In this document: one piece after another, positions 1-64,000 of the stretch
Numbering within the stretch: the stretch's first letter is position 1
How the letters are laid out: every line of letters begins with the position of its first letter
Assembly: GCA_910574345.1 (NCBI GenBank)
Contig: CAJSZV010000017.1
Coordinates: forward strand, 1-64,000
DNA length: 64,000 nt
Direction: 5' to 3'
From: Clostridiaceae bacterium
GTDB lineage: Bacteria > Bacillota > Clostridia > Lachnospirales > Lachnospiraceae
The notes under the pieces: model-generated
The model's input: only the letters and a program-made list of their open reading frames with translations
Databases searched by the model: none
What the model was told of the DNA's origin: nothing
Position numbers and translations under genes: made by a program

Positions 1-41
1 AATAACTTCTGATGGAAGGGGAACCCTCCTTCAGTTATTCA
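1..41. terminator. Imperfect hairpin at window edge, possible terminator
   Basis: An imperfect inverted repeat has outer arms AATAACT and AGTTATT and an inner G-rich/C-rich pair (GGAAGGG against CCCTCCTT). There is no clear T-run, so termination is only a guess. It may belong to a gene that lies left of the window. Confidence 0.25.
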
Positions 42-124
42 TCAGATATGACCTTGTAACTTATTAACTTTATAGCTCTTGTGGCTATATCATTATTATA
101 CTAGGAGGTATATTTCCTGTGGAA

Positions 125-286
125 ATGTCGAGAATGATAGGTTCGGCATTTACTATCCGGAATGCATCAGACTATGATGATATGTTTCTCGCAAGCAGGG
201 AAGATACAGAGGAGCAAATTGCGAATGCAGAGTATGTGTATCGTGAGATTAGTGCCTATATCAGAAAGATAATCGGGAGTATGTAG
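125..286 (+). pseudogene. C-terminal relic of a HEPN-domain (UPF0332-like) protein
   Basis: A 53-codon reading frame ends at a TAG at 284. It reads as the last helix of HEPN/UPF0332 proteins: a stretch like R-N-x-S/A-D-Y-D-D, then ASRED and EEQIANAEY, then a helix. Upstream in the same frame there is a stop at 65-67 and no further HEPN sequence, so only the C-terminus survives. HEPN proteins normally pair with a nucleotidyltransferase (MNT) in toxin-antitoxin or defence units; no partner is visible here. A GGAGG at 104-108 precedes the ATG at 125, so the stub could still be translated. Identification is by motif memory of a short stretch, so confidence is moderate. Confidence 0.5.
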
Positions 287-303
287 GAAAAAGGGAGTTT
301 CGT

Positions 304-867
304 ATGGAGTGGGAAGATGGAAAAACAAGGTGCAGGTGGGCCAATCCGAAGAATGAGCGGTATATCCGCTACCATGACGAGGAGTGGGGTGTTCCGGTAT
401 ATGATGATCACAAGCTTTTTGAGATGCTGATACTGGAATCCTTCCAGGCCGGCTTGTCATGGGAATGTGTGCTCAATAAGCAGGAGGCTTTTCGGAAGGC
501 CTTTGACGACTTTGATTTAGAAAAGGTCTGTGGCTATGATGAGGAGAAGATGATAAAACTAAAAGAGAATCCAGGAATCATCCGCAATCAGTTAAAGATC
601 CGGGCGGCAGTAAATAACGCGAAGATTTTTCGGGAGATTCAGAAGGAGTACGGCAGTTTTTCCGAGTATGTGTGGCATTGGACCGAGGGCAAGGTGGTTT
701 ACGAGAGGGGAGAAAGTCGGTCTGAGCTTTCCGATAAGATGTCGGAGGATCTGAAAAAGAGGGGCATGAAGTTTGTGGGGACAACCATTATCTATGCATA
801 TCTCCAGGCAGTGGGTGTGATCTATTCTCATGACGAGGGGTGTTTTTTGGAGAGGAAGGAGACATGA
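304..867 (+). CDS. tag: DNA-3-methyladenine glycosylase I
   Basis: This 187-residue protein matches the full length of Tag, the helix-hairpin-helix base-excision enzyme that removes 3-methyladenine from alkylated DNA. The zinc-site residues of the family are all present: C10, H24 in the YHDEEWG motif, and H176/C180 near the C-terminus. E45 in FEMLILE corresponds to the catalytic Glu of E. coli Tag, and the LKKRGMKFVGTT block is typical. It acts in the cytoplasm as a housekeeping repair enzyme. Its TGA stop overlaps the start of the following sensor kinase (ATGATGA), so the two are probably co-transcribed although functionally unrelated. An A+G-rich stretch before the ATG serves as a weak ribosome site. 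Confidence 0.93.
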   Translation: MEWEDGKTRCRWANPKNERYIRYHDEEWGVPVYDDHKLFEMLILESFQAGLSWECVLNKQEAFRKAFDDFDLEKVCGYDEEKMIKLKENPGIIRNQLKIRAAVNNAKIFREIQKEYGSFSEYVWHWTEGKVVYERGESRSELSDKMSEDLKKRGMKFVGTTIIYAYLQAVGVIYSHDEGCFLERKET

Positions 868-2558
868 TGACACACCCACCCCAACAAGTAAAAACCTTCA
901 AAGAAAACCTAAAACGAACCTTCCTCACCCACTCCCTGGTGCCGGTGTTTGAGCTGATGATCCTGGTGTTTGTCATCATCCTGGCAGTGGGTGGGTATTT
1001 TATTGCTGACAAAAATCAGGAGACAGGGAGGGCTGTAGCCGGAATTATGGGGGACACCATTGCACGGTATGAGCTGTTTCTGGAAGAATTGTGTGAGATT
1101 CCGAACCTGGTGGATCCTATGACTTCTCTCACCAAGCGGCAGAGAATGGTCAGTATGCTTTATCGGTGTTCTGTGGAGTGCGGGTATGACGCAGAGCTTT
1201 ATATTCTGGATGAGGAGGCCAATGTGTGCCTCAGCACCAATGAGGCCGTGTCGGGGAATTTGAGGGGGGAGAAGGAGAAGAAGTGGAAGATTCTTAAAAA
1301 GCTGGAGGAGAAGGAAGCTTCCGACATCTGTTTTTTTGTCAATTCCGTGGGCAGTGACCGGAAACTCTACATAGGAAGGAAAGCCGGGAGAGAGGGGGAG
1401 CAAAAGGGGTATGTGGTTCTGACTCTGGATTCCGGGGAATTTCTGGAGCTTTTGTCAGGGCATACCCAGAGAAATGTGGTGATTGACGAAGACGGCTGGG
1501 TCTTTGCCTCGGACAGCTATAATTTTACAGATGCCGTAGGCCGCCTTGACAGGGAGCTGCCGGACAGGGAAGGGTTCTTTACGTTTGGAGGAGGCTTTTA
1601 TTATCTTACCAGAAGCAGAGTGGGGCCGGGAGTCTTTACGGTGTGTACGGTGACGGATTTTTCGGATTCCGTGACGATTCTCACCTCCGTGTTTCTCACG
1701 GCGCTTTTGGTGCTTGCCGTAGTGTTTGTTCTGGCGGTCATGAGCGCGGAGCGCATGGCTTCCCGAAGCACGGCGGATATTATCACCATGAACGAGGCTT
1801 TAAAGCAGGTGGTAGGAGGGAACCTGGACGCTTATCTGGATATCAGGAGCAGTACGGAGTTTGAGAACATCGGGGCCTGCTACAATGAGATGTTAGACAG
1901 CCTAAAGCACCAGATTGCCGCCAACAGAGAGCTGGCGGAGACTGTGGCCTATGCCCAGGTGAAGCAGCTGGAATCCCAGTTTAATTCCCATTTTCTCTTT
2001 AATACTCTGGACAATATCCGGTTTATGTGCAAGATCGATGGGGACATGGCGGAATTTATGACCTTGTCTTTGTCAGAGCTTCTGCGGTACAATACCAGCA
2101 ATGCCAATGAGAAGGTGACCGTGGAGGAGGACTTAAAGCATATCGGTACCTATCTGGACATTATAAAGGTACGGTTCGGGGAGCGGTTTGACTATGAGAT
2201 CCGGGCGGAGGAGGAGATTCTGGAGTGTCTCATGCCAAAGCTTCTTCTGCAGCCGGTTATCGAGAATTCCATTAAATACGGGTTTGGGGACAGGGAGAGC
2301 CTGTCTCTGCGGGTTCACGGATTTTTTGAGGATGGGGTCCTTAGGTTTGTGTGTCAGGACAACGGGGTAGGCATAAGCCCAGAGCTTTTGGAGCGGATCT
2401 GCCACAACCTGACCCTTCCGGAAAATGAGAGTCCCCATTTGGGCCTCTATAACGTACACAGGCGTCTCAGACTTGTCTACGGGGAGGAATACGGAATCCA
2501 GGTGGAAAGCGGGGATGGGGTAATCGTCAGGGTTTCTCTGCCCTGTGAGAGGGAGTAG
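864..2558 (+). CDS. Sensor histidine kinase, YesM (LytS/His_kinase) type
   Basis: A membrane sensor kinase of 564 residues from the preferred ATG at 864. That start has AGGAAGGA directly upstream; an in-frame ATG at 840 has no ribosome site. Domain order: TM helix near residues 22-45, an extracellular sensing region to about 265, a second TM helix near 270-293, a HAMP linker, then a His_kinase domain with the phosphoacceptor H376 in QFNSHFLFNTLDNIRFM. The HATPase domain shows N-box VIENSIKYGF and G-box DNGVGI. YesM-type kinases usually sense a sugar or other solute and act on an AraC-type response regulator that controls a nearby ABC importer. Here the regulator follows at 2688 and an ABC importer at 4205, which fits that arrangement. 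Confidence 0.92.
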   Translation: MMTHPPQQVKTFKENLKRTFLTHSLVPVFELMILVFVIILAVGGYFIADKNQETGRAVAGIMGDTIARYELFLEELCEIPNLVDPMTSLTKRQRMVSMLYRCSVECGYDAELYILDEEANVCLSTNEAVSGNLRGEKEKKWKILKKLEEKEASDICFFVNSVGSDRKLYIGRKAGREGEQKGYVVLTLDSGEFLELLSGHTQRNVVIDEDGWVFASDSYNFTDAVGRLDRELPDREGFFTFGGGFYYLTRSRVGPGVFTVCTVTDFSDSVTILTSVFLTALLVLAVVFVLAVMSAERMASRSTADIITMNEALKQVVGGNLDAYLDIRSSTEFENIGACYNEMLDSLKHQIAANRELAETVAYAQVKQLESQFNSHFLFNTLDNIRFMCKIDGDMAEFMTLSLSELLRYNTSNANEKVTVEEDLKHIGTYLDIIKVRFGERFDYEIRAEEEILECLMPKLLLQPVIENSIKYGFGDRESLSLRVHGFFEDGVLRFVCQDNGVGISPELLERICHNLTLPENESPHLGLYNVHRRLRLVYGEEYGIQVESGDGVIVRVSLPCERE

Positions 2559-2687
2559 AAAGGGACGTATGTACCGGGCGGAATTTGTGCCATGGAGGGA
2601 ATTTGCTGCCTTAAGGCAGTAAAGGGCTTGCTTGCAGGAAGCCGGAAGGGACGGAGAAATTCCGGGAACAGAAGAGGAGGTGCGGCT

Positions 2688-3452
2688 ATGCTGCGGGTCG
2701 TGGTGGTGGAAGATGAATATTATGTGCGCAAGGGCATTATCCAGACCTTTGACTGGAAAAGCTTAGAGTGTGAGATCGTGGGGGAGGCAGCCAACGGACG
2801 GGACGGAATCCAGGTTATTGAGGAGTTAAAGCCTGACGTGGTCATTGCGGATATTGAGATGCCTGTGGTGGACGGGATTGAAATGGTGCGGATCTTAAAG
2901 AGCAAACAGTGTCAGGCCCAGTTTATCTTTCTTACGGCTCACCAGAAGTTTACCTATGTTCACAGTGCCTTAAAGCTGGAGGCAGCGGATTATCTCTTAA
3001 AGCCCTTCCGGTATGACGAGCTGAAGGAGTGCATCCAAAAGGTGAGCCTGAAACTGAAGAAGCCTGTGAAGGAGGAGGGCGGGGCCCTTCTTTTGACGGA
3101 GCAGGAGCCTCAGGCGGAGAACGAATACATCAAAAAGGCCATAACCTATGTGAGGGATCACTACCAGGAGGAGATAAAGGTGGGGGACGCGGCGGAATAC
3201 CTGGGATTTTCCGAGGCCTATTTCTGCCGCCTCTTTAAGAAGGAGACCGGGTATACATTTGGGCAGTATTTAATCAATTATCGGATTCATGTGGCGGCAG
3301 GCCTTCTGGCTAACTTCCCCATGAAGGTGGGGGATGCGGCGGCTCAGGTGGGATTTGCCGACAGCAATTATTTCAGTATGACCTTTAAGAAGATTATGGG
3401 ACTTTCTCCGAGGGAGTATCAGGAGGCGAAGATGGTTTGCAGACTAAATTGA
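2688..3452 (+). CDS. Response regulator, YesN type (REC plus AraC HTH)
   Basis: A 254-residue response regulator. The start at 2688 is chosen because GAAGAGGAGGTG precedes it and the protein then begins with the REC strand LRVVVVEDE; a longer frame from 2592 adds an unlike N-terminus. REC domain: acidic pair E8-D9, phosphoacceptor D55 in VIADIEMP, conserved K in YLLKPF. A linker is followed by a C-terminal AraC-type pair of helix-turn-helix motifs (about 155-250) containing EAYFCRLFKKETGYTFGQY and SNYFSMTFKK. It is the cognate partner of the kinase 129 bp upstream. By family precedent it activates a solute importer, and the ABC system at 4205-8418 is the likely target, which is an inference from position. 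Confidence 0.92.
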   Translation: MLRVVVVEDEYYVRKGIIQTFDWKSLECEIVGEAANGRDGIQVIEELKPDVVIADIEMPVVDGIEMVRILKSKQCQAQFIFLTAHQKFTYVHSALKLEAADYLLKPFRYDELKECIQKVSLKLKKPVKEEGGALLLTEQEPQAENEYIKKAITYVRDHYQEEIKVGDAAEYLGFSEAYFCRLFKKETGYTFGQYLINYRIHVAAGLLANFPMKVGDAAAQVGFADSNYFSMTFKKIMGLSPREYQEAKMVCRLN

Positions 3453-3477
3453 CATTGTATACTAATTGTAGTAAAAT
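3449..3477 (+). promoter_or_regulatory. Consensus sigma-A promoter of the toxin-antitoxin locus with embedded inverted repeat
   Basis: TTGACA at 3449-3454, a 17-bp spacer and TAAAAT at 3472-3477. The -35 box overlaps the stop codon of the preceding regulator gene. The inverted repeat TACTA-N4-TAGTA at 3460-3473 lies in the spacer and touches the -10 box, a suitable place for RelB/DinJ-type autorepression. Confidence 0.7.
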
Positions 3478-3503
3478 ATAAGAAAATGAAAGAAGGTATT
3501 TTT

Positions 3504-3779
3504 ATGGCTGTTACTACACCTACACAAATTAGAATTGAAGAAGGTATAAAGAAACAAGCGGTAGAATTGCTGGAGGGATTAGGGCTTAATCTGTCGGATG
3601 CAGTTAACATTTTCCTCAGACAAGTAATTTTGCAAAATGGAATTCCATTTGAAGTAAAATATCCTGAGTTAAAACAGGAAGTTATTGAAGCTATGGAAGA
3701 AGCAAAGCAAATCAGTAAAGACCCCAGTACAAAGAGATACAGTAGTTTTTCTGAAGCGCTGGAGGACCTGGATCTATGA
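3504..3779 (+). CDS. dinJ: Type II antitoxin, RelB/DinJ family
   Basis: A 91-residue antitoxin beginning at ATG 3504, with AGAAGGT upstream. The N-terminal half (TQIRIEEGIKKQAVELLEGL, then LSDAVNIFLRQV) is the ribbon-helix-helix DNA-binding domain of DinJ/RelB proteins. The GIPFEVKYP segment and the charged C-terminal tail are the usual toxin-wrapping region. DinJ normally binds and blocks the YafQ mRNA interferase and represses its own promoter. The toxin frame starts inside this gene's last codons (ATGA overlap at 3776) but is broken, so the antitoxin now stands alone. It may be a passive remnant, or it may still neutralise related toxins elsewhere; the sequence cannot tell which. Confidence 0.88.
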   Translation: MAVTTPTQIRIEEGIKKQAVELLEGLGLNLSDAVNIFLRQVILQNGIPFEVKYPELKQEVIEAMEEAKQISKDPSTKRYSSFSEALEDLDL

Positions 3780-4046
3780 GATATGAATTGGTCCTCTCAG
3801 AAGATTTAAGAAAAGTTTAAAAGCTGCTAAAAAGCGCGGACTGGATATCCCTTTGCTGAATGTTGTTGTGGATAAATAACCCCTCTTGACCCAAAGTACA
3901 GAGATCATCCGTTAAAGGGGAATTGGGATGGATTCAGAGAGTGTCATGTGCAGCCGGATTGGTTATTGATATATCTTATAGAAGAAAATATATTAACTCT
4001 GACTTTGGTAGATACAGGGACGCATGCAGATTTATACAAAAAGTAA
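3776..4046 (+). pseudogene. Broken YafQ-type mRNA interferase toxin
   Basis: Translating in shifting frames recovers most of a YafQ toxin. It starts MRYELVLSEDL at 3776, overlapping the antitoxin stop. A one-base shift inside the T/A-rich run near 3806 leads to a stop after 14 codons. The next frame gives KKSLKAAKKRGLDIPLLN and hits a TAA near 3879, where a few codons appear deleted. The third frame gives PLDPKYRDHPLKGNWDGF, RECHVQPDWLLIYLIEEN and finally TGTHADLYKK, ending at a TAA at 4044. The RECH...PDWLLIY block and the terminal TGTH, which holds the catalytic His of the family, are still recognisable. There are thus at least two lesions, and no active toxin is expected. Confidence 0.75.
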
Positions 4047-4150
4047 AGACAGTTCAAATACGAAACAGGTCAAAATATTCAAGGGAAATGTCAATATTCT
4101 CCATTCGCATCAGAAAAATTTTCCGATAAAATAAAGTCAGTAACTGATAT

Positions 4151-4177
4151 GCCTCCAAGCACCAGGTGCGAGGAGGC
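4151..4177 (+). other. Perfect nested hairpin in the leader of the ABC importer
   Basis: GCCTCC pairs with GGAGGC and, inside it, GCAC pairs with GTGC around a 3-base loop, with two unpaired bases on each side. No T-run follows, so it is not a standard terminator. It sits 27 bp before the binding-protein start and could stabilise or regulate the leader. Confidence 0.45.
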
Positions 4178-4204
4178 ACAACATGATTATGCAAGGAGGA
4201 TATT

Positions 4205-5479
4205 ATGAGAAAGACAAGACGAGGATTAGCTATGGTTACGGCGGCAGCCATGACAGTGCTTTTAAGCGCCTGCGGTTCCAAGGAGGGGGCGCCCACTACG
4301 GCGGCACCTGCGGGGACTACGGCAGCAGGGACAGAGACCAAGGCAGCCGAGACCAAAGCGCCGGAGGGCGGAGAGGTAAAAGCTCCTGAGACAGAGGTCC
4401 CGGCAGGGGATATGAGCCTTGACGACCTGATTAAGGCAGCCCAGGACGAGGCGGCGGCGCCGGGAGCGGGGACCTTTATGGTATACGCGCCCACAAGCCG
4501 TATTGCCAAGGCCTTAGATGCTTTTAAAGAGACCTACGGAATTGAGAGCGAGTATTATAACGAGAGCGGCCAGGATCTGTACACCAAGCTGACCACAGAG
4601 CTGGAGGCAGGAACCAAGGACACGGCGGATGTGGTGCTGATGCAGGATTCCTATCTGTTCCAGACCCAGCTGGTGAATTATGACTATGTGACCAACTATG
4701 TGCCCTCCTACCTGGAGAACGATATCATCAAGGAGGATCAGAATCCTCTTATATGCTACTATTACAACAAGCTGTTTATCTACAACAACACAGATGGTTC
4801 TTCCGGCATCACCAATATCTGGCAGCTGACGGAGGATGCCGCCAAGGGGAAGATCTTCATGAAGGATATCAGCAAGGAGTCGGTGAACAAGAACTTCCTG
4901 GCTATGCTTACGGGAGACGAGTGGTCCGGCAAGATCGAGGCGGCTTACAAGAGCTACTACGGGAAAGACATTGAGCTTGACGAGGACTGTCCCAATGCAG
5001 GCTATCAGTTTATCAAGAATTTCCTTAAGAATGTAACTTTCGGTTCCGGCGATGGGGACATTGCCACGGAGCTGTCCAATGGTCTCGGCGGCAACATGGG
5101 TCTCTTCGTATATTCCAAGCTTCGTGACGACAGCGTGGATCAGAGCAAGCTGAATGTCGTGGCTTACGGCGAGCCTCAGGCAGAGGGCTTCTCCGGCTTC
5201 ATGTATCCCATGTACTTACAGATGGTAAGCACCACAGACAGGCCGTATACCTCCCAGCTGTTTATCTATTTCCTGATGACGGAGGATGGATTTAAGTCAG
5301 CCTTCCAGACTAAGGCAGCAGACATCGGAACCTACTCCACCAACACTACCATCGCTCCCCTTGAGGGCGACAAGGAGCTGACCTTCTGGAAAGACTGCCT
5401 GGTAATCGAAGACCCCATATACCTCCCCGAAGCCTATGCCGGCGGAGTCCTGGACTTTATTACATACTGTACACAGTAG
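4205..5479 (+). CDS. ABC importer substrate-binding lipoprotein (ferric/phosphonate type)
   Basis: A 424-residue extracellular solute-binding lipoprotein. A signal peptide of about 21 residues ends in the lipobox LLSAC, followed by a Thr/Ala/Glu-rich tether to about residue 80. The rest has the layout of the family 1 binding proteins (FbpA, PotD, PhnS relatives): an early VYAPTS strand, a metal- or anion-site-like region SEYYNESGQDLYTKL, and ADVVLMQDSYL. AAGGAGGATATT precedes the ATG. The permease and ATPase follow at 22 bp and 1 bp, so the three form one importer. The substrate cannot be read from sequence; iron, 2-aminoethylphosphonate and small sugar acids or phosphates all use this architecture. 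Control by the upstream YesM/YesN pair is likely. Confidence 0.85.
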   Translation: MRKTRRGLAMVTAAAMTVLLSACGSKEGAPTTAAPAGTTAAGTETKAAETKAPEGGEVKAPETEVPAGDMSLDDLIKAAQDEAAAPGAGTFMVYAPTSRIAKALDAFKETYGIESEYYNESGQDLYTKLTTELEAGTKDTADVVLMQDSYLFQTQLVNYDYVTNYVPSYLENDIIKEDQNPLICYYYNKLFIYNNTDGSSGITNIWQLTEDAAKGKIFMKDISKESVNKNFLAMLTGDEWSGKIEAAYKSYYGKDIELDEDCPNAGYQFIKNFLKNVTFGSGDGDIATELSNGLGGNMGLFVYSKLRDDSVDQSKLNVVAYGEPQAEGFSGFMYPMYLQMVSTTDRPYTSQLFIYFLMTEDGFKSAFQTKAADIGTYSTNTTIAPLEGDKELTFWKDCLVIEDPIYLPEAYAGGVLDFITYCTQ

Positions 5480-5501
5480 GCTCTTATAGGAGGGCGCCCC
5501 T

Positions 5502-7298
5502 ATGAATAAAACTTCCAACCGGGTCAAAGCCTTCTTCTCCAAGCCTGCCAATGTAATACTTGTAGTGTTCGCCCTGCTTTTAGTCCTGCTGACCCTGTAT
5601 CCCTTATGTGAACTGGTTCATCACACCTTTATTGTTCACGCCACGGATGCCACGGTTCTGCCGGGACTTAAGAAGGGCGAGCTGACTACGGCAAGCTGGA
5701 AGAAGCTTCTCACCACCAGCACCCACAAGTACAGCTGGATCAATTTTTATAAACCAATGGTCAATTCCGTAGTTCTGGCCACCTTGTCCGCCCTCTTTGC
5801 CCTGGTATTCGGAGGGGCCGTGGCGTGGCTGGTAACCCGCTCCAACTTAAAGGCCAAGAAATTTATCTCCACCGTGTTTATTTTCCCCTATATTATGCCC
5901 TCCTGGACTCTGGCTTTGTTCTGGCTGAACATGTTTAAGAATCCGGGGGTAGGCACGGGTTCGCCGGGGTTTGTCTATTCCATCACGGGACTGTGCGCGC
6001 CGGAATGGTTTGTCTACGGGCTTTTGCCTATGGTCATCGTGTCAGGACTCCACTATGCGCCCTTTGCCTACATCTTTATTGGGGGAATCCTTCGGAACAT
6101 GGACGCCAACTTAGAGGAGGCGGCTACCATCCTTAAGACTCCCAGATGGAGGATTCTTCTTAAGATCACCCTTCCTATTGTGAAGCCCGCTATTCTCTCC
6201 ACCTTTTTGCTGGCATTTGCCAGTGTTATGGGGTCTTATGCGGTGCCTGTCTACCTGGGGTCTCCCGTGAATTTCTATGTGCTGACTACGAAGATGAAGA
6301 CCCTGCAGACCACGGCCATCGGCCAGGCCTATATCATCGCACTGTTCATGGTGATTCTGGGGGCACTGATCATGATGGCCAACAGCCTTCTCACGGGAAC
6401 CAGAAAGTCCTACACCACGGTTACAGGCAAGTCTTCCCAGATCTCTCTGGTGGACTTAAAGGCAGGCAATTATGTGATCACCGGGCTTCTGTGTATGGTA
6501 CTGTTCTTTGTATGTATCATGCCTCTGTTCTCCTTTGCACTGGAGTCGATAATCATCAAGGCGGGAGATTACTCCCTGTCCAATATGACCTTGAACTACT
6601 GGTTCGGTTCCGCAGGTTCCGTGTCCACTACTGTGGGCGATACGGGAATTATGAGAGATCCGGCCATCTGGTCGGCCATCGGAACCTCCTTAAAGCTGTC
6701 TCTGTGCTGCGCCCTGATTGCAGGGTCCTGCGGCGTGGTCATCGGATATGCGGTGGTGAGACGGAGGGGAAGTAAATTGTCCCAGTGGGTCAGCGGGCTG
6801 TCCTTCTTCCCATACCTGATCCCGGCCATGGCTTTCGGAGCCATCTACCTTGCCATTGCCTCCAATTTTTCGTTTCTTGCCAATTCATTTTTAATCCTGG
6901 TACTGGTGGGAACGGTGAAATATCTGCCCTTTGCCACCAAGTCGGGAACCAATGCCATGCTGCAGCTGTCGGCGGAAATTGAGGAGGCGGCCACGATCTT
7001 CGGGATCTCCTGGTGGAAGAGGATGACCAAGATTATCATCCCGATACAGAAGGCCAGTATTATCTCCGGATTTCTTCTGCCATTTACGTCCTGTATGAGG
7101 GAGCTGTCCCTGTTTGTCATGCTGGTAAGCTCCAGGACCCAGACCCTGACCACCATGCTTATGACATACAATGAAAAGGGGGCATCCCAGTACGGCAATG
7201 CCATTAACCTGTTGATTATCGTCCTGGTATTAGCCATCAATTTCGGAGTAAATAAGCTGACAGGAGCATCCATAGATAAAGGAGTAGGAGGAAACTAA
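5502..7298 (+). CDS. ABC importer permease with two fused membrane domains (FbpB/ThiP type)
   Basis: A 598-residue inner-membrane protein with about 12 predicted helices. It holds two BPD_transp_1 permease domains in tandem, as in ferric-ion FbpB, ThiP or 2-aminoethylphosphonate PhnV-type proteins. Each half carries an EAA coupling motif: EEAATILKTPRWR near residue 205 and EEAATIFGISWWKR near 495. The fused arrangement explains why the cluster has only one permease gene. It is preceded by GGAGGGCG and starts with a short cytoplasmic segment followed by a long first hydrophobic helix and a soluble insert. It works with the binding protein upstream and the ATPase that starts 1 bp after its stop. 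Confidence 0.9.
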   Translation: MNKTSNRVKAFFSKPANVILVVFALLLVLLTLYPLCELVHHTFIVHATDATVLPGLKKGELTTASWKKLLTTSTHKYSWINFYKPMVNSVVLATLSALFALVFGGAVAWLVTRSNLKAKKFISTVFIFPYIMPSWTLALFWLNMFKNPGVGTGSPGFVYSITGLCAPEWFVYGLLPMVIVSGLHYAPFAYIFIGGILRNMDANLEEAATILKTPRWRILLKITLPIVKPAILSTFLLAFASVMGSYAVPVYLGSPVNFYVLTTKMKTLQTTAIGQAYIIALFMVILGALIMMANSLLTGTRKSYTTVTGKSSQISLVDLKAGNYVITGLLCMVLFFVCIMPLFSFALESIIIKAGDYSLSNMTLNYWFGSAGSVSTTVGDTGIMRDPAIWSAIGTSLKLSLCCALIAGSCGVVIGYAVVRRRGSKLSQWVSGLSFFPYLIPAMAFGAIYLAIASNFSFLANSFLILVLVGTVKYLPFATKSGTNAMLQLSAEIEEAATIFGISWWKRMTKIIIPIQKASIISGFLLPFTSCMRELSLFVMLVSSRTQTLTTMLMTYNEKGASQYGNAINLLIIVLVLAINFGVNKLTGASIDKGVGGN

Positions 7299-7299
7299 T

Positions 7300-8418
7300 A
7301 TGCCGGAGATTATATTGAAAAATGTAAAAAAAGTATTTGGCAATCAATTCGTAGCCGTTGACAATCTGAATATGGTCATTGAGGATCGGTCATTTATCAC
7401 ACTCCTTGGCCCCTCCGGCTGCGGGAAGACCACTACTCTGAGGATGATCGCCGGACTGGAGACGCCTACAGAAGGCCAGATCTTCATTGACGGAGTGCCT
7501 GTGTACGATGGGGAGAAGGGGATCAACCTGCCGCCGGACAAGAGGGACGTGGGATTTTTGTTCCAGAATTATGCCCTGTGGCCTCATATGACGGTGTATA
7601 AGAACATTTCCTTTGGTCTGGAGAATTTGAAATGGTCCAAAAAGGAGATTGACGACCGGGTCAATGAGCTTCTGGACATGTTAAAGATCCGGCAGTTTGT
7701 GGACCGGTATCCCAGTGAGCTATCAGGAGGCCAGCAGCAGAGAGTGGCCATCGCGAGAACCCTGGCTCCTAAGCCTAAGGTGCTCTTCATGGATGAACCA
7801 TTGTCCAACTTAGACGCCAAGCTGAGAGGGGAGATGCGCACGGAGTTAAAGCGCCTCCATGTGGACACCAATTCTACCTTCATCTATGTGACCCACGACC
7901 AGCTGGAGGCCATGACTCTTTCTACCAGGGTATGTCTTATGGAGACCGGCGTGCTTCAGCAGTTTGCGCCGCCCCTGGAGATCTATCAGAAGCCGGAAAA
8001 TCTGTTTGTGGCGGATTTTATGGGCAATCCTACCATGAACTTTTTGTCTGCCAGGGTTATGGGTAAGATAAAGGAGGGGCTGATGCTGGATCTCCATGGG
8101 AAGACCGTGAGGTTTACGGGAGAGGAGGTGTCCTGTGCTCAGGGAGCTGATGTGATCCTGGGTGTCAGGCCGGAGTACATCGCCATCACGGACAAAGGCC
8201 GGATACAGGCATCGGTTTACACCACCCTGCCTACGGGAATGGAGACTACGGTGCGGATCATGATGAGTGGAGAGCTGATCTCCGCCGTGGTGTTCGGAAG
8301 CGTGGATTATCCTGTGGATCAGGAGATCCGTATTGATTTTGTGGGGGATAACATTGTGCTCTTTGATAAAGAGACCACGAAGAGGATCGGTCTGGGGAGA
8401 CTGGTGGTGGAAGGGTAG
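7300..8418 (+). CDS. ABC importer ATP-binding protein (FbpC/PotA type)
   Basis: A 372-residue ATPase that powers the importer encoded just upstream. Walker A is GPSGCGKTT (about residues 37-45), the Q-loop follows in FLFQNYALWP, the signature is LSGGQQQR, Walker B is VLFMDEPLSNLD and the switch His is in YVTHDQ. The C-terminal third (from about 240) is a TOBE-type regulatory domain with VILGVRPEYI. Length and motif order match FbpC, PotA and related proteins with a single TOBE domain. The ATG follows GGAGGAAACTAAT and lies 1 bp after the permease stop, which indicates translational coupling. A terminator follows at 8455. Confidence 0.93.
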   Translation: MPEIILKNVKKVFGNQFVAVDNLNMVIEDRSFITLLGPSGCGKTTTLRMIAGLETPTEGQIFIDGVPVYDGEKGINLPPDKRDVGFLFQNYALWPHMTVYKNISFGLENLKWSKKEIDDRVNELLDMLKIRQFVDRYPSELSGGQQQRVAIARTLAPKPKVLFMDEPLSNLDAKLRGEMRTELKRLHVDTNSTFIYVTHDQLEAMTLSTRVCLMETGVLQQFAPPLEIYQKPENLFVADFMGNPTMNFLSARVMGKIKEGLMLDLHGKTVRFTGEEVSCAQGADVILGVRPEYIAITDKGRIQASVYTTLPTGMETTVRIMMSGELISAVVFGSVDYPVDQEIRIDFVGDNIVLFDKETTKRIGLGRLVVEG

Positions 8419-8454
8419 AAACAGTTGTTTTATGGTATCCTCCGAAAATATGAA

Positions 8455-8483
8455 AGGCTGTGCCAAGGGCATGGCCTTTTTTT
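8455..8483 (+). terminator. Rho-independent terminator of the ABC importer operon
   Basis: Stem AGGCTGTGCC / GGCATGGCCT, with two G-T pairs and a 2-base spacer, is followed by a 7-T run. It closes the operon ending at 8418. Confidence 0.85.
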
Positions 8484-8618
8484 ATAGGAAAGCGGGTCCT
8501 ATATTATGTACATAAAAGCTTTGAAATTCAGGTCAAATAACAGTTGATAAAAAGTATATTCCAGAGTAAAATCAAGAAAGGTTTGTTGGAAGAATCAAAA
8601 GAGGAGGGAACAGAGGAG

Positions 8619-9164
8619 ATGATCCAATACCGGAATCTGCATGCCGATGAATTAAACAGAGAGCTATTGAAAGATTTTATCCGTCACCAGAAGGTGGAGA
8701 AGTGCTGGAGAAAGGAAGATGGGCAATGGCTTATCAGAGATGACCCTTTTACCGACGACTGGACAGAGGAAGATTATGAGACTCTGATTTTTTGTCTGAA
8801 AAATACTCTTAAGACCGGTGGATTTGTGTACGGGGCCTTTCAAGGGGAAAAACTGAAAGGTTTTGTATCTGTGGAACAGGAAATATTCGGCGGCAGACAC
8901 AGATATCTTGATCTGTCCAGCATCCACGTGTCGGAGGATATGAGAGGCCAAGGAATCGGAGCCGGACTTTTCCGGGCGGCAAAGGAATGGGCCAGGGAAC
9001 AGGGAGGAAGAAAGCTGTATATATCGGCTCATTCGGCGGTGGAAACCCAGGCATTTTATAGGAGGATGGGGTGCGTGGAAGCAGAAGAATACGATCACAG
9101 GCATGTGGAGCGGGAGCCTTATGACTGTCAGCTGGAGTACAGACTGACAGAATCAGACGACTGA
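8619..9164 (+). CDS. GNAT family N-acetyltransferase
   Basis: A 181-residue protein of the GNAT fold, predicted to transfer an acetyl group from acetyl-CoA to an amine of unknown identity. The start at 8619 is preferred over an in-frame ATG at 8544 because GAGGAGGGA lies 9 bp upstream. Acetyl-CoA binding motif A is clear: LSSIHVSEDMRGQGIGAGL, with the R/Q-x-x-G-x-G/A loop. The C-terminal SAHSAVETQAFYRRMGC segment is the usual motif B region. The N-terminal segment with CWRKEDGQWLIRDDPF is common to a clostridial subfamily whose substrate I do not know. It appears monocistronic, with its own terminator at 9181. Confidence 0.85.
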   Translation: MIQYRNLHADELNRELLKDFIRHQKVEKCWRKEDGQWLIRDDPFTDDWTEEDYETLIFCLKNTLKTGGFVYGAFQGEKLKGFVSVEQEIFGGRHRYLDLSSIHVSEDMRGQGIGAGLFRAAKEWAREQGGRKLYISAHSAVETQAFYRRMGCVEAEEYDHRHVEREPYDCQLEYRLTESDD

Positions 9165-9180
9165 TGTTTTCAGACAACAG

Positions 9181-9212
9181 GTTCGCCCTTTGGCAGACCG
9201 GGCGGGCTTTTT
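9181..9212 (+). terminator. Terminator after the acetyltransferase
   Basis: CGCCC and GGGCG form a short GC stem around an 11-base loop, and the hairpin ends in a run of five T. It lies 20 bp after the acetyltransferase stop. Confidence 0.65.
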
Positions 9213-9253
9213 GATGCCGTTTAATATGGAACATGAAGGAGGAGAATTAAAAC

Positions 9254-9952
9254 GTGAGACCATTGATTTTGCTGACAACAGGATTTGGGATTGTCAGGGG
9301 TATGAAGCAGCGTCAGTTATTTCAGGACTATGCAGACGCGGTTTATGAAGCAGGAGGGCAGCCTGTGCTGGCTCTTGGAATGGATGATGAGCTGGCGGAG
9401 CGGGCAGACGGCCTGTTTCTTACAGGAGGTGTGGATATTGAGCCGTGCCGCTATGGCATGGAACGAAAGGAATGGTGCGGGGAGGCGGACCTGGACAGGG
9501 ACGAGGAGGAACTGAGGCTCTTTTCTTTGTTTGCCGGCAAAAGGAAACCGGTGCTTGGAGTATGCCGGGGGCTGCAGCTGATCAATACGGCTCTCGGAGG
9601 TACTTTGTGGCAGGATCAGGAGACGGAGTGCCAGGTGCCGGGCCACAGAGACGGGACGGTTCACTGTGTACAATTTGAGGAGGACGGTCTCTTTGGCAGA
9701 TTGTTTGGCCGGGAGATTTTGATCAACAGCTATCACCATCAGTCTGTGAGAACCTTGGGTGATGGCCTTCGGATTACAGCCAGGGCCGGTAAGATAGCAG
9801 AAGGGTTTGAGCACGAGTCTCTGCCTGTATGGGGGGTGCAGTGGCATCCTGAGCGGATGACAGGGAAGATGCGCGTCACAAAAGAAGGACCGGATATGAA
9901 ACCGCTGTTTTCCCACTTTGTGAAAGCCTGCCGGGAGGGGAGTCAGAAGTAA
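9254..9952 (+). CDS. Class I glutamine amidotransferase-like hydrolase (PuuD / gamma-glutamyl-GABA hydrolase family)
   Basis: A 232-residue peptidase C26-type enzyme with a GTG start at 9254 and GAAGGAGGAG 8 bp before it. The nucleophile Cys sits in VLGVCRGLQLIN, and the His-Glu pair of the triad is in GVQWHPE. LFLTGGVDIEP is the oxyanion-side motif, and INSYHHQSV is characteristic of the PuuD/YvdE group. Family members hydrolyse gamma-glutamyl amides such as gamma-glutamyl-GABA in putrescine breakdown, but no other putrescine gene is nearby, so the substrate is open. The MATE exporter begins 4 bp after the stop, implying one transcript. Confidence 0.88.
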   Translation: MRPLILLTTGFGIVRGMKQRQLFQDYADAVYEAGGQPVLALGMDDELAERADGLFLTGGVDIEPCRYGMERKEWCGEADLDRDEEELRLFSLFAGKRKPVLGVCRGLQLINTALGGTLWQDQETECQVPGHRDGTVHCVQFEEDGLFGRLFGREILINSYHHQSVRTLGDGLRITARAGKIAEGFEHESLPVWGVQWHPERMTGKMRVTKEGPDMKPLFSHFVKACREGSQK

Positions 9953-9955
9953 GAG

Positions 9956-11290
9956 ATGAAAAAAGATTTAACCCAGGGAAATGTAGCCCGGACCATGGTC
10001 TGCTTTGCGGGACCCATGATTCTGGGCAATCTTTTGCAGCAGTGCTACAACATTGCAGATACCTTGATTGTAGGGCGGTTTTTGGGAGCAAATGCCCTGG
10101 CTGCCGTAGGTTCCGCATATACTCTTATGACTTTTTTGACCTCTATCCTTATCGGACTCTGTATGGGAAGCGGTTCTGTGTACTCATTTTATTTTGGAAG
10201 AAAAGACGGGGAGCAAGTGAAAAGCAGCATGGCTGTGGCTTTTATTTTTATCGGCATAGTGACCCTTATCATGAATGCCCTGGTGTTTTTGCTGTGCGAT
10301 AACATTCTGGTTCTTCTGCAGGTGCCGAATACCCTTATGGCCATGATGCATGAGTATGTGTGGATTATTTTTATGGGCATGATTTTTGTCTTTTTGTATA
10401 ACTATTTTTCCTTTCTTTTAAGGGCCCTGGGCAATTCCGTAATTCCTCTGTGGTTTTTGGGAATAGCGGCTGTTATGAATATTATCCTTGACCTGGTGTT
10501 TGTGGTGAAGTTCTCCTGGGGAATCGGAGGAGCTGCCTGGGCTACGGTCATAGCCCAGGCGTTTTCAGGAGTGGGAATTGCATGGTATACGTGGATAAAG
10601 GAGCCGGATCTGCGGCCCGGAAGGGAGAACTTAAGATTCAGAAAGAGATCTGTCACAGAGATTCTTCGCTTTTCCACGGCTGCCTGTATCCAGCAGTCGG
10701 TCATGAACTTCGGAATTCTCATGATTCAGGGATTGGTCAACAGTTTCGGAACGGCAGTTATGGCGGCTTTTGCTGCGGCAGTCAAGATTGATTCCTTTGC
10801 CTACATGCCGGCCCAGGAATTCGGCAATGCATTTTCCATCTTTATCTCGCAGAATCATGGGGCTGGAAGAAAGGACAGAGTGGACCAGGGCACATTAAGT
10901 GCGGTAAAAGTGTCAATACTGTTCTGTCTGGCAGTGTCGGCGGCAGTGTTTGTACTGGCTCCATGGCTGATGATGATATTTGTGGAAGCCGGTGAGCAGG
11001 AGATTATCGCCATAGGAGCCGGTTATCTGCGGATTGAGGGGGCATTTTACTGCGGAATCGGGCTTTTGTTTCTTCTGTATGGCTATTACAGGGGAGTGGA
11101 AAAGCCTGAGATGTCTGTGGTGCTGACAGTGATTTCTCTGGGAACCCGTGTGGTTCTTGCCTATACTTTGGCGCCTCTTGCGGGAGTAAATGCCATCTGG
11201 TGGGCGATTCCTGTTGGCTGGGTACTTGCAGACGGGGCTGGTTTCCTCTATATGAAAAAGCTTAATTCACGGAAAAAGATAACTATATAG
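9956..11290 (+). CDS. MATE family multidrug/metabolite efflux transporter
   Basis: A 444-residue inner-membrane transporter with about 12 helices in two MatE repeats. The N-terminal sequence LTQGNVARTMVCFAGPMILGNLLQQCYNIADTLIVGRFLG is typical of the clostridial branch of cation-driven MATE exporters (cited here only as family landmarks: GPMILGNLLQQ and ADTLIVGRFLG). The second half repeats the pattern with QQSVMNFGILMIQGLVNSFG. It exports cationic or drug-like compounds in exchange for Na+ or H+; the actual substrate cannot be read. Only 4 bp separate it from the amidotransferase gene, so the two are co-transcribed. Confidence 0.9.
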   Translation: MKKDLTQGNVARTMVCFAGPMILGNLLQQCYNIADTLIVGRFLGANALAAVGSAYTLMTFLTSILIGLCMGSGSVYSFYFGRKDGEQVKSSMAVAFIFIGIVTLIMNALVFLLCDNILVLLQVPNTLMAMMHEYVWIIFMGMIFVFLYNYFSFLLRALGNSVIPLWFLGIAAVMNIILDLVFVVKFSWGIGGAAWATVIAQAFSGVGIAWYTWIKEPDLRPGRENLRFRKRSVTEILRFSTAACIQQSVMNFGILMIQGLVNSFGTAVMAAFAAAVKIDSFAYMPAQEFGNAFSIFISQNHGAGRKDRVDQGTLSAVKVSILFCLAVSAAVFVLAPWLMMIFVEAGEQEIIAIGAGYLRIEGAFYCGIGLLFLLYGYYRGVEKPEMSVVLTVISLGTRVVLAYTLAPLAGVNAIWWAIPVGWVLADGAGFLYMKKLNSRKKITI

Positions 11291-11315
11291 TACAGAAATA
11301 GTGAAATAAAATGAG

Positions 11316-11373
11316 AAAAAAATAAAACTCCCTGAAATAGGGAGGGCCGGCAGACGGGGGGACATCTGCCGGC
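11316..11373 (-). terminator. Two hairpins forming a terminator region between the MATE gene and the lysR fragment
   Basis: Hairpin 1 is GCCGGCAGA / TCTGCCGGC (11346-11373, 10-base loop). Hairpin 2 is CTCCC / GGGAG (11328-11344). Read leftward, hairpin 2 is followed by TTTTATTTTTT, so it can terminate the lysR fragment. Read rightward the stems may act on the MATE transcript but have no T-run. Confidence 0.6.
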
Positions 11374-11487
11374 TAGAGTATGAAAAAGTTTTGAAAAAGG
11401 TGTATCACCTGTTTACAAAAGTTATTATATTGGGTAAATGTGACTAAATTTTTATTAAAATGTGAAATTTTTGTGAACATTGCACAT

Positions 11488-12177
11488 TCATATTTTTTTT
11501 CTCTTGGAGTATTCCCGATAGATGCGGGTAATGTCCTGGAGCACATCAATGTGTTCAAAATCTCTGTGATAAATCATGTTGATCTCCCGTGTCATGCTTA
11601 GATTTTCAATGGACAGTCCTGCCATTTTTCCTTTCCGCATCTCGGAGGCGAAGGTGCTTCTGGGCAGAATGGAGACACCGAAGTTTCTGCGCACCAGATC
11701 TTTGATGGTGGCTACGTTGTCCACCTCCAGGATGACATTGAATTCATCGAAGGACACGTTGTTGCTCTCTAAATGGGAGATAAATAAGTTCCGGGTGGCG
11801 GAGTTCGGCAGCCGCAGAATCAGCTTCTGCTTTTTCAGTTCTTCCAGAGTGACAATCTGTTTTTGAGCCAGGGGATTGTCTTTTGATACGGCCAGGATCA
11901 GGGAATCTGTGTCCAGCATGACACAGTTAAAGTTGGAGTCATTGATTCTGCCCTCAATAATGGCAATGTCCAGGGCATAAGTTTTGAGTTTATAATAAAG
12001 ATTATTTATAGTATCAGAAAGAATTGTTATATGACTGCCCGGATTCAGGTTTGTGTAGACAGCCAGTACTTCGGCTATGACGCTGCTCTCGGAAGAGTGG
12101 GTGATGCCCACGGCCAGGCGGGTCACATTGCGCTTGGAATCTTCCAGGCTTTGAGTCATGTTTTGGTAAAGGGTCGG
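11488..12177 (-). pseudogene. LysR-family regulator, N-terminal DNA-binding domain lost at an IS element
   Basis: About 228 residues of native sequence match the LysR effector-binding domain. NVTRLAVGITHSSES is the linker-to-first-strand region; YALDIAIIEGRI, LAVSKDNPLA and FGVSILPRSTF are typical subdomain landmarks. A full LysR protein is near 295 residues, so roughly the first 70, including the winged helix-turn-helix, are absent. Reading upstream (to the right) the gene runs straight into the inverted repeat of the IS at 12178, and the open frame takes its first 11-12 codons from the IS end. Sequence beyond the far IS end (14289-14431) does not encode the missing part. A regulator without a DNA-binding domain cannot work normally, so I call it a fragment. 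Confidence 0.82.
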
Positions 12178-12223
12178 GTTTTCGACACTTGCTTTTTTTC
12201 GTAAATTCAAAGAATCCCGTATT

Positions 12224-12248
12224 TAAGCCATTTGTGGCTTATTTTTTT
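12224..12248 (+). terminator. Inward-blocking terminator at the left end of the IS
   Basis: TAAGCCA / TGGCTTA with a 4-base loop, followed by seven T. It would stop outside transcription entering the element, a common IS safeguard against transposase over-expression. Confidence 0.65.
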
Positions 12249-12281
12249 GTCAATTTTTTGAATTTTATATGTTGTACGGGG

Positions 12282-12310
12282 TTGTATTTTTATGAGAAGC
12301 GTGCTATAAT
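12282..12310 (+). promoter_or_regulatory. Transposase promoter
   Basis: TTGTAT (12282-12287), 17-bp spacer, TATAAT (12305-12310). It lies 24 bp before the transposase start. Confidence 0.65.
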
Positions 12311-12333
12311 ATAAAGATATGGAGGTTCTTCTC

Positions 12334-14193
12334 ATGAAACTTAATTATGATAAAAAGTCCAAAGACCCTACTTATTTTATTCAAATGGGTATCCGTAACG
12401 GTAAAAAAACGACTACTAAAAATGTAAAACGTATCGGCAAACATTCCGAACTCCTCGCCATTACCACAGACCCCCTTGCTTATGCCAAAGAGCAGGTCGC
12501 GCTCTTCAACCAACAATACAAAGAGGGGAAGACCGATCTCAGCTTTAAAATCGACTTCTCTGAAAAACTTTCCTTTTCTGATGATACCGCTTCCAAATCG
12601 ACTCTCCTTAACATTGGATATTTTATTCTTCAGCATATTTACCATGACCTCCGGATCCGGGATTTCCTTTCCGATATCCAGGCCGGCTCCAAGGCCACCT
12701 TTGACTGTGACACCATTAACCGCTTCCTTACCTTTGCCAGAATTCTGGAGCCTGACTCCAAGCTTGGTACCTTTGACAAGCTAGACACCTATTACGAGCG
12801 GCCTTCTTTTGGCTATCAGCATATCCTCCGCTTTATGGATTTACTGCAAGCCCACTTCGATGATTATCTGGAACATTTGTTCCTTAACAGCTGCCGTGTG
12901 GTAAAGAGGAACACCTCTGTCTGCTACTTTGACTGTACCAACTATTACTTTGAGTCAGAACGGGAAGACGAGGAGTATGTCGATGAGGTTACCGGTGAAA
13001 TTTTAAAAGGACTGCGCCGCTATGGCCCCTCAAAGCAGCATCAGCCCTCCCCCCTGGTACAAATGGGCCTGTTTATGGATGGAAACGGCATCCCCATCTC
13101 CATGTGTATCACCCCGGGGTCCGATAATGAACAGACCTGTGCCGTCCCCCTGGAAAAAAAGATCGCAAAGATGTTCCACGGCAGGCCTTTTATCTACTGT
13201 GCGGATGCCGGCCTGGGCTCTTATGATATCCGTACCTTCAACTCCATGAAAGGGCGAGCTTTTATTGTCACCCAGTCCGTTAAAAAGCTTTCCGAAAAAC
13301 TACAGCAGGCCGTGTTCAGTGACTGTGATTACCGCAGGCTCTCCAACCATGACCCTGTCACCATTCAGGAAATGAAAGCCTTTGACCGGTTTAAAGAAGA
13401 CAACCTTCCTCTGTATCAGGATGTTGTTTATAAAATCTTAATCGCAGACAAGGCAGTCGATACGGGTTTGTATGAAGAAAAAACCTATAAAAATGGGAAG
13501 ACAAAGATGGTTAAGGCAAAAGGACTTTTAAAACAGAGAATCATCGTTACCTTTTCCAGAAAAATGATGGAATACCAGCGTCACATCAGAAACGGACAGA
13601 TAGAACGGGCCCAGAAGATCCTGGACAATTACAACGTAGAGGACGTGAAAAAAGGCCCCCATGATGTAACCCGGTTCATCAAACGGACGTCCGTAGGAAA
13701 GGATGGGGAAAAAGCCTCGGACCATTATGCCATTGACCGGGCAGTTATTGAAAAGGAAGAGCAGTATGACGGCTACTACGCGGTGGCCACCAATCTGGAG
13801 GACCGGGCGGAGGACATTTTGGCGATCAATTCGAGGCGGTATAAAATAGAAGACTGTTTCCGGGTACTGAAAACGAATTTCGATGCAAGGCCGATCCACC
13901 ACCGGAACCGGAGAAGGATTATCGCGCACTTTATGATATGTTACACAGCCCTGCTGATTTACCGATTGTTGGAGAACAAGCTGGATGAATATGGAACCCA
14001 CTTTACCACAGATGAGATATTAGAAACCCTAAAAAATATGAATGTGACAAATACACAGGATTTATTTTATACGGCATCCTATCAAAGCAGCAAGGTATGT
14101 ACCTCTTTAAACGGGATCTTTGAGCTTGGATTAGATAAGAAATACTATCGGCCAAAGGAGTTAAATAAAAAAATCAAAAAAATTTCCGGCTAG
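12334..14193 (+). CDS. IS1634-family transposase
   Basis: A 619-residue DDE transposase. ATG 12334 is preferred because GGAGGT ends 7 bp upstream; an in-frame ATG at 12319 lies before that site. The protein has the IS1634/IS4 layout: an N-terminal region, a central catalytic core starting near CYFDCTNYYFE (first Asp), a second acidic block at FIYCADAGLGSYDIR, and the C-terminal Y-(2)-R-(3)-E-(6)-K-like signature in RRYKIEDCFRVLKTNF. The HFMICYTALLIYRLLE helix follows. It catalyses cut-and-paste movement of its own element. No frameshift or premature stop is seen, so it should be functional. Confidence 0.92.
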   Translation: MKLNYDKKSKDPTYFIQMGIRNGKKTTTKNVKRIGKHSELLAITTDPLAYAKEQVALFNQQYKEGKTDLSFKIDFSEKLSFSDDTASKSTLLNIGYFILQHIYHDLRIRDFLSDIQAGSKATFDCDTINRFLTFARILEPDSKLGTFDKLDTYYERPSFGYQHILRFMDLLQAHFDDYLEHLFLNSCRVVKRNTSVCYFDCTNYYFESEREDEEYVDEVTGEILKGLRRYGPSKQHQPSPLVQMGLFMDGNGIPISMCITPGSDNEQTCAVPLEKKIAKMFHGRPFIYCADAGLGSYDIRTFNSMKGRAFIVTQSVKKLSEKLQQAVFSDCDYRRLSNHDPVTIQEMKAFDRFKEDNLPLYQDVVYKILIADKAVDTGLYEEKTYKNGKTKMVKAKGLLKQRIIVTFSRKMMEYQRHIRNGQIERAQKILDNYNVEDVKKGPHDVTRFIKRTSVGKDGEKASDHYAIDRAVIEKEEQYDGYYAVATNLEDRAEDILAINSRRYKIEDCFRVLKTNFDARPIHHRNRRRIIAHFMICYTALLIYRLLENKLDEYGTHFTTDEILETLKNMNVTNTQDLFYTASYQSSKVCTSLNGIFELGLDKKYYRPKELNKKIKKISG

Positions 14194-14221
14194 GGATTCC
14201 ATACAACATGTTTTAGATACA

Positions 14222-14268
14222 AAAAGAGAAGAAAACCCTGTATTTATGCGGGGATTCTTCTCTTTTAA
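14222..14268. terminator. Strong bidirectional terminator at the right end of the IS
   Basis: AAGAGAAGAA...CCC pairs with GGG..TTCTTCTCTT, a long A/T-rich stem with a GC core, and T- or A-rich flanks on both sides. It ends the transposase transcript just inside the right inverted repeat. Confidence 0.75.
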
Positions 14269-14351
14269 ATTTTTTAAGTGTCGAAAACGGGAGTCTCTCC
14301 ATAAATCAAGAAAAGTCGTCTAAAAAAATATAAAATTTATGAGAAAACTGC

Positions 14352-14380
14352 TGGATTTCTCGTAAATCTGGTTGTATAAT
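14352..14380 (+). promoter_or_regulatory. pyrG: Possible pyrG promoter
   Basis: A perfect TATAAT at 14375-14380 lies 51 bp before pyrG. The -35 position (TGGATT at 17-bp spacing) is weak, so only the -10 box is convincing. No attenuator hairpin is evident between it and the gene. Confidence 0.4.
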
Positions 14381-14431
14381 AGGTAAGTTATTTTTTTATT
14401 TCCCCAGAAAGCCCAAAAGGAGGTTCCCACT

Positions 14432-16030
14432 ATGTCAGTGAAATATGTATTTGTCACCGGCGGGGTTGTGTCCGGTCTTGGAAAAGGCATTACCGCCGCA
14501 TCCCTTGGCCGCTTGTTAAAAGCCCGCGGTTACAAAGTTACCATGCAGAAATTTGACCCTTATATCAATATGGACCCCGGAACCATGAATCCTGTCCAGC
14601 ACGGAGAGGTCTTTGTCACAGACGACGGCGCCGAGACGGATCTGGACCTCGGCCACTATGAGCGCTTTATTGATGAAAACCTGACAAAAAACTCCAATGT
14701 CACCACCGGCAAGGTCTACTGGTCCGTTCTCTCAAAAGAACGCCGCGGCGACTACGGCGGCGGTACGGTCCAGGTCATCCCCCATATTACCGATGAGATC
14801 AAAAGCCGTTTTCACAGAAATTATTCTTCCGCTGACACGGAGATCGCTATTATCGAAGTGGGAGGAACCGTGGGCGACATTGAAAGCCAGCCATTTCTCG
14901 AAGCAATCCGCCAATTCCAGCACGATGCAGGTCCCGGCAATTCTATCCTTATTCATGTGACCCTTATTCCCTATCTGAAAGCCTCCGGCGAACTGAAAAC
15001 AAAACCAACCCAGGCCAGTGTGAAAAATCTCCAGGGTATGGGAATTCAGCCCGATATCATCGTATGCCGCACGGAACATCCCTTAGACGACCATATCAGA
15101 GGCAAGATCGCTCTGTTCTGCAATGTTCCCCAAAGCCATGTGCTTCAGAACCTTGATGTAGAACTCCTGTATGAAGCGCCTCTTGCCATGGAAGAAGAAC
15201 ATCTGGCTCAGGTGGCATGCCAAAATCTGAATCTTCCATGTCCGGATCCTGACCTTGATGAGTGGAAAGCCATGATCAATGCCTGGAAACACCCTAAGTC
15301 CCAGGTAACCATCGCTCTGGTAGGCAAATATATCCAGCTCCATGATGCATATATCTCTGTGGCGGAAGCCCTGAAACACGGCGGCGTGGCCAATGGAGCT
15401 TCCGTCTCCATCAAGTGGATCGACTCCGAGACCGTGACCTCTGATACGGCAGATGAGCTGTTTCATGACGTGAAAGGAATCCTGGTCCCAGGAGGGTTTG
15501 GCAGCCGGGGAATCGACGGCAAGCTGCTGGCCATCCGTTACGCCAGAGAGCACCGGCTTCCCTTCCTTGGCCTGTGCCTGGGAATGCAGCTGGCCATTGT
15601 GGAATTTGCAAGAAACGTGGCCGGCTATGCCGATGCCCACAGCGTGGAACTGGATCCGTCCACCCGCCATCCCGTGATTCATCTCATGCCGGAACAAAAC
15701 GGCATCGAAGACATCGGCGGAACTCTGCGCCTTGGCTCCTATCCCTGTGTGCTGAATCCTGATTCCAGGGCTTTTGAGCTGTACGGCCAGGAGATCGTCC
15801 ACGAACGCCACCGGCACCGCTACGAAGTCAATAACGATTACCGGGAAGTATTGTCCCAAAACGGCATGCTCCTGTCCGGTATGTCTCCGGACAGGCGGAT
15901 TGTGGAGACGATAGAACTTCCTGGCCATCCCTGGTTTGTTGCCACCCAGGCTCACCCTGAATTCAAGTCCCGTCCCAACAAACCCCATCCTTTGTTCCGC
16001 GGATTCATTGAAGCTGCTTTAAAAAAATAA
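14432..16030 (+). CDS. pyrG: CTP synthase
   Basis: A 532-residue cytosolic enzyme that aminates UTP to CTP using ATP and glutamine. The N-terminal amidoligase domain begins [18 protein letters not shown] (P-loop) and continues with [16 protein letters not shown]. The C-terminal class I glutaminase domain (from about 290) has the oxyanion loop GGFGSRG, the nucleophile in FLGLCLGMQ and the His/Glu pair in TQAHPEF. Length is standard for the family. AAAAGGAGG lies 11 bp before the ATG. It is the first gene to the right of the IS element; its promoter appears intact outside the element. Confidence 0.97.
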
Positions 16031-16080
16031 ATCCGCATAATTTTTCTCTCCTGGTCCATACTAACCACGAGGTGAAGAAT

Positions 16081-16254
16081 ATGAACATTTTTCAAAAAGA
16101 TGATGAGGATTTTCTGGATACCCCTATTGCATCCTCCATGGAATGTACAGGGCTGATCCCCGCTCTTCCCGAAACAGAAGAGGAACTGGAAGCTTATGAG
16201 GATATGTTCCCTTATATCACTCCCCCTTCTTCCAAAGATCCCCACATCTCATAG
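16081..16254 (+). CDS. Small acidic protein of unknown function downstream of pyrG
   Basis: A 57-residue protein if begun at ATG 16081, which follows GAGGTGA; a GTG at 16072 would add three residues. It is rich in Asp, Glu and Pro, with the segments DDEDFLDTPIASSMECTGL and PETEEELEAYEDMFPYITPP, and has no membrane helix or known motif. I believe similar short proteins occur beside housekeeping genes in other Lachnospiraceae, but I do not know a function. It lies 50 bp after pyrG without a terminator between them and is followed by a very strong terminator, so co-transcription with pyrG is likely. Confidence 0.65.
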   Translation: MNIFQKDDEDFLDTPIASSMECTGLIPALPETEEELEAYEDMFPYITPPSSKDPHIS

Positions 16255-16266
16255 CACTCTCATGCA

Positions 16267-16300
16267 AAAGACCGGCGGGAGATGGTTCCCGCCGGTCTTT
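16267..16300. terminator. Strong bidirectional terminator between pyrG unit and azlD
   Basis: Perfect 14-15-bp stem AAAGACCGGCGGGA / TCCCGCCGGTCTTT with a short loop. It serves the rightward pyrG unit and the leftward azlCD unit. Confidence 0.85.
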
Positions 16301-16312
16301 GCTCTGTCACGT

Positions 16313-16639
16313 TCACACAAACACTCGCTGAACCATGATCATATAAATCACAGTTCCCGCTCCGATACTTAAAAGCGAATTTCCTTTCCACCAGTGGAGA
16401 ACCACAATAACAGCCACTGCAATCATCTCCGGAAGGCCATGGGAACTTCCCGCCAGACTCACATCCTTTAAGCAGTACACCACCAAAAGCCCCATGGTAG
16501 CATAGGGCAGAGTTCTTCCAAGATACTCCATAAAGGGCGGAGTCTTCTTTCCCGGCGGAAACAAAACAAAGGGTAAAAACCGAGTGAGCATGGTCGCCGC
16601 CACCAGCGCCGCAGCCATACCGATCCCTCTCACAATCAT
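16313..16639 (-). CDS. azlD: AzlD-type small subunit of branched-chain amino-acid exporter
   Basis: A membrane protein of about 108 residues with 3-4 helices, matching the AzlD family in size and in the landmark [27 protein letters not shown] region (key parts: [29 protein letters not shown]). With AzlC it forms an exporter of branched-chain amino acids or analogues such as azaleucine. The ATG at 16639 begins 1 bp after the AzlC stop; an in-frame TTG at 16651 would overlap AzlC and has no spaced ribosome site. Confidence 0.88.
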
Positions 16640-16640
16640 G

Positions 16641-17354
16641 TCACTGTCCAACCTTCTGCGCCTCCTCTCTCAGACTCCTCTTATACCTGAAACCTAATAT
16701 TACCAAAATCAGAACCATGGCCGGGACAATAAAGGAATCAGAACCAAAAACCAGCAGGCAGACCACAGAACTGACTACTCCCCCAATAGCCGGCCCATGA
16801 TCCTTATTCCCCTTCCACTGATCCGTAAAAATCATGACAAACAAAGCCGTCAGGGCAAAATCCAGTCCCTTGGTGTCAAATGTAATCATGCCTCCCAGCA
16901 CACATCCTGTCACACTTCCTGCAAGCCAATAGATCTGATTCAGAAGGGAAATCCACAGATATACCCATTCTCTGTCCAGATGGGGAGGAACCTTTTCACT
17001 GCACAGGACAGAAAAGGTCTCGTCCGTGAGTGCGAATATGAGATAGGGTTTAAACCTTTTTAGATCCCGGTATTTTCCCAGCATGGAAATTCCGTAAAAC
17101 AGATGGCGTGCGTTAATCATCAGCCCCATAAGAAACCCATACATGGGATGAACCATTCCTGCAAGCAATGTCACCCCCACATACTGCAGACTCCCCGCAT
17201 ACACAAACAGGCTCATGGCCAACACCCAGAAGAAACCGAAGCCGTTCACCTTCATGAGAATCCCATAGGCTGTCCCCAGAAACAGATAGCCTACCATAAC
17301 AGGTACTGTCTTGGGAAATGCATAGCGAAGGGCAGCCCTCTTCTTATTTTTCAT
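16641..17354 (-). CDS. azlC: AzlC-type large subunit of branched-chain amino-acid exporter
   Basis: An integral membrane protein of about 237 residues with 6-8 helices. Family landmarks are [19 protein letters not shown] at the N-terminus, [17 protein letters not shown] and the [12 protein letters not shown] motif, then [11 protein letters not shown]. The start is set at 17354, where GGAGG lies 10 bp upstream; a longer frame from 17399 adds a charged 15-residue extension without a ribosome site. AzlC and AzlD are made from adjoining genes in this order and act as a unit. There is no Lrp/AzlB regulator next to them. Confidence 0.88.
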
Positions 17355-17474
17355 CCGCTTCATTCCTCCACTTTTCCTTGCATTTTTCTCCGTTTCCATA
17401 TACCATAGAGTGGAAATCAGTTATTAATTGTAATATTTCCATATGATTTTGTCAATGAAAGGAACCGAAATCCT

Positions 17475-18398
17475 ATGACCATACCCAGCCACTTTCCCTG
17501 CTCCTATACAGACTGCCGTCTGTGTCCCCGTATGTGCCGTGTGGACCGCACCCGGAATACGGGATTCTGCCAAAGCGGTTCCAAACCTAAAGTTGCCAGA
17601 GCCGCCCTTCATATGTGGGAAGAACCTTCCATCAGCGGTACAAAGGGAAGCGGCACCGTATTTTTCAGCGGATGCACTCTTGGCTGTGTTTTCTGTCAGA
17701 ATTATGAGATCAGCCGCCATGGAGCGGGAAAAGAAGTGACAGAAGAGAAATTGAGAGACATTTTCCTCCGTCTCCAGGAACAAGGCGCCCACAATATCAA
17801 TCTGGTCACTGCCACCCATTATCTCCCCTCCGTAGTCAAAGCCCTGGAATCAGCCAGGCCCCGCCTGTCCATTCCCATAGTATACAACTGCGGCGGATAT
17901 GAAAGACCTGAGATTATTCAGGCCCTGGAACCCTATGTGGACATATGGCTTCCCGATTTAAAATATTATGATTCTCGTCTGTCCTCCTCCTATTCCGGCG
18001 CCAAAGACTACTTTACCTGGGCCAAAGCTGCCATTGAGCAGATGATCCGGCAGACGAAATCTCCTGTTTTTGATGACAAAGGCCTTATGAAGTCAGGAGT
18101 CATCATCCGCCATATGATCCTGCCGGGGGCAAGAGAAGATTCCATCCGTCTCCTTCAATGGATCAAAGACTCCCTGCCTGACCGCCAATACTGCATAAGC
18201 CTTCTAAGCCAGTATACACCCTTCTATTTAGTTAAGGATACATCCCTCTATCCCCAGCTGAAACGCCGGATCACTTCCTATGAATACGAAAAAGTTGTGG
18301 AGTTTGCCCTGAAACTGGGCTTGTCAGATGGCTACATGCAGGAAAAAAGCAGTGCCAAAGAAGAATACACCCCTCCCTTTAACCTGGAAGGAGTATAG
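17475..18398 (+). CDS. Radical SAM protein, PflA-like
   Basis: A 307-residue radical SAM enzyme of the stand-alone group usually labelled putative pyruvate formate-lyase activating enzyme. An N-terminal Cys-rich segment (CSYTDCRLCPRMC) precedes the radical SAM cluster motif FFSGCTLGCVFCQN, in which CxxxCxxC binds the 4Fe-4S cluster and SAM. VYNCGGYE and DIWLPDLKYYD are landmarks of this subgroup. No glycyl-radical enzyme is adjacent, so the partner and product are unknown. ATG 17475 follows AAAGGAACCGAAATCCT. A hairpin terminator follows at 18422. Confidence 0.85.
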   Translation: MTIPSHFPCSYTDCRLCPRMCRVDRTRNTGFCQSGSKPKVARAALHMWEEPSISGTKGSGTVFFSGCTLGCVFCQNYEISRHGAGKEVTEEKLRDIFLRLQEQGAHNINLVTATHYLPSVVKALESARPRLSIPIVYNCGGYERPEIIQALEPYVDIWLPDLKYYDSRLSSSYSGAKDYFTWAKAAIEQMIRQTKSPVFDDKGLMKSGVIIRHMILPGAREDSIRLLQWIKDSLPDRQYCISLLSQYTPFYLVKDTSLYPQLKRRITSYEYEKVVEFALKLGLSDGYMQEKSSAKEEYTPPFNLEGV

Positions 18399-18421
18399 GA
18401 CACAACCATCACACACAGCAA

Positions 18422-18461
18422 AAGCGGGTATCGATCTCTTCTCCTTCGATACCCGCCCTTA
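18422..18461. terminator. Bidirectional hairpin terminator after the radical SAM gene
   Basis: An 11-bp perfect stem GCGGGTATCGA / TCGATACCCGC (18424-18434 and 18446-18456) with an 11-base loop. It ends the rightward gene and would also end the leftward transcript predicted to start near 18913, where the run AAAA...TTTGC leaves a weaker T-tract. Confidence 0.7.
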
Positions 18462-19116
18462 TACTATTTCATCCATTGGACTTTACCTCTCTTTTTACCT
18501 ATTCTTAAAGCTCTTTTCGCCTTTACGGCCTTGTCTTTAAGTCTTCTATATTTAATTTTTTCCTTCCCTATATTCCGCTCCCTCTTCTATGTACATTCCC
18601 TTCTTTTTATCTTTCTAATGTTATCTTCCGAAAATCTTCCTTCGCACCAGCGATACTTTCTCGTCATATCACCAAACGTATATTTTCTTTCGTTAACTTT
18701 CTTAGAATCGGAATCCATAGCCTCCATCTTTCAGGTCTGCTTCCTATAGTTCAGGCTTTCCCGGTTTCATCTATCCTTTTTAAGATTGACATCTCTTATG
18801 TGATAAATGAAACAAAACTTAAGTCTTTGGTGGTCCGTACCTCCTTCTTTCATATTTGCCAGTCTCTGAATATCTTTTTGATATTGTCTCTGACTTGTTT
18901 ACTTCTTTTTGATGTCTTAATTATAGACCATCTCTCCCTATTTGTCAACCCCTTTTTAATATTTTTCTATATATTTTTATTATTCATCAAAATTATATTA
19001 ATTGTTTATAATTATCTGGAATATTTACACACTTTCTTCCGTTTTTCTGTTTCAAGCCCTCGAATTATCTGACTATTCTATTTTTTTCTGTCTATATAAA
19101 CAATTTTCCTCTGTGA
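18462..19116. other. Long region with no recognisable gene; strongly pyrimidine-rich on the + strand
   Basis: Part of an 870-bp gap between the radical SAM gene and darA. The + strand is extremely T/C-rich, so any transcript is expected from the purine-rich minus strand. There, 18464-18727 is open in one frame except for a single internal TAG (18584-18586). It would give a 46-residue and then a 40-residue very basic peptide, with landmarks ERKYTFGDMTRKYRWCEGRF and RNIGKEKIKYRRLKDK. I do not recognise it; it may be a decayed gene or an RNA. A consensus minus-strand promoter lies at 18920-18948. Confidence 0.5.
18920..18948 (-). promoter_or_regulatory. Perfect consensus sigma-A promoter with no clear gene downstream
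   Basis: On the minus strand, TTGACA (18948-18943), 17-bp spacer, TATAAT (18925-18920). Both hexamers and the spacing are ideal. Predicted start is near 18913, giving a leftward transcript of about 450-490 nt to the hairpin at 18422-18461. Confidence 0.7.
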
Positions 19117-19222
19117 AAAGCCATTTACACCATGGAACTGAGACCATAGGAAACAGGAGGGCTGATACCCGACTGTTTCCTGTTCTTTTGGGCTCAGTAA
19201 AATCCCCGGTGTAACCGGCTTT
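19117..19222. ncRNA. Nested inverted repeats, candidate structured RNA
   Basis: Five paired segments are nested in order: AAAGCC/GGCTTT (19117-19122 with 19217-19222), TTACACC/GGTGTAA (19125-19131 with 19208-19214), ACTGAG/CTCAGT (19137-19142 with 19193-19198), AGGAAACAG/CTGTTTCCT (19148-19156 with 19173-19181) and GGG/CCC (19159-19161 with 19168-19170) around a 6-base loop. Internal loops separate the stems. The order and spacing suggest one long irregular hairpin rather than a terminator. The strand is uncertain and I cannot assign it to a known RNA family. Confidence 0.5.
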
Positions 19223-19272
19223 GAACGGAACATATGGCCGGAATTTTCCTCACAACCAATTTCTCCCCATAA

Positions 19273-19608
19273 TCAGATCTTCTCAAACCGCTCTACATCC
19301 GTGACAAAAATCGTTGCTCCTCCCAGTTCCACAGTCATAGGCATCATCATATACCCTGCCGATATGGAAGAAATGTTGGGAGCCGGAACATTGCAGGTAA
19401 TCTTCTGTCTCTTGCCGCAGGTCTCCTGGATCAATTCAATGGCATGATCAACCTTCTCCGCCTCCGTACCAATCATCAGCGTGCAGTTCCCTTTTTTCAG
19501 AAATCCGCCGGTAGTGGCCAGCTTTGTGACCATATACTGGTTCTCGTTCAGCACCTCTGTGACGCGGTTGCCGTCATCCGAACTTACGATTGCATAAATA
19601 ATTTTCAT
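19273..19608 (-). CDS. darA: Cyclic-di-AMP receptor, DarA/PstA family
   Basis: A 111-residue PII-like protein that binds cyclic di-AMP. The start at ATG 19608 has GAGGTG 6 bp upstream; a TTG at 19617 is less likely. Landmarks are MKIIYAIVSSDDGNRVTE at the N-terminus, the LATTGGFLKKGNCTLMIG segment that forms the nucleotide-binding loop, and the C-terminal VELGGATIFVTDVERFEKI region. DarA trimers are thought to relay cyclic di-AMP levels, which track potassium and osmotic or wall stress; the downstream target is not established. It lies 60 bp after an SH3-domain lipoprotein on the same strand and may share its transcript. Confidence 0.92.
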   Translation of the reverse strand: MKIIYAIVSSDDGNRVTEVLNENQYMVTKLATTGGFLKKGNCTLMIGTEAEKVDHAIELIQETCGKRQKITCNVPAPNISSISAGYMMMPMTVELGGATIFVTDVERFEKI

Positions 19609-19668
19609 TCTCAACACCTCGCCTTATGAATTTTACTTTAAAAGTCCCGCCGCCGGGCACATGCAGGT

Positions 19669-20703
19669 TTACTTGGAATAACTGGTTACTTTTCTTTCCC
19701 CTGAACTTGTAGTCTCATAAAAAATCTGAATCTTATCTCCCGGAGACAAGGCAGGAACACTGTCGCCCCATACAAACTGATAAGATGATCCTGTGCTGGT
19801 CTGAATGGTAACACCCGACGGATCAAGAGCCGTCACACTCCCTGTGACAGAACTGCCTCCCGATCCGCTGCTGCCGGAAGGAGAAGCGCTGCCTCCGGGG
19901 CTGCCGGTTCCGGAGGGGGAAGTCGTCCCCCCCGGACTGGCGGCGCCTCCCGGCCCTACCCCGTTATTGGATGAGTTTGAACTGCCTGTACCGCCGCTTC
20001 CCGGGCCGTTGGTCTGGCCGCTTGCGGTCCCGCTGTTGCCCGCCGTAGGACCTGCAGGTTTCGTGGTGGTGGTGCCGCTTGCAGTGCCGGACGGACGGCT
20101 GGTGCCTGAATTCGATGTATTAGAGGAATTAGCCTGAGTCCCGGAAGTCTGAGGTTCTTTCTCTGTAAGATAATCCTTGGATACATATCCTGTATGGCCC
20201 TTATAATTTACCCGGAACCAGCCGTTTTCAGCCTGCCCCGTAACCTCAATCTTCTCATCTTTAGCCAGCCCTGCCAGCACATCGGAACTGGTGGTATAGC
20301 TGGATCTGACACGAACGGAACCTGTGGCATACATGGTCTTCTTCATATCCGTCACCTTGTATACTTTTGCCGCCGTGGTCTCCTGAGCTGCTGCCTGAGC
20401 GGCAGCAGTGGTCTGAGCCGCTGTCTGAACTGCAGTCTCCGCCTGGGTCTGGCTCTCCGAAGCCTGGGTATATTCTTCTGTGGACTGAGCAGCCGTCTCA
20501 GGAGCCGCGGTAGTCTCACCTGTCACAATCTCGATCTTTGTTCCTGACGTGGTCTCCGCTTCCTGGGCCCCGCCGCTTTCTATGTCACCGCTGTCCGCTT
20601 CTGCCGCGCTGGTTCCATTGATCACTATCCCATCTCCGCTGCCGCAGGCCGTGATGCCAAGAGCAGTCATGGCGGCCACAAAAACCATCCATTGTTTTCT
20701 CAT
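19669..20703 (-). CDS. SH3-domain lipoprotein with long low-complexity linkers
   Basis: A 344-residue predicted lipoprotein. The signal peptide ends in a lipobox LGITAC (Cys20). A Thr/Ala/Glu-rich tether runs to about 115, then a bacterial SH3 (SH3_3) domain at about 118-180 with VRVRSSYTTSSDVLAGL and GWFRVNYKGHTGYVSKDYL. A Gly/Ser/Pro/Thr-rich linker follows to about 285. The last 55 residues form a small domain of unknown type (VTALDPSGVTIQTSTGSSY, then PGDKIQIFYE). SH3 domains of this type often bind peptidoglycan, so a wall-associated role outside the membrane is inferred. GGAGGAACGATT precedes the ATG. A possible promoter (TAGAAA, 17 bp, TATAAT) lies at 20787-20815 on the minus strand. 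Confidence 0.8.
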   Translation of the reverse strand: MRKQWMVFVAAMTALGITACGSGDGIVINGTSAAEADSGDIESGGAQEAETTSGTKIEIVTGETTAAPETAAQSTEEYTQASESQTQAETAVQTAAQTTAAAQAAAQETTAAKVYKVTDMKKTMYATGSVRVRSSYTTSSDVLAGLAKDEKIEVTGQAENGWFRVNYKGHTGYVSKDYLTEKEPQTSGTQANSSNTSNSGTSRPSGTASGTTTTKPAGPTAGNSGTASGQTNGPGSGGTGSSNSSNNGVGPGGAASPGGTTSPSGTGSPGGSASPSGSSGSGGSSVTGSVTALDPSGVTIQTSTGSSYQFVWGDSVPALSPGDKIQIFYETTSSGERKVTSYSK

Positions 20704-21099
20704 AATCGTTCCTCCAGTTTCATCTTAACCTTCATGCGTCCAGCCATGGACTTATACAACAACTTCTGCACCATGAGTTATTTAAGATTATACACTACCT
20801 GTGTCTGTTTTTCTATTTAAATTTTTATGACGAATTACGAAGGAAGATAAACAGATCATGCAGAACCGTTTCAGATATATACATTCGATGCAGGAACAAA
20901 AGACCTTTAGCCCCTGTCATCATTCTAACCTGTGAATCTATAAGGACTGCACCGGCAGGTTATCCGCCGCCGGCACAGTCGTCGCTTACACCTATGGAAA
21001 AGCAAGAATCTGAATATTCGCAATGGTCTCGTCATGATGTCTGCAGTTCTTATCTTCACCTTGGTGGGAAGCTTCATATTCAATGCCCCCTGGGAGCTC
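20704..21099. other. Intergenic region without a clear gene
   Basis: Between the SH3 lipoprotein and the GH2 gene. It holds the likely lipoprotein promoter at its left end. On the + strand a frame near 21007-21093 reads hydrophobically (NGLVMMSAVLIFTLVGSF) and a shifted frame before it reads TVVAYTYGKARI, so a decayed membrane-protein fragment is possible. I cannot name it, and the resemblance may be chance. Confidence 0.3.
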
Positions 21100-22827
21100 C
21101 TACTTTTTACGTTCCATAATCTCACGGATAGCTTCGGGATCAAACTTATATTCATGGTTTTCCGTCAGCAGTCCGTTGATCTCCTGCTCAATATCCGCCA
21201 GCTGGGTATAGCAGAATCCGCAGATTACCTCGGACTCATACACATCTGTCAAAATCCGGTCGTAAACCTGCAGAAACTGGTTCTTGCCTACGGAAGTATA
21301 ACCCCAGCCCTTCTCATCTTCCGACACCGAGATTCCCCCAAACTCGCTTAAAATCACAGGCTGTCCTTTGTAACTGTGTCCTTGGGCAAACAGGGTTTTC
21401 TCCATAATCTTCTCGATACCTTCTATAGATTTCAGATATCTGTTAAACAGCTCCTGCTGCTTTCTATCTCCCTCTTCCCCATGCTTATAGGAATGAAAAG
21501 CACAGATATCCGTATCTGTCATCTCCCATCCGTCATTGGAAATCACAGGCCTTGTGGTATCTAAACTGCGGGCAAGATAGTACAGACTCTTGGAATAAGC
21601 CTGCTGCTGTTCGTCGTGACTGATCCGCGGAACTCCCCAGCTCTCATTGAGCATTCCCCATACTACAATACAAGGATGATTGTAGTCCCTCTGGATCACA
21701 TCCGCCCATTCTTTCATAAAGGCGGAAGCCGCCTGGGGCGTGTATACCCAAAAGCTGGCCATAGCCTCCCACACAAGGAAGCCCATCTTATCGGCCCAGT
21801 ATAGAAACCGGGGATCCTCCACCTTTTCATGTTTACGGCATCCGTTAAATCCCATGGCTTTTGCTTTTCGGATATCCTCTTTAAAAGCCTGGTCCGAGGG
21901 GGCTGTTACCAGGCTTTCCTTCCAATATCCCTGGTCCAGAATCAATTTCTGATAATAGGGCCGATGATTCAGATAAATCTTTCCGTCCTTTATCTCAATC
22001 TTTCTCATTCCAAAGTAAGACCCAATCTGATCCTTAGTCCCATCCCGCCCCTCTGCAGTCATAACCACATCATAGAGATTCGGTTCTTCCGGCGACCAGT
22101 AGGCCCCTGTAAAATGGAACGAACCGTTAAGGGCTTTCTTATGAAACACATCTGCAGTGATGGTTCCCTGCTGCTCATAACAATCCATGGTATTTTTGAA
22201 TACGTCTTTTCCGTCTCTGGTAATCTCGGTCTCTACCTTACAGGGAAAAGATGCCTTCTCATCAAGACAGTAATCAATCCGTACCATGCCTTCATCAACA
22301 TCCGGTGTAAAATGGATCCACCGAAATCTTGTTTTCTCCACCGGCTCCAGCCATACACTCTGCCAGATTCCCGTACTGGGAGTATACCAGATAAACTTTG
22401 AGGTCTCCTCCCAAAACTGCTTTCCCCTGGCAATCTTCTCATCCGACAAGGGATCCGTGACCTCAACCCTGACGGCTTCCTTTCCCCAGTTCAATGCCTC
22501 TGTAATATTGTATGAAAATGAGCTCTGCCCCCCTACATGCTCTCCCACCATCCTGCCGTTTATGAAAACACGGCAGCTGTAGTCAACTGCTCCAAAATTC
22601 AGAAGAATGTCTTTCCCTTTCCATTCCGCCGGAATCTGAAAAGTCCTTTCATATACCACTTCATCCTCTTTGATCTTTTCTCCGATTCCGCTTAGAAGAC
22701 TTTGGCACACAAAGGGCACCTCAATCGTCCTCTTTTCTTCCTTTATGTAAAAATCCCAAGTACCGTTCAAACTCATCCATTGGCTTCTGACAAAATCAGG
22801 ACGGGGGTATTCGCTTCTTTTGTTCAT
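21100..22827 (-). CDS. Glycoside hydrolase family 2 protein (beta-galactosidase/beta-glucuronidase fold)
   Basis: A 575-residue GH2 enzyme, shorter than LacZ and close to small GH2 proteins of gut Firmicutes. Domain order: sugar-binding jelly roll (to about 165, with SLNGTWDFYIKEE and GAVDYSCRVFING), an immunoglobulin-like domain (to about 270), and a TIM barrel. The acid/base Glu is in WGMLNESWG and the nucleophile Glu in PVILSEFGG. There is no signal peptide, so it acts in the cytoplasm on an imported glycoside whose sugar I cannot determine. GGAGG lies before the ATG. Its promoter (22890-22918) carries a palindrome that a divergent ArsR-family regulator probably binds. Confidence 0.88.
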   Translation of the reverse strand: MNKRSEYPRPDFVRSQWMSLNGTWDFYIKEEKRTIEVPFVCQSLLSGIGEKIKEDEVVYERTFQIPAEWKGKDILLNFGAVDYSCRVFINGRMVGEHVGGQSSFSYNITEALNWGKEAVRVEVTDPLSDEKIARGKQFWEETSKFIWYTPSTGIWQSVWLEPVEKTRFRWIHFTPDVDEGMVRIDYCLDEKASFPCKVETEITRDGKDVFKNTMDCYEQQGTITADVFHKKALNGSFHFTGAYWSPEEPNLYDVVMTAEGRDGTKDQIGSYFGMRKIEIKDGKIYLNHRPYYQKLILDQGYWKESLVTAPSDQAFKEDIRKAKAMGFNGCRKHEKVEDPRFLYWADKMGFLVWEAMASFWVYTPQAASAFMKEWADVIQRDYNHPCIVVWGMLNESWGVPRISHDEQQQAYSKSLYYLARSLDTTRPVISNDGWEMTDTDICAFHSYKHGEEGDRKQQELFNRYLKSIEGIEKIMEKTLFAQGHSYKGQPVILSEFGGISVSEDEKGWGYTSVGKNQFLQVYDRILTDVYESEVICGFCYTQLADIEQEINGLLTENHEYKFDPEAIREIMERKK

Positions 22828-22889
22828 AGGGGGTCCTCCATTTTCTATAGATGTATTTGTTTTTAGTATTGAATTTTTATTTTATTTTT

Positions 22890-22918
22890 ATTATAATAAA
22901 TAAGAGCTCTTACGTCAA
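22890..22918 (-). promoter_or_regulatory. GH2 promoter with a 12-bp palindrome filling the spacer
   Basis: On the minus strand, TTGACG (22918-22913), 17-bp spacer, TATAAT (22895-22890). The spacer contains the perfect palindrome TAAGAGCTCTTA (22901-22912), placed where a dimeric repressor would block RNA polymerase. The divergent ArsR-like gene starts at 23050. Confidence 0.7.
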
Positions 22919-23049
22919 TCATTCTCTGCCAAATAAATCTTTTTTGTGTGTTTTCTTTATTTCTTGAATTATTTTTATTGCAATTTTCTTGTATTTAAAA
23001 GTGTCATCTTCACCATGTTTTATAAAATAAATCTAAGAAAGGAAGACTT

Positions 23050-24021
23050 ATGGCCAGCAAACCAAAAACTCCCGTAAAAATCATTGGCGAACGAGACATT
23101 GAGCTGTATTTGTGCAACCCCAATCATCATGATCAGATTGTAAAGATAGGAAAGGCATTATCCTCACCGGTGCGCCTCAACATTCTGAACCTTCTGAGAA
23201 ACACTGCTCTTTCCCTTCAGGAGATAGCAGATATTCTCCATATCCCCGTATCTTCCACCGCTCTGCACATTAAGACTCTGGAGGAAGCGCGCCTCATCGT
23301 CACCGAGACCCAGCCCGGGCTCCACGGTTCTATGCGCGTGTCCATCTGCAGCCTTCAGTCCTTTCACCTGCAGACCTTCGACGCTGATGCCGATATTGCC
23401 AACAACACCATTACTCTGGACATGCCCGTAGGCAACTATCATAGTTTTGACATCGTTCCCACCTGCGGCCTTGCAGACGAAAACGGAATTCTGGATGTAT
23501 ATGACAATATCCGTTCCTTCTATTCCCCCCTGCGTACCAGGGCCCAGCTTCTGTGGTTCCAGCAAGGTTATATTGAATATCGGTTCCCCAATCTCTTAAA
23601 CCCTCTGCTTCCCCTCCACGAGATCTCGTTTCAGCTGGAGATCTGTTCTGAAGCTCCGGGATTTCTGGAAAACTGGCCGTCCGATATTACCATCTCCATC
23701 AATGACCGTGAAGTAACCACCTACTGTTCTCCCGGCGACTTCGGAGCCAGGCAGGGCCGTCTTACTCCCTCTTCCTGGCCGGACGGCAGAACACAGTACG
23801 GCCTTTTAAAGACCTTTTCCGTTCGGGACAACGGCGGATATTTGGACGGCCGACTGGTCAATCCTGACACGATCCTTAAGGATTTAAATCTCAATGAACG
23901 TCCCTACATCTCCTTTAAAATCGAGATCAAAAAAGATGCGGCCCACGTGGGCGGTATCAACATTTTCGGGGAAAAGTACGGCGACTACCCCCAGGGAATT
24001 CTCATGAGCCTTGTCTATTGA
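23050..24021 (+). CDS. ArsR-family winged-helix regulator with a large C-terminal domain
   Basis: A 323-residue regulator. Residues about 25-100 form an ArsR-type winged helix-turn-helix: IGKALSSPVRLNILNLLRN, then LSLQEIADILHIPVSSTALHIKTLEEARLI. There is no Cys-rich metal site of the classic ArsR kind. The remaining 220 residues form a domain of beta-strand character (EISFQLEICSEAPGF, SDITISINDREV) seen in a group of Firmicutes regulators that sit beside carbohydrate genes; I infer that it senses a sugar or its derivative. It diverges from the GH2 gene, and the palindrome in that promoter is its probable operator. GGAAG precedes the ATG; a bidirectional terminator follows. Confidence 0.8.
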   Translation: MASKPKTPVKIIGERDIELYLCNPNHHDQIVKIGKALSSPVRLNILNLLRNTALSLQEIADILHIPVSSTALHIKTLEEARLIVTETQPGLHGSMRVSICSLQSFHLQTFDADADIANNTITLDMPVGNYHSFDIVPTCGLADENGILDVYDNIRSFYSPLRTRAQLLWFQQGYIEYRFPNLLNPLLPLHEISFQLEICSEAPGFLENWPSDITISINDREVTTYCSPGDFGARQGRLTPSSWPDGRTQYGLLKTFSVRDNGGYLDGRLVNPDTILKDLNLNERPYISFKIEIKKDAAHVGGINIFGEKYGDYPQGILMSLVY

Positions 24022-24038
24022 TCATCTTCTCCGTTCAC

Positions 24039-24080
24039 AAAAGGAGCAGGGTACATACTCCTATATACTCTGCTCCTTTT
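24039..24080. terminator. Bidirectional terminator between the ArsR-like gene and the ugp-like operon
   Basis: AAAAGGAGCAG pairs with CTGCTCCTTTT around a 20-base loop. A and T runs on both sides suit both directions. Confidence 0.8.
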
Positions 24081-24088
24081 CGAATCTT

Positions 24089-24916
24089 TCATCCCTTTAC
24101 CGCCCCTGCTGTCAATCCTTCAATCAGCTGCTTCTGCCCGAAGACAAAGACTGCGATGGACGGCAGCAATATCATAACCACCCCTGCCATAATGGGCCCT
24201 ACTGCATTGCTGTCCGCGTTCTGCAGCATGCCAAGTCCGATCTGAACGGTCCGCATATTCTTGGAATCGGTGACAAGAAGGGGCCACAGGTACTGATTCC
24301 ACACATTCAGGAACGTGTATACTCCAAGGGCTCCTAAATTAGGCTTAACTAAGGGAAGGCCCACTTTCATAAAGAACTGGCTGGGCGTGCAGCCGTCCAT
24401 AATCGCGGCTTCATTCAATTCCACCGGAAGCTGCAAAAATGCCTGACGCATATTAAAGACGCAAAACGCGCTGGTCAGATAGGGAAGAATAAGAGCGCCG
24501 TATGTATTGATCAGACCCATTCTGCTGACCGTCAGGTAGTTGGCGATGATAATTGCCTGTCCGGGAATCATCATAGTTGACAGCATAATAAAGAATAAGA
24601 CCTGCTTGCCCTTAAATTCCAGCATGGAAAAGGCATATCCTGCTAAAGCTCCGGTCAAAAGCTGGCCGGCGGTACAGGCTACCGCTACGGTAAAGGAGTT
24701 GAGAATAAAACGGAAAATCGGCGCCAGGCTTAAAGCGGTGGTATAGTTCTCAAAGTACAGAGTCTCCGGAATAACCGGAGGCGGATAATCATAAAGCTGG
24801 GCCGGCGGCATCAGACTGAGACAGGCCGCGTATACAATAGGCATAATAATTACCATACACATTGCCAGGTTAATGCAAAAGAATACGATCTTCTGTGGTT
24901 TGATTTTAGGTTTCAA
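24089..24916 (-). CDS. ABC sugar/glycerol-phosphate permease, UgpE/MalG type
   Basis: A 275-residue permease with six helices. The EAA coupling motif is in LPVELNEAAIMDGCTPSQFFMKVGLP (core EAAIMDGCTPSQFF). The C-terminus VFGQKQLIEGLTAGAVKG is the standard ending of the MalG/UgpE group. Its start overlaps the stop of the UgpA-type gene by 4 bp (ATGA). With UgpA it forms the membrane channel that receives substrate from the binding protein at 26602-28026. No ATPase gene is in the cluster, so a shared MsmX/UgpC-type ATPase encoded elsewhere is needed. Confidence 0.92.
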   Translation of the reverse strand: MKPKIKPQKIVFFCINLAMCMVIIMPIVYAACLSLMPPAQLYDYPPPVIPETLYFENYTTALSLAPIFRFILNSFTVAVACTAGQLLTGALAGYAFSMLEFKGKQVLFFIMLSTMMIPGQAIIIANYLTVSRMGLINTYGALILPYLTSAFCVFNMRQAFLQLPVELNEAAIMDGCTPSQFFMKVGLPLVKPNLGALGVYTFLNVWNQYLWPLLVTDSKNMRTVQIGLGMLQNADSNAVGPIMAGVVMILLPSIAVFVFGQKQLIEGLTAGAVKG

Positions 24917-25776
24917 TAGTTCACCTTCTTTTCTAATTTGAATTGCAGAAGCGTCAGAATCAGAATAATAACAAACAGGATAACAGACTCCGTACAGGCG
25001 ATGCCGAAACGGTTATTCATAAAAGCTTCCTGGTATATCTCATACACAATTACGCTGGTTGCCTTTCCGGGGCCACCTTTGGTCATCAAGTTGATCTGGG
25101 CATATGCCTGGAAAGAATTAATCACATTGATAATTAAAAGGAAGAACAATGTGGGGGAGATGCTGGGCAGGGTAATGCTCCAATGCTTTCGCAGGAATTT
25201 GGCTCCGTCGATGGCAGCGGCCTCATATAAGCTGGAATCAACGGACTGAAGCGCAGCCAGAATAAAGATAAAATTCAGTCCGATATTCATCCATATGGTC
25301 ACGATGGAAACGGACATCAATGCATATTTGATATCAATGAGCCACGCAATATTGGTCTTTAAAAGGTAATTCAGCATACCCAATGAAGGGTGGAAAATAA
25401 AGGTAAATACAATGGCCACAGATGCTGATGAGATAGCCATGGGAAGAGCGTAGATGGAACGGAATATGCTCATTCCGGCAACTTTTTCATTGGCAAAGAG
25501 GGCTGTGACCAGTCCCATAAAGATTGAACCGGCAACAATAAGAATGGCATATTTAAACGTGACCTTCAAACTGTTCATAAAATTAGCGGATGTCAAAATA
25601 TTGATGTAATTGTTAAACCCGTTAAAAAAACTTACATCGCCGTTAGGATCCGTAGTATGGAGACTCAGATACAAAGTCTTGCCGAATGGGAAAAACACAA
25701 AAATCGCAAATAGCAAAAACGCCGGTACCAGATATAAATAGGGAGTGATGGTTTTCAATAAATTTTGATTTTTCAT
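24913..25776 (-). CDS. ABC sugar/glycerol-phosphate permease, UgpA/MalF type
   Basis: A 287-residue six-helix permease. The opening PYLYLVPAFLLFAIFVFFPFGKTLYLS and the EAA loop YEAAAIDGAKFLRKHWSITLP (core EAAAIDGAKFLRK) are typical of UgpA. The MTKGGPGKATSVIVYEIYQEAF stretch is a landmark of family members that import glycerol-3-phosphate diesters or sugars. AAGGAGC precedes the ATG. It follows the phosphodiesterase gene by 25 bp and overlaps the second permease gene. Confidence 0.92.
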   Translation of the reverse strand: MKNQNLLKTITPYLYLVPAFLLFAIFVFFPFGKTLYLSLHTTDPNGDVSFFNGFNNYINILTSANFMNSLKVTFKYAILIVAGSIFMGLVTALFANEKVAGMSIFRSIYALPMAISSASVAIVFTFIFHPSLGMLNYLLKTNIAWLIDIKYALMSVSIVTIWMNIGLNFIFILAALQSVDSSLYEAAAIDGAKFLRKHWSITLPSISPTLFFLLIINVINSFQAYAQINLMTKGGPGKATSVIVYEIYQEAFMNNRFGIACTESVILFVIILILTLLQFKLEKKVNY

Positions 25777-25801
25777 GCAGTGCTCCTTTCTGACCCGCAG
25801 T

Positions 25802-26536
25802 CTACTTTCCCAAATCCCGAAGCACCTTGACTAATCTATCCGGACAATTTGTTATAATTGCAAATATCTCCTGCTCTGCAAGATACCGCATATCTTTTTC
25901 TTCATCGACAGTCCATGCCTGGATCTGGATTCCCTCATCGTGGATCTCACGGATGGTGTCCTGATCCAGATAGGTATAGATGGGGTTAATATAATCTGCG
26001 CCGTGGGATTTTGTGTACCTGCCGCCGGCGCACAGATGACTCGCTACCAGAAAAGCGCAACGGGTTTCCGGAGAAAGTTTTTTGGCCTTTACCATAGAGC
26101 GGTGGTTAAAAGACGAAAACAGAACACGGTCCAAAAGTCCATATTCTCTTATGAGAGCGATAACCTTTTCTTCCAGCCCTTCATACTCCACTATGGTATT
26201 CTTCAGTTCAATATTGGTAAAAATATCCTGGGTCCTGGCAAATTCAAAATACTCCCTTAAAGTGGGGATGGGATTGAATCCGAAACTGCCGGGATGACCG
26301 CTGCTGACATCGATCCGGCCCAGTTCCCCGGCGGTCATATCTTTTACAAGGCCCTTCCGTCCTCCCGTAACCCTGTCAATAAACTCATCATGTATGACTA
26401 CAACCTCTCCGTCCTTGCTCAGATGAACATCCAATTCGATGCCGTCGCACCCTGCCTCCACCGCCTTGCGGAATGCAAGCATGGTATTCTCCGGATATTG
26501 GCTGCTGAAACCTCTGTGGGCAATTATCTTAGTCAT
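25802..26536 (-). CDS. Glycerophosphodiester phosphodiesterase
   Basis: A 244-residue GDPD of the cytosolic UgpQ type, without signal peptide. It splits glycerophosphodiesters into glycerol-3-phosphate and an alcohol. The catalytic motif HRGFSSQYPENTMLAF (His and the ENT signature) is at the N-terminus, with the metal/phosphate residues in DGIELDVHLSKDGEVVVIHD. The C-terminal AWTVDEEKDMRYL is also typical. GAGGAGG precedes the ATG. Its position between the binding protein and the permeases makes glycerophosphodiesters, for example deacylated phospholipids, the likely import substrate. Confidence 0.93.
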   Translation of the reverse strand: MTKIIAHRGFSSQYPENTMLAFRKAVEAGCDGIELDVHLSKDGEVVVIHDEFIDRVTGGRKGLVKDMTAGELGRIDVSSGHPGSFGFNPIPTLREYFEFARTQDIFTNIELKNTIVEYEGLEEKVIALIREYGLLDRVLFSSFNHRSMVKAKKLSPETRCAFLVASHLCAGGRYTKSHGADYINPIYTYLDQDTIREIHDEGIQIQAWTVDEEKDMRYLAEQEIFAIITNCPDRLVKVLRDLGK

Positions 26537-26557
26537 ATAAGTATCCTCCTCTTTTAT

Positions 26558-26596
26558 GAAAAGAGCAGGTAATAATTGATACCTGCTCTTTTGGAT
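26558..26596 (-). terminator. Intercistronic hairpin after the binding-protein gene
   Basis: AAAAGAGCAGGTA pairs with TACCTGCTCTTTT around a short loop. It lies between the binding protein and the rest of the operon, so it probably gives partial termination or 3' protection and thereby more binding protein than permease. Confidence 0.7.
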
Positions 26597-26601
26597 GTCA
26601 A

Positions 26602-28026
26602 TTATTTAACTGTGGCATTATAATTGGCAATGGCATCATTGGCGCTGCTTGCAATGGCCGCGATGGCATCATCGACAGACTGTCCGTTCTGCAGGACAAG
26701 TTCCATATTCTGCTCGAAGGTAGCGCGGATCTCAGAGAATACACCCAAAGAAGCGCCCTGGGTAGCATAGTTGAGGGGAGCATCGTGAAGCTGATTGATA
26801 GCCGTCTGGAAATTGGGGTTCTCTTCCAGATACTTCTTCATCTCCTCTGTCTCATAAGCCTTTGTATTGGCGCAGAAATATCCTGTCTTCCGGCTGAATT
26901 CAGCAGCAACTTCCGGTGATGTGGCATATTTTATGAATTCCCATGCGTCTTTCTTCCTCTGCTCGTCTTTGTTGTCCAGTAGCCATAAGTTGCCGCCGCC
27001 GATGATAACGCCGCCTTCATCCGCCTTGCCGCCCATCATGGGAAGGTATGCGGTTCCGACTTCAAAACGATCGCCCACACCATTTAAAATCGCAGTAAGC
27101 TGAGCAGTTGACTCAAAAGTCATGGCCGCCTGGCCGGACATAAACGCATTCTTATTCTCATCGCTCTTACGACCGTAGTTTACGATAATTCCCTCGTCTA
27201 CCAGATGCTTCCAGGTCTCCATAATGGTCTTTGCCGAGCCGTTCTGATCGTAGGCAACAGCCGTGGCACGCTCTGTACGCCCGTTGTTGTTATTGGCGTA
27301 AAGTTCGCCCATACCTGCTACAAAGTTCTCAAAGAACCATCCGTAGATAAACAGAGACATGGGATACTGTATCACCCGATTGCCGTCTTTTTTCAACAGC
27401 TTGGGACCGATCTCCTCAATCTCCGCAAATGTTGTGGGCGGGTTCTCCGGATCCAGGCCTGCCTCTGCAAAAGCAGTCTTGTTATAATACATAATAGGAG
27501 TTGACGGATTGAAGGGGATGCACTGGAACTTATCATTTACCGTATAATAATTCCTCAAAATAGGCTCTATATCATCCAGATTAATAGCGGGATCGTCCGC
27601 CAGCATATCCTCCGCCGGAATAGCGAAACCGCTGTCCACCAGATACCTTGTACCCAGCTCAAACATCTGAACAACGTCAGGAGCGTTGCCTGCGGGCATA
27701 GCTGCCTTTAACTTAGTAAGGGCATCATCATAAGCCCCCTGGAAATCCGACTGCACATAAATCTCACTCTGTGAATTATTGAAATCATTGACAATATCCT
27801 CAACAGCCTCTCCGATGTTGCCTCCCATACAATGCCAGAAGGTAATAACTCTTGCGCCTTCCGGGGCCTTGGCAGCACCAGCTGATTTTTCACCCTGTGC
27901 CGCCGGCTGGCCAGAGGAAGCAGGTGCCGCATCTTTTTGTCCGCCGGAGCAGCCAACTAAGACATTTGTGAGAACAGCGGCGCAAAGCAGAGCACTGACA
28001 ATTTGTTTCACTTTTTTTGTTTTCAT
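26602..28026 (-). CDS. ABC substrate-binding lipoprotein, UgpB type
   Basis: A 474-residue extracellular binding protein. A signal peptide ends at a lipobox-like NVLVGCSGG (Cys26), followed by a short Ala/Gly/Lys-rich tether. ITFWHCMGG is the first strand region shared by UgpB-type proteins; PDVVQMFELGTRYLVDSG and YNKTAFAEAGLDPENPPTT are standard landmarks of family 1 binding proteins. It is the first gene of a four-gene leftward unit with GDPD and two permeases, which points to glycerol-3-phosphate diesters as substrate. AAGGAGAAGATTT precedes the ATG. Confidence 0.9.
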   Translation of the reverse strand: MKTKKVKQIVSALLCAAVLTNVLVGCSGGQKDAAPASSGQPAAQGEKSAGAAKAPEGARVITFWHCMGGNIGEAVEDIVNDFNNSQSEIYVQSDFQGAYDDALTKLKAAMPAGNAPDVVQMFELGTRYLVDSGFAIPAEDMLADDPAINLDDIEPILRNYYTVNDKFQCIPFNPSTPIMYYNKTAFAEAGLDPENPPTTFAEIEEIGPKLLKKDGNRVIQYPMSLFIYGWFFENFVAGMGELYANNNNGRTERATAVAYDQNGSAKTIMETWKHLVDEGIIVNYGRKSDENKNAFMSGQAAMTFESTAQLTAILNGVGDRFEVGTAYLPMMGGKADEGGVIIGGGNLWLLDNKDEQRKKDAWEFIKYATSPEVAAEFSRKTGYFCANTKAYETEEMKKYLEENPNFQTAINQLHDAPLNYATQGASLGVFSEIRATFEQNMELVLQNGQSVDDAIAAIASSANDAIANYNATVK

Positions 28027-28070
28027 AAATCTTCTCCTTTGTTTTGTATTTTTACGACATCTACATATTC

Positions 28071-28097
28071 ATTATATTATTTGTTGCATTTTGTCAA
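28071..28097 (-). promoter_or_regulatory. Likely promoter of the ugp-like operon
   Basis: Minus strand TTGACA (28097-28092) with TATAAT (28076-28071) at 15-bp spacing. The short spacing is not ideal, so strength is uncertain. The whole 28027-28260 region is A/T-rich and holds no gene. Confidence 0.45.
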
Positions 28098-28282
28098 TTA
28101 ATAATAAAAATTAGTTGTGTATTTTTTACTATTATATCCTTTATTTTTCATTATTTATTGTGCTTTTTCATCTTTTTCACATTTCATGTAATAAACACGT
28201 GCTTCTTTCAAATTCTCGTTTCTGCATATTAATTTTATATTTTTTGAAATAAACACAAAAGACTGTGAAAAATCCCGCCTCA

Positions 28283-28340
28283 TTGACGGAAAACCAGGTT
28301 TATGCTAATATGATTTTTATTGAAGCCGACTTGACTCGGC
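28283..28340 (+). promoter_or_regulatory. Extended -10 promoter and leader hairpin of the Hsp70/J-protein operon
   Basis: TTGACG (28283-28288), 17-bp spacer, TAATAT (28306-28311) preceded by TG at 28303-28304. Just downstream GCCGA / TCGGC (28325-28340) forms a small leader hairpin or operator-like repeat. It is not a CIRCE element. Confidence 0.6.
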
Positions 28341-28363
28341 GGCACAGGGGAGGTATCTATCAT

Positions 28364-30052
28364 ATGGCAGTAATCGGAATTGATCTGGGGACCACAAACA
28401 GCCTGGCGGCTGTCTGGAAAGACGGAAAAAGCGTCCTGATTCCCAACAGGCTCGGCGCCTGCCTGACGCCCAGCGTGGTGACGGAGGCAGAGGGAGCGGT
28501 ATGGGTGGGCACGGTAGCCAGGGAAAAGAGGCTGGCATACCCCCGGCAGAGCGCCGCTTCTTTTAAACGGCTTATGGGCACGGAGCAAAAACTTTATCTT
28601 GGAGACAAGGGATATACGCCCCAGGAGTTGTCGGCTGTGGTACTGAGGCAGCTAAAGCAGGACGCGGAGGAATTTCTGGGGGAGGCCGTAGACGAGGCCG
28701 TCATCAGCGTCCCTGCATATTTTAATGATGAACAGCGCTATGCCACCAGACAGGCAGGACTTCTGGCAGGGCTTAAGGTGGAACGGCTTGTCAATGAACC
28801 TTCGGCGGCAGCCCTGGCCTGTCACAATCTTCACAGCCAGGAGGACGAGACCTTTCTCGTAATTGATTTCGGCGGAGGCACTCTGGACGTGTCTGTAGTG
28901 GCCTGCTTTGACCAGATCGTGGAGATTCTGGCAGTAGCCGGGGACAATCATCTGGGAGGAGATGATTTTGACCAGCGCATTGCGGAACATTTCTGCCGGG
29001 AACACGGGATCGGACAGGATACCTTAAACCCCAGGCAGTGGCTGACCCTGCTCCAAAGCGCAGAGCAGTGCAAACGGCTGCTGACGGAAAAGGAAGGGGC
29101 CATGATGGAATGGGAAGGTCCTGAGGGAAAGATGGGGCTGATCCTGAGCCGGGATGATTTGATTCGGATTTGCGCCCCTTTGTTTAAACGGCTGGAGGCA
29201 GTGGTGCAGAAGGCCCTGAGGGACGCCTCTTCCGACGCCATTGACAGGATCGTGCTGGTAGGCGGCACCTGCCGCATGCCCGTGATCCGTCAGTACATCC
29301 GACATTTCATGAACATTGCTCCCATGACAGAGGATCACCCTGACGAGATCGTGGCCAAAGGCGCTGCAGTCTACGCAGGGATCAAGGAGCGCAGGGAGGA
29401 GATTAAGGACCTGCTTCTGACGGATATCTGTCCCTTTACCATGGGGATCGGCGTACGGGATCCCTCCAGTCAGGATCTGCTCCTTTCACCAGTGATTGAG
29501 CGCAACTGCGTCCTTCCTTTCAGCCGGGAGCAGTCCTACACTCCCTGTACCGACACCCAGGACCATGTGATGATTCATATTTTCCAGGGAGAATCCATGC
29601 ACTGCAGTGAAAACCTGTTCTTAGGAACCCTGCATCTGGATATGCCCCCGGCAAGTTCCGGCTCCCGGTTTGTAAAGGTGCGCTTCACTTATGACATTAA
29701 CGGAATCCTGGAAGCGGAGGCGGTCAACCACGCAGGGATGAAGGCCCGCAAACGCATCGTCAACAGCCATATCCGCATGAGCGATGAAGAACTGGAAGAA
29801 CGGATCATCCACCTTAAAAACCTGAACTATATTTCGCGGGAGGAGGAACAGACAGAGTATCTTCTGGCGCGGGGAGACCGGCTGTATCGGGAATGTCTGG
29901 GAAGAGACCGGGACGTGGTTCAAAACAACAGCCAGCTGCTCCGCTCTCTCATGGACAAAAAAAATCCGGCTAAGCTGCGGGCGGCGCGCAGGCAGGTGGA
30001 GCCGGTTTTTGACTATCTGGAAGAAAAACTGGGTCTGGAGAAACTGATATGA
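28364..30052 (+). CDS. Hsp70-family chaperone (HscC-like DnaK paralogue)
   Basis: A 562-residue Hsp70 protein. ATG 28364 is chosen because AGGGGAGGT precedes it and the protein then begins with the ATPase motif MAVIGIDLGTTNS; an earlier in-frame start adds 33 unrelated residues. The actin-like ATPase has VISVPAYFND, VIDFGGGTLDVSV and VLVGGTCRMP. The substrate-binding part is short, and the protein lacks the long lid and the EEVD-like tail of DnaK. Overall it fits the HscC class. The next gene overlaps by 4 bp and encodes a divergent J-domain protein, as with E. coli HscC and DjlB/DjlC. Client proteins are unknown. Confidence 0.88.
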   Translation: MAVIGIDLGTTNSLAAVWKDGKSVLIPNRLGACLTPSVVTEAEGAVWVGTVAREKRLAYPRQSAASFKRLMGTEQKLYLGDKGYTPQELSAVVLRQLKQDAEEFLGEAVDEAVISVPAYFNDEQRYATRQAGLLAGLKVERLVNEPSAAALACHNLHSQEDETFLVIDFGGGTLDVSVVACFDQIVEILAVAGDNHLGGDDFDQRIAEHFCREHGIGQDTLNPRQWLTLLQSAEQCKRLLTEKEGAMMEWEGPEGKMGLILSRDDLIRICAPLFKRLEAVVQKALRDASSDAIDRIVLVGGTCRMPVIRQYIRHFMNIAPMTEDHPDEIVAKGAAVYAGIKERREEIKDLLLTDICPFTMGIGVRDPSSQDLLLSPVIERNCVLPFSREQSYTPCTDTQDHVMIHIFQGESMHCSENLFLGTLHLDMPPASSGSRFVKVRFTYDINGILEAEAVNHAGMKARKRIVNSHIRMSDEELEERIIHLKNLNYISREEEQTEYLLARGDRLYRECLGRDRDVVQNNSQLLRSLMDKKNPAKLRAARRQVEPVFDYLEEKLGLEKLI

Positions 30053-30951
30053 ACGGACAGCGAGAAAACATATGGGAGATTCTTGGAATCCGGCCTACTG
30101 AGGATAAAAGGGCCATCCGGCGGGCTTACGCCCAGGCCTGCCGCACCTGCCATCCGGAAGACCAGCCGGAAGAATTCCGGCAGCTGCATCAGGCCTATGA
30201 ACAGGCCCTGACCTGGGCCAAGGCCCAAAAAGAAGAGCCGGCAGAAGCAGGCGGAGAAAACCTTTGGCAGAATGAGAAAAAGGGAACAGACAAAAAGGAC
30301 AGAGAATCCATAGAGTCAGGAGAAAGCGCCCCGCCCTCCGAACACTGGGAAGAACTTTTGCAGGGCGAGACAGGCGAAACAGAAGAAAAGCCGGCGGCAT
30401 CCCCGGCACTCCCCCGCTCCATGCATCGCTGGGAGGAACTGCTCCTTATGGGGATGGAAGAAGACGCCGCCCTGCCGCCGCCACCGGATCCCCTTTCCTG
30501 GCAGTCTGTTGATCCGACCCAGGTCTCATCCCAGGTCCTTACGGACTTCGGAAAGCTGTTGGAGCAGATGAAGCTTTTGGAAATCTATGTCAGGGATAAT
30601 CCGCCTCAGGACGAGTCCGCCTGGCATCAGATAATGGAACGGTGGGATCTGCTGGCGGACAGTCCGATGTTCCGGATGCTGGGAGAAAAACCCGCTTATT
30701 TCCAGCTGCTCTTCGGCTGGCTCAACAGGGAAAGAGGGCGGCTCCACATTCCCACCATTGTGGGGATCCTTCGCATCTACCAGATAAACAGGCGGCTCAT
30801 TGGGCATCCATGGAAAAGACGCATATACGAAAGGATGAAACCAGAACTTCGCATACTCGTCTATGAACTTATATTTTATGAGAGCATATGGGATGCGGAA
30901 CTGTTTCGGGAAAAACTCAATCTGTACGGCGACCGGAAAAAAAGGAAATAA
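30049..30951 (+). CDS. J-domain protein, DjlB/DjlC-like co-chaperone
   Basis: A 300-residue protein with a divergent N-terminal J domain (residues 8-60): IWEILGIRPTEDKRAIRRAY, then CHPEDQPEEFRQLHQAYEQAL. The normal HPD tripeptide reads HPE here, followed by D, as often seen in partners of HscC-type chaperones. A charged linker (about 70-130) rich in Glu and Lys is followed by a helical C-terminal region of unknown fold, and no membrane helix is apparent. The ATG overlaps the chaperone stop (ATGA), so the two are translated together and this protein should stimulate that Hsp70. Its stop lies only 10 bp from the end of a convergent TRAP gene. Confidence 0.82.
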   Translation: MNGQRENIWEILGIRPTEDKRAIRRAYAQACRTCHPEDQPEEFRQLHQAYEQALTWAKAQKEEPAEAGGENLWQNEKKGTDKKDRESIESGESAPPSEHWEELLQGETGETEEKPAASPALPRSMHRWEELLLMGMEEDAALPPPPDPLSWQSVDPTQVSSQVLTDFGKLLEQMKLLEIYVRDNPPQDESAWHQIMERWDLLADSPMFRMLGEKPAYFQLLFGWLNRERGRLHIPTIVGILRIYQINRRLIGHPWKRRIYERMKPELRILVYELIFYESIWDAELFREKLNLYGDRKKRK

Positions 30952-30961
30952 CCAGTAACCT

Positions 30962-32269
30962 TTAAACATATCCCAACAGCCCTGGAAGCCACAAAGACAA
31001 AAAGGGCACATAGGTTACCAGGAGAAGCACGGCGAAAATTGCCGCAAAATAATATAAAAGAGGTTTGATCACATCCTCAATCCTGGTGTCCGCTACCTTT
31101 ACCCCTACGAACAGGGTGGTTCCCACGGGAGGGGTGATGGTGCCGATGCAAAGGTTAAAGATCATCATGATTCCGAAATGAACGGAATTCATCCCCAGTT
31201 CCTGGCAGATGGGAAGGAAGATGGGGGTAAAGATCAGGCAGGCCGGCGTCATATCCATAAAAGTCCCCACAACCAGCAAAAGAATATTGATAATCAGCAG
31301 AATCACATAGGGGTTATTGCTGATGCCTAACATAGCCCCGGAGATGGCTGCCGGCAGTCCCGTAAAGGCCATGACCCAGGACATAATGCTGGAAACTCCG
31401 ATGAGGAAAATAATGATGCCCGCCATCTGGGCGCTGTCCATAAAGATTTCCGGCAGATCCTTCCATGTGATGGAGCGGTAGAAATACAGTGACAGCACCA
31501 GGCTGTAGACGACTGCCACCACGGCCCCTTCCGTAGCCGTGAAAATTCCCCTGATGATTCCCCCTATGACGATAACAATCATCAAAAGGCTGGGAATGGC
31601 CTCATAGGAAGTGCGTATCCTCTCTTTTCCCGTAAAGGACTGCTCACTGCGGTATCCCTGCTTCTTGGCATAAAAGTACACAACCGCCATGCATGCCAGC
31701 CCCCACAGTATTCCGGGAATGTATCCGGCCATGAACAGGGCCGCTATGGATGTTCCGCCGCTGACCAGGGCATAGGTGATCATCACGTTGCTTGGGGGGA
31801 TCAAAAGGCCTGTGGGCGCTGTGGCAATGTTCACCGCCGCGGAAAAATTTCTGTCATACCCCTCCTTCTCCTCCACAGGGCCGATGATGGCTCCCATGGC
31901 GGAGGCGGCCGCCGTCCCCGAACCTGATATGGCGCCGAACAGCATGTTGGCCACAATATTGGTGTGGGCAAGGGCTCCGGGAATCCTGCCTGTAAAGAGT
32001 TTGGCGAACTGAATGAGCCGGATAGCGATCCCCCCGCGGTTCATAATATTTCCCGCCAGAATAAAGAAGGGAATGGCTATGAGATTAAACACGGAGATGC
32101 CTGAGAATATCCTCTGGGCTCCCGTGAGAAGGGCCGGTTCCATCTCAAGAATGGGCAGAATGGCACAGATTGAGGAAACTGCCAGGGCTATGGCTATGGG
32201 AATTCCCGCAAGAAGCATAGCTGCCAAAACCACCAGAATAATCAAACCTGCGGTCCACGCAATATTCAT
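30962..32269 (-). CDS. dctM: TRAP transporter large membrane subunit (DctM)
   Basis: A 435-residue integral membrane protein with about 12 helices. The start MNIAWTAGLIIL at 32269 has GGAGG 10 bp upstream and overlaps the end of DctQ by 4 bp; a longer frame from 32476 reads antisense-like sequence and is rejected. Landmarks are AIPFFILAGNIMNRGGIA, LVKVLFG-like region NMLFGAISGSGTAAASAMG, and DMTPACLIFTPIFLPI near the C-terminus. DctM carries the Na+-coupled transport of the substrate delivered by the periplasmic-type binding protein; small organic acids are the usual cargo. Confidence 0.93.
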   Translation of the reverse strand: MNIAWTAGLIILVVLAAMLLAGIPIAIALAVSSICAILPILEMEPALLTGAQRIFSGISVFNLIAIPFFILAGNIMNRGGIAIRLIQFAKLFTGRIPGALAHTNIVANMLFGAISGSGTAAASAMGAIIGPVEEKEGYDRNFSAAVNIATAPTGLLIPPSNVMITYALVSGGTSIAALFMAGYIPGILWGLACMAVVYFYAKKQGYRSEQSFTGKERIRTSYEAIPSLLMIVIVIGGIIRGIFTATEGAVVAVVYSLVLSLYFYRSITWKDLPEIFMDSAQMAGIIIFLIGVSSIMSWVMAFTGLPAAISGAMLGISNNPYVILLIINILLLVVGTFMDMTPACLIFTPIFLPICQELGMNSVHFGIMMIFNLCIGTITPPVGTTLFVGVKVADTRIEDVIKPLLYYFAAIFAVLLLVTYVPFLSLWLPGLLGYV

Positions 32270-32760
32270 CGTCTTTCTTCCTCCTTTCTGTTTCCTGCTA
32301 TGTCTGCTATATTCAGAATACTGTAGATCAGAATGAGGATGCCGCTTATAGGTACGATACTGTACACACAGCCCATGGGGATTCCCAAAGAAGCCGTCTT
32401 CTGCCCCATGGTCAGGGATGTGATCTGAACTCCTCCGTAGATCATAACAATGGCCGCAAAGCAAAAAATCAGACATTCGGAGACCATCTCCAGCCCTTGT
32501 CTCAGGCTTTCTTCGGCTTTATCCGCCAAAAATCCCATGCGCATATGTCCCCGTCTGCCAAACATATAGGCGGCCCCCAGAAGGGAGAGCCAGGCAAAGG
32601 CATAGGTCAACAACTCCTCGGATACGGTGCTTGGCCGGTTGAACAGGTATCGCACCAGAATCTGGTAAGTTCCCACCATCACCATGGCTCCGAACAGGAC
32701 AATCTGACATATTCTAAGGCCCGAATCCATGGCGTTTCGAATCTTCTTTCCTGTCTCCAT
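32266..32760 (-). CDS. dctQ: TRAP transporter small membrane subunit (DctQ)
   Basis: A four-helix protein of about 164 residues. The start METGKKIRNAMD at 32760 follows GGGGGAGGAAGAG and overlaps the stop of the binding protein by one base (TGATG). LLTYAFAWLSLLGAAYMFGRRGHMRMGFL is the family signature region (core AFAWLSLLGAAYMFGRRGHM). DctQ stabilises DctM and helps contact the binding protein. Confidence 0.92.
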   Translation of the reverse strand: METGKKIRNAMDSGLRICQIVLFGAMVMVGTYQILVRYLFNRPSTVSEELLTYAFAWLSLLGAAYMFGRRGHMRMGFLADKAEESLRQGLEMVSECLIFCFAAIVMIYGGVQITSLTMGQKTASLGIPMGCVYSIVPISGILILIYSILNIADIAGNRKEEERR

Positions 32761-33887
32761 CACTCTTCCTCCCCCTTTTCCAAATTGCTCCATGCCGGCC
32801 TTGCCTGTAAGCCGGGATTTGGCTTTAACCCCATCTCAGGCCCATACTCTCCCTCATGTTCCCTCATCTCCTCATTAATCTTCTGAATCTCCTCATATAT
32901 CTGTGCGATATGAGGATTATCCCGCAGCATTTCTTCATGAAGGGGCAGCACTTTCTCCTTAAAGGACTCCACCTCCGCCTGCAAAAATTCCACCCCCATA
33001 TCTCTGGAGGCCCTTTCTTTGGCTTCCTCCACCTGTTTATCCCACTCCTGCAGTTCCACCTCATTGGAGAGCCGGGCAGCTTCCCGGAATATTTCCATTT
33101 CCTCTGCTGTCAGACTGTTTAAAAACTTTAAGTTGCCCACAAGCATATCGGGAACCATCTGGTGCATATTATAGGTAAAATATTTTGCCACCTCTCCGTG
33201 TTTGTTGTTAGTGAGAGCCAGTTCATTGTTCTCCGCCCCGTCGATAACTCCCTGCTGGATGGCGGTATACACTTCTCCGAAACTCATGGGGGAAGCCGCG
33301 GCTCCAAAAGCCTGCATCATCTTTACGCTGGCCGGACTCTGCTGTACCCGAATCTTCATTCCCCTCAAATCATCAGGCGTATAGATGGGCTTTTTGGCAT
33401 AGAAATTCCTGGTTCCCGCATTGTACCAGGTCAGCACCCGGAAGCCCGCCTGATCTGTGGACTCATAGATACTGTTCATCACAGCCTCATTGCCCATGAC
33501 CGTCTTGTAGACTTCCGGCGAATCAAAAAGATAGGGCATGCTGAAAAACTCATAGACGTCGGCAAAGGTCTCTAAGTTGGCTGTGCCTGCCACCACAAAA
33601 TCAATAGCTCCCGTCTGGGTCAGCTCGATGGCCTTCTGGGTGGCACCCAAAATCTCATTGGGAAAGATCTGAACTTCGTATTTTTCCCCCAGATTCTTTT
33701 CCACATGATCCTTAAATGCCGCAAGACCCAGGTATTCCGGATGGCTCTCCGACTGACCAAGGGCAATCCTCACGATTCTCTTTCCGTCCGCCGGTTTGAT
33801 GCACCCTGCCAGTGCCCATGCCGCCATCGCCAATATGATTCCATCAAAAAACAGCCTTACTGTACAAAAGTTCTCCCATCGTCTCAT
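32760..33887 (-). CDS. dctP: TRAP transporter substrate-binding lipoprotein (DctP)
   Basis: A 375-residue extracellular binding protein with a signal peptide ending in lipobox ALAGC (Cys28-29). The conserved substrate-anchoring Arg lies in GMKIRVQQSPASVKMMQAFGA (core MKIRVQQSPA); GAIDFVVAGTANL and FSMPYLFDSPE are DctP landmarks. Such Arg-anchored proteins bind carboxylates (C4-dicarboxylates, sialic or other sugar acids). The exact ligand cannot be read. The C-terminal 25 residues are a Pro/Glu-rich tail. The ribosome site (AGAGGG) is weak. No regulator is beside the operon, which ends at 30962 facing the J-protein gene. Confidence 0.9.
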   Translation of the reverse strand: MRRWENFCTVRLFFDGIILAMAAWALAGCIKPADGKRIVRIALGQSESHPEYLGLAAFKDHVEKNLGEKYEVQIFPNEILGATQKAIELTQTGAIDFVVAGTANLETFADVYEFFSMPYLFDSPEVYKTVMGNEAVMNSIYESTDQAGFRVLTWYNAGTRNFYAKKPIYTPDDLRGMKIRVQQSPASVKMMQAFGAAASPMSFGEVYTAIQQGVIDGAENNELALTNNKHGEVAKYFTYNMHQMVPDMLVGNLKFLNSLTAEEMEIFREAARLSNEVELQEWDKQVEEAKERASRDMGVEFLQAEVESFKEKVLPLHEEMLRDNPHIAQIYEEIQKINEEMREHEGEYGPEMGLKPNPGLQARPAWSNLEKGEEE

Positions 33888-33974
33888 GAACCCTCTGCGT
33901 TCCTTTCTTCCCCCTGTTTGGAGGCGTGGATTTCTCTTGTTAGTATGACTGTTTTTTGAAAAAATACACAGAAC

Positions 33975-34832
33975 TCAATCATATTTCTTCACTAATGTAA
34001 ATCCTCTTCCTCTCACCTCGTTTACCTGATGAATCACAATAAAGGCCTGAGGATCAATCTTCTGAATCAATTGATTCAGCTGTACCAGTTCCCGGTTATT
34101 GACCACGGACATGACCACATACCCGTCCTTTTTCAGATGTCCTGTCCTTGATTTAAATAAGGTCACTCCCCGGTCCAGTTCCCTAGCGATGGCCTGGTTT
34201 ACCTCCTCATAATATTCCGTCACGATTTTCACCTGCATCTTAGCCTGACCCAGAAGAAGAACCTTATTCAGCACCGTGGTATAAGTCAGCACCAGCAAAA
34301 TACCATACAGGACCATTTCCTTATTCGTAAACACAATCTGCAGAAGAAGGATTGCCGTATCCATGGCGTTCATGGTGGCAGAGACAGGAAGCCCCGTCTT
34401 TTTGTTCAGAACCAAAGGCGGTATATCCATGCCTCCCGTGGAAGCTCCCGCCCGGATCACCACCCCGATTCCCCCGCCTATGAGAAGTCCGGCAAAGACC
34501 AGGGCCAGAAAATTGTCCTCCGTCACTTTCCCAAGGGCGGGAACCTTCTGAAACACAGATAAGATAAAGGGGTAATAAAAGGTGCTGATCATGGTGGTAA
34601 GGGCAAATTTTTTTCCGAGAACCACTGCTCCTAAAAGAAACATGGCCACATTAAACACCGTGACAAAAACCTGGATGGGAATTCCTGCCTGATGGTAGAA
34701 AAATAGGGCCAGGCCTGTGGTTCCTCCTGTAATGAGGCCGTTTGGCAGAATAAACATGGTAACTGCCAGGGCATAAGCTGTGTTGCCTGCCAGTATCCAC
34801 AAAATACTTTTCACATTGTTCCAGCTGTTCAT
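33975..34832 (-). CDS. YitT family membrane protein
   Basis: A 285-residue YitT/DUF161 protein with five or six helices followed by a cytosolic DUF2179 domain (about 205-285). Landmarks are FILPNGLITGGTTGLALFFY, RAGASTGGMDIPPLVLNKKTG and the C-terminal DPQAFIVIHQVNEVRGRGF. Family function is not established; transport has been suggested. AAGGAG precedes the ATG. It is flanked by the TRAP operon and by the terminator of deoB. Confidence 0.88.
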   Translation of the reverse strand: MNSWNNVKSILWILAGNTAYALAVTMFILPNGLITGGTTGLALFFYHQAGIPIQVFVTVFNVAMFLLGAVVLGKKFALTTMISTFYYPFILSVFQKVPALGKVTEDNFLALVFAGLLIGGGIGVVIRAGASTGGMDIPPLVLNKKTGLPVSATMNAMDTAILLLQIVFTNKEMVLYGILLVLTYTTVLNKVLLLGQAKMQVKIVTEYYEEVNQAIARELDRGVTLFKSRTGHLKKDGYVVMSVVNNRELVQLNQLIQKIDPQAFIVIHQVNEVRGRGFTLVKKYD

Positions 34833-34895
34833 ATTTTTCTCCTTTTTTTCTGGTAATTATCTAACCATCTATCACACTATTGAATTAAAGTGCAC

Positions 34896-34934
34896 AAAAA
34901 AACCGCCTGCGATTCTCTCGCAGGCGGCTTTTTC
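34896..34934 (-). terminator. Terminator of deoB
   Basis: Perfect stem CCGCCTGCGA / (T)CGCAGGCGG with a short loop; a run of seven or more T follows on the minus strand and five T on the plus strand. It ends the deoB transcript 20 bp after the stop. Confidence 0.85.
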
Positions 34935-34953
34935 GCCCTGATCCGGCGGCCCG

Positions 34954-36144
34954 TCACGTAAGTTCCTCCAATATGGAAGTTCCGATGGTCCCCTCCGGCA
35001 TATCCACTTCGAAATTATCTGCAATAGTTGCTCCGATCACTGCAAAGGTGTCTCTCTCCGGCAGTTCTCCCCGGCCTTTCATGGACGGAGAATATGCCAG
35101 AAACGGCACTTTCTCCTTGGTATGATCCGTTCCCTTATAAGTGGGATCGTTGCCGTGATCCGCCGTGATAATCAGCAGATCCTCCTCCTTAAGCTTCCCA
35201 AGAAGAACTCCCAGTTTCTCATCAAACCGTTCCAGCTCCCGGCCGTAGCCTACAGGGTTCCTCCGATGGCCCCACAAAGCGTCAAAGTCCACCAGATTCA
35301 CATAGCACAATCCCGTGAAATCTTTGTCCGCAATCTCAATGGTCTGTTCCATGCCGTGGACACTGGTCTTAGACTTGTAACTCTCCGTGATTCCCTCGCC
35401 GTCAAAGATATCCCTGATCTTGCCTACGCTGATGACATCATAACCGGCAGCCTTTAAGGCATCCATGGCCGTCTTCCCGTAAGGCTTCAAGGCATAATCA
35501 TGGCGGTTGCTGGTTCGCTTAAACTCTCCTTTTTTCTTGCCTACATAGGGCCTGGCAATGACCCGCCCCACTTTCCACTCATCGCGCATGGTCAGTTCTC
35601 TGGCAATCTCACAGCAGCGGTATAATTCGTCAAGGCCAAAGGTCTCTTCGTTGCCGCAGATTTGGAGAACGGAATCCGCCGATGTGTATACGATCATATC
35701 CCCTGTAGCGATCTCGTGCTCTCCCAGTTCGTCCAGGATCTGTGTCCCGCTGGCGGACTTGTTGCCCACAATCTTGTGTCCGGTCCTTTTTGACAGCTCC
35801 TCCAGGAGTTCCTTGGGAAACCCCGTATCCGTAAAAGTCTGAAAGGGCTTGGTAATGTGAAGGCCCATCATCTCCCAGTGGCCGGTCATGGTATCCTTTC
35901 CCACGCTGGCTTCCAAAAGCCTGCCGTAGTAACCCAGAGGATTCTTTGTCCCCTCCACATGCTTTAAGGGATGAAGGTTGGCAATTCCCATTCTGGCAAG
36001 GTTGGGAATATGAAAATGATCCATATGGTCGTCTATGTGCCCCAAAGTATCCGTTCCCTCATCATCATACTCCGCCGCGTTGGGCATGGCGCCTATTCCC
36101 AGAGAATCAATGACAATGGTAAAGATTCGTTTATATTTTTTCAT
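34954..36144 (-). CDS. deoB: Phosphopentomutase
   Basis: A 396-residue enzyme of the alkaline-phosphatase fold that interconverts (deoxy)ribose-1- and 5-phosphate in nucleoside salvage. ATG 36144 ([21 protein letters not shown]) has AAGGAG upstream; the longer TTG start at 36201 is rejected. The metal-binding Asp and the phosphoacceptor Thr are in IVIDSLGIG and DEGTDTLGH; the second metal site is in [23 protein letters not shown] and [10 protein letters not shown]. Its length is standard. No other nucleoside-salvage gene lies beside it. Confidence 0.96.
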
Positions 36145-36210
36145 AGTCACACACTCCTTGTGCCCTCTATTATAAGTCCTTTTCCCGGATTTGTCGATCA
36201 ATTTTATCTT

Positions 36211-37599
36211 TTAGTTATTGCCCGTCAAATATTCATGGATTCCTCTGGCTCCGGCTCTTCCTGCTTCCATAGCAAGAATTACCGTGGCTGCTCCCGTCAC
36301 CGCATCTCCTCCGGCGTATACGGCTTCCTTACTGGTCTTACCTGTAGATTCCTCTGCCACAATACATTTTCTCCGATTGGTCTCTAATCCTTTTGTAGTG
36401 CTGGAGATGAGAGGATTGGGTGATGTTCCAAGGGACATGATCACCGTATCCACATCAATGGTGAATTCAGACCCTTCCACCGGCACCGGCCTTCTTCTTC
36501 CTGATGCATCCGGCTCTCCCAGTTCCATACGGATACAGGTCATCCCCTTCACCCATCCGTTCTCGTCTACAAGGATTTCCGTGGGGTTCGTCAGAAGATT
36601 GAAGATAATTCCCTCTTCCTTGGCGTGATGTACTTCCTCCACTCTCGCCGGAAGTTCCGCCTCGCTTCTTCGATATACGATATGTACCTCTGCCCCCAGC
36701 CGCAGGGCTGTCCTGGCTGCATCCATGGCCACATTGCCGCCGCCCACTACTGCCACCTTCCTGCCGGCGGCGATTGGAGTATCATAGTCGTCGCGGAAGG
36801 CCTTCATCAGATTGCTTCTGGTTAAGTACTCATTGGCGGAAAAGACTCCGTTGGCATTCTCGCCCGGAATTCCCATGAACATAGGAAGGCCCGCGCCGGA
36901 ACCGATAAACACCGCGTCAAATCCTTCTTCATCAAGGAGTTCATCAATGGTTATGGATTTGCCGATAATCACATTCGTCTCTATCTTCACACCTAATTTC
37001 TTCACATTCTCAATCTCCGGCTTCACCACACCCTCTTTAGGAAGACGGAATTCCGGAATTCCATACATCAGCACTCCTCCGGGCTCGTGAAGGGCCTCGA
37101 AGATAGTCACTTCATATCCAAGTTTTGCCAAATCCCCGGCACAGGTCAGTCCAGACGGCCCAGAACCAATAACCGCTGCTTTCTTGCCGTTGGTTGCCTT
37201 TGGAGCTGCAGGAACAAACCCGTTCTCCCTTGACCAGTCTGCCACGAAGCGCTCCAATTTGCCGATAGAGATAGGTTCTCCCTTGATGCCGCGGATACAT
37301 TTGCCCTCACACTGGCTCTCCTGGGGACACACACGCCCGCATACTGCCGGAAGAGCAGAGGACTGTGCAATCACCTTTGCCGCCTCCTCAAAGTTCCCGT
37401 CTTCCACTTCCTTTATAAATCCAGGAATGTTGATAGATACAGGACAGCCTGTCATACATTTGGCATTCTTACACTTGATACATCTGGAAGCTTCTTCCAT
37501 AGCTTCTTCCTTGTTATATCCTAAGCAGACCTCTTCGAAATTGGCCGCTCTCACCTTCGGGTCCTGTTCTCGGACCGGAACTTTCTTCAGTACATCCAT
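36211..37599 (-). CDS. nfnB: NfnB: large subunit of NADH-dependent ferredoxin:NADP+ oxidoreductase (GltA-like)
   Basis: A 462-residue flavoprotein of the glutamate-synthase small-subunit type. An N-terminal double 4Fe-4S domain has CIKCKNAKCMTGCPV and the second Cys set in CGRVCPQESQCEGKC. FAD binding is at AAVIGSGPSGLTCAGDL and NADPH binding at VAVVGGGNVAMDAARTA. There is no glutamate-synthase large subunit; instead the NfnA partner lies directly upstream, its stop overlapping this start (TAATG). That pairing identifies NfnAB, which by electron bifurcation couples NADPH, NADH and ferredoxin pools in anaerobes. Confidence 0.92.
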   Translation of the reverse strand: MDVLKKVPVREQDPKVRAANFEEVCLGYNKEEAMEEASRCIKCKNAKCMTGCPVSINIPGFIKEVEDGNFEEAAKVIAQSSALPAVCGRVCPQESQCEGKCIRGIKGEPISIGKLERFVADWSRENGFVPAAPKATNGKKAAVIGSGPSGLTCAGDLAKLGYEVTIFEALHEPGGVLMYGIPEFRLPKEGVVKPEIENVKKLGVKIETNVIIGKSITIDELLDEEGFDAVFIGSGAGLPMFMGIPGENANGVFSANEYLTRSNLMKAFRDDYDTPIAAGRKVAVVGGGNVAMDAARTALRLGAEVHIVYRRSEAELPARVEEVHHAKEEGIIFNLLTNPTEILVDENGWVKGMTCIRMELGEPDASGRRRPVPVEGSEFTIDVDTVIMSLGTSPNPLISSTTKGLETNRRKCIVAEESTGKTSKEAVYAGGDAVTGAATVILAMEAGRAGARGIHEYLTGNN

Positions 37600-38489
37600 T
37601 ATTCGTCACCTCCGCAATGTCCGCACCCGCCATGGTGGGTGTCTCCTTCTTTCAGTCTCAGCATGGCCCGGCCTTCCTCGGTTCGGTACATCTGCTGCCG
37701 TTTCATAGCCTCATCAAAGTTCACCAGATGGCCGTCAAACTCCGGCCCGTCCACACAGGCAAACTTCACCTGATCCCCCACAGTCAGGCGGCAGGCGCCG
37801 CACATGCCGGTTCCGTCCACCATAATGGGGTTCATGCTGACGACTGTGGGAATGTTCAGTTCTTTTGTCAAAAGACACACAAACTTCATCATGATCATAG
37901 GACCGATGGCCACACACACATCATAATGACGGCCCTGATTCTCAACCAGGTCTTTGACCACATCGGTTACCATGCCTTTGCGCACATAGGAACCGTCGTC
38001 CGTAGTAATATACAGATTCCCAGCCACAGCCCTCATCTCATCTTCCAGGATCAGCATGTCTTTTGTCTTGGCGCCCACAATCACGTCCGCATCAATTCCA
38101 TGATCTCTCAGCCACTTTACCTGGGGATACACGGGAGCCGTTCCCACGCCGCCTGCCACAAAAAGCATCTTCTTATTCTTAAGCACATCCAGATCTTCGT
38201 GGACAAACTCGGAGGCGCAGCCTAAAGGCCCTACGAAATCCTGAAATGCATCTCCCGCTTTTAAAGCCGCCATCTTCTGGGTGCTGGCCCCCACAATCTG
38301 AAATACAATGGTCACTATTCCCGTTTCCTGGTTATAGTCACAGATGGTTAAGGGAATCCTCTCCCCCGTCTCATCGGTCTTTACAATCACAAATTCTCCT
38401 GGTTCACAGGCCCTTGCCACTCTGGGAGCTTCCACATCCATCAGATAGATCTTGTCTGCCAGTTTTTCTGCCTTTACTATCCTGTACAT
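37599..38489 (-). CDS. nfnA: NfnA: FAD/2Fe-2S subunit of ferredoxin:NADP+ oxidoreductase
   Basis: A 296-residue protein of the dihydroorotate-dehydrogenase electron-transfer (PyrK) class. FAD-binding barrel first (PGEFVIVKTDETGERIPLTI), then the NAD domain with LFVAGGVGTAPVYPQVKWL, and a Cys set for the 2Fe-2S cluster in GMCGACRLTVGDQVKFACVDG (core CGACRLTVGD...FACVDGPEF). It binds NAD(H) and passes electrons to NfnB, encoded one base downstream. A TTGTCA/TATCAT promoter lies at 38524-38552. Confidence 0.92.
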   Translation of the reverse strand: MYRIVKAEKLADKIYLMDVEAPRVARACEPGEFVIVKTDETGERIPLTICDYNQETGIVTIVFQIVGASTQKMAALKAGDAFQDFVGPLGCASEFVHEDLDVLKNKKMLFVAGGVGTAPVYPQVKWLRDHGIDADVIVGAKTKDMLILEDEMRAVAGNLYITTDDGSYVRKGMVTDVVKDLVENQGRHYDVCVAIGPMIMMKFVCLLTKELNIPTVVSMNPIMVDGTGMCGACRLTVGDQVKFACVDGPEFDGHLVNFDEAMKRQQMYRTEEGRAMLRLKEGDTHHGGCGHCGGDE

Positions 38490-38523
38490 CTGATTCCTCC
38501 TCCAACCCTTTTGATTTTGTACT

Positions 38524-38552
38524 ATGATAACATTTTTTTCTTACGATGACAA
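38524..38552 (-). promoter_or_regulatory. nfnAB promoter
   Basis: Minus strand TTGTCA (38552-38547), 17-bp spacer, TATCAT (38529-38524) with an extended TG one base before the -10 box. Confidence 0.6.
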
Positions 38553-38590
38553 TAATTTCTCAAAAGAAACTTATTTTTCCAACATTTTCG

Positions 38591-38619
38591 TTGGTTATGG
38601 CGGGGAAATGTAGTAAAAT
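38591..38619 (+). promoter_or_regulatory. Promoter of the MoxR operon
   Basis: TTGGTT (38591-38596), 17-bp spacer, TAAAAT (38614-38619), 57 bp before the MoxR start. Confidence 0.5.
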
Positions 38620-38675
38620 AAAGGGGAGATTGTACGGAAAGAACGGAATATTGGAATGAAAGGATTGGGAAATAT

Positions 38676-39626
38676 ATGAATCGCTGTGAATTAATTGACC
38701 GCATTAAAAGTAATATCGGCAAAGTTATTGTCGGGAGGCAGGATACTGTGGATTTGATTTTGACTGCCCTTATAGCTGACGGCCATGTGCTTTTGGAGGA
38801 TGTGCCGGGGACGGGAAAGACCATGGCTGCCAAGGCAGTGGCCAGGAGCCTGGACTTAAGGTTTTCCAGGATTCAGTTTACTCCCGATCTTCTGCCTTCG
38901 GATGTAACGGGGCTTAATTATTTTAACCAGAAGGAAGGGGAGTTTGTCTTTCAGCGGGGGCCTGTGTTTACTCAGATTCTTTTGGCGGATGAGATCAACC
39001 GGGCCACTCCCAGAACCCAGTCCAGTCTCCTTGAGGCCATGGAAGAGAGGCAGGTGACTATTGATGGGGAGACTTACGGGCTGGAACAGCCTTTTTTTGT
39101 CATTGCCACCCAGAATCCTGTGGAGACGGCAGGGACCTATCCCTTGCCCGATGCACAGCTTGACCGATTTTTGATGCAGATTTCCATGGGATATCCTGAC
39201 AAGGAGGAAGAACTTAATATATTGGAACGGTTTGAGAAAAATAATCCTCTGGATGAGATTCAGCCTGTGTGCAGGATTGAGGATTTGATGCGCTTGAAGG
39301 AGGAGGCTCTTTCGGTGTTTGTTCATCCGGTGCTGAAAAGTTATCTGGTAGAGCTTGTCCAGGCTACCAGGAAAGATCATGAAATCGTAAACGGCGTCAG
39401 CCCCAGAGGGAGTCTTGCGCTGTTTCGGGCGGTCCGGGCCTATGCCCTGATCGGGGGACGGGATTATGTGGTGCCGGAAGATATAAAAGCTTTGGCTGTC
39501 CCTGTGCTGGCTCACCGGCTGACTACTGCCCACAGTTTCGGAGGACACACTTCCAACAGGGAAATACTTAATCGCCTTCTGTCTTTTGTTCCCCTTCCCA
39601 CGGAGGACTGGGGTGTACGCCTATGA
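38676..39626 (+). CDS. MoxR-family AAA+ ATPase
   Basis: A 316-residue AAA+ ATPase of the MoxR family, a chaperone-like group thought to mature or insert protein complexes. Walker A is EDVPGTGKTMAAKA, Walker B is ILLADEINRA, with sensor 1 in FVIATQNPVE and arginine-finger region GTYPLPDAQLDRF. The C-terminal AAA lid (GVSPRGSLALFRAVRAYAL) is conserved. The DUF58 gene overlaps by 4 bp. MoxR, DUF58 and a DUF4129/transglutaminase protein form a common bacterial set; here all but the transglutaminase are found. Confidence 0.92.
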   Translation: MNRCELIDRIKSNIGKVIVGRQDTVDLILTALIADGHVLLEDVPGTGKTMAAKAVARSLDLRFSRIQFTPDLLPSDVTGLNYFNQKEGEFVFQRGPVFTQILLADEINRATPRTQSSLLEAMEERQVTIDGETYGLEQPFFVIATQNPVETAGTYPLPDAQLDRFLMQISMGYPDKEEELNILERFEKNNPLDEIQPVCRIEDLMRLKEEALSVFVHPVLKSYLVELVQATRKDHEIVNGVSPRGSLALFRAVRAYALIGGRDYVVPEDIKALAVPVLAHRLTTAHSFGGHTSNREILNRLLSFVPLPTEDWGVRL

Positions 39627-40765
39627 AACTCTTTGTAATTGCTGCCGGGGCTGTGATTCTCTGGATTCTTCAGGGCTGCCTTTACCACTGTTTCTGGGCC
39701 CGGGGCCTTAAGGCTTCTGTTTCCTTTGACCGGGCTTTTGCCGTGGAAGGGGAACATGCTGTCTTAAAGGAGACCATTACCAATGCCAAGGCCCTTCCTC
39801 TTCCCATTCTCCATGTAAAATTTCAGATGGGACGCCATCTGGTCTTTGTGGATTCCGGAAACTCTGCCGTTACGGATCAAAATTACCGCAGCGATATTTT
39901 TTCCTGCATGCCCTGGCAGGAGATACGCCGCAGGCTGGAATTGTGCTGCAAAAAACGGGGGTATTACACCATTTCTCAGATACAGCTGGTCAGCTATGAC
40001 CTTTTCTTTTCCGGCCATTTCGTGTCTTCTCTGCCTGGGGAGGCCAGTCTCTATGTGTATCCTAAGGCTGTGGCCTTTGAACGTCTTGCCATTCCCTTTC
40101 GCAATCTTTCAGGGCAGATTCTTGCCAGGCAGGCTCTCATTTTAGACCCTTTCGAGACCCAGTCCATACGGCCCTATGAATCCTATGACCCATACCGCAG
40201 CGTCAACTGGAAGGCCACGGCCCGCACAGGCAGTCTGAAAGTGAATGTCTATACGCCCACCTCTTCCTGGAAGGTGTGTTTTTTACTGGATGTGGATTCT
40301 GACCGTATCTGGAAAGATGAAGACTTGACAGAGGAGGCTATCCGGCTCTGCGGCTCTTACAGTCAGACGCTCATAAAGGAGGGGATCCCTGTGTCCATAC
40401 ATACCAACGGCCCCGACTGCATTACGGGTAAATGCGGGTATCTGGAATACGGCGCGGGAACGGAACACGGACGGTCCATTATGGAACTCCTTGCCCGGAT
40501 TCAGGTGGGAGACGCCTCTCATCCGGCTATGGAACAGATTCTAAAAGAGCAGGCCGACGCTCTTTTGGCAGGCAGCGGCAGTATGATCTATATTCTCCTT
40601 TCCCCTGTAAGGCGCCCTTCCATGAGCCGGGCTTTCGCTTCACTGTGCCGGCAAAGCCCTGGTTCCCAGTGGATTCTGCCCGTCAGACCGAAAGAAGATA
40701 TTCAGCTGGAACAAAACAGCAGCTTTTCTGTTTTTCCCTGGGAGGTGCCTTATGACCATTCGTAA
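39623..40765 (+). CDS. DUF58 domain protein
   Basis: A 380-residue protein beginning with an N-terminal membrane helix or pair (LFVIAAGAVILWILQGCLY), followed by a beta-rich region and the DUF58 core with SVNWKATARTG and a von Willebrand A-like fold beginning VCFLLDVDSD. DUF58 proteins are nearly always partners of MoxR ATPases and are proposed to be the target or adaptor of the ATPase. Its start overlaps MoxR (ATGA) and its stop overlaps the next gene by 14 bp. Confidence 0.85.
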   Translation: MKLFVIAAGAVILWILQGCLYHCFWARGLKASVSFDRAFAVEGEHAVLKETITNAKALPLPILHVKFQMGRHLVFVDSGNSAVTDQNYRSDIFSCMPWQEIRRRLELCCKKRGYYTISQIQLVSYDLFFSGHFVSSLPGEASLYVYPKAVAFERLAIPFRNLSGQILARQALILDPFETQSIRPYESYDPYRSVNWKATARTGSLKVNVYTPTSSWKVCFLLDVDSDRIWKDEDLTEEAIRLCGSYSQTLIKEGIPVSIHTNGPDCITGKCGYLEYGAGTEHGRSIMELLARIQVGDASHPAMEQILKEQADALLAGSGSMIYILLSPVRRPSMSRAFASLCRQSPGSQWILPVRPKEDIQLEQNSSFSVFPWEVPYDHS

Positions 40766-41687
40766 ATTATTGAACTATTGGCTCAAAGAAAAACGTACCG
40801 GCTTCTATCTGTTTTTCGCCTTTGTCTTTGCCACAGCTTACCTGGCCGGGGCTCTTTTGGAGTCTTACGTCCGGGGCAGGGTTCCCGTCATGTTAAGAAG
40901 GGGAGGATTCTTAGGTTTCCTGGTACTTTTGCTGGTGTTCTTCATCCATCTGAATCTTCACTCCTGTCACTGGTTTCTGGAGCATTTTAAGGATACGGAC
41001 CGTCTGCCCAAGGCTCAGATCGCCCATGTCAATTCCTTTTGCATGACCCTGTTTTTAAGTTTCTCCCTTGTGGTGCTCCCCGCCTCAGCTTACGCCCTGG
41101 AACCTGTCTGGCTGGCCTTGCGGCAATGGCTTGCTAGGCGGATTCACCCGGAGAATGTGGTTTATCCGGATCCGGAGTTTGAGCCGGAACCCATGAACAC
41201 CCCTGACCTGACAGACCTGTTTGGAGAGCCGAGGCCTGCGCCTGCCTGGATGGAAACATTGGACCAGGTCTTTAAAGTACTGGGGACGGTTCTTATTATT
41301 ATCTTTTTTATCCTGGCGGTTCGGGAACTTATACACAGAGTCTGGGCCTGGATTACCAGGCCCAGACAGTTTGATGATGATGAGAAAATATACTTAAGGC
41401 CGGCCTGGGTTCTCTCAGACAAAAGACGCTCCCAGAGCCCTGGCCCTTTCTTCCCGGGTCCCCTCTCCTACAGCCAGCGTGTGCGCAGACGGTACAGAAA
41501 AGAGGTTATGACACAGTCAAAAAAGAACAAAATATCTCTGTCACCCGGTTTTTCTCCTACAGAGCTGGAAAGGGCTGTAGGGCTAAATCACCGTCTCCTT
41601 CACCGGCTGTATGAAAAGGCCCGGTATGGGAAAGAGGGGTGCACGAAAGATGAGTGGGAGAAACTTACTGGCAGCAAGTCCCATTAA
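40752..41687 (+). CDS. Membrane protein with C-terminal DUF4129-like domain
   Basis: A 311-residue protein with four probable helices (about 18-40, 47-68, 95-118, 175-195), a Pro/Glu-rich loop between helices, and a cytosolic C-terminus of the DUF4129 type (RRRYRKEVMTQSKKNK, then SPTELERAVGLNHRLLHRLYEKARYG). DUF4129 segments normally end the transglutaminase-like partner of MoxR/DUF58; here no transglutaminase core with Cys-His-Asp is present, so this is a reduced form or the enzyme is elsewhere. It faces the Opp gene cluster with 26 bp between stops and no terminator. Confidence 0.7.
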   Translation: MTIRKLLNYWLKEKRTGFYLFFAFVFATAYLAGALLESYVRGRVPVMLRRGGFLGFLVLLLVFFIHLNLHSCHWFLEHFKDTDRLPKAQIAHVNSFCMTLFLSFSLVVLPASAYALEPVWLALRQWLARRIHPENVVYPDPEFEPEPMNTPDLTDLFGEPRPAPAWMETLDQVFKVLGTVLIIIFFILAVRELIHRVWAWITRPRQFDDDEKIYLRPAWVLSDKRRSQSPGPFFPGPLSYSQRVRRRYRKEVMTQSKKNKISLSPGFSPTELERAVGLNHRLLHRLYEKARYGKEGCTKDEWEKLTGSKSH

Positions 41688-41713
41688 AAGCCTATTCTCA
41701 TAAGCAGGCCGCC

Positions 41714-42667
41714 TTACTTACAGCACTCGTGGCACGCAACAAAATGATCTGGTGCAATCTCTGTTAAAACCTGAGGCTCTTTACATTTATCCGATGCGTA
41801 GGGGCAGCGGGGAGCGAAACGGCATCCCGGTTCCGGGTTAATAGGGTTGGAAACCTCGCCTTTAAGCACATGGCGCTGCCGGTTTCTCCGGCTCAGATCC
41901 GTGGTGGGAATGGCTGACAGGAGAGCTTTCGTATAGGGATGGGCCTGATGTTCAAATATTTCCTTTTTCGGCGCATATTCCACCACCTGTCCCATATACA
42001 TCACCATAATATCGTTGCTGATATGGCGGACCACACACAGGTCATGGGTGATAAACATATAGGACAGGTTATTTCTCTCCTGCATATCCATCAAAAGGTT
42101 TAAAATCTGAGCCTGTATGGACACATCTAGAGCAGAAACAGGTTCATCGCACACAACAAACTGAGGATCCAGTACCAGTGCGCGGGCCAGGCCCACTCTT
42201 TGACGGCGGCCCCCGTCCATCTCGTGAGGATATATATTATTGTAGCGCTCCGGCAGGCCGCACAGTTCCATTGTCTCACGAACCTTCTGTGCCATTGCCG
42301 TCCTTCCGGTCACGGTTTTGCATACCTTAAGCGGTTCTGCAATCAGCTCGTTTACGGACATTCTGGGATTTAAAGAGGAATAGGGATCCTGAAATACCAT
42401 CTGCATATTGGTCTGAATCTTTCTAAAGTCCCCTTTTTTCATATGCAGTATGCTTTTTCCGCCAAACAGCACGTCTCCGTCCGTAGGTTCGTGAAGCCTC
42501 AGAATGGCCCTGCCCAATGTGGACTTGCCGCAGCCGGACTCTCCCACAACTCCCAGGGTCTCCCCCTTTTTAATCTTCAGGCTAACATCGTCGACTGCAT
42601 GGACAAAACCCAGTTTGTGGGGAAAATACTTTTTTAAATTTTTGGTTTCTACTAAAACGCCGCTCAT
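41714..42667 (-). CDS. Peptide-type ABC importer ATPase, OppF/DppF
   Basis: A 317-residue ATPase. Walker A is [14 protein letters not shown], the Q-loop is [14 protein letters not shown], Walker B is [14 protein letters not shown] and the C-terminal OppF/DppF extension has [16 protein letters not shown] (a Cys-rich cluster site known in Dpp/Opp ATPases). The signature motif is degenerate (MDGGRRQR instead of SGGQRQR). It overlaps OppD by 4 bp and is the last of five transporter genes and of the 15-gene operon. Confidence 0.9.
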
Positions 42668-43647
42668 GTCTCCCCACTCCTTTCATCCGCATACCAGCAC
42701 TTGATAAAGTGGCCCTTGTCCACTTCCTGAAGTTCAGGTTCTGTCTCTTTGCATTTTTCCCGGCATCTGACACACCGGTCTGCAAACTTACACCCCTTGG
42801 GCAGATTGCTGGCATCCGCCATGTAACCCGGAATGGGGGTAAGCCGCTTCGCCTCCGATGTGAGATCGGGAATGCAGTTAAACAAACCGTCTGTGTAAGG
42901 ATGGTTCTTAACCCGGCTAAAGACCTGTTCTATGGAACCCCTCTCGATTACACTTCCCGCATATACCACAGCCACGTTATCGCAGAATTCGGCGACAATG
43001 CCCAAATCATGGGTCACCAAGACCATAGAAGAATTAAAGGACTCTTTCAGCGCTTTCATCAATTCCAGAATCTGAGCCTGTATGGTTACGTCAAGAGCGG
43101 TAGTGGGCTCATCCGCCAAAAGAAGCTTAGGCTCCGACACCAGGGCCATGGCTATGACAATACGCTGTTTCATCCCGCCTGAAAACTGGTGAGGATACTG
43201 ATCTTTTCGTTCCGGCAGAATCCCGACCAATTTCATAATATCGTCCACCCGCGTGTCTCTTTTTTTCGGCGGCATATCAGGATAGTGCAGATCCAGTACC
43301 TCCCGTATCTGTTCTCCCACTGTCATAATCGGATTTAAGCTGGTCATGGGATCCTGAAAAATCATGGAAATCTCAGCCCCTCTAAGCTGGCGCATCTGGT
43401 TCTTTGAGGCCTTCATAATGTCAATATCATTATATTTAATGGAACCGCTGACTACTTCGCCGATATCTTCCGGAAGCAGCCTAAGAGTGCTGAGACACAT
43501 GGTTGTCTTTCCGGCGCCTGTTTCTCCAACCAGACCCAGAGTCTCCCCTTTGTATACATCCAGGGTAAATCCGTTCAGGGCATGTACTACTGCCTCATCC
43601 GTTTTATAATTCACATATAAATTCTTAATTTCCAGCAGTTTTTCCAT
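42664..43647 (-). CDS. Peptide-type ABC importer ATPase, OppD/DppD
   Basis: A 327-residue ATPase paired with OppF. Walker [16 protein letters not shown]-loop [14 protein letters not shown], signature FSGGMKQR, Walker [15 protein letters not shown] and switch [11 protein letters not shown] are all normal, in contrast to the partner's degenerate signature. The Cys-rich tail ([18 protein letters not shown]) typical of DppD is present. It lies 9 bp after the second permease gene. Confidence 0.92.
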
Positions 43648-43656
43648 TCAATCACC

Positions 43657-44505
43657 TCAGTTCTTCTGTTTCGGGTCCAGGGCGTCGCGCAGGCCGTCGC
43701 CTATAAAGTTAAGGCTCAGCACAGCAATCATAATACACAGACCCGGAATAATGCCCAAGAATGGATAGTACATCAGGCTGGCCTGGTTCTCGGAAATAAT
43801 GGTCCCCCATTCAGGAGTCGGAGGAGCAATTCCGATTCCCAGAAAACCAAGGCTTGCAATGGAAAGAATTGTTCCGCCCAAGCCGCTCATCACGCTGATT
43901 ACCAAAGGGCCCAGTACATTGGGAATAATATGTTTCAGCAAAATTCTTGTATTTCCCGTTCCGCAGCATTTTGCCGCCTCAATGAACTCCTGACCCCTGA
44001 GAGTCATAACCGCCGCCCGGACAGTCCTGGCCTGGCGCGGAATCTGGGCCACGCTGAGGGCAATGAGCATCTTCACCAGTCCCTGTCCCAAGGCTGCCAC
44101 AATGGTCATTGACAAAAGGACTCCCGGAACCGACATAAGAATATCACAAAACCGCATAATCACCGTGTCAACTACCCCGCCGAAATATCCGGCGGTTCCG
44201 CCCATAGCCACGCCTACCACAAAGGCAATGCCTATGGTGATGAGGCCGGAAAACAGGGATATCCGGCCGCCATAGATAATTCTGGCGAAAAGATCGCGGC
44301 CAAACTGGTCCGTGCCAAATATATGGCCTCCTCCCGGCGCCTGATAGGCATTGATAATGCTTTGGGTCGTAACCTTACTGTAATCCAGCCAGAGGGGAGC
44401 GGATAAGCATACTGTCATAAGCAAAACCATAACGATCAGCCCCAGCATGGCCAGCTTATTTTTGCGAAACCGGATCCATACTAATTCCATTTGACCTTTT
44501 TTCAT
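43657..44505 (-). CDS. Peptide-type ABC importer permease, OppC/DppC
   Basis: A 282-residue permease with six helices. The GHIFGTDQFGRDLFARIIYGGRISL region (core FGTDQFGRDLFARI) and the EAA loop EFIEAAKCCGTGNTRILLKHI are DppC landmarks; the N-terminal OppC_N segment is present. With OppB it forms the channel. It lies 21 bp after OppB and 9 bp before OppD. Confidence 0.93.
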   Translation of the reverse strand: MKKGQMELVWIRFRKNKLAMLGLIVMVLLMTVCLSAPLWLDYSKVTTQSIINAYQAPGGGHIFGTDQFGRDLFARIIYGGRISLFSGLITIGIAFVVGVAMGGTAGYFGGVVDTVIMRFCDILMSVPGVLLSMTIVAALGQGLVKMLIALSVAQIPRQARTVRAAVMTLRGQEFIEAAKCCGTGNTRILLKHIIPNVLGPLVISVMSGLGGTILSIASLGFLGIGIAPPTPEWGTIISENQASLMYYPFLGIIPGLCIMIAVLSLNFIGDGLRDALDPKQKN

Positions 44506-44526
44506 TTTTTCACATCCTTTCCCATC

Positions 44527-45447
44527 CTACTCAAGCTGGACACGAGGGTCAACTACTGCGTATAAAAGGTCAACCACCAGATTGGTAATGCCCACAATAA
44601 CAGAGACAACAATAATGCATCCGACTACAATGGGGATGTCTTTTGACTTCACCGCCGCGCTTAAAAAAGACCCGATGCCAGGAAACGCATAGACCGTTTC
44701 AGCCACGAGGGAACCGCCTACAATGTTGGAGAATCCCACGCCGATCTGTGTAATTACCTGGAGAAGAGAGTTTCGCAGTGCATGCTTTACAATAACTACG
44801 CTTTCTTTATTCCCCTTGGCCCTGGCAGTCCGCACATAGTCGGAACGAATGACGTCCAAAAGCCATGTCCTTGTCATACGGCTGTTCCCTGCAAGCATGC
44901 CGCCGGTCAGGGACATAATGGGCAGGATAAATGCCTTCCAGGAACCGGCTCCTGAAGCAGGGAGCCATCCTAGTTTAAGGGAAAAGAACAGCTGATACAT
45001 CATTCCCAGCCAGAATGTAGGCGCTGCCGACAAAAGCAGGGCAAAAAAGGTAATGATGTAATCCGGCATATGGTTATGGCGAACCGCCGCATAAACACCG
45101 GCAGGAATTCCTATAACTACCGCCACAATGGTTGAAAGCACGGCTAATGTCAAGGTATAGGGCAGACGATGGGAAAACTCGTTAAGCACGTCAAATCCCT
45201 GATACCAGGATTTGCCGAAATCCCCTCTCACGGCTTTTAACATGTACTGCACATACTGAATAAGAACCGGCTGGTCCAGTCCAAGTTCCGCGCGTTTCGC
45301 GGCAATATCCGCTTCTGTCGCCTCAACCCCCAGCATCATAACTGCCGGATCGCCGGGGGAGACTGACAACACAAGAAACACCAGAAACGTAATACCTATA
45401 ATTACCGGAATAAGAAGCAAGAGGCGTTTTAACGTATATTTGAGCAT
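44527..45447 (-). CDS. Peptide-type ABC importer permease, OppB/DppB
   Basis: A 306-residue permease: six helices, N-terminal LKRLLLLIPVIIGITFLVF, the G-D-P segment SPGDPAVMMLG, and the EAA-like loop YVRTARAKGNKESVVIVKHAL. FPGIGSFLSAAVKSKDIPIV near the C-terminus is a standard family landmark. GGAGG precedes the ATG. Opp/Dpp channels carry peptides but also nickel, opines and oligosaccharides, so the neighbouring enzymes are better clues to cargo than the transporter itself. Confidence 0.93.
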   Translation of the reverse strand: MLKYTLKRLLLLIPVIIGITFLVFLVLSVSPGDPAVMMLGVEATEADIAAKRAELGLDQPVLIQYVQYMLKAVRGDFGKSWYQGFDVLNEFSHRLPYTLTLAVLSTIVAVVIGIPAGVYAAVRHNHMPDYIITFFALLLSAAPTFWLGMMYQLFFSLKLGWLPASGAGSWKAFILPIMSLTGGMLAGNSRMTRTWLLDVIRSDYVRTARAKGNKESVVIVKHALRNSLLQVITQIGVGFSNIVGGSLVAETVYAFPGIGSFLSAAVKSKDIPIVVGCIIVVSVIVGITNLVVDLLYAVVDPRVQLE

Positions 45448-45480
45448 ATTTTCCTCCTTTGGGAATCAGGAAGCGGGCTC

Positions 45481-47145
45481 TTATTTCCAGCTCCAGTCTT
45501 TTACTCTCCAGGTACCGTTCGTATTGATCTTTACCCCTTCTAAGTTCTTGTTAAATGCCACGCAGCTGTTCTTGCAGTAAACGGGCACGTCATATGCCTG
45601 TTCGTTGATAATGTCCGCCAGTTTAGCCATACAGTCCTTACGGTCCTGTCCTGCGGCAACATTGGCGTCAAAACAGATATTCTGTAAATTCTCCCAATCA
45701 GGGGCAGGCCAGATGGGGCCTTCCGAGCCCTGTACGCACCAGAAACTGTTCAATGTGGAGACATCACAGAGACTTCCCGTGGTGCTGTTGAGCATGAGAT
45801 CGTAGTTGCCGCTTTTCTGGTTGGCAACATTGGTGCCTGTATCCGTGGCTATGATCTCAATATTAATGCCTACATTCAAAAGCTGTCCCTGGATAATCTG
45901 GCAGGCTCTCTCCTCCACTGTGCCGGAAACACAGATCAGCTGCAAAGGAGCGCCGTTGTAATTGGAGTTTGCTAGGTATTCTTTGGCCTTCTCCACGTCG
46001 CCGGCAGGCGGGATAGTCACAAAGGATCCCTCGTCAGGCGCGCCGTTAAAGAAATAAGGAGCATCCATATCAATGGTAATGCCTTCGCCGCTGAGAGCCC
46101 CGATTACGATCTCTTCTTTATTGATTCCATACTGTATGGCCTTGCGCAGATTATAGTCTGTGGCCAGTTCCGGATTGGTATCCCGGCAGTTGTACAGAAG
46201 AAGGGATCTGGATGTGGACTGGGATGTAATATATGTAGCGTTGTCATTTTCCGTCAGCTGTTGGCAGGAAGCAATATCCGCCAGATTGATAAAGTCAATA
46301 TCACCGGATTTCAGGGAAATAAAGGATGTGGTAACATTGGCTACGGGACGGATGCGGACGGTCTTGATTGCAGGTTCTCCCTCAAAGTAATCAGGGAATG
46401 CCTTTAATACAATCTCCTGTCCGCTGACGCGGGACTCGAACATATAAGGGCCGGTTCCGATAGGTTTCTCCATGTATCCTTCTGATCCCACTTCTTCATA
46501 ATACTTTTTACAGATAATCGAACCGACTCTTGAAGTCGTCTCCGAGGGGAAACCGTCAAAGGGGCTGGTCAGAACAAATTTCACCGTATAGTCGTCGACA
46601 ACAACAGCCTCTTTAAAATTAATCAACAGATTGGTAGTAAGGTTGGGGTTCTTCTCTGCACAGAGATTATAGGTAAAAGCCACATCCTCAGCCGTCATGT
46701 GCTCCCCGTTATGGAAATAAACATCGTCTCTTAAGTGGAACGTGTATTCCAGTCCGTCGTCTGACTTTTCATAATCCGTAGCCAGCCATGGCACACAGTT
46801 TCCTTCCTCATCCATCCAGAGCAGATAACTGTAGATATTATAGATAACCGGTGAATCCTTAGCCATGGCAGAACTGTAGGTTGAGTCCTGGCAGATAAAT
46901 ACCGTAGGCTCGCTGGAGGTTATGATAATCACCTCGTCTTTTCCCGATGGGGATGCCTCTTCCTTTGAAGTGGCTGCATCCTCTGTCTTCTTATCTGCTG
47001 CCGTGGTTGCTGCTGCCTGGGTACTCCCGGCTGTTCCCCCGCCTGTGCTGCCGCCGCCGTTCTGGCTGCATGCGGCAAGAGCTGACACTGCCAACAGAGC
47101 TGCCAGTGCAAGGGCGCTTACTTTGTTCCATCTGCTTTTCTTCAT
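45481..47145 (-). CDS. Peptide-type ABC importer substrate-binding lipoprotein (SBP_bac_5)
   Basis: A 554-residue extracellular binding protein. The signal peptide ends at lipobox SALAAC (Cys26), then a Gly/Thr/Ala/Lys/Glu-rich tether to about 70. Family 5 landmarks include CVPWLATDYEKSDDGLEYTF, FHLRDDVYFHNGEHMTAEDVAF and LRKAIQYGINKEEIV. The ligand pocket of this family can take peptides, glycosides or metal chelates, so no substrate is assigned. It follows the PH-domain gene by 49 bp and is the first transporter gene in the operon. Confidence 0.9.
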   Translation of the reverse strand: MKKSRWNKVSALALAALLAVSALAACSQNGGGSTGGGTAGSTQAAATTAADKKTEDAATSKEEASPSGKDEVIIITSSEPTVFICQDSTYSSAMAKDSPVIYNIYSYLLWMDEEGNCVPWLATDYEKSDDGLEYTFHLRDDVYFHNGEHMTAEDVAFTYNLCAEKNPNLTTNLLINFKEAVVVDDYTVKFVLTSPFDGFPSETTSRVGSIICKKYYEEVGSEGYMEKPIGTGPYMFESRVSGQEIVLKAFPDYFEGEPAIKTVRIRPVANVTTSFISLKSGDIDFINLADIASCQQLTENDNATYITSQSTSRSLLLYNCRDTNPELATDYNLRKAIQYGINKEEIVIGALSGEGITIDMDAPYFFNGAPDEGSFVTIPPAGDVEKAKEYLANSNYNGAPLQLICVSGTVEERACQIIQGQLLNVGINIEIIATDTGTNVANQKSGNYDLMLNSTTGSLCDVSTLNSFWCVQGSEGPIWPAPDWENLQNICFDANVAAGQDRKDCMAKLADIINEQAYDVPVYCKNSCVAFNKNLEGVKINTNGTWRVKDWSWK

Positions 47146-47194
47146 GTTTGTTCCTCCTTATCATTTTTATATTTTGTATTTATCACTATCTTTT

Positions 47195-47689
47195 TCACGT
47201 CTTGGCCGCCAATTCATCCCTGCTTTCACGGATGGCATCCAGAACATACTGCCCGTTGTAAAGCATGGGAAGAATCCGTGTCCGGTTATGAATTTTTAAC
47301 AGAACCTGCCCGTCATACCGGTTCTTCCACATCACCGATGTCCTGCACAATCTCGCCCTGGATACGTCTTTGATGGGATAGGAAATGACTTTTTTCTTCT
47401 TTCCGAGAAAATTACATCTGCGGTACAAAATGCGCTCATTGGTAACGCATACAAATTCCTTTTGGCACAAGACCAGGGCCCACAATGCTCCATAAGAAAA
47501 CATGCATCCCGCTATAAATTCCACCCAGAATCCGGCGGAGGCAAATCCTCTTATCACCGGTTCCGCCACGCATGGAATCCCCAGAATCAGCAGTGCGGCG
47601 CCAGTCAATGCCTGATACTTCCGGCCGGAATGTTCTACAATTCTCTCTCCCTGCCCCAATTCCTTTTCAAGTCCAAGCTGTCTCTCCAT
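47195..47689 (-). CDS. Membrane-anchored bacterial PH-domain protein
   Basis: A protein of about 164 residues. ATG 47689 has GGAGGTGTT upstream and lies inside the end of the DUF2877 gene (23-bp overlap); the longer frame from 47728 is rejected. Two helices (about 30-50 and 55-80) lead into a PH-like (DUF304/YdbT) domain: FVCVTNERILYRRC, then KKKVISYPIKDVSRARL. The domain is usually of unknown function. Its coupling to the operon by overlap is clear, but its role there is not. Confidence 0.7.
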   Translation of the reverse strand: MERQLGLEKELGQGERIVEHSGRKYQALTGAALLILGIPCVAEPVIRGFASAGFWVEFIAGCMFSYGALWALVLCQKEFVCVTNERILYRRCNFLGKKKKVISYPIKDVSRARLCRTSVMWKNRYDGQVLLKIHNRTRILPMLYNGQYVLDAIRESRDELAAKT

Positions 47690-48578
47690 CCAACACCTCC
47701 AAAAGTCGAAAGGCTTCTGCAATTCCAAGCAAAGTATCCGCCCCTGTAGTTCCCCCGATTTGAGCCAGGCCTTCTAAGTCTTCCAGCTTTATGGCTTTTA
47801 TCAGAGGCTGGCTTAAAAACCCCTGCTCCATGGCCCACAATTCACTGTAGCCATAGATTGTCGTCCTCTGCGCCAGCCTTGTAAGCCCTCCTGCGGCCTC
47901 TTCGTACACCTGGCTGTGCCTGCCTTTATACCTCATCTTCATGGTTCCCCAGAACCCGGTGAGAAAATCATCGCCTGAGGGCGTCAGGCCTGTACCAAAG
48001 CCGACCAGGCCTTCCTGTGCCTCCTCCATAAGCGAAAGGTCTGCCCTGAGCACTCCCTGCCTGAGAAGTTTCACGCTCTGTGCGAACCGGTAAAAATATC
48101 CAAAATCCCCTGGTTCTTCTCCCATGCTCCATCCCAGCGTTCCAAGAACCAGGGAGGATCCTGTTTCTCTTCTGCACCGATTCAGCTCATGTTTTAACTG
48201 TCTCAGGCCTTGGGCATAGGCCTCTGTGCCAAGGGCAGGCAGCTTTTTTATAGTTAAATCCTGCCACTGCCTGACCTTGTTTGTATCACAGCCTATACGG
48301 TTTCCAAACAAGAGCCTGTCACCCTGCCAGGTCACTTCCTCGCCGAGAACCTGCCGCCACTCATCGGGCCTGTATTCTGAAAGGACACCGCCTAGGGGAA
48401 CGGCAATATGATCTTTTTCAAGCATTACTGCCAGCCCGCTACAGGCAACTGCCAGGGCGGATGAGAAAACGCCGCACACCTTTCCGCCTTGTCTCAGCAT
48501 CTGCTCTGCATAAGGTGAAATCCAAAGCAGTTCCTTTAAGTCCCCTCTGTCTTTCTTACTCAATGACAATGATGTCAT
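47667..48578 (-). CDS. DUF2877 protein, AllH/YlbF-like subunit
   Basis: A 303-residue protein of the DUF2877 family. The two family signatures are clear: GLVGFGTGLTPSGDDFLTG in the middle and IGGTTGADTLLGI at the C-terminus. In E. coli the homologue YlbF (AllH) acts with FdrA (AllF) and YlbE (AllG) as oxamic transcarbamylase, which phosphorolyses oxalurate to oxamate and carbamoyl phosphate. The other two subunits are encoded in the same operon (54274-55848 and 52875-54281), separated from this gene by two hydrolases. Its start overlaps the preceding hydrolase by 23 bp. The exact reaction here is uncertain because the expected carbamate kinase is missing. Confidence 0.85.
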   Translation of the reverse strand: MTSLSLSKKDRGDLKELLWISPYAEQMLRQGGKVCGVFSSALAVACSGLAVMLEKDHIAVPLGGVLSEYRPDEWRQVLGEEVTWQGDRLLFGNRIGCDTNKVRQWQDLTIKKLPALGTEAYAQGLRQLKHELNRCRRETGSSLVLGTLGWSMGEEPGDFGYFYRFAQSVKLLRQGVLRADLSLMEEAQEGLVGFGTGLTPSGDDFLTGFWGTMKMRYKGRHSQVYEEAAGGLTRLAQRTTIYGYSELWAMEQGFLSQPLIKAIKLEDLEGLAQIGGTTGADTLLGIAEAFRLLEVLDGETAWT

Positions 48579-50694
48579 GATCCGGAACCTGATCGATGGT
48601 AAAGAACAGCTTCCCCTTTTCTACGGTAAAAGGAATATCCTCGTCCCGGCTTTGTACACGGACACGTTTCACCTTCCTGTCCCCCAGGACAATCCACACC
48701 TTCTGCGAACCTACGGGATAGATTTCCTCCACGCATCCCGGCCATTTCCCCATACCGGAATGATTGAGTATATGAAGAATCAGACGGCTCTCCTCATTCT
48801 GGGAAAACAGTTTGCAATCCAGTTCGCCCGGACCTTCCACACTGAAGATGCGGTTTTCTTCTCCAAGGGCCCATTTAATCGCGTTGCAGAGCAGATCCCC
48901 GAAATCCGCAAAGTAGGTTTCTCCGTACCGCCGGTCGTAATCCGCCGCGAAATATACAACCCGTCCTCCGTACCCTGTCTCTCCTGCCAAAATTCCGGGA
49001 TAATCGGAAACCCGTTTATCATCATCCATATAGGAGATCTCCGGCGGGTATGTGGGGAAGGTAGGCACCATATGGGCAATGGCCTCCAGTTTGTCTGATG
49101 TCACCTTATAAAATACTCCCTGCAGCCCGATAATGGCAGTATTCTCAAAGCCCTTAAAGATTTCATGACCTGGTTTTGTAAGGCGGATATAATTGTGACA
49201 GGCATTATTATGAATTCTGCCCTGATTTACATCTACGTTAATGGGCTCCTTTTCCTCTCTCCTTATCCCCAAAAGATCATCCAGGGGGAATGTGGTTCTT
49301 GGATAGCCGAATTCGTCAAGCATGCCTGTGGCCCCTGACAGAACCAGGCTCCCGCCGTCTTTTATGAAGGCTTCTAAGGTTTTCAGTTCATCATCGGTCA
49401 AAACCGCAATATCCGGCAGAATCATCAATTTCGTCTTATAAAGTTTCTCCTCCATCTGACGGGAGTCTATGGGGAAGTAAGAGATTCTTCCCCTCTTTAG
49501 GGCCGCTACCATGCCGTTCATGGGATATATGGTTTTTACCTCACAGTCCCCTTTGCCGTAATAGCAGGTATTTCGCAGGCTGCGCACCAAAGCCACGTTG
49601 GAGAGGGGCTTTCTGTGGTACAGATACTCCTCATTCTTTTTATGCCATTTAAAAATCTCCGTTCCATTATCAAAGGCTCTCTGATCTTCCTGGACTCCGC
49701 CGATAAAATGGGTGGATGGAGAGACCCCGCCGATAATGGCCGCCCGCATCCAGGACTGGGTTTCCTCTTTTGCATTGGCTGCTTTCCGCATAAACGTAGC
49801 AAACTGATAGGTGGCAACACTTTCAATTACCAGTGCATCATCGCCGAAAATCTCATGAGTCGACAGACACTGCAGGGAATTGGCGTCAAACCCGTCGGCA
49901 CCCATACGGGCCTGCCCGTCGATCATGGCCGCCTTGTTGAACTTGCCGTACTCCACATAATCCATAATGAGTTCCATAGCGCTCTTTGCATAGGCATCGG
50001 GATGGAGCATTCCCATATACACACAGTCCTCTCCGCCGTATGTAGTAGAAACCTTATTAAACCATGCATACAGATCGGTTCTGCTCTTCTGGCTCCACTC
50101 CATCCAGATACGGAAGGTGCGGTCTTCATAGTCAATCTTTTCCGGAAGTTCCAAACCAGAATATTCTTTAAACTTCCTGCGGCAGTTATCACAGTAACAG
50201 ATAAAGCCTCTCCCGCCTGCCCAGGAATTATCCGCCAGGGCATCCGGGTGGTATGTCTCGATGATCTCCTTGATTACGCCTGCCAGCTGCTCACCGAAAT
50301 AGCCGCCGTTGTAACAGGTATAGTATCGTCCCTCTGTATGTACAATGGGATTGCCTTCCCTGTCCTTACAGAACCAGTCCGGATGAACCTGGTACAGTTC
50401 TTCCGTAGCCTGGTTGCTGTCCATCCTGGCCACCACCACCAGGCCCTCTTCCCTGGCAGCTTCACAGAAATCCTTAAAATAATCTCTGTCTCCCAAATAT
50501 TTTGCCCGATACTGGTAAGGATTGCTGCTTGGATAATAGGCTACAGTTCCCGCCGCGTTTATAATAGTTCCCTGAATTCCATTGTCTCTCCAGTATTTGC
50601 GCCATACGTCCAAATCGCAGTCCCTTGGGTCATTCTCAACGGAATTCACCTGCATCCAGCGATAAGCCCTCTGATGCCAAGGTATCTTATTCAT
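48556..50694 (-). CDS. GHL6-type putative glycosidase with beta-galactosidase trimerisation-like domain (copy A)
   Basis: A 712-residue protein; ATG 50694 follows GGAGGAAGG and overlaps the stop of copy B (ATGA). The N-terminal 330 residues form a TIM-barrel-like GHL6 (hypothetical glycosyl hydrolase 6) domain: WMQVNSVENDPRDCD, INAAGTVAYYPSSNPYQYRA and RMDSNQATEELYQVHPDWF. The clustered Cys motif FICYCDNCRRKF (C-x-C-x2-C) may bind a metal. From about 390 comes a region like the beta-galactosidase trimerisation domain (LPDIAVLTDDELKTLEAF, then VVYFAADYDRRYGE), and a C-terminal beta domain. There is no signal peptide, so it acts on imported substrate. The activity is not known; Asp/Glu candidates are in ADNSWAGG and VIESVATYQFA. 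Confidence 0.75.
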   Translation of the reverse strand: MNKIPWHQRAYRWMQVNSVENDPRDCDLDVWRKYWRDNGIQGTIINAAGTVAYYPSSNPYQYRAKYLGDRDYFKDFCEAAREEGLVVVARMDSNQATEELYQVHPDWFCKDREGNPIVHTEGRYYTCYNGGYFGEQLAGVIKEIIETYHPDALADNSWAGGRGFICYCDNCRRKFKEYSGLELPEKIDYEDRTFRIWMEWSQKSRTDLYAWFNKVSTTYGGEDCVYMGMLHPDAYAKSAMELIMDYVEYGKFNKAAMIDGQARMGADGFDANSLQCLSTHEIFGDDALVIESVATYQFATFMRKAANAKEETQSWMRAAIIGGVSPSTHFIGGVQEDQRAFDNGTEIFKWHKKNEEYLYHRKPLSNVALVRSLRNTCYYGKGDCEVKTIYPMNGMVAALKRGRISYFPIDSRQMEEKLYKTKLMILPDIAVLTDDELKTLEAFIKDGGSLVLSGATGMLDEFGYPRTTFPLDDLLGIRREEKEPINVDVNQGRIHNNACHNYIRLTKPGHEIFKGFENTAIIGLQGVFYKVTSDKLEAIAHMVPTFPTYPPEISYMDDDKRVSDYPGILAGETGYGGRVVYFAADYDRRYGETYFADFGDLLCNAIKWALGEENRIFSVEGPGELDCKLFSQNEESRLILHILNHSGMGKWPGCVEEIYPVGSQKVWIVLGDRKVKRVRVQSRDEDIPFTVEKGKLFFTIDQVPDHDIIVIE

Positions 50695-52862
50695 TTGCCT
50701 TCCTCCTTGTTGTACCATTCAATAACCAGTAGTTCCTGGTCTGTAATTTCATTTAATACAAACTCTGCCCATCCGTTCTCTTCCCTGAATTCCAGCTCCT
50801 GTCCGGCATTGCGGGCACAGACTCTTTTGATCTTTCTGTCTCCTACGGCAATTCTGATCTTCTCCGGGCCCACAGGGTAGAATTCCTCCACGCTTCCCGG
50901 CCACTTTGAAAGACCTGAATGATTGAGAATCTGCATCACATACCGCCTGTCTTTCTCCTGGATAAACAGCTTGCCGTCAAGTTCTCCTTTTCCTTCTATA
51001 GAAAAGGGGAGATTCTCCTCGCCTAAAGCCCACTTAACTGCGTTGCACAGCAAATCCCCATAGTCCGGGAAAAGCGTTTCGCCGTAAGCCCTGTCATAAT
51101 CTGCCGCAAAGTATACCACCCGTCCTCCTAGTCCCGTCTCTCCTGCCAGAATGGCCGGATACCCGGAAGTTCTTTTGCCATCATCCATATAGGAGATCTC
51201 CGGCGGGTATATAGGAAACGGCGGAATCATATGGGCAATCCCTTTGAGCCTTTCTGACGTCACCTGGTAACAATCACCGTGGAGGCCAAGAATGGAGGTT
51301 CTCTCAAATCCTTTCCATACAGGATGTCCCGGTTCTGTAATGCGGATGTAATTATGATGCCTGAAGTTGCTTAAATCTTTCAAACCGTCAGGCTGATAAA
51401 GAAAGGCCAAGGGTTCTTTTTCTTCCCTTTCGATTCCCATCCGTTTATCAAGGGGGAAGGATGTCCGCTTAAATCCCCACTCGTCAAGCATTCCCGTAGC
51501 TCCGGTCACAACTAAGCTTCCGCCCTTTAGGACAAAGGCGTCTATACTATTTAGTTCCTCATCTGTCAGCACTGCAATATTGGGAAGAATCAAAAGCTTT
51601 CCTTTAGAAGATTTCTCTTTGATCTGGCGGGCATCAATGGGGAAAAAGGGAATCCGCCCTCTCTTTAAGGCAGCCATCATTCCTCTGTAGTGCACCTCTG
51701 TTTTCTGTTCATTGTCCTCCTGCCCGAAAAAGCAGGTATTCCGAAAACTGCGCACCAGGCCTACATTGGCCACTGCCTTCCGGTTATACAGATACTCCTC
51801 ATTGTCTCTGTGCCATCTGAATATCTTCTCACCGTTTTCAAAAGCTCTCCTGTCTTCCTGGACTCCCCCGATAAAATGGGTGGAAGGGCTGATTCCTCCC
51901 GCCAGGGCTGACCTCATCCATGACTCCGTCTCCGCCTGGGTATTCGCGCTTTTCCTCAGCATCCGGGGAGCCAGGGCATAGGTGGCCACACTTTCCAATA
52001 TTAAGGTATCATCTCCGAATATCTCATGCATTGCCAGGCCCTGGGTGGAATTGCTGTCAAATCCCCAGGCATTCATACGGATCTGTCCGTCAATCATCAC
52101 CGCCTTGTTAAACCGGCTGTATTCCACCTCGTCCATGACCCGTTCCAGCAGGCCTTTTTCATAAGAAATTTTAAACATGCCTAAATAGATACAGTCTTCC
52201 CCGCCAAGTCCTGTCGTCAGTTTATGAAACCACTCATACCGCTCTACCCTGCATCTCTGGTTCCACTCCATCCATATCCGGAACGTCCTGCTTTCATAAT
52301 CTTCGAACTCCGGCAGTTCCAAACCGGAGTATTCCCGAAACTGCCTGCGGCAGCAATCACAGTAACAGATAAAACCTCTGGGACCCGTAGCCGTATTGTC
52401 CGCCACTGCATCGGGCTCATATCTTTCAATGATCTCTTTTACAACACCTCTCATCTGCCCTTCATAATATCCGCCGTTGATGCAGGTGTAATACCGCCCT
52501 GGCGTCTGGCTTACGGGTTTTCCTTCTTTATCCTTACAGAACCAATCCGGATGTACCTGATACAGCTCTGCCAGCGCCTGGTTGCTGTCAATACGGGCGA
52601 TTACCGCCAGCCCCTCTTCCTTTGCCGCCTGACAAAAATCCGCCACATAGTCCCGGTCTCCCAAAAACTTTGCACGATACTGGTAAGGGTTAGCGCTTGG
52701 ATAATAGCCTACGGTTCCGGCTGCATTGACAATGGTCCCCTGAATATGGTTCTTCCTCCAATATTCTTTCCACACGTTCAGATCGCAGTCCCTTGGGTCT
52801 GTTTCTGCCGTATTGACCTGATTCCAGCGATGAGCCCATTGATACCAAGGTTTTTTCTCCAT
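50691..52862 (-). CDS. GHL6-type putative glycosidase with beta-galactosidase trimerisation-like domain (copy B)
   Basis: A 723-residue paralogue of the protein encoded by the next gene, collinear along its whole length. ATG 52862 has AAGGAG 8 bp upstream; a GTG at 52868 is less suitable. The same landmarks occur: QVNTAETDPRDCD, VNAAGTVGYYPSANPYQYRA, RIDSNQALAELYQVHPDWF, and FICYCDCCRRQF, in which an extra Cys replaces Asn. The trimerisation-like region again contains LPNIAVLTDEELNSIDAF. The two copies presumably arose by tandem duplication and diverged, either for two linkages or as a hetero-oligomer. Cytosolic; substrate unknown. Confidence 0.75.
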   Translation of the reverse strand: MEKKPWYQWAHRWNQVNTAETDPRDCDLNVWKEYWRKNHIQGTIVNAAGTVGYYPSANPYQYRAKFLGDRDYVADFCQAAKEEGLAVIARIDSNQALAELYQVHPDWFCKDKEGKPVSQTPGRYYTCINGGYYEGQMRGVVKEIIERYEPDAVADNTATGPRGFICYCDCCRRQFREYSGLELPEFEDYESRTFRIWMEWNQRCRVERYEWFHKLTTGLGGEDCIYLGMFKISYEKGLLERVMDEVEYSRFNKAVMIDGQIRMNAWGFDSNSTQGLAMHEIFGDDTLILESVATYALAPRMLRKSANTQAETESWMRSALAGGISPSTHFIGGVQEDRRAFENGEKIFRWHRDNEEYLYNRKAVANVGLVRSFRNTCFFGQEDNEQKTEVHYRGMMAALKRGRIPFFPIDARQIKEKSSKGKLLILPNIAVLTDEELNSIDAFVLKGGSLVVTGATGMLDEWGFKRTSFPLDKRMGIEREEKEPLAFLYQPDGLKDLSNFRHHNYIRITEPGHPVWKGFERTSILGLHGDCYQVTSERLKGIAHMIPPFPIYPPEISYMDDGKRTSGYPAILAGETGLGGRVVYFAADYDRAYGETLFPDYGDLLCNAVKWALGEENLPFSIEGKGELDGKLFIQEKDRRYVMQILNHSGLSKWPGSVEEFYPVGPEKIRIAVGDRKIKRVCARNAGQELEFREENGWAEFVLNEITDQELLVIEWYNKEEGK

Positions 52863-52874
52863 GGTCACGCTCCT

Positions 52875-54281
52875 TTACAGATATCCGTGTTTTCTATAGA
52901 ACTCCCTCATCATATCAACATAGGGTTTTATGGGGAACCGGCCTGCGCCTGCACCGATCTGGCCCCCGTTCTTTGATATAATCCCGCCGTGGCAGATGGG
53001 GGTAATCTGGGTAGTCAGCACTTTCCGGGCATCAATTCCGAGTGGCGGTCCCTGGAAGTTTAACAGAGGAATGGGATAATTGGTATTGGTGCCAAAGGAA
53101 ATCTGGTTCATCTCCAAAGTCTGGTTGATGGCAGCCTGATAATCCCCGTCTCTTAAGCGGAGAACGGCAGGCCCTGCTGCCGCTGCAAAAGCGCCCAGGC
53201 CCACGACTTCGCAGACCGTGCTGTCGCCCATATGCAGGGAAGCGTCCTCATCACCCCACTCTGACGAAAAATACTGTCCGTAATATCTGGGGGCTTCGGT
53301 GGTAAACCATTTATCTCCCGTATCCCCAAACTTAATTCCGTTTCTCACGCCGTTGGAACAGCACATGGTGACCAATGTACAGTATTCCAGGCCCTGAATG
53401 GATTTTAATACGCTCATGGCGGAAGCCATACCCAGGGGATGGAACCAGCGCTCCGTGGCAACCAGCATATCCACACAGGTCTTCATGGTCTCTCTGTCCA
53501 GATCGGATGCCATAAACTTAGGCATCAATTCACTGACCAATATCAGGCTTGCCGCCGTCTGGCGGGTATGAATCTCATCATTCATCTGGAGCGCACGGGC
53601 TATAATGCTGGTGACATTGATGGACCCCTGAGTCTTTAACACCTTGTTCACTGCCGGCGCAAACACATTCTCAATGACCTGAAGGTTCTTCTCAACCTTC
53701 TCATTGTACAGCCCCCACAGGGAAAGCCCGTCGCGTCCCTCAAAAGGAGCACAGTAACCGCGGCGTCCTGTTTTCTTATCCTCACAGATATTCACAATCA
53801 TGGATGCCGTTATAATACCTGCGCCGGCACCGATGCAGTCGAAATCATATGCGGATTTCACTTCGATCTGGCCTGACTCCAATTTCTTTATGGCCTCTTC
53901 CTTTGTCTTGGCCAGACCTTCATGGAGAGCCCCTCCTATGGTGCCGATTCTCTGCAGGCTTCCCATATCCTGCCATGTAATGGGCGGGCCGGAATGGAGG
54001 ATATAATTGGGCTTCATTCCCGGAACCACCTTGATGGCCCTTTCCATTCCGATCCAATGGGACTCACTTGTCAAAAAGATGTCTATGGCTTTCCTGTTCG
54101 CCCTGTCAATTTTTTCATTTATCTCCGGATTCTCAAGAAGCGGTGCAAGCTCCTTATCCACCGGCGGTTTCCAATTGACGGAAACACACTGGCCTCCCTG
54201 GCTTGTGACAGCGTCCCCAAAAGCGGGAAGCCCTACATTGACGGCGGCAATTTTCGAATCAAACAAGGTATGATTACTCAC
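52875..54281 (-). CDS. DUF1116 protein, AllG/YlbE-like subunit
   Basis: A 468-residue DUF1116 protein. I choose GTG 54281, with GGAG 8 bp upstream, over a TTG at 54302; the gene then overlaps FdrA by 8 bp. Landmarks are the N-terminal INVGLPAFGDAV-like stretch (AAVNVGLPAFGDAV), NGVRNGIKFGDTGDKWFTT and FGTNTNYPIPLLNFQGPPLGIDAR (core NYPIPLLNFQGPPLGID). In E. coli YlbE (AllG) is one of three subunits of oxamic transcarbamylase with FdrA and YlbF. It sits directly after FdrA, as in allantoin clusters. Confidence 0.88.
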   Translation of the reverse strand: MSNHTLFDSKIAAVNVGLPAFGDAVTSQGGQCVSVNWKPPVDKELAPLLENPEINEKIDRANRKAIDIFLTSESHWIGMERAIKVVPGMKPNYILHSGPPITWQDMGSLQRIGTIGGALHEGLAKTKEEAIKKLESGQIEVKSAYDFDCIGAGAGIITASMIVNICEDKKTGRRGYCAPFEGRDGLSLWGLYNEKVEKNLQVIENVFAPAVNKVLKTQGSINVTSIIARALQMNDEIHTRQTAASLILVSELMPKFMASDLDRETMKTCVDMLVATERWFHPLGMASAMSVLKSIQGLEYCTLVTMCCSNGVRNGIKFGDTGDKWFTTEAPRYYGQYFSSEWGDEDASLHMGDSTVCEVVGLGAFAAAAGPAVLRLRDGDYQAAINQTLEMNQISFGTNTNYPIPLLNFQGPPLGIDARKVLTTQITPICHGGIISKNGGQIGAGAGRFPIKPYVDMMREFYRKHGYL

Positions 54282-55848
54282 TTTCTTTCTCCTCTCCGGC
54301 AATCAGTCCTGCAAGGACCGCTGCCTTTGCTGTGCTTTCCATCACGTTCACTCCCAGAGCTTCCAGACGCTGTTTCTGGGAAGACAGCTTTTGCGGGTCA
54401 AGCTGGGTTCCTGTAATGGCCGCTACCATACTCACATAACGGTTTTCTTCTTCTGCCTGTCTGCGGATGTTTCTGATGGTATCTTCGATGCATCCCACAG
54501 GATCTTCATGAGCCCCGTAACCTAACAGCATATCGAACAAAATCACTGCCGTCTCAGGGTCTCTGCCCTCCTTCATAAGCCGGTCATTGAGTATGGACGG
54601 ATCCATTACGGGATGGGGCTTTCCTTTGGTGAACTCCTCGTCTCCCATATCCACAAGACTGTTCCCTGTGCTGATGTGGGGACTGTCAAGGAGCACGGCG
54701 CCGCCGAAGCTTACATTGGCATGCAAGTCTTTCACGAATTTTTTCAAAATCAGAATGGTTTCTTCATTATGGGTTCCTCCGCAGAACAGCCCGCGTACAT
54801 ACTTCTGGGACTCTCCAAGCTTTTGTCTCTCTTCCCTTGCCAAAGGAATGAGCTGCTCTTTCACGTCCCGAAGATATGGCCGTTCATCCGGCTTTTCACC
54901 TTTTGCCAGGGCCACAGCCATGTCAGCCGCCTGTTCCAAACTTTCCGGCGCATATGCCCCTGCCCCGCGTACCTCTTCCGCCTTTCCGCCAAGGAGATCG
55001 ATGACCACAGGTTTCTTGCATGTCGCCACACGTCTGTAGATCTTTGCAGCCGTGTCAGGATAGGGAGGCTTTGACACCAGTACGATTACGTCTGTGTCAG
55101 GATCATTGTCCAGATAATCGATTCCCTGAAGCATGGTTAAGCCTCCTACTTCTTTGGACAGATCCCTTCCTCCTGTGCCTATGGCCTGGGAGATTCCAAA
55201 ATCTTTTTGGGTGATCAGCGCGGCAATCTCATGAATGCCGCTTCCTGAGGCTCCCACAATACCGATACGTCCCTTTGACACAACGCTCATAAGTCCAAGA
55301 GACACGCCTCCGATTACGCTGTTGCCGCATCCCGGCCCCATGACAAAGAGCCCTTTTTTGGCTGCCAGCTCCTTTAGCTTCACTTCCGCCTCCAATTCCA
55401 CATTATCGCTGAAAATAAAAGCGTTTAGTCCGCAGTCCAGGGCTTTCCCTGCTTCTTCTGCTGCAAACTCTCCCGAAACGGAAATAATTGCCAGATTGGT
55501 CTCTTCATGGTCTGCTACAGCCATGGGAATTGTGGTATATCTGACTTCCTGGACCGCTTCCGCTCCCCCGCCTTTTTTGCTGCTCATCTCGTCAATGGCG
55601 CGGCTTACCTCTTCGGCCGCCTCTTCCGATGTGACTTCCAGGGAAATAATCAGATCACCCGGCCCCGCCTCCTGGGCCTCTTTCGTCAGGCGTCCCACGT
55701 CTTCCAGAACGGTCTTATTCAGTTCCGTCCCCATCACAACCACTGCCTGGTTCACTCCTTTCAGGCTCTTTACTTCCTTCGTAGCCCTCATAAGGAATAT
55801 GGAATCCATATAGGTATTGGGGCGTATAATGGTTTTTATCATAATCAC
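54274..55848 (-). CDS. fdrA: FdrA (AllF-like), acyl-CoA-ligase-like subunit
   Basis: A 524-residue protein of the FdrA family, built like succinyl-CoA synthetase: an N-terminal CoA-binding-like fold with GRIGIVGASGSGIHEIAALI and a second ligase-like half with SPHISTGNSLVDMGDEEFT. VMGPGCGNSVIGGVSLG and IVLVSKPPYPDTAAKI are family landmarks. FdrA is the core of the three-part oxamic transcarbamylase of allantoin breakdown, a phosphorolytic enzyme that yields carbamoyl phosphate. Its start overlaps the stop of an acyl kinase (ATGA), suggesting that the acyl phosphate it makes is used by that kinase. Confidence 0.9.
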   Translation of the reverse strand: MIMIKTIIRPNTYMDSIFLMRATKEVKSLKGVNQAVVVMGTELNKTVLEDVGRLTKEAQEAGPGDLIISLEVTSEEAAEEVSRAIDEMSSKKGGGAEAVQEVRYTTIPMAVADHEETNLAIISVSGEFAAEEAGKALDCGLNAFIFSDNVELEAEVKLKELAAKKGLFVMGPGCGNSVIGGVSLGLMSVVSKGRIGIVGASGSGIHEIAALITQKDFGISQAIGTGGRDLSKEVGGLTMLQGIDYLDNDPDTDVIVLVSKPPYPDTAAKIYRRVATCKKPVVIDLLGGKAEEVRGAGAYAPESLEQAADMAVALAKGEKPDERPYLRDVKEQLIPLAREERQKLGESQKYVRGLFCGGTHNEETILILKKFVKDLHANVSFGGAVLLDSPHISTGNSLVDMGDEEFTKGKPHPVMDPSILNDRLMKEGRDPETAVILFDMLLGYGAHEDPVGCIEDTIRNIRRQAEEENRYVSMVAAITGTQLDPQKLSSQKQRLEALGVNVMESTAKAAVLAGLIAGEEKESE

Positions 55849-57047
55849 TTCCTCCTTTCCAGATACCGGCAGACTCTTCTGGCCACTTCGATCTCTTCAT
55901 TGGTAGGAATCACCAGTATTTTTACTGCTGAATCCTGGGCGGAGATTTCTCTCTCTTTCTCCCCTGACAGATTCTTTTGTCTGTCCAGGCATACTCCCAG
56001 ATGCTTTAGTCTCTCACAGACTCTCTCCCGGATCATAACCGAATTCTCTCCGATCCCGCCTGTAAACACCAAATACTCCAATCCTCCCATCTCCGCCCAA
56101 AAACTCCCGATGGTCCGCACAATGTTTGTCACAAATACGGAGATGGCCAGTTCCGCCCTTTCATTGCCTTCCTTTGCAGCCTGTTCCAAATCGCGCAGGT
56201 CATTGCTGACTCCGGAAATCCCATACAGGCCGCCTCTTTTCACCAGCCCCTCGTTAATCTCCTCAAGGGACATTCCCGCGCTTAACAGGAAAGGAACCAA
56301 ACTGGTATCCGTGTCGCCTGCCCGGTTGGCATGAAGGATTCCCGTCTGCAGGGACATGCCAAAGCTGGTATCCACACTTTTTCCGTTCTCCACGGCACAC
56401 AGGGAACTGCTCCCTCCCAGATGGCAGGACACCATGCGGTATCCTTCCGGTTCCATCTCATCTATCCTGCCGGCTATGTATCCATGGGAGGCACCATGAT
56501 ATCCCATCCTCTGGATTCCGTATGTCTCATACCATTCATAAGGTAGGCCGTAAATCCTTCGCTCCATGGGAATTGTCTGATGGAATCCTGTCTCAAAGGA
56601 ACCGATGAAACGGGCTGAGGGAAGGAGCTTTTGAAACTGTTCGATGGCCTGCATATATGGCCCGTTATGGGAACCTGCGATCCCCATATAAAACTTCATT
56701 CCTTCCATTACCTCATCTGTCAGCTCATGGACCCCATAATAATTTTTTGCCAAAACCGTCTTAAAACCAACGACTTCAATCTCTTCCACATGGCGGATTG
56801 CCCCTGTTTCCTCTCCTGTCAGATCATTAAGAAAGCGCTGAATTCCGTTTAGATAGTCAGGTACCAACTGCTGTTCTTCATAGATTGTCAGGTTTCTGTC
56901 GGGATTTCCATAATAGTAAATGGCTTCCTCTGTCCCTACCCGTTCAATCTTTCCCTCTGCCAGAAGATTCTTTTCCGGCATAAGATACAGTTTAAACTTA
57001 AGGGAGGTGCTTCCCACATTGCACACCAGTACTTTTGTTGTCTTCAC
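55845..57047 (-). CDS. Acetate/butyrate-kinase-family acyl kinase with altered substrate site
   Basis: A 400-residue ASKHA kinase of the AckA family, which converts acyl phosphate plus ADP to acid plus ATP. The phosphate loop VLVCNVGSTSLKFKLY, MGYHGASHGYI, GKSVDTSFG, HANRAGDTD and TGGIGENS are all recognisable, so the fold and nucleotide site are intact. Two positions differ from AckA: the HRVVHGG motif that carries substrate Arg91 reads FKTVLAK, and the D-T-A-F-H motif with catalytic Asp148 reads SFETGFH, so Asp becomes Glu. HLGNGAS is HLGGSSS. These changes suggest an acyl phosphate other than acetyl phosphate. It lies 7 bp after the ThDP enzyme and overlaps fdrA by 4 bp, in the place where allantoin clusters have carbamate kinase. 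Confidence 0.85.
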   Translation of the reverse strand: MKTTKVLVCNVGSTSLKFKLYLMPEKNLLAEGKIERVGTEEAIYYYGNPDRNLTIYEEQQLVPDYLNGIQRFLNDLTGEETGAIRHVEEIEVVGFKTVLAKNYYGVHELTDEVMEGMKFYMGIAGSHNGPYMQAIEQFQKLLPSARFIGSFETGFHQTIPMERRIYGLPYEWYETYGIQRMGYHGASHGYIAGRIDEMEPEGYRMVSCHLGGSSSLCAVENGKSVDTSFGMSLQTGILHANRAGDTDTSLVPFLLSAGMSLEEINEGLVKRGGLYGISGVSNDLRDLEQAAKEGNERAELAISVFVTNIVRTIGSFWAEMGGLEYLVFTGGIGENSVMIRERVCERLKHLGVCLDRQKNLSGEKEREISAQDSAVKILVIPTNEEIEVARRVCRYLERRK

Positions 57048-57054
57048 GTCTTTT

Positions 57055-58752
57055 TCATCCCTCCTGCGGGGCCCATGATTTTATGGCGTTTATTGACCCG
57101 CCCATATCACAGGGCTGTCTCTTTACGCAAATGGCATCAATCAGATAACATCTTCCCGATGCTTCAGAACAGGCCTTTGCCCTCACCAGGGCAGCCTTTA
57201 ACTCTTTTGGGCTGAATACTCGCTCCGCCACGCACCCATAGGCTTCTCCCAGCTTCACATAATCAATGGTTCCGTCCTGGTTATAAGGCATATCCACCGC
57301 ATACTCGAAACCATAACCGCTCTGATTCTGGCGAATCAGGCCAAGGTAGGCATTATTCACAACAATGATAATAATCGGCTTCTTAAAAGCTGTGGCTACG
57401 GCAATCTCCTCTCCCATGAAAGTCAGGCCGAAATCTCCTACAATAGTCACGCTGCTGCACTCAGGATGGGCTACCTTTGCGCCGAATGCTGCCGGAACTT
57501 CATAACCCAGGGTTCCCGCACCGCCGGAAGGCAGATATTTTCCGGCTTTTCTGATTTTCTGAAGCTGCCCGCTCCAGATCTGGGTAATTCCGCACCCAAC
57601 CGTAAAATATGTCTCATCGTCAAAGGCTTCATTGACCTCCTGGAATACACGGTGGGGCATCATAGGGCTGGAATCATAATCGGTCTTTCTCGCCATGGTC
57701 TTCTGCAGTGAGGGAATGGCCTGGGCCCTTTCTGCATTCACCGGCTTTATTCCCTGGGCCTTCACCTGGCCGATTAATGCCCGGACCGCCAGTCCGGCAT
57801 CTGACACAATCCCCAAATCCGGCTGGAATACAAGGCCGATCTGGCTCTCATCAATATTGATATGTATAAATTTGCGCCCCTCACAGTATGTCTTTAAATC
57901 GCCGGTATGGCGGTCTGAAAAACGATTGCCGATACCGATTACCAGATCAGAATCCAGAAAAACCTTATTCCCTATGGGCTGCCCTACCTGAATGCCCACA
58001 TGGCCTGCGTTTAAAGGATGCTCTTCCGGGATACCGCCTTTAGCCTGATATGTGGTTACCACTGGTATCTGCAGCAACTCTGCCAGGCGGACAACATCCT
58101 CACAGCACTCACTGATCACACATCCGCCACCCATGATAATCACAGGATCCTTGCTGTCCTTGATCATCTGCACTGCCTCTTTGATCTTGTTCTGGTCCGG
58201 CACGGCTTCTTCAATTTTGGCGGGCTCATAGCTATCAATATCAAATTCAAATTCTGATTTCTGAACATCCAGAGGCAGTTCAATCAGAACCGGTCCCGGA
58301 CGCCCTTCCCTCATGAGGTAAAAAGCTTCTTTCATAATTCCCGGAAGGTCTTCCGCCTTCATGACGCTCCATGCTTTCTTTGTCACGGTCTTCACAATAT
58401 CCGGCATATCCACACACTGGAAGGGCTCCTGCTTTAACTGGTCACTGTTTGCCTGTCCCACTACGCAGAGAACGGGCATGGAATCAATAAAAGCCGTATA
58501 CAGGCCTGTGACAAAATTGGTTGCTCCCGGACCTGCCGAGCAGATAGCCAGTGCAATCTCCCTGCCGGCCCTCTGGCAGCCGTCGGCGGCATGGACACAA
58601 GCCTCCTCATGCCTCATGGTAAAATGTTCTATAGGCGCATGTTCCAGATATTTATATACCGGATTAATGGCCGCCCCCGGAATACCAAAAGCCTTGCGAA
58701 TCCCTTCCTTACACATGATCTCCACAATAGCCTGCGCGACTGTCATTTTCAT
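57055..58752 (-). CDS. ThDP-dependent carboligase resembling glyoxylate carboligase
   Basis: A 565-residue three-domain ThDP enzyme. Many stretches follow glyoxylate carboligase (Gcl, tartronate-semialdehyde synthase): FGIPGAAINPVYKYL, LMREGRPGPVLIELPLDVQ, IGNRFSDRHTGDLKTYCEG and VNNAYLGLIRQNQ. The ThDP motif runs from VGDFGLTFMG to VVNNAY. However, the place where Gcl has its unusual Val51 (RHVEGA) reads RHEEA here, so the ordinary ThDP-activating Glu (E49) is present. The reaction may therefore be a related carboligation or decarboxylation instead. No FAD-binding lock can be judged by eye. With the dehydrogenase and isomerase beside it, a glyoxylate-to-glycerate route is the simplest reading. 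Confidence 0.82.
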   Translation of the reverse strand: MKMTVAQAIVEIMCKEGIRKAFGIPGAAINPVYKYLEHAPIEHFTMRHEEACVHAADGCQRAGREIALAICSAGPGATNFVTGLYTAFIDSMPVLCVVGQANSDQLKQEPFQCVDMPDIVKTVTKKAWSVMKAEDLPGIMKEAFYLMREGRPGPVLIELPLDVQKSEFEFDIDSYEPAKIEEAVPDQNKIKEAVQMIKDSKDPVIIMGGGCVISECCEDVVRLAELLQIPVVTTYQAKGGIPEEHPLNAGHVGIQVGQPIGNKVFLDSDLVIGIGNRFSDRHTGDLKTYCEGRKFIHINIDESQIGLVFQPDLGIVSDAGLAVRALIGQVKAQGIKPVNAERAQAIPSLQKTMARKTDYDSSPMMPHRVFQEVNEAFDDETYFTVGCGITQIWSGQLQKIRKAGKYLPSGGAGTLGYEVPAAFGAKVAHPECSSVTIVGDFGLTFMGEEIAVATAFKKPIIIIVVNNAYLGLIRQNQSGYGFEYAVDMPYNQDGTIDYVKLGEAYGCVAERVFSPKELKAALVRAKACSEASGRCYLIDAICVKRQPCDMGGSINAIKSWAPQEG

Positions 58753-58789
58753 TCTTTTTCTCCTTTACACGTACGTTTTTACTTCTATG

Positions 58790-59755
58790 TTACCTGTTCA
58801 CAACATGCACCGGGTTTCCTGCCAGGTAACCCTTTACATTCTCTACGGTGCAGTCCATGATCCGCTGCCTGCTCTCCTTTGGCGCCCAGGAAATATGGGG
58901 GGTAATGATACAGTTTTGGGCTTTCAGGAGCGGGTTATCCCCCTTAATGGGTTCCGTAGACACCACATCCAAACCGGCTGCATACACCTTTCCCGAATTC
59001 AGGGCGTCAGCCAGGTCCTGCTCCGCCACCAGGGCCCCGCGGGAATTGTTGAGAAGGATGACTCCGTCTTTCATCTTTCCTATGGTGTCCTTGTTTATCA
59101 TCCCTTCCGTCTCAGGAAAGAGAGGACAGTGAAGGGAGATCACATCCGCTTGGGCAAAGAGGGTATCCAAAGTCACATACTGCCCAATGGCTTTCCCTTC
59201 TTCACTGACCGTCTGATCATATGCCAGGATATTCATGCCCATGGCCTTTGCAATCCTGCCAACCTGCTGCCCGATGCGGCCGAATCCGATAATCCCCATG
59301 GTCTTTCCCCACAATTCAATAAGGGGATAATCCCAATAACACCAGTCCTTGCAGTTCTCCCACCGCCCTTCATAGACAGTTCTGCTGTGGTGGGCCGGAT
59401 GATGGCAGATCTCTAAGAGCATGGCAATGGCAAACTGCGCCACTGAGGCAGTTCCATAAGCGGGAACATTGGATACGGCGATTCCCTTCTCTTTTGCATA
59501 GAGATAATCCACTACATTGTATCCCGTAGCCAGCACCGCAATATATTTCATGTCCCTGCAGGCGTCTATTACCTTTTTCGTTATGGGGGTCTTGTTGGTA
59601 ATGACGATCTCCGCCTTCCCAATCCTCTCTATGGCTTCCTTCTCATCTGTCAGGCTGGTTCTGTCATACACGGTCACTTCCCCTAGGCTTTCCAACTCTG
59701 CCCAGCTTAAATCTCCCGGATTTTCTGTATAACCGTCTAAAACTACAATTTTCAT
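58790..59755 (-). CDS. D-2-hydroxyacid dehydrogenase, glycerate dehydrogenase-like
   Basis: A 321-residue NAD(P)H-dependent dehydrogenase. ATG 59755 gives the family N-terminus MKIVVLDGYTENPGDLSW. The Rossmann motif is MGIIGFGRIGQQVGR; catalytic Arg, Glu and His lie in LLNNSRGALV, VVSTEP and ITPHISWAP. The sequence is of the glycerate dehydrogenase/hydroxypyruvate reductase class, so reduction of hydroxypyruvate (or tartronate semialdehyde) to D-glycerate is likely. It stands between the TIM-barrel isomerase and the Gcl-like enzyme in the order expected for that route. Confidence 0.88.
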   Translation of the reverse strand: MKIVVLDGYTENPGDLSWAELESLGEVTVYDRTSLTDEKEAIERIGKAEIVITNKTPITKKVIDACRDMKYIAVLATGYNVVDYLYAKEKGIAVSNVPAYGTASVAQFAIAMLLEICHHPAHHSRTVYEGRWENCKDWCYWDYPLIELWGKTMGIIGFGRIGQQVGRIAKAMGMNILAYDQTVSEEGKAIGQYVTLDTLFAQADVISLHCPLFPETEGMINKDTIGKMKDGVILLNNSRGALVAEQDLADALNSGKVYAAGLDVVSTEPIKGDNPLLKAQNCIITPHISWAPKESRQRIMDCTVENVKGYLAGNPVHVVNR

Positions 59756-59778
59756 AATCATGCCCTTTCTCTGAATGC

Positions 59779-60669
59779 TTAATCTTCCAACAGCGCCCAT
59801 GCCCGGTTAAGGACACGTTTTGTGTTGGCCAAGACAATCTCTTCCTCTTCTCCCGGACGCAGAGTAACTTCCATAGACAGCACAAAGGGATGCTCTGGGT
59901 CAAAAAAGCCCTCTTCCTTCAGCACTCTCAGATAATCAAGGAGTTCCTTTGTATCGTTGGCACTGTTTGGATATCCGAAACGCGGATGCAGATCGCCGTA
60001 TCCGTCACATCCCTTTTTCACCACTGCATTTCCAAAGTGAAAATGAGTAATGTAAGGCCTCAGTGTCCTGATCACAAAACGGCTTGTCTCATAGGTAGTG
60101 GGAAAATGGCTCAAATCCACTAAAAGTCCGAAATTGCTGTGGCTGCTTCTCATATCCGCCGCAAATCTTGCTGCGTACGGCGCCGGTCCTATGAGCGCGG
60201 CTTTGTCCATGTCAAAATCAAAGACCTCCAGTTCCACCGTCATATTCTTCCCGGCTGCATAGTCACAGACTGCCCTTGTTGTTTTCAGCAACTGTATGTA
60301 TGCCTGTTCCTTTGTCTCTTCCTGCCACTTCCCCGCCAAAAATGCAATTCCCAGAGCTCCCAGATACTCAGCCTCATCCACAGCCTGTATCAATGTATCC
60401 TCCGCTTTTTTCCGCTGCTTTTCATCAAGATCATTGGGATTTAGCTTCGGTCCCAGCAGGCGGGGCTGTGCGCCGTAACATACCTTTAGGTGACTTTGTT
60501 CCAAAAGCTTTTTTGCCTCTTCATTTCTGCCACCATATCCTTTCACCTCAATGGCGTCAAAAAAATCGTCCTTGCAAATCTCTTTCAGGGACTCTATAGG
60601 GTCCCTTTGGGGATAACTCATCCACTGAATCGTCCCTACACGGAAATACTTGTGAATTGATTCTCTCAT
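59779..60669 (-). CDS. TIM-barrel sugar isomerase/epimerase, hydroxypyruvate-isomerase-like
   Basis: A 296-residue AP-endonuclease-2-fold protein. ATG 60669 has AAGGAG 7 bp upstream; a longer frame from 60741 would run through the operator and is rejected. Metal-site residues expected in this fold are visible: Glu in VELEVFDFD, Asp/His in LLVDLSHFP, His in THFHFGNAV, and Glu in LSMEVTLRP. Members include hydroxypyruvate isomerase and tagatose/inosose epimerases. Position before a Gcl-like and a glycerate-dehydrogenase-like gene favours a Hyi-like role, but it is not a close Hyi by eye. It is the first gene of the operon. Confidence 0.8.
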   Translation of the reverse strand: MRESIHKYFRVGTIQWMSYPQRDPIESLKEICKDDFFDAIEVKGYGGRNEEAKKLLEQSHLKVCYGAQPRLLGPKLNPNDLDEKQRKKAEDTLIQAVDEAEYLGALGIAFLAGKWQEETKEQAYIQLLKTTRAVCDYAAGKNMTVELEVFDFDMDKAALIGPAPYAARFAADMRSSHSNFGLLVDLSHFPTTYETSRFVIRTLRPYITHFHFGNAVVKKGCDGYGDLHPRFGYPNSANDTKELLDYLRVLKEEGFFDPEHPFVLSMEVTLRPGEEEEIVLANTKRVLNRAWALLED

Positions 60670-60720
60670 CGCTGTTCTCCTTACTTCTGGCATGATGCGA
60701 TATTTCCTATAGTGATATTT

Positions 60721-60782
60721 GATTTCATTTATTGAAATCATATTTCATTTTTAATATTATCATATTGTGCAGTTTTTTGCAA
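60721..60782 (-). promoter_or_regulatory. Operon promoter with IclR-type operator
   Basis: Minus strand TTGCAA (60782-60777), 17-bp spacer, TAATAT (60759-60754), with TG one base before the -10 box (extended -10). Transcription would start near 60747. A palindrome GATTTCA-N5-TGAAATC (60721-60739) lies just after the start, similar to the TTTCA/TGAAA operators bound by IclR-family proteins. Confidence 0.65.
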
Positions 60783-61020
60783 TACTAAAGTTAAAATTTA
60801 TTTTTTATAGATATATTTACTTTTTTTGGATTATATGATAGTATTATTATTGAAATATAATTTTGTATATCAAAATTACTTTTTTTGTTATCCGAATATT
60901 TTGTCTGGAAAGAAATTCCAGCCCATGGTATACTGTTATTGTATAAAATGCAGGATCAATACATATAAAACGCAAAATTCGAAAGCTATGCCACAAAAGA
61001 CCAGGAGAGAATATCCAACT

Positions 61021-61812
61021 ATGCAAAATCAAGAAAATATTGCCGCCAAAAATCAATCTGTTGTCAAAACCTTGATGTTAATTGAACATCTGGCGCAGAT
61101 GAGAACACCTCAGCGTCTCCAGGACATATCGAAAGCTTTACAATTAAACGCCAGCACCTTAACTCGTTTTTTATCTACCCTCAAGAATCTCGGCTATGTT
61201 GATCAGGAACCGGATACCTCAAAGTATTATCTTACTTTAAGGATTTGTTCTGTTGCCAATCAGGTAAGTTCTAATTTCGAGATCAGAGACCAGATACGCC
61301 CATTTTTAAAAACCATCTCCGATACGCTGAAAGAATCCGTATGTTATGCCATTGAACAGGATATGTCTGTTGTCTATATTGAAGTCATTCAAGGGCCTAA
61401 TCAGGCCCTCAAGATTACCAACCGCATCGGAAGCCGCGCTCCCATGTACTGTACAGGTATTGGAAAATTGCTGCTTCTTGAGCATGATGAGGCTTATATT
61501 GATAAGATGATCGAGAGAGACGGCATGCAGCAGTTCACCGAACACACGCTTCTGACCAAAGAAGACCTGTTAAAGGAACTGGAAACTGTCCGCTCCAATG
61601 ATTATGCCCTGGATAATGAAGAATGCGATCTGGGTGTGAGCTGTATCGCTTTTCCTCTCCGCGACTATTCAGGTAAGATCATCGGCGGTTTAAGTATCAG
61701 CGGCCCCACGTTCCACATACAAAATTTGATTATACCGAAAAATATCAGCTACTTAAAAAAAATGTCCCTGCTCATTTCCCAGAAGATCGGATATATGGAA
61801 GGGGCTGATTAA
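61021..61812 (+). CDS. IclR-family transcriptional regulator
   Basis: A 263-residue regulator from ATG 61021; the frame extends upstream to 60826, but those residues are unlike the family and A/T-rich. AGGAGA lies 12 bp before 61021, a little far. The N-terminal winged helix-turn-helix has SVVKTLMLIEHLAQM and LQDISKALQLNASTLTRFLSTLKNLGYV. The C-terminal effector domain has RSRAPMYCTGIGKLLL-like SRAPMYCTGIGKLLLLEHDE and the landmark VSCIAFPLRDYSGKIIGGLSISGP. E. coli AllR, the repressor of allantoin and glyoxylate genes, is of this family. It diverges from the 15-gene operon and very probably controls it through the operator at 60721. Confidence 0.9.
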   Translation: MQNQENIAAKNQSVVKTLMLIEHLAQMRTPQRLQDISKALQLNASTLTRFLSTLKNLGYVDQEPDTSKYYLTLRICSVANQVSSNFEIRDQIRPFLKTISDTLKESVCYAIEQDMSVVYIEVIQGPNQALKITNRIGSRAPMYCTGIGKLLLLEHDEAYIDKMIERDGMQQFTEHTLLTKEDLLKELETVRSNDYALDNEECDLGVSCIAFPLRDYSGKIIGGLSISGPTFHIQNLIIPKNISYLKKMSLLISQKIGYMEGAD

Positions 61813-61819
61813 AGATGAA

Positions 61820-61870
61820 AAAGAGGCCATGCAAAAGACCTTTTACAGTTCCTTTGCATGGCCCCTTTTA
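61820..61870. terminator. Bidirectional terminator between iclR-type gene and cotF pair
   Basis: GGCCATGCAAA pairs with TTTGCATGGCC, flanked by AAAA upstream and TTTT downstream, so it suits both convergent genes. Confidence 0.85.
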
Positions 61871-61886
61871 TGGGCGGATCTATCTT

Positions 61887-62132
61887 TTACATTCCCGCAA
61901 ACTGATTCTTAACCTTCATCAGCTTCTGCTGCTCTGCAGTCTCCGTAGAGTACCAGCCCTTATCAGACATTTTCTTATAGATATCGTCCTGCATGCAGAG
62001 GCTGTCATCCAGGGCCTGATCAAAGGCCTGGTGCACATTCTTTGTGGAGGACTCTATGGTGCCGTGGAGATAGAGATCACATACTCCCTTGGTGGTCAGA
62101 AGCAGGTTTTCCATAATACATTTGTCATCCAT
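61887..62132 (-). CDS. Spore coat protein, CotF family
   Basis: An 81-residue Coat_F protein. The block LLLTTKGVCDLYLHGTIESS and HQAFDQALDDSLCMQDDIYKKMSDKGWYS is standard for the short clostridial CotF-like proteins (cores: TTKGVCDLYLHG, SLCMQDDIYKKM). It is deposited in the coat of the forming spore, so expression in the mother cell is inferred. GGAGG precedes the ATG. Together with the 57-residue partner upstream it equals one full-length CotF. Confidence 0.88.
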   Translation of the reverse strand: MDDKCIMENLLLTTKGVCDLYLHGTIESSTKNVHQAFDQALDDSLCMQDDIYKKMSDKGWYSTETAEQQKLMKVKNQFAGM

Positions 62133-62145
62133 GTCGATTCCTCCT

Positions 62146-62319
62146 TTAGATCAGATTATAAAAGTTGTCAAAAATCTGCTGATGCTTCTGTGTGAACTGC
62201 TCCACATAAGCCTTCAGCTCCGGATCCTGAAGATTCTTTGCCGCATCCTGGCATTGGGTCTTTAAAAACTTTTCATGACTTAATGCATCTTCAATATACG
62301 TTAATTCTTTCGGACTCAT
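62146..62319 (-). CDS. Small partner of the CotF-type coat protein
   Basis: A 57-residue helical protein. Of two adjacent ATG codons, 62319 is better spaced from GGAGGG (5 bp). Landmarks are SPKELTYIEDALSHEKFL and AYVEQFTQKHQQIFDNFYNLI. In many clostridia such a gene precedes a short CotF gene, as here with 13 bp between them, and is itself counted as CotF-like. A structural role in the spore coat is inferred from this pairing. Confidence 0.78.
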   Translation of the reverse strand: MSPKELTYIEDALSHEKFLKTQCQDAAKNLQDPELKAYVEQFTQKHQQIFDNFYNLI

Positions 62320-62399
62320 CATATCCCTCCTGTTCTCACACATACTGCGTTTTTCCATTGCTGCCCAAACTATATACTACCTTCTTAATATGACCGGTA

Positions 62400-62438
62400 C
62401 AAAAGAAAAACATGCTGGCAGATCAATGCCAACATGTC
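62400..62438 (-). terminator. Terminator of the EFR1 gene
   Basis: ACATG and TGGCA pair with CATGT and TGCCA around a 6-base loop with one bulge per side. On the minus strand TTTTTCTTTT follows. It lies 20 bp after the EFR1 stop. Confidence 0.75.
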
Positions 62439-62457
62439 CATTTTTTCGTGAAGATTT

Positions 62458-63219
62458 TCATAAAAACAATTCATTAGGCTTCCGCCCGGAGCAGGCCTTT
62501 CTCAATTTCATGGAAGCACCGAACAGCATCATCTTATTCAGCCCTCTCCCATGTTCCGGGCAGATACTGATACAGCGCATACAGGAAATGCATTTGTCCT
62601 TGTCTGTCTCCCCCGGCCTGTCCTTAGGGATGGCTCCCGCCGGGCACTGCACTGCGCAAAGCCCGCATTTCTTACAATTATTATCAGCCTTGGGAACCAT
62701 GGGAATCCCATGATACTCTTTATATGGATACCGCCCCGGCACAAAGAAATCCTTCCAGGTTTTGGGAGCCAGCAGCTTTTCCCTGATGGGCTTTATCATG
62801 GCCTTCAGTTCTTCTTCGTCCTTTGCATCAGGGCGCCCTGCCCCGTACTGGTGCATAATGGAGTGTTCCGCCACGGCGGCTACCACGGCCACCACGCAGA
62901 ACCCGCAGTCCTCCATGGCCTTTCTCAGTTCCAGCAGAGTGTCGTCATAGGCCCGGTTCCCGTAGGAAATCACCAGAACTGCCGCCCCATGGTCCGCCCT
63001 TACCTTGGTCAGATTCCTAATGGCCGTCTCCGGCACACGGCCTCCGAAAGAGGGAACTCCGATAAAACACACATCGCCTCTCACAAAGCGGTACATCCCA
63101 TAATTCTTATCCGGCAGAGAAAAATCCAGGTCCACAGGCGTTCCCAGCTCACGAGCCAGGATATTCAGAATCTTTTTTGTTCCTCCTGTGGGACTGAAAC
63201 ACATTGTATACACATTCAT
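62458..63219 (-). CDS. EFR1-type flavodoxin-ferredoxin fusion
   Basis: A 253-residue protein of the EFR1 family. The N-terminal flavodoxin-like half has the phosphate loop CFSPTGGTKKI and FIGVPSFGGRVP. The C-terminal half carries two 4Fe-4S motifs: CKKCGLCAVQCPAGAIP and CISCMRCISICPEHG. It should move single electrons between FMN and iron-sulfur clusters in the cytoplasm; the partner enzyme is not known. GGAAGCG precedes the ATG. It follows ferritin on the same strand, with 153 bp between them that hold no gene. Confidence 0.88.
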   Translation of the reverse strand: MNVYTMCFSPTGGTKKILNILARELGTPVDLDFSLPDKNYGMYRFVRGDVCFIGVPSFGGRVPETAIRNLTKVRADHGAAVLVISYGNRAYDDTLLELRKAMEDCGFCVVAVVAAVAEHSIMHQYGAGRPDAKDEEELKAMIKPIREKLLAPKTWKDFFVPGRYPYKEYHGIPMVPKADNNCKKCGLCAVQCPAGAIPKDRPGETDKDKCISCMRCISICPEHGRGLNKMMLFGASMKLRKACSGRKPNELFL

Positions 63220-63372
63220 ATTCGCTTCCCCCGTTTATCTTTCGGCAGCCTCTGTAAAGTCAGCTTATGTACTCCCTTTCGCGGGCAGGGAAACGCACTT
63301 TCCTCTGCTGCGGAAGGCGGTTTGCGACAACTTACCGGCCCTAATTCGGCCCCGGCCCGTTTCCTAATCCTC

Positions 63373-63885
63373 CTACAGAACAAGAGACGGAGCCGAGTAC
63401 ACTCTTGCCGCCAGTTCATTATCCAGCATGTAAAGGGCACGTGGGTCGGAACCGAAGAGATCAAACTTCTTAATCAGCCCTTCCGCGTTGGTCTCCTCCT
63501 CGCCCTGCTCCTTCACAAACCAGTCCAAAAACTGCATGGTGCGGAAATCCTTGGCCTCATGAGCCGCCTCGTAGATAGTATGAATCAGGCTGGTTACATA
63601 CTGCTCATGCTCGTAACCTGCATGAAGGGGATCAGAGAAGGACTTGAATTCTTTATCCGGCTTGTCAATGGCCTCCAGGGTCACCCTGCATCCATTGTTC
63701 TGCAGGTACTGCATAAACAGCATGGCATGGTCTCTCTCCTCCTGGGCCTGAATCTTATACCAGTTGCCAAAGCCCTCCAGTCCCTGATCCATATAATAAT
63801 TGGAAAAATCCAGATACAAATATGCGGAATAAAATTCCTTGTTCACCTGTGTATTCAGCAGCTCTGCTACTTTTGTGTCTAACAT
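63373..63885 (-). CDS. ftn: Ferritin
   Basis: A 170-residue non-haem ferritin that stores iron in a 24-subunit shell. ATG 63885 has GGAGG 8 bp upstream; a longer start at 63912 is rejected. The four-helix di-iron site is visible: NKEFYSAYLYLDFS (first Glu), AQEERDHAMLFMQY (Glu-x2-His) and KEQGEEETNAEGLI (second Glu set). It is followed on the same strand by an iron-sulfur EFR1 gene. Confidence 0.93.
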   Translation of the reverse strand: MLDTKVAELLNTQVNKEFYSAYLYLDFSNYYMDQGLEGFGNWYKIQAQEERDHAMLFMQYLQNNGCRVTLEAIDKPDKEFKSFSDPLHAGYEHEQYVTSLIHTIYEAAHEAKDFRTMQFLDWFVKEQGEEETNAEGLIKKFDLFGSDPRALYMLDNELAARVYSAPSLVL

Positions 63886-63927
63886 AGCCTTTTCCTCCTT
63901 ATGTGCTTCCATAGATATATTTCTTTT

Positions 63928-63956
63928 ATTTTACCATTATTTGAGGAAAATGTCAC
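63928..63956 (-). promoter_or_regulatory. Ferritin promoter
   Basis: Minus strand GTGACA (63956-63951), 17-bp spacer, TAAAAT (63933-63928), 43 bp before the start. No Fur or PerR box is apparent. Confidence 0.6.
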
Positions 63957-64000
63957 TTTCTTTGTGAAAATCTACAGCCTGCCCTGCCTCTTTTAGTCAT

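Follow-up and report, generated by a model that had tools for sequence, protein, structure and literature searches.

The window analysed here, a stretch of 64,000 nucleotides from a Clostridiaceae bacterium, carries an IclR-linked operon which, with a probability of about 60%, serves to degrade a sugar-derived acid, or a glycoside of it, by a phosphorolytic route. Relatives of allantoin-pathway enzymes appear to have been turned to the breakdown of this acid, which is probably cleaved by phosphate with the energy kept as ATP, judging from the sequences. The 15-gene operon predicted earlier for this DNA is real: the ORF list of the window holds 15 leftward ORFs at 41714-60741, with gaps or overlaps of at most 49 bp (Table 1).

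Table 1. Genes and candidate regulatory site of the operon region (percentages are amino acid identities; G448 is another genome)
Feature	Position	Strand	Evidence
ABC ATPase with oligo_HPY	41714..42667	-	ABC_tran 6.5e-30
ABC ATPase with oligo_HPY	42664..43647	-	ABC_tran 5.2e-30
Permease, DppC/OppC type	43657..44505	-	BPD_transp_1 2.7e-28, OppC_N 5.3e-12
Permease, DppB/OppB type	44527..45447	-	BPD_transp_1 2.1e-34
Family-5 solute-binding protein	45481..47145	-	SBP_bac_5 5.8e-76; 72.5% in G448
Small protein, function unassigned	47195..47728	-	no Pfam family at curated cut-off; 38% homolog at same place in G448
AllH-like subunit (DUF2877)	47667..48578	-	AllH 1.8e-12; 42% in G448
GHL6/GH42M-type protein b	48556..50718	-	GHL6 6.9e-16; 64% to protein a
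GHL6/GH42M-type protein a	50691..52868	-	GHL6 2.9e-14, Glyco_hydro_42M 7.9e-07; PDB 6tvk (GH151) 1e-11
AllG-like subunit (DUF1116)	52875..54302	-	AllG 1.4e-58
FdrA/AllF-like subunit	54274..55848	-	Ligase_CoA 2.2e-28; NF004760 439.6 (cut-off 433); PDB 3dmy 2.1e-70
AckA-like acyl kinase, K91/E148 type	55845..57047	-	Acetate_kinase 3.3e-97
Gcl-like TPP enzyme	57055..58752	-	NF008431 622.9 (cut-off 791), TIGR01504 514 (cut-off 711.2)
D-2-hydroxyacid dehydrogenase	58790..59800	-	2-Hacid_dh_C 5.5e-58; below NCBIfam cut-offs listed
TIM-barrel sugar isomerase/epimerase type	59779..60741	-	AP_endonuc_2 1.2e-14
Palindrome GATTTCA-N5-TGAAATC, candidate IclR operator	60721..60739	.	pattern derived from site itself
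IclR-family regulator, divergent	60826..61812	+	IclR_C 4.9e-40, HTH_IclR 5.7e-12

Most family labels of the original prediction were borne out. FdrA, AllG and AllH, the three subunits of oxamic transcarbamylase, are encoded together and exceed the Pfam cut-offs, as do the AckA-family kinase, the Gcl-like TPP enzyme, the D-2-hydroxyacid dehydrogenase, the two GHL6 proteins and the parts of a peptide-type importer (a family-5 binding protein, two permeases and a pair of ABC ATPases), and the expected IclR gene lies beyond the operon. The labels "Hyi" and "PH domain" had to be dropped. The first gene has no Hyi-family match, NCBIfam yielding only IolO at 24.3 of 300 bits, and the model of its TIM-barrel product (pLDDT 86.3) finds its best fold matches among D-psicose/tagatose 3-epimerases (E 2.9e-13); E172, D209, H235 and E291 are invariant in 15/15 rows, and aligned starts place the beginning of the gene probably at about 60669. 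The supposed PH-domain protein (47195..47728) scores only 15 bits with bPH_3, below the cut-off of 23. Glyoxylate carboligase has Val in place of the catalytic Glu; the Gcl-like TPP enzyme, although this family gives its best profile and PDB matches, falls under both NCBIfam cut-offs and has Glu, the catalytic type, where the solved Gcls 7ct6 and 8beo have Val. The dehydrogenase gene adjoins the TIM-barrel gene in 11 of the 14 loci read, two of which are from the host itself.

The AllG subunit belongs to a lineage apart from that of E. coli. The AllG proteins of the window and of E. coli lie on opposite sides of a branch with ultrafast bootstrap/SH-aLRT support of 100/98; the branch of the window is also set apart from carbamate-kinase loci, and a second tree gave an SH-aLRT of 98. 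The branch of the window is present in records of Bacillota, Lentisphaerota, Verrucomicrobiota and Planctomycetota and in one titled Deltaproteobacteria. Neighbouring families, named after reference proteins, were counted at 69 loci within the branch and 29 loci outside it: AckA was found in 47/69 versus 0/29, sugar-acid-type dehydratases (IlvD or UxaA type) in 52/69 versus 0/29, FAD_binding_2 proteins in 54/69 versus 0/29, MBL or Amidohydro_2 proteins in 46/69 versus 0/29 and SDR proteins in 45/69 versus 2/29, while carbamate kinase occurred in 0/69 versus 4/29. Of the 47 loci with AckA, 33 have the gene no more than 300 bp from AllG; AckA was not seen in 22 of the 69, of which 13 span at least 15 kb. 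KDG kinase or KDPG aldolase is present in 41/69, so part of the flux may run through ordinary aldol cleavage. Three AllG residues, W196, Q248 and R285, occur in all 70 branch rows and in none of 26 others, and FdrA S188 in 58/58 branch rows and 0/24 others, while AllG D242, H245, E365 and D424 and FdrA D229, H412, D439 and D484 are invariant on both sides.

The kinases of these clusters are, by sequence, a separate subfamily with altered active-site residues. They belong to the same family as AckA acetate/propionate kinases and keep N7, H123, H180, R241 and E384, but differ by H90F/Y, R91K, D148E, N211G, G212S and mostly L122A. The acetate kinase active-site residues Arg91, Asp148 and Asn211 (M. 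thermophila numbering) are Lys, Glu and Gly in the window kinase; its changes R91K, D148E and HLGNG to HLGGS recur throughout the aligned cluster kinases, K91, E148, G211 and S212 being present in 48/48 rows (43 once five duplicated contigs are removed). At positions 90, 91, 148, 211 and 212 the housekeeping AckA of the host reads H/R/D/N/G, as do the five PDB alignments shown and, among 30 class matches given as loci, 25 (with Q at 211 in a single case). The other five of the 30 are of the K/E type, and three of them (in G116, G082 and G142) are found apart from FdrA/AllG, next to genes of the UxaA family and 2-hydroxyacid-dehydrogenase-like genes; the kinase is therefore not tied to FdrA/AllG alone.

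Linkage of the hydrolase-like and importer genes to the fdrA block, whose absence from other genomes would have spoken against the original prediction, was found elsewhere too. In genome G448, FdrA-AllG-GHL6a-GHL6b share one contig and GHL6b-AllH-177aa-SBP5 a second, with a 63% match to GHL6a and with GHL6b in two pieces of 76% (83 aa) and 71% (529 aa); its Gcl-like ortholog (67-68%) is on a separate contig. A distant GHL6 (22-24% identity to those of the window) adjoins AllG-FdrA in G373, G537 and G595, which brings the GHL6-AllG-FdrA arrangement to five genomes including that of the window. AckA is present in all three of these whose stretches cover its site (window, G373 and G537). Four of the five carry a 2-hydroxyacid dehydrogenase, the exception being G448 as read; the dehydrogenases of G373, G537 and G595 are 29-33% identical to that of the window, and in G373 the gene is about 7 kb from AckA. 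A glycerate 2-kinase-like gene in G373 and a tartronate semialdehyde reductase above cut-off in G537 accompany the dehydrogenase, and neither Gcl-like nor TIM-barrel genes were called in the stretches read from G373, G537 and G595. The AllG proteins of these three genomes keep W196, Q248, R285, H438 and G439 but not G192 and H288, and FdrA S203 is replaced by V in G373 and T in G537; the G373 locus (L175) sits on a long branch of the AllG tree, where its placement is unsure.

The GHL6 proteins match the GH151 alpha-L-fucosidase 6TVK weakly, over three stretches. In the alignment, the place of the GH151 nucleophile, an Asp at the end of beta-4, is taken by Asn158, invariant in all nine full GHL6 rows; this placement assumes an offset of 29, itself inferred, between paper and chain numbering. 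The family label given originally stands, and the Asn makes the term "hydrolase" doubtful. The best PDB sequences for the binding protein include AgaA, AppA and the agrocinopine-binding AccA.

The regulator gene probably starts inside its annotated ORF, with the HTH from residue 78 of ORF 60826..61812. All its NCBIfam scores are below cut-off, KdgR being best (169.1 versus 275), followed by BhcR (154.9) and AllR (95.8). The palindrome is, from its sequence, a possible IclR operator: searches with the pattern taken from the site at 60721-60739 itself gave one match in the window at up to two mismatches (mean of shuffles 0.50) and, with no more than one mismatch allowed, a single place in the whole genome of 5.6 Mb. 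The Gcl ORF of G448, which adjoins an IclR ortholog (48%), carries a copy with two mismatches at its start. Neither the single strong promoter nor the lack of an internal terminator claimed earlier is proven, because neither promoter-like sites (29 versus 23.1 +/- 5.2 by chance) nor terminator-like sites (20 versus 19.2 +/- 4.0) are clearly in excess.

The E. coli AllFGH reaction is described in PMC11326118 as phosphorolytic and followed by a kinase. From gene context, the branch-specific residues and the isosterism of oxalurate and oxamate with a 2,4-dioxo acid and pyruvate, phosphorolysis of oxidised sugar acids is proposed for the trio. The gene content, the recurrent linkage, the branch, the residue changes and the palindrome copy are what the sequences show; the steps themselves are proposals. 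The ABC importer would take up the compound, and the two GHL6 proteins would act on it, either cleaving a glycoside or carrying out some other reaction known for their fold; FdrA-AllG-AllH would then convert R-CO-CHX-CO-COO- and phosphate, instead of water, to R-CO-OPO3 and a 2-oxo acid, and the AckA-like kinase would use the acyl phosphate to form ATP. Gene context supports these parts of the original prediction, namely an undescribed route with import, a step by glycoside-hydrolase-like proteins and phosphorolytic cleavage to an acyl phosphate for the kinase. The dehydratase of most related clusters would take away the hydroxyl at C3, giving X = H and pyruvate; in the GHL6 subtype, including the window, where no dehydratase was found, X would be OH and the 2-oxo acid hydroxypyruvate. 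The latter, the enediol partner of tartronate semialdehyde, could pass to D-glycerate via the TIM-barrel isomerase and the dehydrogenase, with the Gcl-like enzyme acting on the same C3/C2 pool. The predicted flow towards glycerate fits the context, although a C3 rather than a C2 part may be involved, since G373 and G537 join the dehydrogenase to a glycerate 2-kinase-like or a tartronate semialdehyde reductase gene and had no Gcl-like gene called in the stretches read.

A comparable chemistry is known from the non-phosphorylating fucose/rhamnose route, in which, according to PMC11199699, 2,4-diketo-3-deoxy acids are hydrolysed to pyruvate and L-lactate. The SDR, lactonase-type protein, dehydratase and further oxidoreductase of related clusters are the set that the account in PMC11199699 would require for such an acid. 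The differences are that cleavage here would use phosphate, not water, that a FAD_binding_2 flavoprotein is common in related clusters, and that no FAH-type or FucG/LRA6-type hydrolase, as in the KDFDH + FucG/LRA6 pathway, was found among 20 neighbours scanned. The dehydratase and further oxidoreductase occur in 52/69 and 54/69 branch loci and not in the window operon, where Pfam matches revealed neither dehydratase nor FAD_binding_2 protein; the proposal therefore gives no source of the 1,3-dicarbonyl in the window. A more specific version is tentative, at somewhat less than even odds: the trio of this branch would cleave the C-C bond of 2,4-dioxo sugar acids as a retro-Claisen phosphorolase and with the acyl kinase give anaerobes extra ATP, and the window variant would retain the hydroxyl at C3 and produce hydroxypyruvate.

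The trio could instead be an ordinary oxamic transcarbamylase of a ureide route, with an AckA-like kinase in place of carbamate kinase. It shares three homologous subunits, their invariant residues and a kinase partner with E. coli AllFGH + AllK, the kinase adjoins fdrA-ylbE-ylbF in the E. coli operon, and distant AllC- or AllD-like proteins (29-30% identity) occur in 3/69 branch loci. However, the separate AllG branch, the altered AllG and FdrA positions, the lack of carbamate kinase from all 69 branch loci and the linkage to sugar-acid genes make this very improbable, and neither the allantoin pathway nor the ureide-type function raised earlier is upheld. Carbamate kinase, allantoin and ureidoglycolate genes are missing from the Pfam/NCBIfam matches of the operon; the predicted absence of carbamate kinase does not extend to the genome, where a 376.2-bit match (cut-off 358.25) lies on a different contig, adjoining genes that resemble, by eye, another purine/ureide cluster, which again speaks against the ureide reading of the operon. 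AllG occurs only once in the host.

It is also quite unlikely that FdrA acts like its succinyl-CoA synthetase relatives, replacing a phosphotransacylase by converting acyl-CoA and phosphate to the acyl phosphate for the kinase. Its CoA_binding and Ligase_CoA domains would suit this, as would an aldehyde dehydrogenase family gene in 3/80 loci, two of them with AckA, but AllG and AllH would be left without explanation, a scan of 20 neighbours revealed no CoA-acylating enzyme, and CoA is not listed in the passages of PMC11326118 on the E. coli OXTCase assay. A loose assembly under one promoter, with GHL6 and importer, glycerate module and FdrA/AckA module working on different substrates, is unlikely too. 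The lack of FdrA/AllG around the TIM-dehydrogenase pair in the 14 loci read, the isolated contig of G448 Gcl, and the GHL6 of G586 and G663 beside dehydrogenase, PdxA and (in G663) DUF1537-type genes with no FdrA called, would agree with it; the gene orders kept in G448, the GHL6-AllG-FdrA arrangement of G373, G537 and G595 and the palindrome copy at G448 Gcl argue against it.

Pathways of the kind proposed here, a phosphorolytic sugar-acid route, have not been described. If the proposal is correct, an enzyme family known from one reaction of allantoin degradation also serves the carbohydrate metabolism of anaerobes, where its type of reaction, cleavage of a 1,3-dicarbonyl driven by phosphate, is joined to an ATP-saving step. 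Anaerobes would gain extra ATP that is lost in the known hydrolytic route. Current annotation would then mask the pathway as acyl-CoA synthetase FdrA, DUF1116 and acetate kinase, and allantoin use and acetate kinase would be among the predictions to be corrected in genomes with such clusters.

The window holds 15 open reading frames where the original prediction placed a single operon, all directed leftward, with several short overlaps and a largest gap of 49 bp. Their Pfam matches comprise AllG (PF06545), AllH (PF11392), Ligase_CoA/CoA_binding (FdrA), Acetate_kinase, a TPP enzyme, 2-Hacid_dh, two GHL6 proteins with GH42M, SBP_bac_5, two permeases and two ATPases. With 439.6 against 433, FdrA only just passes its NCBIfam cut-off; the Gcl-like protein falls far short of its own. 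Two predicted labels were not upheld, namely Hyi for the TIM-barrel isomerase encoded by the first gene (NCBIfam comparison) and PH domain for the small 177-aa protein (domain comparison). The TIM-barrel protein had no match among PDB sequences at 0.01, and a promoter and terminator scan of the window gave counts close to chance level. The operon is real, with recurring parts, and the 5.6 Mb host genome contains one AllG match. Also in the window are genes for a TRAP transporter (DctM, DctP), together with a gene pair of Fer4_20/Pyr_redox and DHODB type that is similar to an NfnAB or glutamate synthase small-subunit pair. The host carbamate kinase gene adjoins genes resembling, by eye, the ygeW/ygeX/ygeY/ssnA purine cluster.

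The operon parts were found on several contigs of an uncultured Oscillospiraceae bacterium (G448). One contig, which begins inside FdrA, has the order FdrA-AllG-GHL6a-GHL6b, and a second has GHL6b-AllH-177aa-SBP5. Identities to the window are 77% for FdrA (170 aa, at the contig end), 83% for AllG, 63% for GHL6a, 76% (83 aa) and 71% (529 aa) for GHL6b, 42% for AllH, 38% for the 177-aa protein and 72.5% for SBP5. A third contig carries the Gcl ortholog (67-68%) and, next to it in convergent orientation, an ortholog of IclR (48%). The expected linkage of GHL6 with the FdrA block was borne out further by GHL6-AllG-FdrA in three other genomes, G373, G537 and G595 (the G595 contig stops inside FdrA), where GHL6 is 22-24% identical to that of the window; AckA of G373 and G537 is 55-56% identical.

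The palindrome in front of the operon occurs at a single place in the host genome at up to 1 mismatch. In G448 the Gcl ORF begins at a copy that has 2 mismatches and is itself perfectly palindromic, which suggests that Gcl may be a member of the same regulon. A weaker copy lies 133 bp upstream of the G448 IclR ORF; when up to 3 mismatches are allowed, 0.49 matches are expected across all 18 kb. Another G448 palindrome, IclR-site-like and followed directly by what looks by eye like promoter and leader sequence, has no recognised gene of the FdrA-AllG-GHL6 system nearby and is probably due to chance.

Coordinates of the operon, palindromes and side features
Feature	Sequence	Position	Strand
Operon, 15 ORFs	window	41714-60741	leftward
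Palindrome	window	60721-60739	
TRAP transporter genes and Fer4_20/Pyr_redox plus DHODB-type pair	window	30962-33887 and 36211-38489	
Palindrome copy at Gcl	G448	12590-12608	
Gcl ORF	G448	from 12601	
Second palindrome (L259)	G448, C46	1730-1748	
Carbamate kinase (L213)	host, G000:C23	38614-39534	

To place the operon within its family, relatives were sought with an AllG alignment in contigs of 84,980 species, of which 85 were found and 80 kept. Genes in these loci (3.1 to 21.5 kb) were called with our own ORF script and compared by blastp with 39, later 55, reference proteins assigned to families by Pfam and NCBIfam; the absence of a neighbour therefore means none within the stretch read. The neighbours were AckA-like (46), IlvD (49), UxaA-type (3), FAD_binding_2 (54), MBL-fold (42), SDR (47) and AllH (22), with carbamate kinase in 0 of 80; weak neighbours, AllH most of all, are undercounted with this reference set and these locus lengths. 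A record of Oligosphaera ethanolica DSM 24202 (L078) contains FdrA-AllG-AckA-AllH. The reference families include IlvD/Edd dehydratase, KDPG aldolase, PfkB kinase, SDR, metallo-beta-lactamase or Amidohydro_2, FAD_binding_2 with Succ_DH_flav_C, and aldose epimerase; the UxaA-type reference scored 229.8 as galactarate dehydratase, below the cut-off of 730.85.

An AllG tree combined the 80 loci with 20 more from relatives at family, order and class level and with the E. coli and window sequences; it was midpoint-rooted for drawing only. Tree and neighbour counts omit 2 of the 100 loci, in which no AllG of at least 380 aa was called. A branch with 100/98 support, in a tree from which 14 of 100 rows had been taken out by hand (near-copies and a few that were only close, L099 and L106 among them), separates the window and sugar-acid-type loci from E. 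coli, carbamate-kinase loci, a CoA-transferase/cyclase group and Nitrososphaerota. AckA occurs in 47/69 loci on the window's side vs 0/29 on the other, IlvD or UxaA in 52/69 vs 0/29, FAD_binding_2 in 54/69 vs 0/29 and SDR in 45/69 vs 2/29, whereas carbamate kinase is found in 0/69 vs 4/29 and distant AllC/AllD in 3/69 vs 4/29. Fisher values for these counts are too strong, since relatedness among the genomes breaks independence and AllG served as the bait; the tree and the spread across several phyla are better evidence.

Other settings of FdrA-AllG were also seen. In eleven loci (L174, L176-L181, L183, L186, L188, L189) the pair lies by CoA-transferase III and/or a PF04199 cyclase, with a C-N hydrolase in some and carbamate kinase also in L179. 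Nitrososphaerota/archaeal loci (L102, L103, L105, L112-L115, L117, L119) form their own well supported group, and neither AckA nor carbamate kinase was called in those read. A small set of IclR, TRAP permease (DctM), FdrA, AllG, FAD_binding_2 and AckA in L099 and L101 suggests that the flavoprotein would directly precede the FdrA step, acting on an imported acid.

Individual residues were compared as well. The cluster kinases of 380-430 aa carry R91K, D148E, N211G, G212S and F or Y at H90 in 48/48 cases (43 distinct sources), as does the window kinase. Position L122, part of the pocket around the acyl methyl group in acetate kinase, is Ala in 40; Ala or Ser there would therefore suit a larger acyl group. 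Among 391 genomes of the class, 30 kinase matches were given as loci; the window and 4 others belong to this type (K91 and E148; K/E-type), the other 25 to the housekeeping type. AllG W196, Q248 and R285 are present in 70/70 branch rows and 0/26 outside, with G160, G192, H288, H438 and G439 nearly as specific, and FdrA S188 in 58/58 vs 0/24. Common to all rows are AllG D242, H245, E365 and D424 and FdrA D229, H412, D439 and D484. Because rows were limited to 450-640 aa (FdrA) and 380-540 aa (AllG), the canonical set consists of E. coli and L185 alone, beside 22 (FdrA) and 24 (AllG) further outside rows. These patterns may be read as basic chemistry kept and substrate changed. Away from FdrA/AllG, K/E-type kinases lie by UxaA-family and 2-hydroxyacid-dehydrogenase-like proteins and an ABC importer that by eye looks LIV-type (L252-L254; G116, G082, G142), possibly another acyl-phosphate route.

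Oxalurate is H2N-CO-NH-CO-COO-; replacing NH2 by R and NH by CH2 gives a 2,4-dioxo acid, and oxamate becomes pyruvate. According to PMC11326118, E. coli AllFGH catalyses oxalurate + Pi <-> oxamate + carbamoyl phosphate, ATP then coming from carbamate kinase. In the non-phosphorylating sugar-acid route (PMC11199699), oxidation of a 2-keto-3-deoxy acid gives a 2,4-diketo-3-deoxy acid, which is hydrolysed to pyruvate and L-lactate, and the neighbours in the branch clusters are those expected of that route. The clusters would split the 2,4-diketo-3-deoxy acid with phosphate in place of hydrolysis, and the K/E-type kinase would recover ATP; we infer that this is the simplest account of them. The hydrolytic retro-Claisen cleavage of phloroglucinol degradation, described in PMC10470551, is a parallel to the proposed step but a different reaction.

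Several observations count against the proposed route: AckA is absent from 22/69 branch loci, KDG kinase or KDPG aldolase occurs in 41/69, K/E-type kinases are also found without FdrA, and the GHL6 loci of G373, G537 and G595 have only part of the branch residues. An allantoin or ureide route, as in E. coli, was rejected on the neighbour counts, branch-specific residues and AllG tree; the window operon is most likely not an allantoin operon. Canonical Gcl, Hyi and reductase acting from glyoxylate were rejected as the sole reading on NCBIfam scores and the Gcl-like alignment, and 2,3-diketogulonate cleavage and IolD-like ring opening were dropped after consideration.

By Pfam comparison, the dehydratase and flavoprotein are absent from the window operon. 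A C3 hydroxyacid module is present, with D-2-hydroxyacid dehydrogenase in the window, G373 and G537, and in G595 by blastp; the TIM-barrel isomerase and Gcl-like enzyme are the window's own part of it. G373 has a glycerate 2-kinase-like gene (247.6 bits, below the cut-off of 550), and G537 a tartronate semialdehyde reductase above cut-off (459.2 vs 397) about 3.4 kb past AckA, beyond a transporter and an AraC-type gene. The isomerase and dehydrogenase genes are adjacent in 11 of 14 loci read (2 of the 14 from the host), one pair adjoining a glycerate kinase above cut-off (506.7 vs 168.45). Were the C3 hydroxyl retained, phosphorolysis would yield hydroxypyruvate, matching this module.

The GH151 nucleophile, D154 in PMC10154630 and taken as chain position 183 through an inferred offset, corresponds to Asn (Asn158) in 9/9 full GHL6 rows. 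For this reason a simple GH151 fucosidase was rejected, and GHL6 may be something other than a plain glycosidase. An AlphaFold model of GHL6a reached a pLDDT of 42 and plays no part in this reading. In L206 and L207 (G586, G663) GHL6 adjoins a 2-hydroxyacid-dehydrogenase-like gene and PdxA, with a DUF1537-type kinase also in L207, a setting that may link GHL6 to four-carbon acid sugars. By family the importer belongs to the peptide type, but its cargo need not be peptides: agrocinopine and AgaA binding proteins are among the nearest relatives with solved structures, and an importer of the same type sits in a sugar-acid cluster (L070).

Searches of open-licence PMC text listed no paper joining FdrA/DUF1116/DUF2877 with an acetate-kinase-like gene or dioxo-acid phosphorolysis, and none bringing FdrA, acetate kinase and dihydroxy-acid dehydratase together. 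Most likely, the window operon is one form of a widespread sugar-acid system based on FdrA-AllG-AllH plus a separate acyl kinase, for which the searched literature holds no description.
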